A stretch of 64,000 nucleotides of DNA from Fomitopsis serialis. Taxonomy: Eukaryota; Basidiomycota; Agaricomycetes; Polyporales; Fomitopsidaceae. How positions within the stretch are numbered: the first letter of the stretch is position 1; each line of letters starts with the position of its first letter. Below the pieces are notes generated by a model. The model saw only the letters and a program-made list of their open reading frames with translations, was not told the DNA's origin and did no database searches. The translations under genes and the position numbers were made by a program. The stretch covers positions 496,001 to 560,000 of the forward strand of contig NW_025954971.1 of NCBI RefSeq assembly GCF_022376445.1, given 5' to 3'. Shown one piece after another: positions 1-64,000 of this stretch.

Positions 1-1521
1 AGGACCGACTTACCATCTTCCCGACCGTGAGCGTGCCGGTCTTGTCGGAGCAGAGCACTGACATGCAGCCCAACGTCTCGACGGTTGCCAAGTTCTTCAC
101 CAGTACGTGCCTTTTCGCCATCTTCTTCGCGACGATAGTCAACGACACAGCAACGGATATCGGGAGGCCCTGGGGGGAGTCTGACATCAGCCCACTGTGC
201 GAAGTTGTATATTCAGGCGACGCACCGGCGGAGCGAATGATGTCAGGCAGCCGATGGAGTTGGCGATCGCTTCACTTGCCGTCTCGTAGCCAGGATAGCT
301 CGTCCTGAGCCATGCCGCCCAGATGATTATGGCTATGCAGAAGAAGGATAAAGCCTGAGCAGAAATGATCTTCGTCAGGAACAAGACCTCGCGCTGCACG
401 GTGGTGAGCTTGAACTTGGTTTCTCCCGACATCGACACGATGCGGCCCATGACGGACTTGTCTCCGATAGCGAACACGACGCCGGTGCACGTGCCTTGGA
501 CGACAAATGTCGAGGTGAGCGCGAGGTTTCGAGTCTCGAGTGCGTTCGGAGAGGTCGTATCGAGGGTGCCCGGTATCATGTCACTATAGGTTCCGGACTA
601 AGTCGATGGGAAGATGAATCGTGATTCACTGCTCACCTCTCTCCGGTCAGGAGCGACCGGTCGAATCTCAGGTCTGAGGACGCCTTGACCAGCCGCAAAT
701 CGGCGGGCACGCGATCGCCCATGGACAGAAGGACGAGGTCGCCCACAATCACATCCCTGGCTGGAATCGTCTGTTGCTTGCCGTCCCGCACTACTGTAGC
801 GCTCTCCGCAATGAGCGTTTTGATAGAGCTCATGATGCGCGAGGCCTGCCAGTCGACCAGTGCATAAAAGGTCGCTGAGACAATGATAACAAGCAGCTAG
901 GTTGATCGTCAGATGGACTTGAGCGGGAGCGTCAGGACAAAACCCACGATGAGGACAGCAACACCGAGGTTGAACACAGGAGGGTCGGGCGCGCCGAGAG
1001 GCTCGTACGAAAGCTGCCGAGATACTCATCAGCGAAGCGTCCATAGACAATCACAGGCGAACTCACAAGCGCGAGAATGAACGCAATCCACATAAGGGAA
1101 TTCAAACCACCAAAAACGTAGTTCAGTACCTTCTTCCCGTACTGTGTCTTCGGCGGAGAGATGATGTTCTTACCGCCCGTCTTCGACCGGCGTTGAACAG
1201 CTTCGCTCTCAAGGCCTATCGTCGGTGATGTCGAGTACCGATTGTAAACGTCTTCCGTCGGGATCATATGCACGTCAATCTGGCCGACGGCGGTAGCTGG
1301 GTCGGCGGAGGCATTCTTCGGGCGCGGAAGCAGCTTCTCGTCTTTCGTCGCGTGGACGTGAATGGACAGTGTGCGATATCTGCCACCGTGACAGACGGAA
1401 GCGTTAAGTGGGCAAGTGCATATAGGGGCTAGTGAATCTACCTGATTTGAATGCCATGACCTTCTGGTGCCTTTGACCGTGCGTTTGAAGCATTTGTTGT
1501 GAAGCGGGCGTTCATCGCCAT
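1..1521 (-). CDS. P-type cation ATPase, copy 1 (5' part; continues off the left edge)
   Basis: N-terminal half of a P-type ATPase that uses an aspartyl-phosphate cycle to move cations across a membrane. Exons on the minus strand: 1521-1442, 1379-1067, 1013-948, 896-637, 583-226 and 169-14, after which a GTAAGT donor leads out of the window. Visible motifs are ISPPKTQYGKKVLNYVFGG before the first membrane segments, the actuator TGES (split by the intron at 636-584), and the phosphorylation loop CSDKTGTLT in exon 6. Exon borders match the complete paralogue at 13417-17383, which fixes the start: MAMNARFTT in a short first exon joined to YRTLSIHV. The two copies point away from each other. The membrane-helix-4 motif, normally PEGL, reads PPGL here, so the cation-binding glutamate is missing. 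Family placement is by motif: closest to the animal Na/K-ATPase type (IIC), or to fungal ACU-type uptake pumps. The substrate cannot be told from the sequence. Confidence 0.88.
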
Positions 1522-3049
1522 CGTCTAGAACGCTATGGCAACTGCGAGGACAATTGCCTTGCTACTAGTTGGCAAGCGGGACGTTCCTTATATTATATGG
1601 TGGGTCAGTCAGGCACCATACTAGCCACGCAAATGCAGGACCTTTCACATGAAGAGGCGGAGACGAACCTTCCATTTCATCTCATCGCCCTTCCTGTTAT
1701 CTCTATTCTCCTGTGTAGATATTGCGCCGGAAGGTCGCGATAGAATGCTTCTCATCCGACCCTGTAAATGCAACTGCTGCTACTCAGAAGCTCAACGGGC
1801 TCGGCACTGTTGCTTCCGTCAAGTTCCGTCAACCCTCTAAGGCAATAGTCCTACCTGCGATACACATCGCTCGACAGGAACAGTCAAAACCATAGAAATG
1901 GCGGGAAATCACGAACTGCTCGAATCAAGCGCCATGCCAGACATGTGACTCGCCTCGACTTCTCGGATGCGGGATAGGACCCTGCACGCAGCCGCAATCC
2001 CCCCGCGGGATGTAGTGTGAATGGTCGAAGAACTTCATAGACGGAGTGCCGATTGAATACCTACAAACTAGCATGCTCGGAACCACGGCGCGGTCGCTCC
2101 ATAAGAAAGGAATTAGGCTTGGGCACTCGGAATCGTCCGATGCAGCTGGTCTGTATGTGTGTTTCCCAAGTTCCCTGAGGGCAGGACATGCGCGAGCTTG
2201 CAAGTCGTGCATTTGCTTTGAAGAGGTATAGGTCGCCGTGCACCAGCAAGTCTCCAAGTAGAATACATCTGGGGATGCTTCAGAGAAGTCTCACCGGATC
2301 CTCAAGAGACATTAAAAAGACCGACCCAAGACGTCTCAATTTGCGTATCGGAGGTTCCAACATATCTAGCTGCAAGTGGTATCGTCAGTACCACCTTGAA
2401 CTTCATGTAGCGGGACTTACTTGAACAGCACTATCGCAAGATGGGAGGTTGATGCATTAGAAGGCTCGGACCATCCTCCCCTTCGTTAAAGAGGTCTTCT
2501 TCAGGGTCTGCCTCGGCCAGGGGAGAGTAAGGTTCACGAGAACTGACCGGGCCCTTCAGACTGATATGAGTACTGCACACCGACTGGCTGACATAGTACG
2601 ACTCGAAAGCATATAACCTTTTGATCAACGCAGGGAGCAGCGGATGACACGTAGCAGGTCACTTACCGCGTCCTCCTAGTGACATAGCACTCCACATTGT
2701 GACCGTTGTGCGTCGATCCTGATCTCGGGCGTCTCCACGGTGGAGCGGAAACACGATCATGTGATTATATCAGGTCGTCTCGAGGTCCGAGATTAAATAT
2801 GGTGATTTTAAGAAGCGTCGGGCGGAAGCGGCAGAACGGCATAGCGATACTAGAGGAAACCGATGTTACGGCACACGCAGAACGGATCAGTAAGTTATGC
2901 AAGACAGCAGTCACAATACAGCAGAACAAATATGTATAGATACCGTCCCCCATCCGCAGTTAAAGCGCATGGCAAATCCTCCAGAGTTTGACTACGTTGC
3001 GCAAGACTCGGACAGCGTTGCGCAAGAACGCGTCGCAGAGAGGGTGCAC
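1522..3049. other. Intergenic, no gene supported
   Basis: This stretch separates the promoter side of ATPase copy 1 from the 3' end of the G-alpha gene. Short open frames occur on both strands, but none shows a domain, a repeat of a known exon or a convincing splice pattern. I see no RNA gene or transposon end. Confidence 0.5.
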
Positions 3050-6000
3050 TCAGGCCACCAGGTCTGCTCGTTGCAAGTGTTGTTGCAGGAGTCCATCTCG
3101 CACTGGAATCCAGTAGTCAGGATTGGGGCAGAAAGTGAACGAAATAGCATGCCGCACCTGATGAGAGCGTAGACGCTGTCGCTTTCGTGTCCTACAACGG
3201 CACCATGGTCAATGTATCTTCCAGGTAGCGAAGCATAGATCGAAACGCACAATAACACAAGTCACGTATCCGTAGAACGACCGCGGCTCGGGAGAGTATT
3301 CCTTATGTTGCTCACGGAACTTTTGGTGCAAATCTGGGAGTGCCATCCGACATCAGACGGCACCGCGCGCGACAAGGAGGAAAAGACTTACATTTTGCGA
3401 ACACAGGTGCGGTGTTTTCGCGCTCCCCGTAGCTAGAGAGGTGCTTGTTGATCGTCGCGCCCGCCTTCAATTTCTTCGCCAGGAGGTCATACTTGTTCAA
3501 GAACACTGCCATCACCCGCGCGCACGCCCACCCACGAAACCCACAATGAGCGCGCGGCCCCACGGAATCGGACGCCACGAGACGAGCGAGCAGCCATGAA
3601 AGGAAGGACTCACAGACGATGATGCACCGCCGCAGGAGCTTGCTCCCCACGACGCTCTTCCAGAGGATGAACGAGTCCTCGAGGCGGTTGACGTGTCTGT
3701 CCTCCTCGAGCGACTCGTCGAAGCAGCTGATCGGCGTGAGGAAGAGTAGTGCGTTCGCGTCCTCGAAGTAGGGCACCCAGGCCGCGCGCTGCGGAGGTCG
3801 TCAGCTTCCGTGCCAGCGCGGGCAGGGTGGGAGACACGACGTACGGATGAGCGGGCGCCGCCGACGTCGTAGATGATCCACTCGCGGCCAACTGAGCGAT
3901 CCACGCTTGCTGCATCATCACGAGCGGCATCATTACCACGAGCGGGGCGCGTAGGTTCAGCGACTGCGACGAGTGAGCCCGAAGTGGACGCACCAGGATT
4001 CTCGAATCTGAGTTGGTACTCTTGCACGCCTACGGTCCGCAGCCGGGCACGCACGACGTCGTCGTCTGAGGGCTCATACGTGCGTGTCGCTATTCGATCG
4101 ACGTCGTCTAGGAAGCTGTGATGCGTGCCATCAAACGGATGTTAGCATAGATCAAATGGCGCGGAGACCTTGTCAGGGGAGGATGCATCTAGCAGTCATC
4201 CGTCAACTCGGTCGCGGATGACAGCCAGGTCCCGTCGAAACATCAGGCAAGCACCGCGACGGGCAACCGCCAGCAGAACCCCTCCCAACCCCATCCTCAC
4301 CGCCCAAACCGGCTGACAGACACTCACAAGCCCGCGCTGTCCTCCATCCGCAGCCGCAGCCGCGTCAACATCTCCCGGACCACCCCGTCCTCCCACAGCG
4401 TCTTCATATCCTCCCTGCACCCCGCGATCACCTCCGTCGCGTCGTCCCTCGTCTCCGCGCCGGGCGTCGCCGTGCCCTCGCGTGCGCCATGCCCGTGCCC
4501 GTGCCCGTGATACGGATGCTGGTATTGCGTGTGCAGCGCGTCCTTCCACGAGCGGTTCGAGCGCAGACAGAAGTCCGCGCTGCGCACGGACCGCACGGAC
4601 ATGCTTCCGCTCCCGCTCGGGGCGTACGGCTCGTCGAACGGCGTCGCGCGCATGCCCGCGCCGTCGTCCGCGCCGAGCTCGTGCGACGCCGCGCCGAGCA
4701 GCCGCCGGAGGTCGGTCTCGACGTGGCGGAGGGGCGCGAGGCGGAGCTTGAGGAGCGCGTGTTTGTCGGTGAACTTGAGCGGCGCGGAGATGTCGGGGAC
4801 GTCGTCGGCGAAGCTCGGGCCGGTGGGTGAGTCTGGCGAGGGGGGAGTGGACAGGGCTGTGTGTGCCGCCGCGGTGGAAGTCGTGTAGGGGTAGGCGCCT
4901 GTGCGCGGGCGCTGGAGCGGGTTCGCGGTGAGCTCTTGGGCGAGGACGTCGAGGATGAGGTTGATGGAGTGGACGAGGTTGAGCTGGACGACGGCGCGCC
5001 AGGAGGCGCGCTCGGCTGCCCATGCTTGCGGCGCGAACGTCAGCTGGAAGTCTGTGCGGGGAGTCTGGTCATGCTAGCTGAGTGGGACCCAGAGGGCGCG
5101 GTTGCGTACTTTTCAATGTGGTCGACTTGCCTGGGATGAGAAGTTGAATGTTAGGCATGTGCGTGATGATAGGAGTCAGATAACGGCATAGCAGGAAGAG
5201 GGATGGTCATGAGCAGCAGCTCAACGACAACAATGGACCCGTGGGTATGCGGACTGGCCCGCGAAAGCCCATGTATGTGTGTAGACCATACCCATTCGTA
5301 GTCCCAATGATAGAGCAGATGTTGACGATTGAGAGGGAAGCGGGTTTTGGCGAAGTTCACAACGACAATAGGAGGTCCTCTCCTTATAAATGAGAAGCCA
5401 TGGCTCTTGTCCGCACCAGACGTAGTTGTCTGTGAGCGACATGTCTGCCATAATTCAATACGACCGACGGGTCAATATTGAGAACATTCGGGATAACATC
5501 ATCGGCCGACATTGGTTAGCACAGCCCAATGTTTGATGTCGTCGGAGCAAAGCGCGCAGGATCATATGGATGTAGAACACCGAGCCTCCCCAGAATGCAT
5601 TGTGAAGGGTAAACAATGCCCAATATGACCCCACACTCCGGGGAATTTACCAGATTTATCACGTTGTGAATGTGCCTGGAAGACCCCCCACCGACGGAAC
5701 TTATGTCCGGTCGTATGCACTCTCTATATATGCACTGGTATGGCATCTCCCTTTCGTATCACTGCCTGCACAATATTGCGGCCATCCCCAGATGCCTGAC
5801 CAGTTGGACACTCACCACTTTCGCTCTGACCAAGCAGCAGCAGCCGGAAAAGACTCTTGTTCTTCTTCCACACCGCCTTTTCTTGACGGAGGCTCTCGTC
5901 TATTTCGTCACTGACCTGCTTGGCCTCTGCCTCCCTGCGCAGCCTGTCCGCGCGCGCATCTGGTGTCTCGTCCGGCGGTGGACGAAGGACGGCATCGAGG

Positions 6001-6050
6001 GGGTCTTCATTGATGGAGAACTTGGAGGGCGAGAACCTGGATTTGGCCAT
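3050..6050 (-). CDS. Atypical heterotrimeric G-protein alpha subunit with helical-domain insertion
   Basis: GTP-binding alpha subunit of a heterotrimeric G protein, normally acting under a seven-helix receptor at the plasma membrane. Ten exons (6050-5816, 5130-5110, 5051-4328, 4115-3994, 3909-3845, 3788-3614, 3505-3392, 3333-3251, 3191-3158, 3102-3050) sum to 1626 nt, giving 541 residues against about 350 for a usual G-alpha. P-loop LLLGQSESGKSTTLK is split over exons 1 and 2. Switch I is RARLRTVGVQEYQ, switch II DVGGARSS, then NALLFLTPISCFDE, the NKYD base-binding motif and C-terminal DTKATA. Oddities: the start MAKSRF lacks the Gly2 myristoylation signal, the catalytic Gln of DVGGQ is Ala, a long low-complexity insertion with a His-Gly run sits in the helical domain, and intron 1 is 685 nt. 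Start chosen as the ATG opening an acidic, charged exon. Such divergent G-alphas are common in basidiomycetes. Its receptor and effector are unknown. Confidence 0.9.
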
Positions 6051-7748
6051 GAATTGCGGGTCGTGAGAGGGCGAGTTGCGACGGCGGGGAAAGGAGGAAA
6101 GCAGGAGGTGGCAGGATTGACGCTGCGTTGACGCTGCGCAGGCAGTGATATGTAGATCCAGTATAGATCTGGTATGTTTCATTCAGGGTACGGAAGCAAA
6201 CCGCCCGCCTCGCGACGGTATCAGAACGGCGGCGGCCCTCAGGCGCCCTCCCCAGCCCGGGGCGCGTCGGTGGCGCCCAGATCGTACTGCGCTCAGCCAA
6301 TCCGCAGCCGCGCTGAACGACGTGCCGCGGCCTCATACTTTCTCCTCACTATTTACTATAATTTAGTAGTCACCGGCTCCCGCGGCCGCATTCGGCCCGA
6401 CCTGTTTCTTACGGTGAGTCTGTTTCTGAACCATTCCGCCGCATCATAATTCAGGGCGTCTACATAGGCTATACCGTGTACCATACTCATATTCTCCCGA
6501 ACGTTGCACGTCTATCAGCAAGCGCAGCGCAGATTTCTGGGTTGAGCCATGCCTGTAAGTACACCGATTCCGCTCTCGTGCACATTCTGAGCTGTATATG
6601 AAACTTACTGCCTTAAATACCGAGGCCCGGGATGCAGGAAGGCCCGAATGTGTTGGAGGACAGGACGACATCACCGACGCGACTGCGCGACAACTAGCCG
6701 AAGACAAAGATTTCATCCTCACCCGCTCCGACGGTCCGCATGTGCGAATGATCACCGAGACCGGGAGTCACATCCGCAAAGCCTCGACGAGTCCAGCCAC
6801 ACTGATCATAAGCGAGCAGGTCGTTCGTCCTACTCATGTACCCCAAAGGTCTTCTATAGCCTACATAAGACGCGCTTTACAATCATCCAGCGTTGAGTAC
6901 AATGCCGTCATTAATCTAACTCAGATTGATCAGCTTGAGTGGATACCACTGCTTGCCGCGAACAGCTCCGGCGGTGCCTCGATCAATATGAAGAAGCACA
7001 CTTGCGGATGATCGTGTATCTGGCCCATCCGCGATCAGCCCAGGTCGATCATAAACATCAGTACGTAACGTAGTGAGTGAGTGAGAAGTAGAAGCGAAGC
7101 TAAGCGAGAGCTCTCGCCGTGTCCATAGCCATGCCTGGTTACGCCCTTCGGCGCCTGGAATGTGGAGGATCCTGGTTGCTCAAAGTCACCCAACGATGCA
7201 GAGAATTCCAGCGACTCAACGGGACTTGATGTTATGTGGAACACGTCGGTTTGAAACATTGCCCTGGCTAGCCTGATACAATTTGTTAGAGCCCTTATTG
7301 CTCACATCAACGATGCACATCAGGACAACCAGATGTCACTCAATCAAAGACGATCGATTCAGTCGAGAGCAAGACGAGTGTATAACACAGCGAACGCAGA
7401 GCTAGCGCAGTAGATAACGGCATAATTTCAAGATTGCATACTTCGGGTCCGGGTCTGCTGCATTCATAATATGGCGACGATGAGAGGTACGAGCAGGGAA
7501 GGGCAAGGCAGCTCAGGAGTCAAGAGTGGGAAGGCATGGGTCAATGGGTACGTCAGACGAAGTGACGCAAGACGACGAAGTACGAAGCGCGACGGGGAAC
7601 GCAAGAAAAAGGCGAGAGGGACACGTATCTGATACATGGAGTGCGTATACCATACAGTACACATGCGTTGTGGTGGAGTGTCCGGGTGCGGATCAGTGGG
7701 TGCGGGTATCCAGGATGCGATGATGTCCGTCAGAACCGAGAGGCTCAC
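6051..7748. other. Intergenic between G-alpha start and coiled-coil gene end
   Basis: Contains the G-alpha promoter side. A plus-strand open frame at 6598-7011 (137 codons) has a protein-like composition but no motif, splice support or paralogue here, so I do not call it a gene. Nothing else is recognisable. Confidence 0.4.
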
Positions 7749-10700
7749 TCACGCCGCGAGCATGCTCATGCGCCGCGCCTTCGGTGCCGAGTTCTCCTTC
7801 TCCTTCTCGTCCGCCTCGCTCGCCGAGGCCGACACCTCGCGGTCGCGGCTCACGAGCGTCGCCGGCAGGCGCGACGACACGGACGTCCGGCGCACGAGCG
7901 TCGGTGTCGGCGTCTTCGCGAAGGCGCTCGGGGGCCCGGCGATGGACGCGCGTGACGATGATGCAGATGGTATCCGCGTCGGCGTCGCGTCCTTCGCGCC
8001 GGCAGTGCTTGACGCGGAGTTCGTGCGTGAGATGTTGGGAGGCGGGCCCATTGTGCCTTCGAGCGACCGTTTCCTGACTGTGGTTGCTGTCGACGCGGCG
8101 CCGTTCGCACGCACGCTCCGGGTGAGCGCAGGCTTCACAGTTGACGGTGTATCCACGCCCTTGCCCTTCAGTGTCGACGGCGTCTCGGCGAACTTGCCCT
8201 TCGTCGTGCTACCCGTATCCGACAGCACGGAAGACGGTCGTGACCCATTCACACTTGGCGTGCCGAAGATGGAGGACTCGCGCCGGTGAGGAGGGACTTT
8301 CGAAGGTGCAGCGGGGGTGGCAGATCCACCGCGCACGCTCATACGACGTTTGAGCTGTCATTCAAACGTAAGTTTGTGTAGAAGACAGAGAGCTGGAACA
8401 CGCACCAGCTCGAGCTCCTGCTGCTTCGAGTCCAGGGCGATGTTCAGACCTTGGATGTCCTCCTTGTCCTGCGCCCGCTGCTTCTGCAAGTTCACGAGCT
8501 TCACCTCCTTGTCTGCGCTCTCCTGCTGCAAAGCATGCACCTGCTTTCGGAGCCTGTCCACTTCCTCCTGAAGCGCGTTCGCCCTGTCCCTCAGCGCGCC
8601 TAGCTCGACGCCCGTTTCGCCCTTCTCTCTCAAGAGCGCCTCGAAGTTAGCCCGCGCCTCGACCTCACGCGCGACGACCTCCTGCAACCTACGGCTCTGG
8701 TCGTTCACAATCCGCGCGTGCTCGCGCTTCATGCGCGCCGCGTCTTCTTCTGCGTCGTCCTTGGCTGACTCTGCCTCCCGCACGCGCTCGCGCATCTCCT
8801 CTGCCTCGGCGTCGCGCACCTTGAGTTGCGTCTCGAATCGCGCGGCACGGTCCATCGTGTACTGCTTCTCTTGCGTGAGCGAAGTAAGTTCGGCTTCCCG
8901 CTCCTGGAGTGCCCGCGTGAGCTCTTCAGATTGCTCATCCGCGGAGTGGACCTGGTCCTCGAGCTCCCTGCACTCGCGCTCGAGCTCCTCCTTCGCGGTC
9001 AGGAGCTCCTGCATCTCCGTCTCCAGGTCTGCTTTGCTGTTCTCGCCTTGTGCCCACTCGAACTCCATGGTGGACACCCGCTCGTTGAGCGCGTCGGCCT
9101 GCGCCTTGAGCGTGTCGCGCTCGTGTGTGAGGGTGTTGATCTGCTCGCCCGCCTCCTCCGTGTGGCGCCACTGCGCCTCGAGTTCGTCCTTGAGAGTACG
9201 CAACTCCGAGTCGCGCCGGAGGGTCTCCTCGCGCGCACCCGTCAGCTGTGCTTGCAGGGATGTCTGCTCGCTGCGCAACGCCTCGTTCTCTGCAAGGAGG
9301 CGGGCGCGCTCCTCAACCCAGTCACTCTCACCTGAGGTCTCGCGCATGGAAGGTGCAGGGGCTGGCAGACCATGGTTGCCGCTCATCTCGAGATCCAACT
9401 GCATCCTCTCCATCTCCTCTCTCGCGTCCCGGATCCCCCGCTGCAGCTCCTGTTCACTGTCCTCCTTCCTCTGCAGCTCATCCCGGGTCCGCTCCAGCTC
9501 TTCCTCCCTCATACTCATCTCCCCCTTCACCGACTCCTCTCTCCGCTCCCGCTCCCTGCACTCCCGCTCAAGCTCCCCGATCCGCCTGTGCATCGCCTGC
9601 AGCGCCATCCCACTCGCCTCGTCCATCACGCTCCGCTCGCTCGCCTCCTCCCGGCTCCTTTCGACCTCGTCGCTCAGACCGCGTACACACTTCTCAAGCT
9701 CCGCAACGCGCCGGCGCCAACCCTTCACGAGGCCCTTCCGACGCTCACACTCCTTCTCGCACTCCGAGAGGCGCTGCTGCAGGAGCGCGACGAGCTCGTC
9801 GCGAGCAGACAGGTCGACCTCGTATTGCGCGCACAGCTCCGACTTAAGTGCGAGTGCAGTCTGCAAACGCCACGCGTTGTCCTCTTCGCGGGAGACCTTC
9901 CGCGCGTGCGTGGGGTGGTTCGGCGGCGTCGGGGGCACCGTGCCCGGGGTGAAGAACGTCGTCGCGTACGCCCCGAAGGGGTCCTTCTCCTTGGGGCGCT
10001 CTGGGGAGAGCGGCGAGGGCGGCCGCGATGCTAACACCTTCAAGGCAGACGTGTCGTTGATATCCGCCTCCGGCACCCCTTTCGTCGACCCACTCGCGAA
10101 CGAGTGGAACACCGTGTCGCTCAGGGCACGACCTCTGCTCTTCGAGAATGACGATCCGGGGGGAGGCGTACTTGTCCGCGCCTCGTCCATGGGGCTGGTC
10201 AGCGAGCGGAACACCGTCTGCCCAAAGCTGAACGAGTGGCTGCGATCATGCATGCCTTGCTTGGCGGGCGGCGTCGGCGGTCCTGACCTCTCTTCCCCGT
10301 TCGGTGCGTCTACCTCCGAGATCTCGACTGCACTGTCCAGGAGCGGCACCTCGTGTCCAGCTGGAATCATCGGCATCTCCACCTCGTTTGACAGGTCGAA
10401 GATGTTGGAAACATTCGGCGGAGGTTCCTGGGTCAACATGCTCGGCATACCCTGCCCCAGCATGCTAGGCGTAGTTGGTACAGAATTCGCAAACAGCTCT
10501 TGAGCCACGGGCCTCGCTGGTTTGGCATTAGCGCGGTGGAGACGTGCGGCGAAGGAGACCTCGTCGGGCTCGCTGCTCGCGCTCGAAACGTCGGGTGTGA
10601 TCAATTTGTACGCGTCGCGGCTGAAGAAGCGCACGCTCTGCCCTGTAGCGGGCGTGTTACGATCGCGTAAGATGGAGCGGAGTGAGTTGTATCGTGCATC

Positions 10701-11799
10701 TGTTGTCGGTGTAACCGGGGGCTTGTTGTCCTGGAGAGACACTGCAGAGTCCTGAGACGGCCGCACGCTGTGTGTCGCTTCCTGCGGGCGAGAGCGAACT
10801 GAGCCATAGCGGGCGACATCTGCAGGAGAGCTCGACTGCGAGTGGTTGTCAGATATGGACACCGTTGATGTTGAATCCTGGGATGGGCGGGGCGCATGTG
10901 ATGGCTGGGATTCTTGGGGCCACGGGATCGCAGCGAGCCGAACTTGAAGACTTCCGAGATGGGTGTGCTTGAGCGCTCGTGTGGACCCTCATGCTGTGGG
11001 CGGTGATTTGACTCTATGGATGAACGACCAAGTGAGATTTCGGATGCTGCAGATGATAAGTGCGTCAGTCATATGATCCTCAATACACACCGCGAGTGGA
11101 AGACGAGAAGGAACATTGTAGGTACAGCCCAAGCCTCGTATGCAAGTGAGGCCATGCGATGGCAAGACCAAGATGCGTCAGACGACAGTAGGACAGCCTC
11201 AAGCATCACCACGTCTAGTTTGGGACTCGGGGTGAGTCCCTCTTGTACCATGCTATGGGACAGATCTATTCCACAGATCGAGAAATCATTTCTATTGCGC
11301 GGCACTAGCTCGTGTCACTCCTGGCATGTCCGTCTTATAACCAGAGCTCGTACAGCATCACCAGCCCGGGACGCTCTCGCAATTGTCACATCCGAGTCGC
11401 ATGCGATGACATTCCAACCACTGGCTACCGATACGGAAGAGAGTACTCACCACTTGCAAGATTCTGGAGGGACGACTTTACTTTCTTCGGGAGCAGGAGC
11501 GGACTCATAATGGGGCTTGTAACGCCTTGCTCCGATGCCTGAGTGTTGATCGGTGGCGGCTGTGGCCTGCCTGGTTTCTTGAAGATGCCCTTGCGACCAT
11601 TAAGTGTAGGAGACATTGTCGGACTCGAGGGTGGGAAAGGGATCTCGGAGGGATGTTCTGCGTGGAAGACAGAGAGGTTGGGATGCTGTTCGTATACGCC
11701 AGCGAGAACGTCTGCTTTGGATGGCGATGGCTCGTCGTCGCCGTCGACGAGTGAGGGAGTGGAGGGGCGTTTGAGTGCGCTGCTGAGTTTAGACCACAT
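7749..11799 (-). CDS. Large coiled-coil protein, function unknown
   Basis: Cytoskeletal or scaffold-type protein, not assigned to a family. Exon 1 (about 11799-11451) starts MWSKLSSALKRPSTP and is rich in Ser/Pro, ending at a GTGAGT donor. The main exon (about 10960-8406) has a Ser/Pro-rich N-terminal part with the motif SILRDRNTPATGQSVRFFS, then from about 9950 down to 8406 a nearly unbroken coiled coil rich in Glu, Arg, Leu and Gln. A 51 nt intron (8405-8355) joins it to the last exon, which starts LKRRMSVRGG and ends in a basic, Ser/Thr-rich tail. The link from exon 1 to the main exon is the weak point: the 490 nt gap is longer than usual here, and the 5' border of the main exon near 10950-10985 is not fixed, since two frames look coding there. 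The layout (disordered head, long coiled coil, basic tail) would suit a spindle-pole or cell-polarity protein, but that is a guess. Confidence 0.72.
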
Positions 11800-13416
11800 G
11801 CTGTTGTTCGATGTCGATAAGTTAGGTTTTGAAGTTATGTTCTTTGGGTAAGGATGTGGCAGAGAGCGCGGAAGTGGTGTATCGACATGAGATGTGGTGG
11901 TAAGCGAGGAAGATTAGCGCTGTGGCTGCGACCAGACAACTCGGTTCGGGCGCTAAATGTTGGACGTCGAACAGTCGCGCTTGTCATGTGATCGCGTGTG
12001 CCCGTTGGCGCTTTGCTCAGAGGTGCAGCGGGCGCTGGGCGAAGCTACATACTACCACCCCTGGGCCCGTGCCAATTTGAATCCGTCACTTTGGTCAACT
12101 GTTACTTACACAGAGCCTGTTACTTGACTATTGTGATCAAAGACTCGGAAGGGTACAGCTTCAGATCTGTCGAAGGCCATGAAGCCAACATGAAGCTCAA
12201 GCCCGGGCCTACTCTCAGTGAGTCGTCGTACACTGAACCCTTGAAGACTTCAAACTGAGCAAACTATGATCTAGGAGCAGTAAAACTACGTTGCACGTAT
12301 CAGATACCGTGACTTAGAGATCCTGGCACATTGGAACAACCCGTCAAAGAAATTGTGTTGATGGGAGACGGATGGATCCCGTATGAACATCTACCATAAT
12401 CTTACACATCGGTGAGCTCATATTCACCCATGGTTTGCGAGAGGAAGGATCTTCCAGTTTTATCCGCGGGGAATACGCACTGGTGATGTGAACTCGGATT
12501 GGCGGCCCCAGTACTGCAGGCGCGTTTGCTGCCTGCGGGTGCGCCCGTTGTTGCCTTCGAGTACTTAGTACTACTTGCGCAGCCCGAGCGATTACACGGA
12601 CGCTGAAGAACATGTGGACTCCATTGTTCAAATCAAAGGAACCTCGCAGCGGCTCTGCGCTTGTGACCGATGTCTGGCACTACCGGAACTTCATTTCACT
12701 GATTTGATTCACATTTCGTATCATATCCCTGTTTCTTTCCTCCTCGCGCCAGATAACCTGTCCGCGCGCGATATGAATAGACTCTTTGCAACCCTTGGTG
12801 TCCCAAGGCACAGTGGCTGGCTTCTGGGTTCTGTACAAACTGCCACCGGAAGTCAAGATGGCTGGCATGTTGCCGTTACATCCCCCTCGTATCACAGGGA
12901 CACCGCAGTGATATTTCAAAGCTCGCTCGCCACAGTTCGCCTTTCATGCTGCCACCCCATGCTGGTGGCCCGTGGGCGCGGCCGGATGAATGGCGAAAAG
13001 TGCTCAGCTCACCAAGCATGGAGATCCGGTGTCCGGAATACTTCTCTGAGGGGAGTGCGATTCTTCTTGAATCTGGATCCAACTACTTATATCACTAGTT
13101 CCTCACATATTATAGGTCCTGCGATGCGGTAGTTCAGCGCAGTCGCCGCTGGTGGCCGGTGGAGCTGCGAGATATACTCAGCAGAACCTCCATAATTTGC
13201 ATTGGTGCGAGCCATACCTCAACCCAAATCCATGGAAAGGAATAGCGAAATTCCCGCATCCCGATTTCAGTGTCTCACATCATTAGCGTGCGAAGCCCGT
13301 CAGCACAGGGGAGGCGTCTGGCACCTAGCGGAATGAATATAAAGGCTCGCAAAGTGACCGCTCCTCCGCTCCCGAAACTTCTCCCTGTGAGCCACGTACT
13401 TGTGCCGGACTGCGAG
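11800..13416. other. Intergenic; upstream region of ATPase copy 2
   Basis: Lies between two divergent genes (coiled-coil gene leftwards, ATPase copy 2 rightwards) and should hold both promoters. Only short unsupported frames are present and no domain or repeat was seen. Confidence 0.45.
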
Positions 13417-17383
<3,967 letters not shown>

Positions 17384-17975
17384 TGAATCGGCTTGCTGAC
17401 TCGGAGTTCGGAGATCAATAGATAGTAGTGACGCGGAGGATGTCCTAGCAAACGAGATGAAGAGCTTGTTTGTCCCTAGGATGATTAATACACGGAGATA
17501 AGTCGTATGCCGGAGCAAGCCCAAGTGAAAGTGTATCGACTGAGGGCCTTGCACAAGCCTGCAAACGTTGTCACATCTTGTCTCGTACCTACCTGTACCA
17601 ATGCGCGTCCTAGAATAGTCGCACCCCTGCAGCGGAAGTGTCCTTGCAGTCCGTACCACTCGCAGCCGGCCACCGCACACATGATCGTACACGGGCGTCA
17701 TCTATGCCACGACTTCAGTCTTGCTCCTTCTCTGCAGTGATCGCCCATATAAGAACAGACTGTCGCCCAATTTGAAGGATTAGGCGACATGAAAACACGG
17801 ATTCTCATGTTCATCCGATACGGTGTTACAAGTGATAGATTGTATGCTCCTGCCCATCGCCCAGGTTCTCGAGGACGGCGGACCCTATCATCCAGGTCAG
17901 AGAAGCACTGTGATGGGGATGGTACCCTTACCGAGCTGGTGGTTCACATCTCACGGCGTCCGGCCTATCTCATAC
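17384..17975. other. Convergent intergenic gap
   Basis: Lies between the 3' ends of ATPase copy 2 (plus) and NADAR gene N1 (minus). No gene, repeat or RNA feature is recognisable. Confidence 0.5.
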
Positions 17976-19209
17976 TTAACTGGAGTACATCGCCCCTCCG
18001 AATGTGGGGTTTCCATATGACTGCGATGTGACACCTCCTATGGGCTGCCGCCACTTCCGTTCTCCTTGGTCCTGCCCCAATACAGGCGGCGGTCGATACT
18101 GCGTCCTTCCGCGGTTCGTCTGCGCGTGCGGATCAGATTGGGGCAACTGACGAGTCGTTTGGTCTGGCGGGGGAGAAGTCCATATGAAACGGGCGCCTGC
18201 GGATGCTGGACTGGCTCTTAGCTTGTCGCGCAGCCGCATCAGAGCTTTGCCTAGCTCGTTTCGCCCTAGGCCATCCTGGCCACATCCCCAGAACGAGTCG
18301 ACCTGCGGTATCTTTAGTGTCTTGCTGATGCGAGCGGGACTGATATACGTACCGGACTGTCCTCGATGAGCTCACTATCACCCGTCTGGAGGAGCATGTC
18401 TCGAAGCGAGAAATGTTGTGCAAACTTCGCCTCGAGGACGTCCTCCATCACACGCACGTTGACGTCAAACCAGTCTGCGCGCTGCAGCGGGCGAAGGTTC
18501 CCTGCTTCCTGAAGAGCGTCGCGGGATCCGGGGAGCAGGCGGATGCGCTCCGCCAGGTCTGGTTGGCTTGGCATGAACTTGTGTGCTTGGAACACTGCGG
18601 ACGTGGGGCGGGACCGCACGCCTCAGATTGTGCATAAGCAGAAGAACGCAAGGGAACGTACGATGTTCTGCGGTGGGATACATGCGGCCATCCCAATGAA
18701 TAGGATACGGCGCGAAGTTTGTGAACCTGTTGACGCAATTCGTCATAGAACACTTTACACCGTGCGCATAAAGCACAATCGCACAGAATACGAACTCGTA
18801 GTATGGCTGTTGACGGTGATAGAAGCGAATCGCAGGGGCTGGTCCCGCGCGTCGAGTGAATGCTGGCGGCTGGGAGTACGATCGAGAGCGTGCGTTGAAG
18901 CTAGTTTCCGGCCTCTGAGGAACGACTGAGCACGCGTCGTACTTCAGCATAGATCTGCGCACTCTGAGTGATCGACATACCTTGCTCGATTGGATCTTGT
19001 GCATCTGCTGCCCTCGACAATAACCCGTTTCGGGATCTGCGTGGATCAGAGATTGACACCGATCTGCCGCTGCGATGACCTTGATGCGACTCCGGTGCCG
19101 GCCACCAAACATCCTGGACTGAAATCGGATATTGTATCGGCAGGGTGTAGTAGGCAGGAGGGGCATATGCTACTGGCGGCGGGTAACCGTGATAGACGGG
19201 CCGATTCAT
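17976..19209 (-). CDS. NADAR-domain protein N1 (YbiA/RibX-like)
   Basis: Member of the NADAR superfamily (DUF1768), small enzymes acting on N-glycosidic bonds of riboflavin intermediates or ADP-ribose. Exons 19209-18981, 18925-18796, 18726-18662, 18594-18353 and 18302-17976 total 993 nt, 330 residues. Residues 1-115 are a disordered Pro/Ser/Tyr-rich head starting MNRPVYHGYPPP. The domain begins IRFYHRQQPYYEFTNFAPY, then the signature DGRMYPTAEHLFQAHKFM with the family's conserved Glu, and closes with SFWGCGQDGLGRNELGKAL and LMRLRDKLR. A Pro/Gln-rich tail of about 85 residues follows. The five-exon pattern is the same in all five NADAR genes of the window, and the 242 nt fourth exon is invariant. 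This copy lies 30 kb from the others and has no ART neighbour. The fungal substrate is unknown. Confidence 0.9.
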
Positions 19210-19590
19210 GACTACGGCTACTGCGAGCTTGCAATCCTGGCTCGGCAATTGGAGAACGTCGGCGTTTAAACGTTGAGCAGGAGTTCACTATTCAAGACAG
19301 CGGGGGCGATGACTGTAAGTGGAAAGATCGAGAGCGGCACACGCAAACAGGACGTACGCGGCCATAGCGAACCACTCTTCCCGATACGTGTATATGGTTT
19401 GACCACGCTGTGTCGCGGAGTCTGACGGTGGCTTGAAGTGCTCGAGTCGATACAGCGATGTCTCGTGCCCTGGGTAGTCTACCTCAGGGTACCAAGACAG
19501 CAGAACATCGCGACGTTCAGTAATATGTAGTCGAGGGCGCAGCGTTGATGGAACGTGCCAGTATAGGCCAGTGGGCCATCGTAGGTGGTT

Positions 19591-19890
19591 GATTACGTAA
19601 GCTACGGCTCGGCTCACGTTCAAATTGGTGTCCATACATACGAGCGCTAACCATAAGTATGCGACCGCCCTCCCCCACTCAACAAGGTCGTGTTGACTAG
19701 GGCCTGCCTAGTACAGAAGGCTAGAGCGCTAAGTACGTCGTCTCCTTTGTTGGCAAGCACTGCGCAGTTATATTCTCGAGCTGGGTGCAGAAGACGGCCA
19801 AGCAGCCATTTTCCTTCTGCTTTCCGATGACCGTAGAGTCGAAGCCCAGATCAGGCAAAATCCTGAGCGCACAACTCCATGCGGCAGGGA
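19591..19890 (+). repeat. Direct repeat, copy 1 (partner at 25950-26240)
   Basis: About 300 bp that recurs diverged but clearly alignable at 25950-26240 in the same direction; both begin GATTACGTAAGCTACGG and both contain TCTCCTTTGTTGG-like and CTGCTTTCCGATG blocks. Each copy lies upstream of an SSP gene (SSP1 and SSP3), so it is probably part of the segment duplicated with those genes. No coding function is evident. Confidence 0.7.
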
Positions 19891-21191
19891 CGCGGCCGGC
19901 GCAACCACAGCGTCAATGAAACCACAAGGGATACCGGTATTGCCAGTGTATTGATCGACTGGAACCCTGGGCCCATAGTGGGCCAGCAACGCTCAGCACT
20001 TATGACCGACCATAATTCCACAGGCTCAAGGCATAGCGTTCGTTTTTAGCGTCGAGACGAGAAGTAGGGGCCAATTTGGACGCCACATTGAAAGCTGCAA
20101 ACCTGCCACCACATTGAGAGCGCCTCTGCGGACATACGAGGCCGTACTGGCAGACGCCCTCTGCGAATTGAGAGGCATTACACGGTGCACTTTCTTGACA
20201 ATAATTTTGACCTTAGTAGTATCGCATCTGCGAAGGTGGTCTACTGCCTAGAATCGGTGTTTCTTCATAAGAAACTCAGCACCTGTACGTCTGGATCACT
20301 GCCCTCGTACTGTATCATGCGACTGAGCTTGCAACTCTGTCCACATGTACAAATTTTATTTCATGGGTACACCCTCCGCGAGAGGCGTTCATCAGAGATG
20401 TTACACAAGCGCAGAATCACAGGAAATCTGTCTCCGTGAAATCGTCCCTCTGCGCATGAAGTGTGAAGGTAGGTCCTTTTCCATGCGAAGGTTGGACGTA
20501 TTGAAGGCAGCTGCGATCGCCGAAACGCAGCAAAGACACGGAACTCCTCAGGGCGCCACCGTCTAGACTCTAGTGCGAGCAAGAACCAGAGCGCTGGGGT
20601 TCAAGTCCAGACAGCCATGTCTGCGAACGCGTTGTCACTAGCGCGTCGATGGCCGAGAGCCTCTCGGAAATTTGGAAAGATTGCGAGTCATGGTGCGTAG
20701 TTCCATCGGAGCGCGGAATCTTATTCATCCATTTTGCACCTCGCGCGGCTACCCAGTGAACAGTTCACTCACTAGCAGATAGCTCCCTGGAGATCAGAGC
20801 CCTAGTGGTTGTTTGGGCGGTGCGGCCTTTCGTCGCGGGTCTTCGTGGCCTTGCACGAACGAAGTCCCGGTCGTGTGCTACGGTAGTGCTATAACACGCA
20901 CGGCAGGATAGCGGTCTGTCAGGCCAGCTAGGAATATATTTTGATGGATCGTACCTCACACTGGTCAGCGAGCCGTGGCGCTGTACGGGCAGCCAACGTT
21001 CGTCTTGATGGCCGCGAATTAGACCGGCCCCTGGGTTGCCTTGACGCTGTGAGTCAGGAGCTGACAGTACCCTTTGATGCACTGAACACGATGGACATCG
21101 TCGAGAACCAATTCTCTTCCATCCGACGTCGGCGTAAAGCCTGAGGCACAGTCGCCTGCGGTACGTATCTGATATCCCCAGCCTTATGATG

Positions 21192-21201
21192 TATAAAAAG
21201 G
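21192..21201 (+). promoter_or_regulatory. TATA box of SSP1
   Basis: TATAAAAAGG lies 90 nt before the SSP1 start codon. The same ten bases stand at nearly the same distance before SSP3 (26641) and, on the minus strand, SSP5 (39913). Confidence 0.65.
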
Positions 21202-21281
21202 CTTATAAAGGCTTATTCCTCAGAGCGGTGATTCACTCGCCTACCTCCCCCCGCCATAGTAAGCAGTTCAGATATATTGCA

Positions 21282-21593
21282 ATGCAATTCAAATCTACCG
21301 TCCTCGCCTTCCTCATTGCCGCTAGCTCCGTAGCCGGGGTCTACAACCCTGTCGGCCAATCCTGCGATACCCCAGGTGAGTGCAGCTTATCGTCACACCG
21401 CCGTCAACTTCAAACTAGTGTCTCACTGTTAAATTAAGGTGGGGAAGGCTGCGCCAACGACGTACCGAGCCTCAACGGTGGTGACGCCTTCATCTACGAG
21501 TGCGGCCCTACCGGCACGTTTGTGTATCTTGCCGGCTGCGGGTGCTTGACCTGCTGCGAGGCTGACGCTAATGGAGCGGCGTATTGCACTTGA
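21282..21593 (+). CDS. Small secreted cysteine-rich protein SSP1
   Basis: Predicted secreted protein of 82 residues, exons 21282-21375 and 21439-21593 (249 nt). The N-terminus MQFKSTVLAFLIAASSVAG is a good signal peptide. The mature part begins VYNPVGQSC and carries eight cysteines in the order GQxC, EGC, YECGP, GCxCxxCC and YCT. The intron sits just after the first mature cysteine, as in the other four copies. Family and function are not recognised. Size, signal peptide and cysteine density fit fungal effector-like or surface proteins, which is only a structural resemblance. In the inverted duplication it corresponds to SSP5. Confidence 0.82.
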
Positions 21594-22098
21594 AGTATGT
21601 GTTGAATGCTTCCAGGTCTTCGTGGACTCGTATCTAATCCTCGAACATCTTGCAGAAATGAAAGTATGCCAATGATGGCAGGTGGCCATCATTGCCAATG
21701 TTCCACGGAAAACCCGCAGTAAATTGCGTAACAGAATTGATACATTCGCCGTCCACGCACTGGCAGCCCGTGGCTGACGATGCAAGCTGGACACTTTGGG
21801 TCCGAGACTGCGTCAGAACGTCACTCGAAGTAAACAGGCGCTCACCTCAGCGACTTGTATGGTCTGCAACGGAGATTAGCTGTCGCAGTGAGTTAATACC
21901 GGATAGGACTTACTGATGCGCTGAATCCCGTGAGCGGGACCGATCCCTAATGCTGTCTCGTCCGACGTCGGGGTGATGTCACGAGCGGTATGCATATGTC
22001 TGTAATGCATGTAAGGCTCGCGATGGCTACTTCTGGTGAGACAGAGCAACGATTAGCCTCCCCATCCCAGCCTTGCCGAGCAGTCCAACCATCTCGTA
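21594..22098. other. Intergenic between SSP1 and SSP2
   Basis: Non-coding spacer. Part of it (about 21720-21850) matches the reverse complement of the SSP5 downstream region near 39240-39370, supporting the inverted duplication. The SSP2 TATA-like site is degraded compared with its paralogues. Confidence 0.55.
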
Positions 22099-22430
22099 AT
22101 GCAATTCTACCCATCTACCGCTGTTGCCTTGCTCGTCGCTGCCAGCTCCGCTGCCGGCGATGTCTATAATCCCATCGGTCAGCGCTGCTCTCCTCAGGGT
22201 AAGTGCAGCTCGTCGTCTCGCAGCTCGTCAAACTAGGGTTCCAAATGTTTTCATAAGGCGTGGAAGGGTGTGCGAACAACGTACCGAGCCTCAACGGTGG
22301 TAACGCATTCGTCTACGAGTGTGGCCCAGCCGATAAGTTTGTGTACGTTGCCGGATGCTCGACGTGCTGCACGGCTACTTACCACCAATGGGGCGTACTG
22401 CACTTGAGTTATGTGTCGAATGTCTCTTGA
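22099..22430 (+). CDS. SSP2, small secreted protein with altered C-terminus
   Basis: Same family as SSP1, exons 22099-22198 and 22258-22430 (273 nt, 90 residues). Signal peptide MQFYPSTAVALLVAASSAAG, then VYNPIGQRC and EGCANNVPSLNGGNAF. Compared with its mirror copy SSP4, it has lost six bases in the CxCxxCC cluster (now GCSTCC) and gained four bases (TTAC) near 22384. The gain shifts the frame, so the protein runs past the family stop and ends LSYVSNVS, losing the last conserved YCT. Either a decaying copy or a variant with six mature cysteines. Confidence 0.65.
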
Positions 22431-22777
22431 TCTTCGTGAATCTAATCTTGGAGCATCTGGTAGAAGTGAAAGAAAACTAATCGTCGAGGGCCCCGGCCCG
22501 TTATGATCACCAATGCCAATGATCCACGGATAAGTCGTATTTGACTGCGTAATGGGATCAATCCATCTGTCGTTCAGAGAGCCAGTAGTCGATTGATTTA
22601 TTTGCGTCGGGAAGCCCTGAATACATGAAGGTTTTCTGCTGTACAGATATGGCTATATTAGTGGTCTCTCAGTCATCACCGAAGCCACGATCGTCGACGT
22701 GGTATGACATGCATGAGAACATAACGACGACGCGGTGATTGAGCGCACAAGGTCGCCGGTGGGAACTGATAAATCTT
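22431..22777. other. Convergent gap SSP2 / monooxygenase F2
   Basis: Short region between two 3' ends, mirrored at 37816-38172 in the other arm. The two strands share blocks such as GTCGATCAATTTATTTGC (reverse complement near 37990). No gene is seen. Confidence 0.55.
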
Positions 22778-25420
22778 CTAGAGATCAGTGCGCTGCGCCC
22801 GTAACGTAGAACACGCACCAGGTGGAATATCGACCTCATCGTCGTTCAGATACCACGCCCCTACGCAGCGAATAGAGTCATGTTGAGTTGATGCACACGC
22901 GACACAAAGTACTGGGCTTACGATCGCCCGTCATGGTCTTCTCGTTATACGTCTGTCCATCCCCGAGCCAGTGCATACGGTTCTTCACGCCTTCCGGAAG
23001 CTCGTACCGGAAATCTTCCCATCTCGGTTGTTCGAAGGCTCGGACGGCGTGAAGGGACGAACCTAGGAAAAATGAGCCTGCGAGCTTGCTGCGAGCAATA
23101 CAGCAGCAGGACCGGACATACCCGGCCATAGGGCGACAACCCTGCCCTGTTCCTTCCCCAACTTGTACCATGACCTGCACTTCTCGCTGTATACTGTATT
23201 CGGGAAGTAACTCTGGGGGACGAATCAGATCTCTCTGTTATCGGCACACGACACCATCATCATAGCCCACCTCTAAGTACTCGTCAAAATCCGCGACAGC
23301 CTCCTTCGCCGCCTCAATACTCTTCAGCCTCTCTCGCTGCATCTTCTTCGCCGCCGCGACCGCGTAGTCCACCTGTCTCTCAATCAGCACCAAAAGCGCG
23401 CCACTGCCCGGCGCACTATTCGGTCCGAGACTCATGAACCAGTTCGGGAAGCCGTCCGTGCAGACGGCGAGGTACGTCGACGGATGCGGGGACCACTTCT
23501 CCTGGATCGTGACGCCGTTCCGGCCAACCACGGGGAAATCGAGCTGGAAGGAATAATCATAGCCCGTGGCGCAGATGATGATGTCGAGGTCCTCGTGCGT
23601 GCCGTCGACGAGCTCGATGCCTTTGTTGGTGACGCCCTTTATGTGGGTGGGTTGGAAGTCGACCTAAGGATGTGCATGCTCAATGAGACGGACAGTCGCC
23701 TCAGGACGGAGGGAAGGTGGGAAGGTGTATACTCACGTTGTCCGCGCACAAGGCTTCCAAGTAGCCAGGCCCCGGTGTCAATCGCCTGCATGCAACACCG
23801 AACTCTGGGATCACTGTGGTCGGTCCAGGACAAGGCTTAGTAGTGCATCTATGGATCGTCAGTGATGTGGGTCTCACGGAAGTCGGCGATCCATGGCTTC
23901 TTGGCGAGTCTCTTCTTCATATGAGCGTGGAAGGCTGCGCGTACGGCGCGTTGTGCATCGCTATCTTTGAGTGTCGATGGATGCACGCTCTGTGGATGGG
24001 CAGCCATCATCACAGAGAAGCCATGTAGTATGTGAAATCGAGTTGGCTCACGTTGACATCAGATTCCAGTTCGTGCCTGAATTGCTTGTAGTACTCTGGG
24101 TCCTCAAGACGCTCTTTGTCTTCCTCCGAGAACACGTCTGTGTATCCGCTGGGCTGATCAGTTATGGTAGAACCGGTGAAGAGTAGGGCACCTACAGTTC
24201 TCGGCCTCAGGTTCCAGCTGCATGAGCTCCACCATCTTTGCGCCCGCGTAGGGCGTCGAGATCCACGTCTTCCCGCGCACGAAGTTCACGATCTTCTTCA
24301 CCCTTGACTGGAGCGCCGGGACGATCTGAATCGCACTCGAGCCCTACGAGACCGGGAGTACCGTCAATGAGACTTCAAGCGCATTTGCGGGCCAGACGAA
24401 GGCACGCACCACACCGATGACGCCGACGCGCTTGTCCTTCCAGTCATGTATAGCCTCCTGCCACGCCTTATCCCCGTCCCCGACCTCGAAGTCCGCCGTA
24501 TGGAACAGCTTGCCCTCGAAGTCCTCCAGCCCGTCGATCTCCGGCCACTTCCACCTGCTCAGGCTCCCCACGCCCGTGAACAGCAGGTCCGCCGTGTCAT
24601 CGAACTCCTCGTACGCCTCGCCCTCGTCGGGCAGAGACTCCAAGGTGACGTTGGGCGGAGGCTGGGAGGTGGGCGCGGCGCCGGGGTGGACAGGCCGCCG
24701 GATGCGGAGGTGCCACTTCCCGGTGGGCTCGTCGTACCGGGCGTGCACGACGCGGTGCTGGAGCTTGATGTAGCGCATGAGCTTGTACTTGTCGACGACG
24801 GACTGCAGGTACGAGCATATCTCGGGCCCGGGCGCGTAGAAGGCCGACCAGTCGGTCTGTCGCCACATGAGCTCGGGGTGAGCAGAAGCGCTTGGTGCGA
24901 GTTATATGAGGCGCACCTTCGGCTCGAAAGTGAGTTGGTACTGGGGTCATGGCAGATTAGTGGTAGCACGCGCGTTGTGGGTGGTGGACGTACGCAGTGG
25001 GCAGGAATATCACATGCTAAGCCACTGCATACATCGCTCAGCGAATCACCGTATGTTGAGCAGACACAGAACGCACGGATATTTGTTGGTGACCCACGTC
25101 CCTCCTATGCCCGAGTTCTTATCGTAGATCGTCAGCTCGACATTAGGTATCCGTTGAGGGAACCTGAAGATTAGACCGTCAGCGCAATGTCATTGGCACC
25201 CTTTCAAAGTGCATGCTTACCGTATCCCTGCGATGATCCCACTGAAACCAGCGCCGATGCAGACGACCTTTAGAGGCTTGTATTCATCAATCGGGAAGTT
25301 GCCGAGCTTAAACCCGTCGTCCACAACATGCCCGTTCGCGGGTTGCGGCGCAGGGATCTCCCGGCCTGGCATGGCCATGGTATGAGAGGTATGTCGTTGG
25401 GCGGAAGGCGGCTCAGCCAT
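22778..25420 (-). CDS. Flavin monooxygenase F2 (Baeyer-Villiger type), left-arm copy
   Basis: FAD- and NADPH-dependent monooxygenase, probably turning ketones into esters or lactones in secondary or xenobiotic metabolism. It starts MAEPPSAQRHTS and is the near-identical partner of F1 (35207-37815), with the same exon plan. Motifs: FAD site IGAGFSGI, GGTW after it, the BVMO-like fingerprint FEGKLFHTADF, NADPH site GVGSSAIQ and the ATGYDYSF segment near the C-terminus. The end was set at the in-frame stop following YLNDDEVDIPP. I found no frame break in the exons checked, so it looks intact. It differs from F1 in a few residues (for example MAMPGREIP against MPGEIP) and keeps a normal GT donor at the intron where F1 has GC. 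It points towards the SSP2 gene. Confidence 0.86.
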
Positions 25421-25949
25421 ACCTTATATGCCGACGAAACGCTGCCACACCAACCACGAGGCGAGCACGCAAGGGCAGAAAAGGGAACCTTCTTCTCCTC
25501 ATGAGTTTGTCGCTTGTCATGAGCTGTTCTCATGCTCATTTGTTTGCGTGATTCCATTGCCTGTTCTGGAAATTTTGAATTAGCTGGGGGACTAGTACGC
25601 CTGATCATAGATAGTCATAGATGCACCTGACTATGGCTTCGTATCAGAATTGTCCAAAGGCGAGATCGCCGTAGTACTTACCATAACTTTTTGGGCAGCG
25701 CACTACTCACAGCGGACTCTTGGGAAAGGAAATGTTGTTGCGTGCAGCGGGGAAATTCCTGGGCAACATGGAGCTCGCAGGGATCTGCGATAGCAAACCA
25801 GCCACAGAAAACCTGCTCCACGAATCATTTGGTAGAGGTAGGAAGAAGCCAACAGTCTCGACTTGGATGAACACGCGTACGATCGACAAAGTCTGCTGGT
25901 CAGCGCTTCAGCGCTTCAGCTCCCGTAGTCTGGTACAATACGGGTGATT

Positions 25950-26240
25950 GATTACGTAAGCTACGGTTCGGCTCAGCCGCGGTTCAAGTTGATGTTGATG
26001 CGGACGCTGACCACATACGGCCGCCCTCCATTGGCCGTGTTGACTATGGTCTGCCTACGAGAGACTAGAACGCTAAATATGTAATGGCTCCTTTGTTGGA
26101 AAACACTGCGCGACCATCTTCTCGAGCTGGCGGTGCAGAGCAGCCAAAACGCCATGCAGCTATTCTTCTCCTGCTTTCCGATGGCCGTACAGTCGAAGCC
26201 CGGATCAGGCAAAGTCCTGAACGCACAAGTCCATGCGGCC
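25950..26240 (+). repeat. Direct repeat, copy 2 (partner at 19591-19890)
   Basis: Aligns with 19591-19890 in the same orientation, beginning GATTACGTAAGCTACGGTTC and ending near CCATGCGGCCGGG. It lies 490 bp before SSP3. Confidence 0.7.
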
Positions 26241-26640
26241 GGGTAACGTTACTCGCGCAGTCGAGTATATACGGACTCAAATCCTAGGCTGAACATATGG
26301 TAAGTAGATAACTTCAGGTAGCTATGAGTTTCTACTGCTCTGATGCTTGTGGTCGAGATCCTGGACCCACTCCACTCACAAGCGGATATATGACCCGCTG
26401 AGCGGTCCCGGTCGACTTGAAGCTTGAAGCTTGAAGTTTCAAGTTTCAAGCGCTGACGCTGCCCGGGTCCGCAACCTACCAAGTGGGTGACATGTACATC
26501 ACGGTACATGATGTCCTGCCAGATGGACTGACTCTTATGACAGTCCACAGTACTGATGCTGTCCGTCCGGCAGTGGCGTGATGGCGCTGCGCAGAGTCAG
26601 CCCAAAGTCAGCCGTATGCATCTCATGCCAGCCCCAGCCC

Positions 26641-26650
26641 TATAAAAAGG
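26641..26650 (+). promoter_or_regulatory. TATA box of SSP3
   Basis: TATAAAAAGG, 89 nt before the SSP3 start, followed by CTCGTCATGGCTAC, which also follows the SSP5 TATA box. Confidence 0.68.
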
Positions 26651-26729
26651 CTCGTCATGGCTACCAAATGGCTCACGGGCAGACCAACGACCTGCACTCC
26701 GCCATCCTGAGCAGTCCAAGCATCCTACA

Positions 26730-27041
26730 ATGCAAGTCTACCCATTGACCGTCCTCGCCATCCTCGCCGCCGCCAGTTCCGTGGCCGGTCAGGTCTATAA
26801 CCCCATCGGCCAGCCTTGTTCTCCTCAAGGTAAGTTCGGCTTATTATCCCGCTGCTCGTCGGGCTTGAGCGTTGAAATGCTGTATTCAGGCGCAGAAGGG
26901 TGTGCGAACAACGTACCGACTCTCAACGACTATAACGCCTTCATCTACGAGTGCGGCCCTACCAATACGTTTGTGTATGTTGCCGGTTGCGCGTGCAATA
27001 CGTGCTGCGAGGCTACCGCTGATGGAGCTTATTGCACTTGA
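26730..27041 (+). CDS. Small secreted cysteine-rich protein SSP3
   Basis: Exons 26730-26829 and 26890-27041 (252 nt, 83 residues). Signal peptide MQVYPLTVLAILAAASSVAG, mature start QVYNPIGQPC, then EGCANNVPTL, YECGP, GCACNTCC and a final YCT: all eight family cysteines are present. The 60 nt intron happens to be free of stops, so an unspliced 103-residue frame also exists, but the GTAAGT donor and TTCAG acceptor match the paralogues. This copy lies in the spacer of the inverted duplication, not in an arm. Function unknown. Confidence 0.85.
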   Translation: MQVYPLTVLAILAAASSVAGQVYNPIGQPCSPQGKFGLLSRCSSGLSVEMLYSGAEGCANNVPTLNDYNAFIYECGPTNTFVYVAGCACNTCCEATADGAYCT

Positions 27042-28140
27042 GGTATGTATAGAATGTTCCCTGGCCTTCGCGAAGCCTGAGTGGATCTAATGCTCGAGCA
27101 TCTTGCAGAAACGAACGGGCCAATAAATGAAGGCGGTTACTGTTACCAATAATCCACGGAAATATTGGCCCAGTGTATTGAATAGTGTAACGGATTTAAT
27201 TCATACGCCGTCCGCATAGCCCGTGGTTGTTGATGCAAGCTGGGGCACGTTGAGTCAGAGTCAGAAGCCGCGATAGCGATCGTGAATGTCGGACACTTGC
27301 ATGGCTCTTAATGAATCCGGACAACGTGGTGACATCTAGAAGTCGTTACTGTATCCATAGATGCCTGTCTAAAATTCTGATCTGTATGATTGTTATGCGC
27401 CGTTCAGGGACTGCCGTGCGATGGACCCATTGCCCTTCGATAGTGCTTCCGTCCGATCACTACAAGGTCATGAGGCCCGACGCTTGTCGGCTTTTATGGT
27501 CTGTAACGGAGACTAAGAGGCCCTTGGAATATCTGAGGGCGCGAGTCGCGGTGGGTAGTTCATCGGAGCGCGAAAGGCCGGCATAGAAGATGCCCCCGCT
27601 TTGCCATCCGCGCTACAACCTACCTCAGCGGTCCACTGGCATTTGGGCAGCACAAATCATTGTTAGTGCATCTCCCTAGTCTCCCGCCCCCGCAGCCATG
27701 CAACCGTGTAGAACGCGCACGACAGGAAACTGCTCCCGGAGCCAGTCACGAATGCGTTTGGTGGTAAGCCCTGCATGCTTACGTGTCAGCAGTGCCACTG
27801 GCAGTGGGCCGCTGAACAGCGCGAGCAATCAGGGTCCTCTCGACGGCCGCGCCACCGGATGTTGGCCGCTGTCCCCGTCAATAGCATATAAAAGAGGCTT
27901 GTGTCAATGGCGCTGTTATATACTGCGGCATGAGACGGCCTATCAGGCCGCAGTGATGGGCCGACACGGTTATTTAGGCATCGGGGCCTGCTTGACATTG
28001 CGATGCGCTCGAGTCAACGCAGAAATGCATTGCCCTGATTCGGGGAGGTCTACCGATACAGCAGAATGCCGCGATGTCCAGTCGAGGGCGCAGCGTTGGC
28101 CGTACCAGTCTGATGAACCAGCGGTCGGGATGCACGTATG
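27042..28140. other. Intergenic, no gene supported
   Basis: The first 250 bp resemble SSP downstream sequence (TGATGCAAGCTGG block near 27230). The remainder carries only unsupported open frames, such as 27698-28144 on the plus strand, which has no motif. Confidence 0.45.
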
Positions 28141-30159
28141 CTAAGTACTTGTAGAGCCTGAATAGCGACTGCGTGGGTAACCGACTTCGATCTGCTCAGG
28201 CATCGAGTCCCGAAGCCAGTGGCGGATGTTCAACCTGGCAAGTGTTGATGCCATGAGCGTCGGCACAGCGAGTGCACTGATGGAAGAGGGGAGGGGGAGG
28301 ACGCAGGAACTCACATTGCGAGCAAAGAGTTGACGTAGACTGCCAGTCACCACGCGGGTCAGTGGAATGCACGCAGATTGGATGATCGAAGCAGACACGC
28401 ACTCTTGCTCCCCATGAAATAGACCACGGCCCAGACAACCTGGTTAGGTTTTGACCTGAGGGCGATGTACTGCCATCGGAGAGTGATCGTAATTCATGTA
28501 AGTCGGGGCGTCGGACAGAGATCTCCATCTCGGGACGTACAATGATGAAGATCACGAGCTGGAGCAGCCTGGAGTGGGTCATCGACCGAGTCAGCGTCTG
28601 GCTGCGCGTCGCGGTGACGTTACGGAGCACGTACGCCGTTATGATCCCCCGGTTCAACACATATACGACGAGCTTCGCGATGAGTGAGGTCGTTCTTTGT
28701 CAGGCGAGTTCATGTCGAGTAAGAAACGTGTCGTTCGAGGAATGATCGCCAAGTCAGATAAATCCGCATGCGGTATCCAGCGAGCATACACACTCAGCTA
28801 TGCCCGTCCGCTTGCCGCGAAGGACGACTGACAACGTTACGGTAATGAACACGTCCGTGACGACCGCAGAGACAGTCTGGAGCGACGCCGAGACTTCTGC
28901 ATGGGAGACACCGCAGGTGACGGCGGGCGTGATCGAGCTGTCGTTAGTACGGAAACGCCAAGGTCGTCAGAAACGTCGAGGCCAGTGAGACCAGTCGACG
29001 TTCTTACAGTTCGTAGACGGATACTAAAGGCAATGGTTCAGATGGAGTGGAGAGCCATGTATGATCAGCACCTACCTACCCCGCCGCCTAATAAATCAGT
29101 GTGCGTAGTCACGAATCCCAGGGTGAACCCGTGGTGAGAAGTCAATCCATAAGTATCTCTGAGAGCACTTACAGAAGGATAGCAGGGCGAGGATGCCCTT
29201 GTCAAAGAAATTGAAGTTGAGCGTTGTGTTTATGCCCGCCGTCTACATCAACTCACCATCAATGTACATAGATAGATGCGGCGTCGCTCTGCATCCATCA
29301 CTGCGCTACCGGCTCAACGATCATGTCGCTGTGGAGGACTACAGCACACGTACGTGTACAAACAGTACGAATGTAGTATCTTGCTCGGGGATCGCAATTA
29401 GTTCCGGATAGATTCATTTCGGAGATCTGCCTGTACTCACAGCTGAACAATCAGGACAACCAAAGCCTGTAACGCAGCGGACGCCGATCAGATACGCGAA
29501 GGGGAAATTTGGCAGCAGATGTACTCACTGCGAGGAAGGCCTCGGCCTTGTACCGTGCGCGTGAGCGTTGATTAAAGCCAGAATTAGAGCCACTGCTCAC
29601 GACGAATGAACTACACAAGTCGTTTAGCAGACATTCTGATACGGGAATGTTGCATGCCTTACTTCGTGAATTGAGATAAGCCGCTTCTGTTTGCGTGGCT
29701 CTTGATGAGGCAGACCCAAATGAACTAGGAGGAGTTAGTTGAGCCCTGAGTGCCCGCAACAGTGGAGTGAAACTTCTGATACTTACTTGCAGATCACAGC
29801 ATGATCTCGCCGTGTCGAATAACCTGGGCAGTGTCAGATGAACCGATAACCGAAGCACAGAGATTTACCAAAGGAATGCCACCTGCAACGATATCTTCGG
29901 TAAGTATCCTTTTAGCGGTAGATCATTTTCAGCATTACCAGAAGCTGTACGCGCTTGTCGTCGTGAGGATACTCGTAGAAATAATACAGTGTCTGTGCGA
30001 TGGCAAAACCCCACAGGCTGCTTACAGGCCGACACCACTGCAGCGTCAATAAGCCTACCGGGAATATTAAGCATTGACGCACATCGACTGAAACAAGATC
30101 CCCAAGAATATACACCCCACAGTGTTGTTCAGCTCGTCGCTGGAAAGAGGTTGAACCAT
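28141..30159 (-). CDS. DUF6534-type multi-pass membrane protein
   Basis: Integral membrane protein of the large basidiomycete DUF6534/DUF6533-like group, function unknown. The gene is cut into many short exons. Recognisable pieces in order: start MVQPLSSDELNNTVGCIF (30159), TLYYFYEYPHDDKRVQLL, VAFLWLFDTARSCCDLQ (over a 14 nt exon), FIWVCLIKSHANRS, ALVVLIVQL, SASLQTVSAVVTDVFITVTL with VVLRGKRTGIA, LVVYVLNRGIITA, LLQLVIFII, VVWAVVYFMGSK, and the last exons VYVNSLLAM / LNIRHWLRDSMPEQ ending at the stop at 28141. This order and the loop Phe/Tyr-x-Tyr-Pro-x-Asp-x-Lys match the family. The middle exons (about 29450-29700) are less certain, and there may be a frame break there. No neighbour suggests a role. 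Confidence 0.7.
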
Positions 30160-31114
30160 GATGCATGAGGGCTGTAACGCTGGACAAGCAGGAGAGGGGT
30201 GCGCGTCACAGGCCGCGGTGAGAACCTGTGGGGCTCAAATATGACTAGCTCAGCGAAGCTCACGGACCATCACACTCCGGAAAGGCATCTTACTTACTCG
30301 TGTTCGTGTCGAGCGTCGATGGGAAGAGTCGGTGCCGCCTCCGACACCACAAAGCTTGATTTTGGCCATCGCGTTTGCGGGCATTCCACCGGATGCTCGC
30401 TGCGGAGTCAATGATAGTACATTTCACGCCCGCGTCCTTCGCAAGGTGCGTGAGTTCGCCATCAGACGCTGCCCAGGCGCAGGCACAGGAAACATATCAC
30501 CAAGCAGTCGCCGCTCAGCGCATGAGAACGCCCGAATGAGGCTGTCGTCTAGCCCCACTGGGGGTGAGAACGAGATGTAGTGGAGAGCCTCTGTAGCGAC
30601 CGTGGCCATCATGATGATGAACAAGTACTTCGCCGATGGCCGGGAAGGGTCCCTCCATTGGGCATTTAGAAAGATCGTGCGCCGTAAGTAGCAGTGTGGT
30701 CCATCGGAGGACAGAAGCACAGAGCGGTCCGCGGCTGACGGGCAGATAGCTCGTTGAGCGTTGTCAGTGGATGTCACTCATGCGCTGCGCCACAATGGCG
30801 TTGTTGACTAAAAACAAACGTCCGTCGTCCATCGGGCCGTGGTCTCGGCACGGTTGCAGACCTACGGGCTACTACCTATAGTAATACTGTATCGCAATCA
30901 TGATACTATTAGTGTCAATGATACTTCAGTACTATAGTGCTGATGCGCACACTATTGCGCACAGACCCTGCTGCTCGACATGTCCCGGTCCCAGCTTCAC
31001 GACCAACAGAACAGAGCAGATGCACAGCGTTCGAGATTATACTACTACACAATATACAGACTACGACCGGCGGTTCTATATACTACGCTACATCTCATCT
31101 TTCGCTTCCGTCGC
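30160..31114. other. Intergenic, possible gene relic
   Basis: Upstream of the DUF6534 gene. A segment around 30425-30510 resembles, in reverse complement, 40310-40400 (shared TTTCCTGTGCC and GGACGCG-GCGTGAAA blocks), so it may be a broken copy of something once present at both places. No intact gene is seen. Confidence 0.4.
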
Positions 31115-34012
31115 CTACAAGCGCTTCCAGCCGTCGCCCGCAGGCCACTTCAGCTCGTCCCTCTCAACGCCAAAGCTCCTTCGCGACGGGCTCTCTCGCC
31201 CGCCATCGTTCTCCCCCTCTCCCATCTTCAGCCTCCTCAACCGCCGACTCCACTCCGGCTCCTCGCTCCCCGGGCTCCTCACCGAGTCCCCCGTGATGTC
31301 CTGCCCAACAGAGCTCTCCCCATCACCCACCGCCTCCTCCTCGCTGTCAATCAGCCGCTCCTCGCCCTCCCGCACGCCCCACCGCCCGCCGAGCCCGCCG
31401 AGCCCCGGGCGCGCGTGCGAGTGCTGCACGAACCCGCGCGGGGTGAACGCCGCCTCCGCCTTGTACCGCGCGCTGTCCAGGCGCGGCGCCGCCTTCTGGC
31501 CCAGGCTCGTCAGCGTCTTCTGCAGGTTCGCGATCGGCTCCGGGAGCGCCTCTCCGGCGGCGCGCGGGCGGGGTACGCCCGAGAGCGAGTGGTGCCGGCT
31601 CAGGCTGTGCGCGCCCGTGCCCGCGAAGCTCGGCCGTGACGGGCTCATGAACACCGCGTCCACGGGCGAGATTGGCGCGAGCTGCACGCTCTCGGGGCGC
31701 CGATGCCGCAGCGGCGGGACGGGCGGCGGCGGCGACGGGTGGTTCATGCTCTTGCTACGGTAGACGCGGGGAAACTCGCCCGTCGCAGAGGGTGAGTTGG
31801 GCACGCTCCGCTCGCCGTCGACCCCAGGGAGCGACGGCTTGCGGTCAGGGTGCGTCGGGGGCGGCTCTGAGGGCAGGTCGCACAGCGGCCGGGGCGGCGT
31901 GCGTGTGGGCGAGGTGGTCGCAGACGCAGAGGGTGAGATCACGTGCCGCGAGCGCGACAGGGAGCTGGGGATATTCGCGCGCGCGACGGACTCGAACGAG
32001 CGCGTCGTCGCGCCCGAGATCGTCGACGCAGGCGGGCTGAGCTTGCGTCGCGGTGGCAGAGTCGGCGCCGCCCGCTCCCTCGGGCGTTCCCTAGCGCCCG
32101 AGCTCGACGAGCCGGAGCTCGACGGCGCCGCGGCGTCCTTCGTCGGACTGATGCTCCTCGTCCGCCTCAGGCCATTTACGCTCGACACAGAAGGATTGCT
32201 GCTCTTGAGCACCTCCCACACGCGCTCCTGCTCCAGCCTCTGCTCCGCCTTCTTCAAGCTCTGCGCGACGCGCGTCGCCTGGAGGCTCTGCTGGATCAAC
32301 ACGTGTGGGTTCGTCTGGCTCACGGAGATCGTCTCGGGCATCTTCGCGAGGGATGAGTGGCGCGGCGGTAGGGAGGGTACGACAGGTATAGTGGGCTTGC
32401 GCGGGGGCAGAGGCGGGGTGCGGCCCTCGCTCCGTGCGCGCGCGTTCGGGTTCGGCGCGCGCTCGCGCTCGCCGATGGCGGATGGGCGATGGCCCTCTTC
32501 GGAGCCGCGTCGCGCGAGGAAGGGGTTCGTGGACGGCTTGGGCGGAACGGCTGGGGGAAGCGGCGCGGATTTGGACGGGACCATGGGACTTGGCTTGGAA
32601 ATGTCGGAAGTGCCAAAGGGGTTCTTGTCTGGGGAGGGCGGGTCATAGGATGGCGGAGGCAGCCGGTCGATGGATTGTGGCGCTGGTGGAGACGGTTGGG
32701 AATCTGGGTGCGCTGTGGTATGAATGTCAGCACATAGGTGACGATTCAAAGGAAATTGAAGCGTGCAGCCAGAGAACATGGAAAGGAGAAGGTGGGACCT
32801 GAAGACCTGACTGCACCAGGAAGACTTGCTAGGTAGATGTTTCCGCATACAACGAAACTGATGCACCACGACGTTTATGGGCGACCACCATAGGCTACGT
32901 GTGCTTGCTGCACACGCAAAGCATCACACTCGCTTGATAGCTAGTCCCGTCTCATGCTGGGAAGACCATGAAGCGTGCCAATAAGTAGCGAGTTCGATGC
33001 AGGACGCGTCAAGTGCGAAGGGTCATTAATCATTGCTTTCACAACGGCAAAAGCGTCTGAACAACCAATGGCGCGCAGCGGTAATTCAAAACCACACGCT
33101 GAGGCGCCGTGTCCGAACTGACCGTAGCGCGTTCGTCGACTCCCTGCTGGTCTGATAGCGGTTCGCGATGATGCTGGTAGAGTACCGCGTGTACAAACAG
33201 AGATGCGTGCCAACGGAGTTGAGACGGCAGTTGCGCAGTGGATAGCGGCCGCCGCGGCACGAGGGAAACATCAGAGGGCAGAGCAACGGGCGCAGATACA
33301 GCATGGCACGCCCAGTGCTTGGCCCGCACCCATGCTCCGCGAACCCAGTCCGAGGGCCTGCGCAGGAGGTGGTAGAGCCATATTGCGCAAGTTACTATGA
33401 TGCAGGACTATACCTGAGGCGGTGTACCATGACCGGACAGACGCGCAGTGCTTCGCCGCATTATATGCGGCGCACAGGGGAGCATGTCGAGGGATGGTGG
33501 AGGCAGCCTGTAGGCTTCTCAAAGTGCAACGACAAACGTGACAGACCATACGCGAGGGCACGGAGCGAGACCACCACACGTCTCGGCGGGTCACGGCGGA
33601 GGTAGAGACGGCGCACGACTCACCCTGTACGAACACGAGGCCCTTGTCGACGTCCCTCCCGTTGAGTGCATGGTGGACGAGCCTCAGCACAGCGAAGAGC
33701 TGGCCGCCGGTGAGGACGTCCGCGGGCGCAAGGTTCGGACAGAACAGGCGGAGGATCTGCAACAGTCGTGAGAGTCGCGGCGAGCACGTTCATGGACGGA
33801 CGCACCGAGTCGATCATCCCAGGCGCAAGGGTGGAATAGCGGCCGCGGAGCCACGCCCTGGCCTCGCGGACGCCGACCTTCATGTCCTCGTAGAACGTGT
33901 CGCTGGCTTGCATGTCGGGCTCGTCATCCTCGGCGAGGTCGCGCATGCACGCGATGTACACGGTATATTCGCCATCGTTCAGCGCGGAGGAGTGGAGCGT
34001 AAGAGGTCGCAT
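31115..34012 (-). CDS. Proline-rich protein with small N-terminal globular region
   Basis: Unassigned protein of 645 residues; exons 34012-33806, 33756-33624 and 32712-31115 (1938 nt). Residues 1-113 look folded, with FYEDMKVGVREARAWLRG and ILRLFCPNLAPADVLTGG, then FAVLRLVHHALNGRDVDKG, resembling an EH- or EF-hand-like helical module. The rest is disordered and Pro/Ser/Arg-rich, with many PPLPPR-type stretches that are typical SH3-domain ligands, so an adaptor role in endocytosis or actin organisation is a guess. The junction LVFVQ / AHPDSQ across the second intron is in phase. That intron is 911 nt, far above the local norm of about 55. Start: first in-frame ATG giving MRPLTLHSSALND; an ATG further upstream cannot be excluded. 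Confidence 0.75.
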
Positions 34013-35206
34013 GCACGGTCGTGTGGCAGGAGGCGGGAGGGAGGAGGTCGTGGACGGAGATGCGGCGAGGAGGAAGAGGGGCGACCACTGCGGCGCGGCC
34101 GCGAGGCAAGACGCGCCCGACGCGTGCGGTTGCCGAGCCTCTGCCCAGTCACATCGACCCGTCCGTATCACTGCGGCCGTCCCACCTGGCTGTACTCGCC
34201 ATCTCTCCCCCGTCCATCTTCACTGCCTTTCGTCCAGCGAAATCGCTGAACAACTGGGCGGCAACAAGCCAACAACACCGAGGCCGGACACATCAGTCCG
34301 CGCGAGCCTCATGCGGTGCCGGACCCGTTGTTGTAACGTTCATGAATTCATTCCATGCTAGTATAGCCTGGATGTGGCCTATCGGCCAGTCTCATATGTT
34401 CGCGGAGCACGTCTGCTGATTGTCTCGCACTGGAAGCCCAGTTGGTGACTTGGAACACGAGAGCCTCTGTCTGGGCGCGCGGTCCTTGCATGCCGGTACA
34501 CTCATATCTGCAAGTCAAACTCATGGTGCATCTCGTTGCCATCCCGATGATCGTCTGCAAGCATATATGCATCGACTTCGCCCGCATGACGTCGGAGCCT
34601 TCCGAGAGTAAGCCGAATGGGTAGCAGCATGTTTCTCGTTGAGATCTTGAACCCAACTTGGGCACATCTGGTTGCGTCGTTCTCCATCCGTATGCCAGTG
34701 TAGTGACCTATGGATCATGCATACATCGAAGGCTGACTAGCAGATACTGACAATCGTGTCCATCCGAATCGAGACTGTTCTTCCTGGGCCTACGTCTTAT
34801 ACCAAATGCTTCGCAAAGGAGCTATCGCCAATCCTTCGTCCGGCGCGATGTCCTTGGATCGGGAGCTTCTTAACGATCTATCAGCATGCAACAACACCCA
34901 TATGCGACCAAGAGTCCGTTGTGAGGTGAGTAGTGCGGCGCCCGTTATGGTAAGTACTACGGCGATCTCGCCCTTGGACAATTCTGATACGAAGCTAATC
35001 AAGTACCTCCATGATCAGGCGTAGTCCACCAGCTGATTCAAATTTCCCAGAACAGGCACTGGGATCACACAAACAAATGAGCATGAGAACAGCTCATGAC
35101 AAGCCATGGGTTTGCCAGGACATACTCATGAGAAGACGGCCCTCTTTTCTGCCCTTGCGTGCTCGTCTCGTGATCGGTGTGGCAGCGTTTCGCCGGCATA
35201 TAAGTT
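34013..35206. other. Intergenic and inner end of right duplication arm
   Basis: 34013-34740 shows no gene. From about 34745 the sequence matches the reverse complement of the left arm (25420-25890), with shared blocks TTATGGTAAGTACTACGGCG and ACAAATGAGCATGAGAACAG. It ends at the F1 start codon. Confidence 0.55.
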
Positions 35207-37815
35207 ATGGCTGAGCCGCCTTCCGCCCAACGACATACCTCTCATACCATGCCAGGGGAGATCCCTGCGCCGCAACCCGCGAACGGGCATGTTGTGGACG
35301 ACGGATTTAAGCTCGGCGACTTCTCGATTGATGAATACAAGCCTCTAAAGGTCGTCTGCATCGGCGCTGGTTTCAGTGGGATCATCGCAGGGATACGGTA
35401 AGCTTGCACTTTGAAAGGGTGCCAATGACATTGCGCTAACGGTCTAATCTTCAGGTTCCCTCAACGGATACCTAATGTCGAGCTGACGATCTACGATAAG
35501 AACTCGGGCATAGGAGGGACGTGGGTCACCAACAAATATCCGTGCGTTCTGTGTCTGCTCAACATACGGTGATTCGCTGAGCGATGTATGCAGTGGCTTA
35601 GCATGTGATATTCCTGCCCACTGCGTACGTCCACCACCCACAACGCGCGTGCTACCACTAATCTGCCATGACCCCAGTACCAACTCACTTTCGAGCCGAA
35701 GGTGCGCCTCATATAACTCGCACCAAGCGCTTCTGCTCACCCCGAGCTCATGTGGCGACAGACCGACTGGTCGGCCTTCTACGCGCCCGGGCCCGAGATC
35801 TGCTCGTACCTGCAGTCCGTCGTCGACAAGTACAAGCTCATGCGCTACATCAAGCTCCAGCACCGCGTCGTGCACGCCCGGTACGACGAGCCCACCGGGA
35901 AGTGGCACCTCCGCATCCGGCGGCCTGTCCACCCCGGCGCCGCGCCGACCTCCCAGCCTCCGCCCAACGTCACCTTGGAGTCTCCGCCCAACGAGGGCGA
36001 GGCGTACGAGGAGTTTGAGGACACAGCGGACCTGCTGTTCACGGGCGTGGGGAGCTTGAGCCGGTGGAAGTGGCCGGAGATCGACGGGCTGAAGGACTTC
36101 GAGGGCAAGCTGTTCCACACGGCGGACTTCGAGGTCGGGGACGGGGATAAGGCGTGGCAGGAGGCTATACATGACTGGAAGGACAAGCGCGTCGGCGTCA
36201 TCGGTGTGGTGCGTGCCTTCGTCTGGCCCGCAAATGCGCTTGAAGTCTCATTGACGGTACTCCCGGTCTCGTAGGGCTCGAGTGCGATTCAGATCGTCCC
36301 GGCGCTCCAGTCAAGGGTAAAGAAGATCGTGAACTTCGTGCGCGGGAAGACGTGGATCTCGACGCCCTTCTCGGGCGCGAAGATGGCGGAGCTCATGCAG
36401 CGGGATCCTGAGGCCGAGAACTGCACGTGCCATGCTCTTCACCGGTGCTACCATAACTGATCAACCCAGCGGATACACAGACGTGTTCTCGGAGGAAGAC
36501 AAAGAACGCCTCAAAGACACAGAGTACTACAAACAGTTCAGGCACGAATTGGAATCTGATCTCAACGTGAGCCGACTCGGTATTGTGTTTTTGGCTTCTT
36601 TCTGATGGTGGTTTCCCGTTCACAGAGCGTGCATCCGTCGACGCTCAAAGACAGCGACGCACAACGCGCCGGACGCGCAGCCTTCCACGCTCATATGAAG
36701 AAAAAGCTCGCCAAGAAGCCGTGGATCGCCGACTTCCGTGAGATCAGCATCACTGGTGCTCTATAGACGCACTACTAAGCCTTGTCCTGGACCGACCACA
36801 GTGATCCCAGAGTTCGGTGTTGCATGCAGGCGATTGACAGCGGGGCCTGGTTACTTGGAAGCCTTGTGCGCGGACAACGTAAGTATACGCCCTCTCTCCA
36901 CTCCGAGGCGATTGGTCGTCTGATGGACCATGCATGTACACCCATAGGTCGACTTCCAACCCACCCACATAAAGGGAATCACCAACAAAGGCATCGAACT
37001 CGTCGACGGCACGCACGAGGACCTCGACATCATCATCTGCGCCACGGGCTACGATTATTCCTTCCAGCTCGACTTCCCCATGGTTGGCCGAAACGGCGTC
37101 ACGATCCAGGAGAAGTGGTCCCCGCATCCGTCAACGTACCTCGCCGTCTGCACGGACGGCTTCCCGAACTGGTTCATGAGCCTCGGCCCGAACAGCTCGC
37201 TGGGCAGTGGCTCGCTGCTGGTGCTGATTGAGCGACAGGTGGAGTACGCGGTCGCGGTGGCAAAGAAGATACAGCGGGAGAGGCTGAAGAGCATTGAGGT
37301 GACGAAGGAGGCTGTCGCGGATTTTGACGAGTACTTAGAGGTGGGCTGTCGTGATGGTGTCGTGCGCCGAAAACGGAGATGTCTGACTCATTCCACAGAG
37401 TTACTTCCCGAAGACAGTATACAGCGAGAAGTGTAGGTCATGGTACAAGATGGGGAAGGAACAGGGCAGGGTTGTCGCCCTATGGCCGGGTATGTCCCGC
37501 CCTGCTGCCGTATTGCCCGCAGGCTCATCCTTCCTAGGCTCGTGCCTCCACGCCGTTCGGGCCATCGAGCAACCGAGATGGGAAGATTTCCGGTACGAGC
37601 TTCCGGAAGGCGTGAAGAATCGTATGCACTGGCTCGGGGATGGACAGACATATAACGAGAAGACCATGACGGGCGATCGTAAGTCCAGTATTTGTGTCGC
37701 GTGTGCATCAACTGAACCTATTCACTGCGTAGGGGCGTGGTATCTGAATGACGATGAGGTCGATATTCCAACTGGTGCGTATACTACGCTACGGCTTAGT
37801 GTGCTGATTTCCTGA
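35207..37815 (+). CDS. Flavin monooxygenase F1 (Baeyer-Villiger type), right-arm copy
   Basis: 646 residues from 13 exons (35207-35397, 35455-35541, 35594-35624, 35678-35701, 35747-36208, 36275-36422, 36481-36566, 36626-36737, 36802-36878, 36948-37340, 37399-37489, 37523-37678, 37733-37815), total 1941 nt in frame. FAD-binding VVCIGAGFSGIIAGIR lies near residue 55, then GGTW and a KYPGLACDIPAHCYQ segment typical of BVMO/FMO proteins. The fingerprint FEGKLFHTADF has Phe where the classic motif FxGxxxHxxxW has Trp. NADPH site VIGVGSSAIQIVPAL, and ATGYDYSF. No signal peptide, so probably cytosolic. Intron 6 uses a GC donor (GCACGT at 36423) where F2 has GTAGGT. Exon 7 start is inferred from phase. 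The substrate cannot be told. F1 and F2 may act in parallel or one may be redundant. Confidence 0.9.
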
Positions 37816-38172
37816 GGATTTATCAGTTCCCACCGGCGACCTTGTGCGCTGATTCGACCACGTCGCCGTTATGTTCTCATGCATGTCTTACCACGTCGAC
37901 GATCGTGGCTTCGGTGATGACTGAGAGACCACTGATATAGCCATATCTGTACAGCAGAAATACCCAATGTATTCAGGGCTTCCCGACGCAAATAAATTGA
38001 TCGACTACTGGCTACGTGGACGGCAGATGGCTCAATCCCGTTACACAATCAAAGACAACCTCTCCGTGGATTACTGGTGATTATAACGGGCCCTCGACCA
38101 CTGGCTTCCTGTCGTTTTTCCAGATGCTCCAGACTTGAACTCGCGAATACCAAGAGACACTCGGCACATACC
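37816..38172. other. Convergent gap F1 / SSP4
   Basis: Mirror of 22431-22777. No gene is seen. Confidence 0.55.
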
Positions 38173-38483
38173 TCAAGTGCAATACGCCCCATTGGTGGTA
38201 GCCGTGCAGCACGTCGAGCACGCGCATCCGGCAACGTACACAAACTTGTCGGCAGGGCCACACTCGTAGACGAATGCGTTACCACCGTTGAGGCTCGGTA
38301 CGTCGTTCGCACACCCTTCCGCGCCTGACGGAAACAGTTAGAACCCTAGTTTGACGAGCGGCGAGATGACGAGCTGCACTTACCCTGAGGAGAGCAGGGC
38401 TGACCGATGGGATTATAGACATCGCCGACAGCGGAGGTAGCAGCGACGAGCAAGGCAAGAGCGGTAGACGGGTAGAATTGCAT
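38173..38483 (-). CDS. Small secreted cysteine-rich protein SSP4
   Basis: Exons 38483-38384 and 38324-38173 (252 nt, 83 residues). Signal peptide MQFYPSTALALLVAATSAVG, mature start VYNPIGQPC, then EGCANDVPSLNGGNAFVYEC, GCACSTCC and final YCT, so all eight cysteines are intact. It is the mirror copy of SSP2 and shows what SSP2 looked like before its small insertion and deletion. Function unknown. Confidence 0.85.
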
Positions 38484-39514
38484 CGCGATCGGTAAGGCTG
38501 GGTTGGGAAGGCGAGTTGTTGCTCTGGCTCACCAGAAGTAGCCATCGCGGGCCTTTATGCATTACAGACATACCGCTGGTGACATCACCCCGACGTTGGA
38601 CGGGACAGCATTGGGGATCGGTCCCGCTCATGGGACAGCGCATCAGTAGGTCCTATCCGGCATTAACTCAAAGCGACAGCGCCCAACATCATGCCGGGAG
38701 CATCGCCGTTCATATGACGTTGGCGACGTTTAATGTACTGCGACCTACTGACAGCAGCTGGCGCAACAGTGGATGTCTTGAAACATGTTGTACAAGCGTG
38801 GTTGGCCACACGCACCATTAACCTGTCGCGCACCGCCATAGCATCACCATCGCGCACCAATGCTGTCCGGGACTGCGTTCAAGACCGCGAAGACTCGTCA
38901 CAAGCGACGACTTGCGTCGCCGAAATGGACATCGTCTAGCGGCGCAGCAGGCTATTTGCCCTTGAACGGACCACTAAGGTAATAGTGTGAGTGGTGACCC
39001 CGGTCTTCCTCGCTCCACTGAACCGCCCACACGAGCGGCAACCTTTCAGAGGCTTTAAGAATCTCCGAGTCTCTGGCCGCTATGGCATGCCGCCAAGGTT
39101 ATCGAAAGTCAATGTGTTCGGCCCATGCCGGCTGCTGCTGGATGGCTCGTGACGATTATGCAGATCAAGAGTCGTGTAAGTATGTGCATAGCAATTGAAA
39201 ACGTTCTATCATGTAGATGTCGCCATGTCGTCTAGGCTTACCAAGGGTCGTCGCTGAGGTAAGCGCCTGTTCACTTCGAGTAATATTCTAACGCAGTCCC
39301 GGACCCAAAGTGTCCAGCTTGCATCGTCAACCGCGGGCTGCCAGTGTGTGGACGGCGTATGTATCGTTTCTGTTACTAACGCAATTTACTACAATCTTTC
39401 TGTGAAACATCGGCGATAGTGGCCACCTGCAATCGTTGGCTTTCTTTCATTTCTGCGAGATGCTCGAGGATTAGATCCGTGTCCACGAAGACCGGCAAGC
39501 ATTCTGAACATACC
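38484..39514. other. Intergenic SSP4 upstream / SSP5 downstream
   Basis: Promoter side of SSP4. About 39240-39370 mirrors the left arm at 21720-21850. The open frames here have no motif. Confidence 0.5.
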
Positions 39515-39827
39515 TCAAGTGCAATAAGCTCCACTAGCGGTATACTCGCAGCAGTTCAAGCATGCGCAACCGGCAACATATACAAATGTGTCGGAAGGGC
39601 CGCACTCGTAGATGAACGCGTTACCACCGTTGAGGCTCGGTACGCCGTTGAAACAACCATAATCGCCCGTATGAAACAGGTTAAAACTAGCCTCAGGTTG
39701 ACGAACGGTGTGATGATCAGCTGCACTTACCCTGGCCGGCGCAGGATTCGCCAATGGGATTGCCCTGGCCGGCTACGGAACTCGCTGCGATGAGGAAGGC
39801 GAGGACGGCAGATGTGTAGAGTTGCAT
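39515..39827 (-). pseudogene. SSP5, small secreted protein copy with broken splice acceptor
   Basis: Mirror partner of SSP1. Exon 1 (39827-39728) encodes the signal peptide MQLYTSAVLAFLIAASSVAG and NPIGESC, with a normal GTAAGT donor. Exon 2 keeps VPSLNGGNAFIYECGP, GCACLNCC and YCT up to the stop at 39515. The acceptor, TTTCAG in the paralogues, now reads TTTCATACGG: four inserted bases separate A from G, and no nearby AG restores the frame. The promoter still has the TATA box. Probably non-functional unless an unusual splice site is used. Confidence 0.7.
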
Positions 39828-41588
39828 GGTAAGATACTTGGACTGCTCGGTATGGCAGAGTGGAGAAGACCGCTGTTCATAGCCAGGAAGTAGCCATGAC
39901 GAGCCTTTTTATACATCATAGGGCTGCGGTATACGATACGTACCGCTACCGAGCCAATAATCACGCTGACTTCGGAAGGGACGGCATTAAGACGCTGTGA
40001 AGTAAGCGCATCAGAGTTCCTGTCAGGTCCTGTCCGTCAAGTACTGACAGCAACATGCACGTTGACAGTAGCCAATATCTCGTGGGCAGGACCCCGAGAC
40101 AATATCGGTCGCCCCTGCTGTGCCATGACCCACTGACCAGCACCTGGCGCAATGAGCCAACTTCTGTTCAATATATACACAACCGTTCACACGAACCGTC
40201 TTCCTGCCGTGCACCTTTCAGCACTGATACCATCGCGTACGGCCGCGACGCGGCTCTGGACCACGTAGCTCCAAGACCACAAAGACGCGCGACAAACGGC
40301 TTCGTAGTGACAGGTTTCCTGTGCCAGTTCCGCGCGTGCGCACCTGATGACAAGAAAAAACGCATCTTACGGAGGACGCGAGCGTGAAACGAACTCGTAC
40401 ACGTGTGAACAACATCCTTAACAGAGTCGGTACATGATGCAGGAGTACAGGTGGTGCGTTGCTGACGATGATGAACGACCAATAGGCTTCATCCCACCCG
40501 CAAATGTGCTACTTATATCAAAGTTATGTCAATTAGCAGGTAGGAAGCCAATGCTGCTATCACTCACTTCGCAGAGAACGCCTGCCAGGATGCGTCCTTG
40601 CGATGGCCGGTTTGCCAGTGCAGGTCTTGTAGCGTCCACGTCGTTCCCTCGACGTGAAACACGAACACGAGTGGGATACCTCTCTGTCAGTGTCAGAGTG
40701 ATGGTCCGACACGATGGGTTTTGCTGAGATAGTCACATTGTGAGTCCGACATGCGCCCATCTCCTGCTCGTCCCGCGCTGCAGCCTCCATGCATATAATC
40801 ACTTTCCAACGGCGGCTGGCTGAACTACGATGCTGTTTCAGTTGGTGTGCTTCAGTAGTGCTCGCTACCCCATGGGGGTCATTGACGACAAACGTGGTGG
40901 TGCTGGTGAGTACGCAGCCTATGACGTTTGCCTTCGCACAGACGCTGTAGTAGTCCAACCGCCATCTATGAGTCATGAGTGTTTGCACCCTTGAGGTGCT
41001 GTGTCGATACACATGGCAACGCCAGGCAGGACGGCATTGACGGTGCCTGAACAAGCCAACTGTCAGAGCGGCACAGTAGTAGTGTAATCGAACCGTACGT
41101 ACCGGGCAGAGCGAATTGACAGAATGGGCCCCTTAGTCTGGTTGCGTCTATCGCTGTCGACCTGTAAGATATGCTGGAAGTGCACTGCTGGCGAGTCGTC
41201 GGTCGTCACAAGTGCGCCAGATCCCGTTCCATAGCGGTAAACGACGCAACGTGAGTAGAAGAATGAGTAGAGCAATTATTTTAGGTTTGACACAAACTGT
41301 ATGTTCACTGTGAGGGCCTTGCGGCAAGACTATTGGCGATCGTTGCATAACTGAAAGGTCCAATACTCGATTGCAAACTTGAAGTGATAGAAACAGCACG
41401 CTCGGATATCTGGACATAAGTCGCGGAAAAAACCTATCCTCGCACTGCATTAGGGAACCCGGACTTTCTTCGTGACGTCTGCGTGCATTAGCACAAGCCG
41501 TCAAGTACCACAGCTCCGTCTGAAGTACGAGGAACTCGTTTACGCCAGCGAACAAAAGCGGCACCAACAGATATGTTGCCCCAAGCTA
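39828..41588. other. Intergenic, no intact gene
   Basis: Between SSP5 and the 3' end of ART A. A block near 40310-40400 resembles 30425-30510 in reverse complement. The other frames lack motifs. Confidence 0.4.
39904..39913 (-). promoter_or_regulatory. TATA box of SSP5
   Basis: TATAAAAAGG on the minus strand, 86 nt before the SSP5 start, followed by CTCGTCATGGCTAC as at SSP3. Confidence 0.6.
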
Positions 41589-43253
41589 TCAGTGACGGTA
41601 AATCACCAGAAAGAGAGGCCGAATGGCTTCGTTCTGTTCACATCATCTCACGTTAGAATACGTCATCTATCAGTGGCCTACAATATCTCACCTTGTACAC
41701 TATGGGAGAGGAATATTGTATCAGCACGAGCAGAATCAGCGATCGCAACGAACTTACCAATGGCCTCGTCATAGTTCAGGTCTCCACCAGGCTCGCCGAC
41801 GACAGAGTCGTAGCCTGCCGGGGGCTAGATACCGCGTTATGGCACGTTCAGATGACTAATGCGACACGATACTCACCGCAACGAGACTGTCGTCTCCGGA
41901 AGTCATCTTAATTGTCTTGCCCATGACGACGTCGCTGAGGAGCATTGCCTTGAGCGCTGACCCCCCACGCTCTTCAACGTAATCGTTCGCCTTCGACGAT
42001 GTCGCGGAGGTGTATATCCCCTCGCCAAACCGGCCGAAATTCGTGCGCTGGCCCGCCTTGGCGATGTGGAACGACGTCTGGAGCAATAGGCTCGCTATCA
42101 GCACACATTGTACACGCGACAGAGACTACGAACGCGAATGATGCCACAGAGCGAGCAATGCGCACTGCGGCAGAGCTCCGGTTGGTCCTCGCTGTCACCG
42201 ATGGTGCAGGCACGGATCGTCCCGTGCCACCGTCGCTTGCTGTTCCCGCCAGCATAATTGGTCTTGCGCTCGATTGCAAGCTTGTACCGCGAGAACTCGT
42301 CGGTGTGGTCCTTGTCGCAGTAGATCTTCCATATCTGGTATGACATGAGAGGTGGTCGCTCCGAATACAATTACTTGCCTACCTTGACCACGGTCGGAAC
42401 GGGTGTAGGGTGCTTCCACTGGTCCCTAAACTGCTTCGACACTGAAAATCGTAGGTTAGGTGATGATGTGAGATATCATCTCACGAGACGAACTTGCCCT
42501 CGCGGAAGGATGCCATGTTGTTGGTGATGATCAAAATTATAGGAGCTGTTGGCCATCGGTTCGATTGATCAGTCTCGGAGACAACAGGAGTGCTCCTTAC
42601 CTGAGCCAAATGTGTCTTCGCTGCATCGCTTTGAGCAAAAGTCGCTTAGCTTCCCGTTGGTAGTCGCCTTGGGCCACTTCAGGCAACTGATGATGCACAG
42701 TGAGTCCTAATTCTACGATCTAGCAGAGGTGATAAATACAATAGGCATGCCTCCGCCTTTCCGAAACGAACGGCGTCACTGTATGACACATGGACTGTCA
42801 GTGCCGGTACTGCAGCATGTCTATGTTGAGGCCTTACCGCCGATGTGCGTTGGAGCAATAGTCGCTCAGCATACCGTCCTGTCCGACGAAGGTAGGCTGC
42901 TGACATGTCGGGAACTTGCAGACACGAGCAACGGGAGCGGGCAAAGCACGCGGACTGGCTGGGTTTTGCGCGCCGGTCTGGAATGCTTCACGACAGCGTT
43001 GGCCGCAGAAGTCATGTACTACATAGGGAAGGTAGGGATCAATAGGAGTTGGGCACGTACTTATGAGACTGCGGACGTACCACGGTTGCCCTCGACATAT
43101 GCTGGTCGAGACTCGCAGTTCTTTCCTATTGCGTCGAACATCATATCCAATGGGATCAGAAAATATACGCACCTTGCAGAGTCTGGCACCGTTGAGCTGC
43201 TTCATAGCATCTCTATGGGTCGTACCACAAAACGAGGAGTATGACCCATCGGG

Positions 43254-43261
43254 ATCCTGCC
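43254..43261 (+). repeat. Target-site duplication, left copy
   Basis: ATCCTGCC, repeated at 48657-48664. The uninterrupted paralogue ART D has this sequence once (near 61350), which shows it was duplicated on insertion. Confidence 0.85.
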
Positions 43262-43274
43262 GAGTTATACGCCC
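43262..43274 (+). repeat. Left terminal inverted repeat of KDZ element
   Basis: GAGTTATACGCCC, pairs with the right end at 48644-48656 with three mismatches. Confidence 0.65.
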
Positions 43275-43706
43275 TCCGATGGAAAGATCGATGGCTGCCG
43301 ATGTCCGGTGAGGGCCGCCAGCCACCTCCCGCAGTGGCTGGCGGTCGTTGCCGCCGTCCGTCGGGTGCCGGTGGCTGTCGGTGGCTGTCGGTGGCAAATG
43401 ACTGACCGTGCTGGCGTGTGGTGGCTGATACCGTCTGCCGGTGGCATGGACTGGACAACTGGTGGATGCCACAGGTCGCCAGTGGTCTTATGTGGTCGTC
43501 GTTGGTTCCCACTGTACATTACCGAAACACAATGTTATATTGTGTTCTCTGCTGGAAGAGACTGGACTTCGGTGGCAAATGCTGTCCGCTGGCAGGAGAC
43601 GGCGGACAATGGTGGCTATGCATACCGGCCGGTCAATGCCGGTGGCGGACACAAGGGTCCGGGAGTCAGAGACGAGAATTTCTTGATCTCATCTCATCCA
43701 TTTCCG

Positions 43707-45773
43707 ATGACTACTCTCAAAGGGCCTGTCGACATGAGCCGTCGAAAGGCCGAGCTCATGGACATTGCTTCGGGACTGGGACTCAGCACAGTCGGCAACA
43801 AAAAGACTCTCATCCAGCAAATTACAGAATATCTCGGTAATCACGACGACCTGTGTCTCGACCCGAAATTTCAGGGTCTCTTCGCCTACAGGCCGGACAC
43901 GAAGATCGCGTCAGGCGGTCGTTCGCAAACAAAGCAGGGAAGCAAGACTAGTGCCGACAAGGTCACCGAAGATGATACAGCAGCCCAAGCTAGTCAGGAG
44001 AAAACGGCCACTGGGTCAGTGCCATACAAATACGTCACAGACGAGTCTGCTCACCGTCTCGTCAGGGCTGGGAAGACCCTGCAATCCCTGCAGATCTCCA
44101 CAGATCCGCCGCCCCGGTTCACTCGTCTCCAGTCGGGTACATCTAAAATAGGAGGGAATTCGGGCGGCCCCGGGCCTGCAGTAATTCGGCGTATGAGTGT
44201 CATTCACTTCTCAAGGTCGTTGTGCTCACATATGTACTAGCAAACGAGGCCGCCATATCCACGCGGGACGACTCGTCCCTGTCGCCCATGTCAAGCCCTG
44301 CTGTACTGCCACAAGACATAGGGAGCGAGGGCGGTGACATCAGCGCTGTTGAAGTAGAAGAGCTCGCGCCCACGGACATACAGCCTGCCGACCTGCCGCA
44401 TACACCTCCTAAGTGGCCGGTTGGCTTACCGTCGACAGTGGACAATATAGGTCCTAAACAGGATAGTGAGTACAGGTCCAATGCGTGAATGAATCCTTAC
44501 AATTTCTGATTCACTGATTGATGTGTGTCAGTTGTTGTTGCATTTCACCGGACTTCTGGAGATGCTGTACAGTCGACTCTCGAAGTGTGTGTGAAAGAGG
44601 GCCGAGGAATATCACTTGTGCGATCACAGGCCGCTGACGGCACGACGTTGTACACTGCCCGATTATCGGAGCTCCTTCCCGCAGCTATCAATCAGGCGAG
44701 TCCTGTCAAAGGTAAGTAGCCATCTACTCAGTCAAGACAGCAACTTACTGATAGCTCGTAGCTGCTGGTGGGCGCCTGTATCGGGCAGGTTTCAGCACCG
44801 AGAGCAGCAAGGTCTCGCTTGGATCTGTCAAGAGTGTCGTAGAGGGCAACGGCCATCAGTTCGAATACAACCGAGTCGATCTATACAAATTGCAACGCAC
44901 CACAGACGGCGACTCACTCCTCTGCAATGTATACCTGGATGGTACTACTGTCGTAGGGCAAGATAGCAAGGTATGAATTCTCACGCCGCCATCCAACCAT
45001 TTGCACGACTGGACACAGCATCTACTAGGATCATGCTTCGAGCGCCATGCAAGCGGACAAGATAGCTGCACTTGACATCCCGGCATCGCTACAGAAGGAT
45101 GCTCATCCTGCTCCAGACATGGTCAGCCGCACACAAAACACAAGTGGTACGGACAAGGACTTCCTGGGCTACCTTCGTGAGCTTTTGGATGCTCCATCCA
45201 AGCCATGGCCTCGCGCAAACTCGATTGGCGTGATATTGAAGCGCCGGCTTGCTGTGATTCATGCGATGGAAACTCTGGACAGTCGTGGATGGTCGCAATC
45301 GACAGGAGGCTATGTAGTTGCAGATGGTAAGTACTATCAGGCATCTACGAGTTCATGATCAGAATACTCACAGTATCGTAGACGAAGATACTCCCTTTGC
45401 TGGGCGCAAGTTCACCAAACAGACAGTGTACGAGGCATTGCACATAAAGCATTCAAACGCCTCCGACGACGCACGGCTCTTTGCAGCCCAGGATTTGAAG
45501 AAGTTGTCTCGTGTCCGAGCATGGATGGCAGATCCTGAAGGAAAGTACAGCAACGACTTTAGTGACATGACTGTTGCCGAGTTTAAGAGGTATAAGGAGA
45601 AGGCACTCACCCAGAAGATGTCGGTCGAGAAGGAAGAGTATCGAAAGGACCAGAAGGGAAAGAAGCGAGCAGATCGCTCTGATTCGGAGGGAGAGAGTAG
45701 TGGATACTTACGTCACGAGCCAAAGCGCACTAGAAAGTCTATAGGGATGGACTCCAGCGACCTAGATGTCTAG
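43707..45773 (+). CDS. SAP-domain protein of the KDZ element
   Basis: Multi-exon gene upstream of the transposase and in the same direction. The N-terminus has a SAP-like DNA-binding motif: RRKAELMDIASGLGLSTVGN followed by KKTLIQQITEYL (residues about 10-45), the pattern of helix-extended-helix domains that bind AT-rich DNA. A long disordered, acidic and Ser-rich middle follows (44261-44470), then segments VVVAFHRTSGDAVQ and GGRLYRAGFSTESSKVSLGS. The last exon (from about 45383) is a charged, Lys/Glu-rich helix containing a nuclear-localisation-like KKRADR and ending MDSSDLDV. Splice sites were read at about 44469, 44719, 44970, 45326 and their partners. A later start at 43734 is possible. 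Its role in transposition (DNA binding, targeting) is inferred from the SAP motif and position only. Confidence 0.72.
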
Positions 45774-45833
45774 TAGCTTAGATACTCTTGCATTGCTACG
45801 CACGTCTGCGTCCGATGTTGCCAAATAAAGTTA

Positions 45834-48218
45834 ATGGTCTGGCTGACACGTGATCAGAAAAACGTACTGAGAGCTCGACGTGCAGACAGCTTACAAGGCT
45901 CGTCTGCCATGGCTCCAACTGTCCGTGACCTCATATTCGTCCTTGAGATGTTCTTTCCACGCTGGATGGCCATGGGGCAGGCTCTATGTGTTCTTGATAC
46001 TGTCCGGCTGCTCTTCCCCATCCTGCAACTCCACCGCCGTCAGCGCCAGGATCGACGGCAACCACGACTTACTGGATGGCTGAAAAGCATATTGGCCTCG
46101 ATCAAAACTGCATATCAAGGCCCTCAGGCGCATATCGGCTATGGTGGACGGGAGGCGGAAGCCGAGGCGGAGGAGTATGCCGAGGCTATGCATGGCGATC
46201 TGGAAGTCCTGTTTGAGCTCATGGGCTGGGATGATGAACATCCCGTGAATGCTGGTTTATATACTAACTCATACCTGGTGTTGTGCACAGAACGGCGGAG
46301 CTGCGCAGTATGTGCAATCACAGGTCACGAAGCTTCACTCCGGCGCCGCATAGAAGGGCGCAGAGTCAAGGTTTTGACGGCAGGTCTTCGATGGGTTCAG
46401 GCTGAGCTGTTCGTAGGGCACTGCATCAACTGCAGGGCAGACCACTATCCCGACAGAGTCACCTACCCAAATGGCCATGGGGAACGTATCGAGCGTCTCG
46501 AGTATGACACCAAGTATCTTCGCATCTCGAAGCACGGAATCTGGACGGAGCGAGATGTTGCGGTCATGCAGGAACACATGCTGTTACGGTTTCGTGCAGG
46601 GTGGTCGAATGTCGCAGACTATATCAACGATCTCCTACCACAAGGCACTCTACAGGTCACGTACCGACAATCACGCCGTCTGTTCCTCGAACACTTCTCA
46701 CGACGGTTACTCGTGGCACATCAAAAGGCTCATGACTTCACATGCCCAGCGCACCCGAGTTCACAGATGTTTGCGGAGCATGTCAGACGGAAGATCGGTG
46801 AAGACGGAGGAGTCAACATCCAAGCACTACATCATGGTTGCACAGGCTGTACTCACCGCAAACGCTACCGTGCCGATCTTGTGCAGGAGGGTGCCATGTT
46901 TCACGAGATTGATGCTGTTGCTGGCATTCAGCGTGTACGTCGAATGGTCTCTATTATCAACCTAAAAAGAGGCTTACTTGCAATGGTGTACCAAGGCAGA
47001 TCTGGAACTCGCCGCAGTGGACAATGCCAATGCCGAGATTAGGCCAATCCCCGTAGGCATTCCCATTCGTCCACCCGCCCAAGACGCACCCGCTCCAGGT
47101 GAGCCACGTGGATATGTTCGAATGGCCGTTATGGACGGGAAGAATGTTGGACATCGTGTAAGCGTATTCGTAGATGCACATCAGTTATCGATCACTTACA
47201 CTCCCCGCCGAAGATATGTGCCCTTGAAGACTGTCGCAAACCCCTGATTAACTTCAGGGATGGTCGCTTCTGTCAGGACCACACACCTATGCAAGATATA
47301 TGTGGCATCATACCGTGCGGGCGCCCTGTCCGTAATCATAGCGCCATGACATGCGATGATCCCGTCCATCGCAACTGGCATCAACAATGGCTGAATCGCT
47401 TCAGCCGTCTTTCGTTTCCTGGAGTGCAGCGAGTCATCCGTCAGCAACGGTTGGACCCAAACGCAGGCCACGCACCCCGGGCAGGACCCACTCTACGAGT
47501 GAACTTGCCAGCGCTGAATGAAATCCCCGGAGATCGCGTCGTCCATACATTCCGCGCGCGTTCTGTCTACTGTCTGGAGACACTCCAGTGGGCTTGCGGC
47601 ATGCCAATCGCATGGGGGAAGTGCTACAAATCCGAGAGTCAACCCCAGGTTTACGCATTCATTGATCGTGTATGGCAAACTCACCGTGACCTCCGCCCCG
47701 GATTCATCGCCTATGACGATGCCTGTGATCTCCTCCGACACATCGTCACACAGAACCCCGGGGATTCCTGGCTTACGACTACGAAGTTCATCGTAGATGC
47801 CTGGCATTATATCGGGCACAAGGCGACGGATGCGCTGTGCCGGATGTGGTGTAATCCTGCACCGAAGGATGGCTCTCAGCCTGATCTCGTTCTCATACAG
47901 GAGGATGAGGATGGAGCGAGACATCAAATACGCGCCTTCAACACGGAGACCGCGGAGCAATTGAACTCCTGGCTGGATGGTTTCGAGGCCCAACTGCGCA
48001 ATATGACCAACATCAACTACGATATCTTCGTCCATACACTCTTCATGCTGTATGCCGAGCGTGTCCAAAGACGCATAGACTCGAGTGGTGACGCGTTGGA
48101 TGACGGTTTCTGGGAGGAGGTGGATGCGAGGGCAGAGCAAGGCGAGGCGGCCATAGACGACCGAATGCGCGTAGATCAAGACGAGGCAGCCATAGACGAC
48201 CGAATGCGTGTAGATTAA
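45834..48218 (+). CDS. KDZ transposase with CxC cysteine clusters
   Basis: 755 residues from three exons (45834-46934, 46996-47157, 47214-48218; 2268 nt). KDZ (Kyakuja-Dileera-Zisupton) transposases have an RNase H-like core. Here the core shows FIAYDDACDLLRH, VDAWHYIGHKATDALC and FNTETAEQLNSWL, the usual D/H/E blocks. N-terminal to it are the cysteine clusters found with KDZ enzymes: CAVCAITGHE and FVGHCINCRADHYP (CxC5-like), LHHGCTGCTHRKRY, and CALEDCRKPL, FCQDH, CGIIPCGRPV (CxC6-like), probably zinc-binding. The C-terminus ends in two copies of EAAIDDRMRVD. Start: first ATG of the frame; the ATG at 45909 (MAPTVRDL) is an alternative. Catalytic residues look intact. Confidence 0.92.
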
Positions 48219-48643
48219 TCCAGCAGTTGTTGTCGTCAACACTTTGCACACGGAGCCGTCATGACGATTTGCTTCCGTGTGGGGAGCTGGGGTCAACCGT
48301 CGGGGGGCGGGACAGTGCGACACGGAGGCAAATTTTCGCATGCCGTGTTTGTACATATATATGCTCATACCAGTGGCAAACAGCAGGCACCACAAACCAC
48401 TGGTAGCAGGCACCGGGAACCGGCGGCATCCAGCGACTGGTGTATTGGCATCCACTGTACGTCTGCGTCGAACACCGACCACCGCTGGCGAACGGCGCTG
48501 GACGATGCATGCCAGCGGATCCTGGCAACGGCCACTGGAACGCAGCGGCTGCGACGGTGAGCGCCACTGGCTACCTCCGAATCGGGGCGAATCTCGGTGG
48601 CTGCCATCTTATCTCGGCGGATGCCGGCCATCTTATCAACTCC

Positions 48644-48656
48644 GGGCATATCACTG
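48644..48656 (-). repeat. Right terminal inverted repeat of KDZ element
   Basis: Reads CAGTGATATGCCC on the minus strand; see the left end at 43262. Confidence 0.65.
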
Positions 48657-48664
48657 ATCCTGCC
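48657..48664 (+). repeat. Target-site duplication, right copy
   Basis: ATCCTGCC, second copy; see 43254-43261. Confidence 0.85.
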
Positions 48665-48731
48665 ACACATTTTGGCGGCAGTTCGGATACTCGCACACTG
48701 TGCGCTGCGTGCGCGACGTGTCGGAACACAT

Positions 48732-49252
48732 GCTTCAGCTCTCTACGTCGCGGTATGGTCGTGGTCAGAGAACAACTCGTGAGTGCGAAGCAAGGGGTGG
48801 TACAGGGTCGTACAGTACTTATACGCGACGGACAATGAAACGATAAGTACGGCTTACATGTACGGAAGAAGCGACCCAAATATGGCAAGTGCCTTAGCCG
48901 CCGCTGGGAATCCACTGGAACGACTCGGACCATGGCCTGCGCGCAATACGCCGTTACTTACTTTACGCCTTCATTTCTGCAACGTCACCGCGCTCTGCTT
49001 CATCGGTAGGCTATTCAGAATGCAATACGTTGCTACTTTGAGACGAGCACAGTACCGGGCTGGATAAATGATACCTGAACAAGCCACCATCAGGTGGTCA
49101 AACCGTATTGGGCACCGTGGTTTTGACATGGTGCGTCCTATTTGCGTCTTTCGACCTTTCCCACTTTCATTGAATAATCCCTTCTCAAGCGTCAACGTTC
49201 ACCATCGACGTCCTCCAGACGAAGTTTGTCGCTGTCGCCATACTACGTAGAC
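48732..49252. promoter_or_regulatory. Divergent promoter region ART A / NADAR N2
   Basis: 521 bp between the two start codons. On the ART side a TATA-like site (TATAAG, reverse complement at 48818-48823) lies about 90 nt upstream. The ART-proximal part is alignable with 61427-61560 upstream of ART D (shared GCGACGGACAATGAAACGAT), so promoter and gene were duplicated together. Confidence 0.65.
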
Positions 49253-50492
49253 ATGAGTCGGCCGCCCACCCACCACTACATTACTCGGACGTCAGCCGCG
49301 CGTCCTACTCCTGCCTATCGCAGTTTTGCGTCGGTACCATATCCGACTGCTACTCAGGACAATCGGCCACCAGCGTCCGAGTCGCATCATGGTCGTCGCA
49401 ATGGCCGATCAATGTCGATCTCTGATCCGCAGAGGCATCGAAACGAATCGTCAGCGATACGTATGGACACGCAAGAGCCTGTTGAGCGAGGTGTGTCTAT
49501 TACTCAGAGTGTGTAGGTTGATAGTCAAGTATGACGGTCACCCAGTCGTTCCTCCGAGGCCAAGTGAACGCACCCCTCGCTCTCGTTCGTACTCTCAGCC
49601 ACCGCCTGCCCCACGCACGGAGCCCGCACCTGCAATACGCTTCTATCACCGCGATGAGCCTTACTATGAGTGTGCATTCCAAATGCTTCGGCTATCTTAG
49701 CGTAGTAAACGTTGTCAGGTTCACCAACTTCGCGCCGTATGCCATACACTGGGATGGTCGCATGTACCCAACCACAGAGCACCGTGCGTCCACGTCTGTT
49801 TCGCCGTTGATCCACATTTTCACTCATAACACTCAGTGTTCCAGGCACACAAGTTCATGCCGCACCGACCAGACCTGGCGGAGCGTATCCGCTGCCTCCC
49901 CAGCTCCCGCGCAGCACTCCAGGAGGCAGGGAACCTGCGCCCATTGCAGCGTACAGACTGGTTCGAGGTCAACGTCCGCGTAATGGACGACGTCTTGGAG
50001 GCCAAGGTCTCCCAGCATTTCTCGCTTCGCGACATGCTTCTCCAAACGGGCACCAGCGAGCTCGTTGAGGACAGCCCGGTACGGATGGGCCCCGCCCGCA
50101 AATCATTGCTACTGTGCAGGCGCTGATCGCCTCGACAGGTCGATTCGTTTTGGGGATGTGGCCAGGATGGCCTAGGAAGGAACGAGCTGGGCAAGGCGCT
50201 GATGCGGCTGCGCGACAAGCTCAGAGCTCGTCCAGGGTCAGCAGGTGATCGATTCGTGTGGACGTCTCCCCCGCCGGAGAAAACGACCCGCTCGGAAGGC
50301 CAACTGCCCCCCTCTGGACCGACGGGCTCACAGCAGAGCCGCGGAAGGGCGTCTGTGCGACCGTCACCTGTATCCGCGAAGGAACAGGAAGGAAGAAGGC
50401 TGCGACGGCGCACGGGAGACGTTGAAATCCAGTCTACTGGGGCGCCCGTCAATGAAGAGGCGGTACGCCCGACTGAGGTAAGTATGAGATAG
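49253..50492 (+). CDS. NADAR-domain protein N2
   Basis: 340 residues, exons 49253-49490, 49546-49669, 49719-49783, 49837-50078 and 50139-50492 (1023 nt). Disordered head MSRPPTHHYITRTS with Ser/Arg-rich stretches, domain from IRFYHRDEPYYEFTNFAPY, signature DGRMYPTTEHLFQAHKFM, then QRTDWFEVNVRVMDDVLEAK, SFWGCGQDGLGRNELGKAL and a 90-residue Pro/Arg-rich tail. Closest in layout to N1. Head to head with ART A, whose coding frame is now interrupted, while N2 itself is intact. If NADAR reverses ADP-ribosylation by the paired enzyme, N2 has lost its cis partner. The end VSMR at 50492 could be spliced differently, since a GTAAGT lies just before it. Confidence 0.9.
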
Positions 50493-50996
50493 GTCGGATG
50501 CCGCGATGTCTCAACTCAGCAATGACGGTCTGAGTTCTTCTCTGACAACTACATGTTAGGACCGGCCGTCCTGGAGAACCCCGGAGATGCCGATGGGAGG
50601 GGGGTGGAGTAGTTCCCATCGTTTGTGACGCCGTGGGCGTTCAAACATTCATCGTCGACATTTGTGATTCAGACTGCCTAGAGTTTCCGAGACAGGAGAG
50701 AAATGTGACGAAGGGTTGGATTCGTTGTATGAGTATATTCTCCACGTATGATAACTGAGCTTCGAATAGTCTGGATGTACAACACGTCTATGTACGTCGG
50801 AGCCTGTGTCGTGTACGTCCATATATGCGTGTAGTTTCATTCGAGATCTTACTCGGACGCAGAGTCCCAGCTAGTGACGACTCAATCATTGCGATTGTAG
50901 GACCCTGATCAGAGGATATGCGGTCATGATGAGAACACAGCGCACGTCAAGGCGCACGTACCAAGTACTATTAATGATAGATTAGCCGTACAGACC
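50493..50996. other. Convergent gap N2 / N3
   Basis: Between two 3' ends. No gene, repeat or RNA feature is seen. Confidence 0.5.
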
Positions 50997-51713
50997 TCAA
51001 TGGTCGTGCCGTAGTTTGTCGCGCAGTCGCATGAGTGCATTGCCGAGTTCATTCCTTCCTTGCCTATCACGGCCCCACCCCCAGAACGAATCGACCTGCA
51101 GGAAGGCTGAACACCTGCACAACGCATAACGAACAAGGGCCATACCGGACTGTCCTCGACGAGTTCGCTGTTGCCGGTCCCGAGAAGCATGTCCCTCAAT
51201 GTCGGATGCTGCGTGAACTTCGCCTCGAGAATTGCATCCATGACGCTGATATTGACGTTGAACCAGTCTGTGCGCTGCAGCCTGCGAAGACGCCCCGCCT
51301 CCTCGAGTGCAGCACGGGGGCTGGGGAGGAGGCGGATTCGCTCGGCCAGCTCTGGTCTGGTCGTCATGAATTTGTGTGCTTGAAACACTGGGTTTGATCA
51401 TGTATAAGACCTCAAGGACGGTTACAGGCAGCCGCAAGATACGTACAGTGTTCTGCGGTTGGGTATGTATGGCCATCCCAGTCAACGGCATACGATGCGA
51501 AGTTCGTGAACCTGCCAGTAATGACGTGGAGAAGACATGTCGATTTATTAACATCAGTAGGCCAAGGTAGCAAGAACACTTGAGTACGCACTCAAAGTAT
51601 GGGCGGTCGCGGTGGTAGAAGAGAATTGGATCTTGTGGTTGATCTGGATCTGCTGCAGTGGCGGGGAGGAGGAGCGCCCGCGCGACCACTTCGACATCAC
51701 CTTCCACGTACAC
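50997..51713 (-). CDS. NADAR-domain protein N3 (short form)
   Basis: Exons about 51713-51592, 51511-51447, 51387-51146 and 51095-50997 give 528 nt, 175 residues. Domain: PILFYHRDRPYFEFTNFASY, WDGHTYPTAEHLFQAHKFM, QRTDWFNVNISVMDAILEAK, SFWGWGRDRQGRNELGNAL, ending RLRDKLRHDH. It lacks the long C-terminal tail of N1, N2 and N4, as does N5. The 5' end is uncertain: the frame opens with an ATG at 51713 (MYVEGDVEVV), which keeps the phase, but the Pro/Ser-rich first exon of the other copies was not found, so this may be 5'-truncated. No ART gene was recognised divergent from it. Confidence 0.78.
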   Translation of the reverse strand: MYVEGDVEVVARALLLPATAADPDQPQDPILFYHRDRPYFECVLKCSCYLGLLMLINRHVFSTSLLAGSRTSHRMPLTGMAIHTQPQNTVRILRLPVTVLEVLYMIKPSVSSTQIHDDQTRAGRANPPPPQPPCCTRGGGASSQAAAHRLVQRQYQRHGCNSRGEVHAASDIEGHASRDRQQRTRRGQSGMALVRYALCRCSAFLQVDSFWGWGRDRQGRNELGNALMRLRDKLRHDH

Positions 51714-53239
51714 CTTGATCCAGTGCTACATGCTTACCTGGCTGCTTTGCTTCGTCGACATCCGCAGGGCTGTACGACCTCAGCTCCGTCTGGTGCACCT
51801 GTGGTCCTGAAGCCGACGTTTCGTGACTGCCTCGGCGATGCGATTGTTGACTCTGTCGACCTAGGCCTCGACATGTTACTCGCTGAAACAAAGAGCAAAA
51901 CCAGTCGAGCAAAGACATGGCTGCGAACAGTCTTGCTACAATGTCGAATGACCGGTATTCATGTCTGCGCCAAGTCGACGCCTCACTGCGCACGCATGCA
52001 GAACATGAGTCGAGCCTGCCGGTATTCGTGCTGCTACCGGAACATGTGGCACTGGCAGGAACTGAGTGAGTCGTGTTCCCCATGCATTGGTGCGTCATCA
52101 CCTAGGGTTCTTATGGTCAACAGCGGTTGACTCTGTGATTAGCAAGTCATCGGTTCAGTATCTGGCAGCGAAGAACTACCGCGATACGTGGGCAATTGTA
52201 CAATTCTGGAGTAATCCCGTATCAGCACACAATGGAAGTTCGACCTACGATACTCGTAACCCAGCGGTTGCAACCGCTCTGATCCTTGGCCAGCTTCTGA
52301 ATAAACTTCGGCTCAAAACAGGTGAGTGAGGTAGCCACTTTACTGTACTCGACCCACATTTCCGCAATCTATCGAACCTAAACTCTATGGTTGCCTTCTC
52401 CCATGCGTTGCTCAATGGTTCTGCAAGCATCCATGCGTCTTGACCACCAACCGTTTCCGTCGCAGCACGGAGCTTTTGCAGATCAAAGTGAGGTTTACGG
52501 CGTTTGCGGCGTGTTGTGGACACATTAATGGGAACGCGTTATGATCGATGGATCGCCCACGCCTATTGTAGTACCATTCTTACGGGGCGATGAGACACTC
52601 AATGGTGCGCGGAGGGACTTGGCGAACATCGTGAGGTGTAAGTTCATTTGCCCTTGTTTCCTTGTGTCCAGTGCATGCATCTGACGATGTAAACCAGTGC
52701 GGGGACCATACCGGTATACATCGAGATGGGAGACTGAGTTTACTGCTGAGCGAGTCAATCGTGTCTTCTAGGGCCATAGTCTCTGCGGAAAGCGCGGTCG
52801 CAATGCGTTCCAAGCACACCAGAGAACTCGCGGACTCGGGGAAGTCATGGCTATGATGTCAGTATTCCAATTTGCATCGCCACCTTGTAGGCTGATGCTA
52901 CCTCCGTCTCACATCGCGAAAGCCGCGTTCACCGTTGACGCCTGCTTCCAATACCGCGACGTGCCCGCGACGCAGACTTTAGCTGAGCGATCCCAGATTG
53001 AACATGAATTCAACAACAGCCGAGTTTCTGACTGGAAGGAGAACCGGCGCTGCTCTCGGATGCTGCAGGTGCGAGGATAGTCTTGATCCGTCTCCACTTC
53101 GACACTCATGCGGAACAACGCGGATCCATTTATCATCGAGTCCCCAATGAGGGATGAGTGCTATCCTGTGCAGTATACTGATTCATGCCCGTCATGGTAC
53201 AGAACAAGTCGTGTCGAAAGCCCTGCATCGAGCACGTAC
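51714..53239. other. Unassigned stretch with a possible small gene
   Basis: Two minus-strand segments look coding: about 52860-52740 (HDFPESASSLVCLERIATAL, then ETMALEDTIDSLSSKL, coiled-coil-like) and about 52530-52330 (RRKRRKPHFDLQKLRAATE and AWMLAEPLSNAWEKATIEF). They could be exons of one short gene, but I could not join them with confidence and recognise no family. The position divergent from N3, where an ART would be expected, holds no PARP motif. Confidence 0.3.
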
Positions 53240-54489
53240 TCAAAAGCTCGCCCAGCCGAGTCTATCTGCTACATCGCTGCTCCCCGCGTTCTCGTGGGCA
53301 GGGTGTTTCGTCTCCGATCCCCCGCCGCGGCGAAGGACACCAGGCTGTCTACCCCCTTGATCCTTCGCAGAAACACGCGACGATAGGACATGCGTACTTC
53401 CACGGCTGTTCTGTGGGTCCGGCAGCGCGAAGGGCGATTGTCCTTCAGAGCGAGCCTGTGCATCTGGTGTGGGAGATGTCCACACGAACTGACCACCTGC
53501 GAATGCAGGACGGTCTCTGAGCTTGTCGCGCAGCCGCATCAACGCTTTGCCTAGCTCGTTCCGTCCTTGGCCATCCTGGCCACATCCCCAGAACGAGTCA
53601 ACCTAGTGGAGTAATCAGCATCCGGACGACTCAGTGACACGCGAGCGACGCTCTTGCGTACGTACCGTGCTGTCTTCGATGAGCTCGGTGTTGCCGGTCT
53701 TGAGGAGCATGTCACGCAGCGACAAGTGCTGCGCGAACTTCGCCTCGAGGATGTCGTCCATCACCCGGATGTTGACGTCAAACCAGTCTGCGCGCTGCAG
53801 CTCGCGCAGGTTCCCTGCTTCCCGAAGAGCGTCGCGGGACGTGGGGAGCAAGCGGATGCGCTCCGCCAGTTCTGGTTTATCCGGCATGAATTTGTGTGCC
53901 TGGAACACTGGGTAGGGTATACGCCGCTGTGAGAACACCTGCTTGTAGAGAGCCGCAGTGGACGTACGATGTTCTGCGGTGTGGTACATGCGGCCGTCCC
54001 AGTGAATGGCATATGCCGCGAAGTTCGTGAATCTGGTAACAGGAACGGTGAATCAGCATTTCTGGGTAGACCGCATAGCACAAGGCATGGCCACGTACTC
54101 GTAATATGGCCGATGGTGGTCATAAAATCGAATTGCAGGTGCTCGATCCGTGTGCGGGGATGATGGAGGCTGAGAGTGCGCACGAGAGCGTGCACAAAGA
54201 GGCGGCATAGGTTCGTTGCGCGTCGGCATGGGTGGAACATCTTTGTGCATGACTCAGATGAGTAGCGTTCAGCGCTCTATGTGTATCATTAAGACTTACT
54301 GGGTTTGATAGATTCCTGTGCGCCCATGGGCCTGGCCGACAACAACTTACCAGGCCTGTGTGTATCCGGGATGGGCCGTATCTCGCGGGTGCGACTCGGG
54401 TGCAACGGTCCCTTGTCTTGTACAGCAGTCCGATATGCTACCGTCGTACGTGTTGCCGATGCATGTGGGCGGTTGATGGACCTATCCAT
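53240..54489 (-). CDS. NADAR-domain protein N4
   Basis: 333 residues, exons 54489-54300, 54240-54099, 54032-53968, 53907-53666 and 53602-53240 (1002 nt). Head MDRSINRPHASATR, domain from IRFYDHHRPYYEFTNFAAY, signature DGRMYHTAEHLFQAHKFM, QRADWFDVNIRVMDDILEAK, SFWGCGQDGQGRNELGKAL, and a Gly/Ser-rich tail ending ADRLGWASF. An ATG at 54621 in the same frame would add a hydrophobic segment (VVGAFFLGILLSLNLVAAEA) that could act as a membrane anchor; the other NADAR heads lack it, so the inner start is preferred. Head to head with ART B. Confidence 0.88.
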
Positions 54490-54855
54490 GTCGATGGCCG
54501 CTTCTGCAGCAACGAGGTTGAGGGACAAGAGGATGCCCAGGAAGAAGGCGCCGACTACGGAGCGAGGGGCGAGAAGACGACTAGACGACCGCAGGTGGGA
54601 AACAAGAGGCAACATATACAAGCGAAATGAATTGCTTTAAAAGATGACATGTGTGGCTCGACGACTGACATGAGGTCGGTACGTTCTGAATGACTGGTGT
54701 GTTCGTCAACTCATCTATCAAACCTTCCTGGGTTCAAGAAGCATGACGTCGCATTATCGATGACTGCGTGGAAGCTCTACACATATTTCGAGTTCTAGGT
54801 GCTATAACAATATATTGCTGCCTTCGATGTCTTCGCTTCCACCTCACTTACACAG
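54490..54855. promoter_or_regulatory. Divergent region NADAR N4 / ART B
   Basis: About 370 bp between N4 and the first recognisable ART B exon. It may also contain a short first exon of ART B: a frame from 54648 reading MCGSTTDMRS ends at a GTACGT donor in matching phase, but this is speculative. Confidence 0.45.
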
Positions 54856-55984
54856 GCGACTCCGATTGTTCTCGCGCCGAACATGGGAGTACCCATCAGC
54901 ATCGACAACATTCAAGAGGAAGCCATTCTTCAAACTGAGGCCCATCGTCTTGGTGGTCCAGGTATGTAGCCTACCATTCACATGTTTTCGGCTGCATTGA
55001 GTTGTCTCTTCAGCTCCTGTTCTGGTGGAACTCCAAGAAAAAACACTTGAGTACATGGCTGGTACGTTTAGACGCCAGCTGTCTGACAAGCCTTCATACC
55101 GTTTCCGTCGTACAGTTGTGTCTCGCTTTGCGAGCCAGTGGCGTCACCCTACAGCTAAGCCCAAAGTGGTCAAGGTGCACTCCCAAATACGCTGAGATTA
55201 TTCCTAACTGACCAATGAAATTGTAGATCTGGAAGATTCACTGTTTCCCGTATATCAACAATAGGTTCACCGAGTATCAGAGAGCAATAGCTTCCAAAAA
55301 CAGCGCCGTTCGGGGAAACACCCGTTTGCTATGGCATGGAACAATCCGAACATGCAGAATTGGCGACAGCGGCAACAATGTATGTACTAGGAGTGACTGC
55401 TCATTATGTGGAATACTCAAAGTTTGCGACTTTCAAATATCGTCTCATCGCACAAGCTGACAATGCCTCGATGTGTTCTTCGCACAGGCGTCTTTCTCCG
55501 TCGCCAAAGTCGGTCAGCATCACAAGTTCTCCCGTTTCGGAGCAGGGATATATACGACCGCAACGTCATCCAAAGCGAATGACTACGTACAAGAGCGGGG
55601 TGGGTCTCCATACAAGGCGATGCTCCTCAATGCAGTCGTGGCCGGCGCAGAGGCAAAGATGACCAGAAATGACACGACACTTTCCAAGGTTAGCAAACTT
55701 CGAACGGAGACGCTATTGGAACGGACTGACACTTGTTCTCATCTAGCCACCTGGTGGTTGTGACTCCGTTCTTGGTGTGCCGGGCGCAAAGTCGGTTTTG
55801 AACTACGACGAGGTGGTCGGTCAGTAGCTCTCGAGCAATGCGCTCGAACGAACCTGAGATGCTGATTTCGGATCTAGTTTACAGGGTGAATCAAGGACAA
55901 CTCACCGATAGACTATGACACTTACGACTTGCATGCTCGCAGGACGACGCTATACGCCCGTCTTTCCTGGTCATTTATCGCTAG
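54856..55984 (+). CDS. ART B: PARP-type ADP-ribosyltransferase lacking zinc fingers
   Basis: PARP catalytic domain with the same 3' exon plan as ART C and D: an exon from 54856 (ATPIVLAPNMGV), one starting about 55016 (APVLVELQEKTLEYMA), one about 55096 (VVSRFASQWRHPTAKPKVVK), then 55227-55421, an exon ending in DTTLSK near 55689, 55747-55819, the 8 nt exon TTTACAGG (55878-55885) and 55943-55984. Motifs LLWHGTIRTC, FGAGIYTTATSSKAND and LNYDEVVVYR keep the H-Y-E triad. The glycine-rich motif is altered (GCDSVLGVPGAKS). No C-x4-C finger precedes the domain, and the exon at 54856 has no cysteines at all. The 5' end is therefore unresolved: either a true finger-less enzyme or a gene that lost its 5' exons. 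Divergent from NADAR N4. Confidence 0.75.
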
Positions 55985-57266
55985 GTATGCGGATGCGATA
56001 ACTCACTTTCTAAGTTGTCCCTTAGTCTGAGTGCGGACACATAATTTCCCGTTGTGGTGTCAAATATTTACTATGGACAAGTATTGGTACTGAAATGTGG
56101 CTGTTCACGCCACAAGCCGCCGTCAAGTTGCTCTCCCCGTTATGTATGATATATATTCGGGTTCTTGCTTCAGTATGAGAGCGGTCCCGCATACCGAGAC
56201 ATATGATCTGCACTACCGTGCAGTGTTGCGGGAAGTGCACTGCACTGTTCAGCGTTATGGATCAGCGACTCCAAATCCGGGGCCCACCGAACTGGCGTAA
56301 CGCATTCCTGATCTGGGTTAAGACTTGTAGCGCTCTCTGACTTCGAACTGAGGCTATGGGCAAGGGGCAAGGGGCAAGGGGCAAGGGACATGCTGTTTCT
56401 GTCGGCGTTGTACCTAGTTGTACGCCACGCACTGATCAGAATAATACCAACTGTGTGGTCTCACGGTTTTTGTACTTCAAGGTTGGTCTCTACTCTCGCG
56501 TCAAGCCGCCGCCTGGTGCCACCGATGAATCACACTACTTACATCTCGTCTGCGTTGCAGTGGTAGCGCAGATCGGTGTCCTCGGAGCGGCCTATTGCCA
56601 GTCCAGAGGTACGACGTTCAATTCGGAGCAGACGTTGCGGTCTAATTTTGTCGCATTCAGCTCGGTTCAGGGTGCACGCTCCAACTTGAAGAATGTCATG
56701 TCGCGTCTACTGTCACATAGGACATGTAAGTTCCTGTGCCCGGATCTCATTTGACCGATCTCAGGAGCTTGGAACCCCAGACACCAATGGTGTGCGGACC
56801 TAACTTGTGTGGTCAAAGGGGATCCTCTTCTTCCTGATGGCCGTCCTCATGCACAACACGATCTGCGGCCCGACTTTCTGACACTTCTCCATCGGTACGA
56901 TCATCAGGCAATCGCATTGCAAAGAAGCCGAGTATACCAGTCGAGATACACGTTGAACACATGAGCGTCGCGACCGCAACATAGAGCTCCGGAGCTTTGT
57001 GGTCGGACGGCTTGAGGCGATACTACTGACAGGTTCGGAGATGACGTCCTACATGGAGTCGAGAACATTGTATGCACATTCACCTCTCTGGCGTGCTTTG
57101 AAGTCGAGAACATTGACGGTATGCACATTCACCTCTCTATCCATTCTACACATAAGTACTGCCAGGCTGGTCTCGCATTTTATTCGACTTGGACGTGGAA
57201 AATCTTCCCCTAACCTACATCTGGCTGACTATGCTTGCCCACAGCCTATTGCACGCGCTGAACAAC
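55985..57266. other. Intergenic with G-rich tandem repeat
   Basis: Holds the GGGCAA-type run at 56358-56387 (see findings) and a tandem duplication of about 33 bp (57058-57089 and 57103-57138, both reading GTCGAGAACATTG...CACATTCACCTCTCT) just upstream of ART C. No NADAR gene was found here, so ART C has no head-to-head partner. Confidence 0.5.
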
Positions 57267-59057
57267 ATGTCAACATGTAACTATCCTGGTTGCAACAAAG
57301 GCGCGTGGAAGAACCCCGATGGCTCGTATTCCTCTTTCTGTTCGAAGGGACATAGGGATGCTATGCAACAACCCAACGGGGCCTGTGCAGGCGGCGCGAC
57401 CAAACTTTGCAAGGTGCGTGAAGGAAGTCCGACCTAGCCCTGTCTCAACCCAAAGTGTCATTACATCTGAACACGATAACATAGAATTGCCAATCGCGAC
57501 CCGTCTACATTGACGGTAGCCGCAGTACGTTGACATTTGTATGATTATACTCAAATCTCACGTCGGTCCGTGTTTGTAATAAAGCACACGACTTTTGTGG
57601 GATCAAATGTCGTGACGCCTTCCAATCAGGCGGAGGAACGGGTCAAGCAAGTCCGCGTACTGGCATCTGCAAGCTCTCGGGATGCCAGAAACCGGTGTAT
57701 GTAGGGCCAAATGGCGTGCCAAGTGGTTATTGTTCCAGATCGCATTGCACGTAAGGACTTACGTCTAGCATCCTTGCAATGTCGTGCACTGAAGGATCGC
57801 GGCTTGCGTAGCCAAGGAAACACATATTCGACCGAACTATGCCTCCGGTATGTCACAGTGCTCCCTATTGAACAATAGCAACGACACTGATAAACCACGT
57901 TTTTAGTTGTAGACAGCATCCGAAGGTCATCATTGGCGGGAAGCTGAGCGACTTTTGCTCTAATAAGTGCAAAGAAGACACATTTGGCTCGGGTAAATGG
58001 TGTTCTTTCCTTCGTTACCTCAGTGCCGTCATGCTGACGACCGGTGGCAGCTCCTGTCATCTTGAACATCAAAGAGGATACGGCGGACTTCAAAGATGGT
58101 AAAGGTGTTTCGTCATGCCATGATTACACGATGTAACGTCTGTCTCCGTCTGTAGTGTCGAAGCAATTCAAAGACCATTGGAAGCACCCCACTACTGTGC
58201 CCACGGTGGTCAAGGTCGTTTTCTATCATCCGCTTAGCAGAGATGATCACTCACGAATGCTTCCCATCTAGATGTGGAAGATCTACTCCAACAAACAGCA
58301 CACTGACGGCTTCTACTCGTACAAGCTCGCTGTCGAACGCAGGACTGGTATCGCAGGAGGGAACAGCAGGCGGCGGTGGCACGGCACAATCCGGACCTGC
58401 ACTATCGGCGACAGCGAGAACCTGGCTACTCTGTGCCAGGACGCCAACTGCTCGCTCTGCAGAATCATCCAAGTTCGTAGTACCTCACCATTGACGTTCC
58501 TATTATCTCTCCAATGCTCACACGACCGTACTACCTCAGTCCTCCTTCCGTGTCGATAAAGCCTGCGCCCGATTCGGAGGTCGGTTCGGCAAGGGAATAT
58601 ACACCTCCGCAACGTCGTCGAAGTCGAACGACTACGTCAAAGTACTGGGAGGATCGCCACACAAGGCGATGCTACTCAATGACGTCGTGTTGGGCAAGAC
58701 AAAGAAGTTGACGACTAATAACTCAGGTCTGACTGAGGTGAGTATGTCGTAATGTAATGCTGTAGTGTGATTATTTGGTGTACTAAGATGCCGAACTATC
58801 TGATAGCCACCGCAAGGCTACGATTCTGTCGTCGGCGAGCCTGGTGGCGTCTTGAATTACGACGAGGCTGTTGGTAAGCCTGAGATTTTTGCCGCTATCT
58901 ACTGTCTGCTTGCGCTCATACAATAACGTACTATGTCTTTCTTACAGTCTACAAGGTGAGATTATTTGGCCACCGAGTGGCAATACGCTCTAACTCTGGA
59001 TACAACGTGCAGAACGAAGCCATTCGGCCCCTGTTTCTGATCATCTACAAAGGCTAA
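57267..59057 (+). CDS. ART C: zinc-finger/PARP-type ADP-ribosyltransferase (complete)
   Basis: 354 residues from 11 exons (57267-57413, 57485-57524, 57585-57750, 57907-57992, 58051-58098, 58156-58214, 58272-58472, 58540-58737, 58807-58873, 58948-58955, 59013-59057; 1065 nt). Residues 1-150 hold four cysteine modules: CNYPGCNKGAW...FCSKGH, CQSRPVY...FCGIKC, CKLSGCQKPVY...YCSRSH and CRQHPKV...FCSNKC, which look zinc-binding (FCS/TRASH-like). The PARP domain follows: WKIYSNKQHTDGF, RRWHGTIRTC, CSLCRII, GKGIYTSATSSKSNDY, GYDSVVGEPGG, NYDEAVVYK and IRPLFLIIY. Triad H-Y-E present, so probably catalytic with NAD+. Exon 10 is only 8 nt (TCTACAAG). Target unknown; zinc fingers suggest nucleic acid or protein recognition in the nucleus. 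Confidence 0.93.
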
Positions 59058-59668
59058 TCATCAATATCCAACTCGTTGGTCCTCGCATGCAGGACAGCGT
59101 GCACTGGCGTCGTGATCCCTTATTTATCTACTTTGTGTATGCAATTCGCGTCCTCATGTCACTGCAGTCAGACAGTCTGTGTTCGTGGTCTACTTCGCGA
59201 TTAGTAAGGCGTGGTAAGTCAGCCTTCTCAACCTGGCTTTATCCTTGTAGCTCAGCGCTCAGACCCGGGTTCTTCAGGCTCGAACAGACCCTCCTGGATG
59301 CATGCGAACACGACGCGAGACAGCAAATCAGCCGTGCGAGACTGTCGCCCGTCAGCTGTCTCAAACCATCTCGGTGAGTCACACTACAGTATGACGACGA
59401 TCACTGTCGATCCAATTGCTGAAACAGTACTTGCAAGGCGTGGTTCTGCGTTCGCAACTGCATTCGCGCATACGCATGATCTTCCGGTTGATGAGAGGTG
59501 GGACATGACAGAGCGGCTGTTCAGCAGTCAACTTGACTATATTGCGAAGCAACAGAAACGGTAGACATTTTACAATGAGTCATGCATCCGGACTTTGTTC
59601 ACGATATGGATTCGTACACTTTGTTTGTACTCATTACGGTCACTGACAGCGTACAAGTGCACCGGAGA
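59058..59668. other. Convergent gap ART C / ART D
   Basis: A short plus-strand frame at 59391-59564 (MTTITVDPIAETVLARRG...) has protein-like composition and follows a possible splice acceptor, but no motif or paralogue supports it. Otherwise nothing is recognised. Confidence 0.35.
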
Positions 59669-61426
59669 TCAGTGACGGTAGAGCACAAGGAAGAGCGGCC
59701 GAATGGCTTCGTTCTGCCAGATCATCGAGAGTTAGAAGCCGTCATTTACCAAGGTCCTGTATCGTCTTACCTTATAAACTACGGGGTAGGATTGTCGCAT
59801 CAGCAGGAACAGAGTAAGCAGTAGTCATGACGTCCTCACCGATAACCTCGTCATAGTTCAGATCTCCGCCAGGCTCACCGACGACCGAGTCGTATCCCGC
59901 AGGGGGCTGGATACCACATTCTCTTCAGCACGCTCCGATAGATCACAAGACAGCACGGCACCGTCACTCACCGCAGTGAGGTCCTCGTCTCCCGTCGTCA
60001 TCTTGATCGCCTTGCCCATCACGACGTCGCTGAGAAGCATCGCTTTGTACGGCGACCCGCCGCGCTCGTCCACGTAGTCGTTCGCCTTCGACGATGTCGC
60101 AGAGGTGTAAATCCCCGCGCCAAACCGCCCGAAGTTCATGCGTTGGCCAGCCTTCGCGATGTGGAACGACGTCTGGAGGTGGTCCGGACGGCGTCAGCGA
60201 AATGCACGGAGCCCATGCGTGGAGAGGTGACGAACGCGGATGATGCTGCAGAGCGAGCAGTTGGCGTCCTGGCAGAGATTGGGCTGCCCCTCGCTGTCGC
60301 CGATGGTGCAGGTGCGGATCGTCCCATGCCACCGCCGCCTGCTGTTCCCGCCTGGATGGTTGATTTTGCGCTCGATTGCGAGTTTGTACCGCGAGAACTC
60401 GTCGGTATGGCCCTTGTCGCAGTAGATCTTCCATACCTAATAGGGTGTGAGCGGTCGCTTCCGGGCTGGAAATACGCACTTGCCTTGACTACGGTTGGAA
60501 CGGGCGTAGGGTGCTTCCACTGGTCTCTAAACTGCTTCGACACTATGAATCGGAGGTTAGCTGACGATGCGACAGAAGATCTCGCAAGACGGACTAACCC
60601 TCGCGGAAGGGTGCCATATTATTGGTGATGATCAGAATTATAGGAGCTAGTGGTCATCGGTTTGATTGGTCGATCTCGGAAGACCTAACGAGTGCTCCTT
60701 ACCTGAGCCAAATGTGTCTTCGCTGCATCGCTTTGAGCAAAAGTCGCTCAGCTTCCCGTTAACAGTCGCCTTGGGCCACTTCAGGCAACTGTCGATACTC
60801 AGTGAGTTCCATTCCTCCGATCTACTAGCGGGGGAGACAGGTACAAGAGGCATGCCTCCGCCTTTCCAAAACGGACGGCGTCACTGTACGACACGATTAT
60901 CAGTATTGTACTAGCATCGAGGTCGAACCCTTACAGTCGGTGTGATTTGGAGCAGTAGTCGCTCGGCATGCCATCCTGTCCGATGAACGCCGGTTTCTGG
61001 CATTTCGGCAGCTTGCAAAAGCGAGAAACGGGAGCGGGGGAAGCACGCGGACTGGCTGGATTTTGCTTGCCAGTCTGGAAGGCGTCACGACAGCGCTTGC
61101 CGCAGAAATCATGTACTATGTTATGAAGGTAAGACCGATAAGAGTTCGGCACCGACTACGAGACTGCCTACGTACCGCGGTTGCCCTCGACATATGCTGG
61201 TCGAGACTCGCAGTTCTTTCTCGTTGCGTCGAGAATCAGGTCGAGTGGGATGAGAGAACATACGCACCTTGCAAAGTCGGGCACCGTTGAGCTGCTTCAT
61301 AGCATCCCTATGGGTCGTACCACAAAACGAGGAGTATGACCCATCGGGATCCTGCCACACAGTTCGGTGGCAGTTCGGATACTGGCACACTGTGTGCTGC
61401 GTGCGCGACGTGTCGCGACGTGACAT
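59669..61426 (-). CDS. ART D: zinc-finger/PARP-type ADP-ribosyltransferase (complete)
   Basis: 364 residues; exons 61426-61268, 61215-61176, 61115-60935, 60788-60703, 60646-60599, 60542-60484, 60436-60236, 60172-59972, 59906-59840, 59778-59771 and 59713-59669 (1095 nt). Start MSRRDTSRTQHTVCQYPNC. Four cysteine modules as in ART C, then WKIYCDKGHTDEFSRYKLAI, RRWHGTIRTC, GAGIYTSATSSKAND, GYDSVVGEPGGDLNYDEVI and IRPLFLVLYRH: all triad positions kept. Very close to ART A and shares its upstream sequence, so one is a recent copy of the other; D is the uninterrupted form. One intron (after exon 6) has a GCAAGT donor where ART A has GT. Head to head with NADAR N5. Confidence 0.93.
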
Positions 61427-61798
61427 GCTTCAGCTTTCCACGTCGCGGTAGGTCGTGGTCGGAGAACAACCTGTTGGTGTGAACTTCGAAGCGATAGAAC
61501 TTATATATGCGACGGACAATGAAACGATAAGGTTTATGTACAGAAGAAGCGGCCCAAATATGGTAAATGCCTCCCTAATGCACCTCGGCTAAACATCCCA
61601 CACATCCTCACCGTCCACGCAGCCAGGTAACTGGTGAGCAAGTCTTTCTAGTACTTAGTATATGACTGATTACGATTCAAGCCATAGTCTGTCCACTCAT
61701 GTGTAGGCTTGGCGTTGTCCAGATATTGATCTCTCCGAGCAATCATTTGGTGGCATACCCCGAAGAGACACATCACCGACGCGGTCGCACTGAGGACA
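61427..61798. promoter_or_regulatory. Divergent promoter region ART D / NADAR N5
   Basis: 372 bp between start codons. ART side: TATATAA (reverse complement of 61501-61507) about 75 nt upstream of the ATG, inside a block conserved with the ART A promoter (GCGACGGACAATGAAACGAT). The N5 side shows no clear TATA box. Confidence 0.68.
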
Positions 61799-62637
61799 AT
61801 GTCAGCTTCGGATCCGTATGAGCATCGAGCTGATCGCTCTGCCAGCCCCATGGACATTGATGGGTCAGATCAGCCAGGTATGTGCCAACAACTTGAGAAA
61901 CGGAAGCTCGTACTCAACTGCAGAGCGTCGTAAGTGCTGGCACCAGTCATTCCCCCGCCACCATCGGACGCCGCCCACCCAGCGTCACCACACTCTGGCC
62001 CGACGTCTGAACTACAACCCGAATCAGCGAGCCGAATTCTCTTCTATCGTCGCCATGAGCCATACTTCGAGTAAGCATTCGGGCTATTTCTCCGTGTCAC
62101 TCAACCATTACGTGCTTTATCAGGTTCACAAACTTTGCCCCGTACACCATTGACTGGGACGGCCACAGGTATCCTACCGCGGAGCACTGTACATCTACCG
62201 GTCATCCTTATATATTCTTTCTTGTAATCTAATGCGTGATTTTCAGTGTTTCAAGCCCAGAAGTTCATGTCAATCCGACCAGATCTGGCCGACCGAATCC
62301 GCAATCTTCCCAACCCCCGCGCTGCGCTTGAGGAAGCCGGGCGCATGCGCAGGCTACAGCGCACAGATTGGTTCGACGTCAATCTCAGGATCATGGACGA
62401 AATCCTCGAAGCCAAGTTCACGCAGCATCCAGAACTGAAGCACACGCTTCTCAGTACGGATGATAGTGAATTGATCGAAGACAGCCCAGTACGATTCTTG
62501 CTCGTGATGTGACATCCTGGCGCTGACGTTGAGGATAGGTAGACTCATTCTGGGGGTGTGGCGAGAATGGTGAAGGACAGAACGAGCTTGGGAAGGCGCT
62601 CATGCGACTTCGTGACAAGCTGAAGCGTAGTGACTGA
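61799..62637 (+). CDS. NADAR-domain protein N5 (short form)
   Basis: 206 residues, exons 61799-61877, 61935-62070, 62124-62188, 62247-62488 and 62539-62637 (621 nt). Head MSASDPYEHRADRSASPMDI with Pro-rich follow-up, domain ILFYRRHEPYFEFTNFAPYT, signature DGHRYPTAEHLFQAQKFM (a Gln replaces the His of the other copies, as in bacterial YbiA), QRTDWFDVNLRIMDEILEAK, SFWGCGENGEGQNELGKAL, ending RLRDKLKRSD without a tail. The catalytic-type Glu in TAEH is present. Forms a head-to-head pair with ART D; both genes are intact, so this is the best pair for functional tests. Confidence 0.91.
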
Positions 62638-63319
62638 GTTCTGTAACATATACAGTCGGTATGAGGATTTGTAATCTATCTGTCGACTCGGTCGGGTCTC
62701 ATATATGATATAGTGACGACATTGTTAGTAACGCGAACACTGGCTCTCTTGAAAGCAACGTGCAGCATCACCACTCGCCCTCTCGAGGTTGCCATCGCGT
62801 CACCGCCACGCTAAGTGGTGTTGCCACGGCCATGGCACATGTTCACATTCCTCCGTCGAGATATCGCATCAGATACGGGTCCTGCAGCGGTCGTTGCACT
62901 GGTGGCCTTGCGCGTTTTGAACTTCGACAACGGTCGAAAGCGGGGATCTCGAACACCGCCGTTGTGTTCCTGTTGCGGTGGATATCACGCTTGGCAGTCA
63001 TTCAGTCATCGGCGCGCGAGTTGCTTTGGACGCATCTCTGGTCTCCTAACTGACGCGCCATCATTGGGATGAATTGAATAGGATGGCAACACAAACGGGC
63101 GATGTACACTTGTGCGAAGATACGCGGGCGCGAACTCGAGGAAGAAGGAAGAAGGATCATGGCATCAATCCATGCCAGAGGGTAGTAGGGTGCGTTGAGC
63201 GGCCGTCCAGCAAGTATCATATTCGTACTACACCCAAACTGACATACTAGAGCTGCGAGGCCGCGGCGGAATACAGTTCTTGTAGTGCTATACCGCAGCA
63301 AAGCGGACGGAGTCAAAAA
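62638..63319. other. Convergent gap N5 / ART E
   Basis: Between two 3' ends. Open frames here lack motifs, and no repeat or RNA gene is seen. Confidence 0.5.
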
Positions 63320-64000
63320 TCAACCGTCGTAGATGACTAAGAACAGAGGTCGAATCGCGTCGTCCTGCCATAGCATTAAGTCGAGAGTCAGGACGCTCGC
63401 CATACGTAGAACCTTACCCTGTAGACTACAAGACAGAGACATCGTACGTCTCCGCGTCAGCGCAAGCATATCATGGGTAGCAACTAAGTACTCACCAATC
63501 GCTTCATCGTAGTTCAAATCACCGCCAGGCTCGCCGACGACCGAATCGTAGCCATGCGGTGGCTAGTGAATACCGCATTGTCTCAGTACAGTGACCTAGA
63601 GGCGGCATCAGCATCATAGTGTCGCATGCTCACCTCAGTCAAGGATGGGTCTCCTGTTGTCAGCTTGATCGTCTTGCCCATCACGACGTCGGTAAGTAGC
63701 ATCGCCTTGTACTTCGAGCCGCCGCCTAGCTGTTGAGCGTAGTCATGCGATTTCGACGATGTCGCAGAGGTATATATCCCTGCCCCAAAGCGGCCAAAGT
63801 TCGTGCGTTGGCCAGCTCTGACGATGCGGAAGGACGTCTTCAAAAGTGGTGTCGTAGACATCAGCGAGGGCACGATAAGCATCGACGGTGAGAGACAACG
63901 TACAGTGATAATGCTGCAAAGCGAGCAATTGGGGTCCTTGCATAGACTGAAGTCTTTACCGCTATCGCCGATGGTACAAGTCCGGATTGTGCCGTGCCAA
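63320..64000 (-). CDS. ART E: PARP-type ADP-ribosyltransferase (3' part; continues off the right edge)
   Basis: C-terminal half of a fifth PARP-type gene, entering from the right. Visible pieces: WHGTIRTCTIGDSGKDFSLC at the window edge, CSLCSII, exon with TSFRIVRAGQRTNFGRFGAG and IYTSATSSKSHDY ending SLTE, then GYDSVVGEPGGDLNYDEAI, the 8 nt exon TCTACAGG near 63430, and the final exon DDAIRPLFLVIYDG with stop at 63320. All three triad positions are kept. The last two exons resemble ART B (DDAIRP, TACAGG) more than C or D. Whether zinc fingers and a NADAR partner lie beyond the window cannot be seen. Confidence 0.88.

What the first reader, a model, noticed from the sequence alone, without database searches (positions are those of the whole stretch)
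41589..64000. Interleaved cluster of five PARP-type ADP-ribosyltransferases and four NADAR genes, three as head-to-head pairs
Seen: ART A/N2, ART B/N4 and ART D/N5 are divergent pairs with 370-520 bp between starts; ART C, ART E and N3 are in the same 22 kb. Known: PARP domains transfer ADP-ribose from NAD+. NADAR proteins act on N-glycosidic or ADP-ribose substrates, and some remove ADP-ribose from guanine in DNA. Inference: each pair is a co-regulated write/erase (or attack/immunity) unit, possibly for nucleic-acid ADP-ribosylation in defence against mobile elements or non-self nuclei.
Basis: partly seen in the sequence, partly recalled or inferred. Interest (0 to 1): 0.92.

Follow-up and report, generated by a model that had tools for sequence, protein, structure and literature searches.

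The report
Fungal ADP-ribose writer–eraser gene cluster
In the wood-rotting fungus Fomitopsis serialis, genes of the kind that attach ADP-ribose and genes of the kind that remove it lie mixed in one cluster, and 20 of 29 other mushroom-forming fungi that have both kinds carry them on a contig of the same length, so the two enzymes are predicted to write and erase one chemical mark, likely on nucleic acid and perhaps for defence, a possible nuclear-genome counterpart of bacterial toxin-antitoxin pairs.

Summary
Five PARP-type ART genes and four NADAR genes lie at 41.6-64 kb, with three head-to-head ART/NADAR pairs (521, 393 and 372 bp between starts). The genome is Fomitopsis serialis (Polyporales). 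The window shows part of a cluster of 9 ART and 10 NADAR loci over ~84 kb of contig C13, largely matched on the other haplotype. Its contigs hold 94 of 95 ART-like and 58 of 60 NADAR-like exon matches in the 66-Mb assembly.

Among 29 other species with both families in the (capped) hit lists, 20 carry an ART and a NADAR on a contig of the same length (1.3 expected, P 4e-25). The ARTs' zinc finger also sits on 6 of 120 NADAR homologs. Catalytic residues are conserved in both families.

Against strict pairing: orientation within the cluster is not above shuffles (P 0.12), promoters share no word beyond chance, and partners are not fixed.

Best reading: a eukaryotic ADP-ribose writer/eraser module that likely works like bacterial YarT-YbiA. 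Substrate, toxicity and defence role are untested. New variant of a known kind.

The parts
41589..48731 (-). ART A: four-finger PARP-type ART (D-type); first exon cut by the KDZ element (pieces 48731-48656 and 43261-41589)
43262..48655 (.). KDZ-type transposon (SAP-like gene from ~43710, below Pfam's cut-off; CxC5 and CxC6 KDZ-associated domains in 45909-48215) inserted in ART A exon 1; GATCCTGCC on both sides; absent at this site on the other haplotype
49253..50493 (+). N2: NADAR (YbiA-type) with a long low-complexity N-terminus; head-to-head with ART A, 521 bp; database protein P0122 (different 5' end)
51009..51865 (-). N3: NADAR; 5' end of the model uncertain
53243..54489 (-). N4: NADAR (P0130); an in-frame upstream ATG at 54615 would add a hydrophobic stretch; 3' end uncertain
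54883..55984 (+). ART B: short PARP-type ART without the four N-terminal fingers; head-to-head with N4, 393 bp; database protein P0241
57267..59057 (+). ART C: four-finger PARP-type ART, 12 exons (the database has a 236-aa fragment, P0049)
59669..61426 (-). ART D: four-finger PARP-type ART, 12 exons, no stop on either haplotype
61799..62638 (+). N5: NADAR, database protein P0136; head-to-head with ART D, 372 bp
63323..64000 (-). ART E: 3' part of a PARP-type ART that runs on to ~65336 in contig C13 (P0004)
18150..19209 (-). N1: outlying NADAR of the same cluster (P0123)

Best explanation
This is part of an ~84-kb cluster of PARP-type ADP-ribosyltransferase genes and YbiA-type NADAR genes, two families that lie on a contig of the same length in 20 of 29 other fungal species with both, and the two enzymes are predicted to write and erase the same N-glycosidic ADP-ribose mark, likely on guanine of nucleic acid, with the NADARs probably protecting the cell from its own ARTs. 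Shown by sequence: the genes, the cluster, the linkage by contig in other species, intact catalytic residues, and a zinc finger shared by ARTs and some NADARs. Inferred from the NADAR literature: NADARs hydrolyse guanine-ADP-ribose, so the mark would be on guanine. Inferred: the fingers bring writer and eraser to the same target. Speculative: the module is an intracellular defence with toxin-antitoxin logic (ART harms when uncontrolled, NADAR reverses), which would fit the gene turnover between haplotypes and the loss of ART A, but not of its neighbour N2, on both haplotypes.
Against: No activity, toxicity or expression data. PARP-type enzymes are best known for protein targets (recalled), and NADARs tested on PARP10-made uracil-ADP-ribose and on phosphate-end RNA-ADP-ribose were inactive (PMC13036486, PMC11833690, passages), so the chemistry of PARP and NADAR need not match. 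9 of 29 species are not linked, and in the linked ones 11 of 49 ARTs lie off the shared contigs; four of these 11 are off-type or triad-less (P0103, P0112, P0034, P0047), seven are of the usual type. Orientation and promoters give no sign of paired regulation. Partners are not fixed. N9, beside ART I (whole on C13), has a frame break on both haplotypes, the reverse of the ART A/N2 case. The six finger-bearing NADARs come from four species with no ART listed and two unnamed metagenome contigs. How common the finger is on other proteins is unknown.
Confidence: 0.55

Rival explanations
1. Protein writer/eraser: the ARTs ADP-ribosylate proteins (tankyrase-like) and the fungal NADARs have shifted to a protein-linked or free ADP-ribose product; the module is a signalling system, not a nucleic-acid one.
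For: Closest solved structures are tankyrase and PARP4 catalytic domains with an H-Y-E triad.
Against: The NADARs keep the YbiA-type residues; every NADAR representative tested in PMC11833690 reversed guanine-ADP-ribose on RNA (passages read), and I recall no protein substrate of NADARs.
Confidence: 0.25
2. Passenger linkage: a fast-duplicating, transposon-rich region holds two unrelated families that expanded together; adjacency has no functional meaning.
For: Transposons inside the cluster, paralog turnover and an inverted duplicate, orientation not above shuffles.
Against: Linkage by contig recurs in 20 of 29 other species; ART types that seem older than the species are still beside NADARs; the shared finger is independent of gene order.
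Confidence: 0.12
3. Metabolic clean-up: the NADARs are N-glycosidases on riboflavin-pathway intermediates and the ARTs act elsewhere.
For: Plant and bacterial NADARs with this activity are described (cited in PMC11543638, passages). The one NADAR found outside the cluster (C201) lacks both catalytic glutamates, so a separate housekeeping copy was not found and a cluster gene could serve.
Against: Ten loci beside ARTs are not what one expects of a housekeeping step; the finger is shared with ARTs.
Confidence: 0.08

Closest known systems
YarT-YbiA toxin-antitoxin pair of myxobacteria (PMC11125620)
   Same: YbiA-subfamily NADAR with the catalytic glutamate beside an H-Y-E ART gene
   Different: Bacterial operon with a small Rhs/HYD1-like ART; here a multigene nuclear cluster, tankyrase-like PARP fold with N-terminal fingers and a Cys4 site; toxicity not tested
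DarTG1 (DarT1-NADAR) (PMC11543638)
   Same: ART gene beside NADAR gene; NADAR reverses guanine-ADP-ribose there, predicted here
   Different: DarT1 has serine where PARPs have the tyrosine, and its NADAR has Asp (D171) where these have Glu
Tankyrase and other PARP catalytic domains
   Different: No tankyrase ankyrin or SAM domain found by Pfam; invariant Cys4 directly after the HGT motif; N-terminal C-x2-C...FC-x2-3-C/H fingers
Fungal PARP clades 1 and 6 (PMC2964712, passages read)
   Same: PARP catalytic domain in basidiomycetes
   Different: Clade 1 carries WGR and PARP regulatory domains, which Pfam does not find on these ARTs; clade 6 was not compared

Membership tests
PARP-type ART (PF00644, H-Y-E) | PARP catalytic fold and H-Y-E triad | tested here: met
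NADAR superfamily, YbiA subfamily | NADAR domain with E43, K50 and catalytic Glu at position 125 | tested here: met
   PF08719; 55/55, 55/55, 53/55 of aligned homologs; YbiA 2b3w E 2e-43, NADAR 8bau 5e-16
YarT-YbiA | NADAR gene adjacent to an H-Y-E ART gene | tested here: met
   in the window; same contig in other species
YarT-YbiA | ART of the Rhs/HYD1-like clade without extensions | tested here: inconclusive
   Best structural matches are tankyrases and PARP4 and fingers are present, but YarT itself was not compared
YarT-YbiA | ART toxic, cognate NADAR rescues | not testable with these tools
   needs expression
DarTG1 | NADAR with Asp instead of Glu at the catalytic position | tested here: not met
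   Glu in 53 of 55, Gln in 2
DarTG1 | DarT1-type ART with Ser in place of the triad Tyr | tested here: not met
   Tyr in 57 of 59, Cys in 2
Fungal clade 1 PARP | WGR and PARP regulatory domain beside the catalytic domain | tested here: not met
   Pfam scans of three window ART models and three homologs show PF00644 and no such domain

The most novel reading that the evidence does not exclude
Mushroom-forming fungi run an expanded, finger-guided nucleic-acid ADP-ribosylation defence in their nuclear genomes: PARPs place ADP-ribose on guanine of foreign or transposon nucleic acid (or of the cell itself, to stop it), NADARs remove it from self, and haplotype-specific sets of both make it a candidate non-self recognition locus.
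Probability: 0.25. Interest if true: 0.95.

Novelty: new variant of a known kind. Interest (0 to 1): 0.8.

Why it matters
The roles of NADARs across eukaryotes are called unclear in PMC11125620 (discussion read). A recurrent genetic link to a defined PARP subfamily, plus a shared finger, names the likely partner enzyme and makes the question testable by one co-expression experiment. If the mark is on nucleic acid, reversible base ADP-ribosylation would be an endogenous system of a large group of eukaryotes.

Tried and rejected
Ab initio gene finding gave poor models and was replaced by protein-to-DNA alignment. A scan of the prokaryote genome collection with the ART alignment used two short peptide patterns: 596 stretches matched, none was confirmed as a relative, so no bacterial neighbour of this type could be examined. 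Shared promoter words: at most 5 of 9 promoters; random sets reached 5 or 6 in 19 of 200 draws. Orientation and adjacency in the cluster: not above shuffles (P 0.12 to 0.49). NADAR trees: the first (83 of 87 named rows given, 12 dropped because the core motif was not found, 75 rows with own and outgroup rows) puts 43 of 46 linked NADARs in one 97-supported clade; the second (87 rows given, 15 others dropped, another trimming rule and model) leaves the backbone open, so a single 'ART-linked NADAR clade' is not claimed. ART tree: 84 of 93 named rows given, 2 dropped; the row named FserG there is ART I. Other erasers in the genome: two macro-domain matches, probably two haplotype copies of one locus; no ADP-ribosylglycohydrolase (controls ring); PARG and PARP regulatory domain searches found nothing but their controls were silent too. 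A finger search of the genome with one 30-aa query found 5 matches, 5 of 5 in ART loci, but it is insensitive because introns split the finger. ORFs in seven gaps between cluster genes were listed and looked at by eye, no further family was recognised; they were not scanned against Pfam. The NADAR structure could not be predicted. Literature: searches for NADAR with ADP-ribosyl, with fungi and PARP, with basidiomycete, for DUF1768, YbiA, PARP catalytic domain, Polyporales, gene family expansion, heterokaryon incompatibility list no paper that by title or abstract start is about a PARP/NADAR cluster in fungi; two listings were capped (30 of 104, 15 of 60). Of the papers cited I saw passages (PMC11543638, PMC11833690, PMC13036486, PMC2964712, and also PMC9503650 and PMC12477816), and for PMC11125620 sections 6 and 7 plus passages. 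De Souza and Aravind 2012 is known to me by recall and citation only.
Full report
What is there. Database proteins that match N2, N1, N4, N5 and ART C are labelled Fomitopsis serialis and lie on a contig of 609,855 bases, the length of the contig (C13) that holds the window. The window is C13:496001-560000 of a 66.2-Mb, 806-contig assembly in which contigs C98 and C382 carry the other haplotype. The cluster runs on past the window: in order N1, A, N2, N3, N4, B, C, D, N5, E, G, N6, N7, F, H, N8, I, N9, N10, that is 9 ART and 10 NADAR loci between 18.2 and 101.9 kb in window numbering. The other haplotype has counterparts of most; G and H were not found there. Some loci are damaged: A is cut by a transposon, H, N6, N9 and N10 hold a stop or frame break, F needs 17 short exons on C13, N7 is short there.

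Genome-wide, 15 of 15 PF00644 exon matches and 38 of 39 PF08719 matches fall on the three contigs of this locus. With protein queries the figures are 94 of 95 and 58 of 60; the exceptions are one distant ART exon on C523 and one NADAR gene on C201. The C201 NADAR model has no glutamate at the E43 and E125 places. So nearly all ART-like matches, and all catalytically complete NADARs that were found, sit together. A PARP1-type gene could have been missed, as its control search was silent.

Linkage in other fungi. The protein search prints contig length and organism for each hit. The lists show the best 120 of 178 ART hits, 120 of 294 NADAR hits and 72 of 72 for ART B. Thirty species have both families listed; in 21 an ART and a NADAR share a contig. 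Without F. serialis it is 20 of 29, with 1.3 expected if each NADAR fell at random in 30 Mb (P 3.6e-25); the species are related and the genome size is assumed, so this P overstates the case. In the 20 linked species 48 of 50 NADAR rows and 38 of 49 ART rows lie on the shared contigs. The 11 ARTs that do not include two of another type (P0103, P0112), the two triad-less ones (P0034, P0047), and seven of the usual type in Russula compacta, R. roseus and F. betulina. Not linked: Fibroporia, Jaapia, Lactarius tabidus, Mycena epipterygia, Russula decolorans, R. dissimulans, R. vinacea, Schizophyllum commune, Wolfiporia. By recalled taxonomy the linked ones span Polyporales, Russulales and, with Schizophyllum amplum, Agaricales. 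In Rhodofomes roseus three consecutive locus numbers are ART, ART, NADAR, and in Phlebia brevispora g1676 is an ART, g1677 and g1679 are NADARs. The ART types B, C and D have close relatives in R. roseus, and B and C also in Daedalea, so the set is probably older than these species.

A second, independent link. An HMM built only from 165 ART fingers of 84 ARTs finds the same finger on 6 of 120 NADAR homologs (Termitomyces, Tylopilus, Stereum, Laccaria and two unnamed metagenome proteins) at 30-78 bits; the best of 6,000 shuffled NADARs reached 7.0. Pfam has no confident name for it (best zf-FCS at E 0.055). How common this finger is on other fungal proteins was not tested.

What does not fit tidy pairs. 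The four divergent ART/NADAR neighbours (A|N2, N4|B, D|N5, I|N9) are not more than shuffles give (P 0.12). Upstream regions share no 8-mer beyond random sets. ART A and D are close (dS 0.5) but N2 and N5 are far apart (dS 1.7) and fall in two NADAR subgroups. So adjacency is kept while partners change.

Evolution at the locus. ART A is broken twice, by a KDZ element on C13 and by an LTR retrotransposon with nearly identical LTRs on C98, while N2 has no stop on either. This is what loss of a toxin under a retained antitoxin would look like, but it is one gene, and N9 beside ART I (whole on C13) is damaged on both haplotypes. Haplotype identity per 2-kb window is 98.6-99.8% at 18-36 kb and 98.8-100% at 84-102 kb; in the cluster it is 90-99% at 48-66 and 78-84 kb, and 66-78 kb gave no colinear pieces of 2 kb or more beyond its first and last few hundred bases. 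Lower values outside the cluster exist too: 92-97% at 12-18 kb, 95.6-97.3% at 36-40 kb, 88% at 102-104 kb. No baseline from elsewhere in the genome could be fetched, so elevated divergence is suggested, not shown. Paralog dN/dS is 0.10-0.29 in 12 comparisons and allele dN/dS 0.10-0.66 (one NADAR pair had no change), so the genes have been under constraint.

How it likely works. NADARs of bacterial toxin-antitoxin pairs remove ADP-ribose from guanine that DarT1 adds, and a myxobacterial YbiA-type NADAR rescues cells from the H-Y-E ART YarT (PMC11543638, passages; PMC11125620, sections 6 and 7). By analogy the fungal ARTs would place, and the NADARs remove, an N-glycosidic ADP-ribose, most likely on guanine, with the fingers choosing the target. 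That the mark is on nucleic acid, that the ARTs are toxic, and that the purpose is defence are predictions. NADARs failed on PARP10-made uracil marks and on phosphate-end RNA marks (PMC13036486, PMC11833690, passages), so the match of chemistries is the weakest link.

Verdict. It works like an ART/NADAR toxin-antitoxin pair in gene content and catalytic residues, but it is not DarTG1 by two tested features, and membership in YarT-YbiA is open. I rate it a new variant of a known kind, with high interest because it names a testable partner for eukaryotic NADARs.

Noticed in passing
window 43262-48655: KDZ element with a SAP-like gene (below Pfam's cut-off) and CxC5/CxC6 domains, present on one haplotype only at this site
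   Followed up: partly
C98:41788-50927 (loci L034-L035): LTR retrotransposon (LTRs 99.8% alike) inside the other allele of ART A
   Followed up: partly
window 54489-54630; C13 70.1 kb and 80.15 kb in window numbering: Reading frames before N4, N7 and N9 hold a hydrophobic stretch (by eye), as do 5 of 52 linked, 0 of 35 other named and 2 of 33 unnamed NADAR homologs; some NADARs may be membrane-anchored
   Followed up: partly
G000:C201:278817-279370: Diverged NADAR without the E43 and E125 equivalents, the only one found outside the cluster
   Followed up: partly
P0034 (Fomitopsis betulina), P0047 (F. schrenkii): ART paralogs that lost H, Y and E but keep the Cys4 site, on contigs with no listed NADAR: possible pseudoenzyme
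   Followed up: no
P0161; P0124, P0127, P0134: A RING-NADAR protein in F. schrenkii (Pfam) and proteins with what looks by eye like two NADAR domains in other species
   Followed up: no
C13 80.2-83 kb and 99.2-102 kb in window numbering: Large inverted duplicate carrying N9 and N10, which show the same frame break
   Followed up: no
window 12000-18000: Region with what looks by eye like a P-type ATPase gene, 92-97% identical between haplotypes, lower than its right-hand neighbours
   Followed up: no
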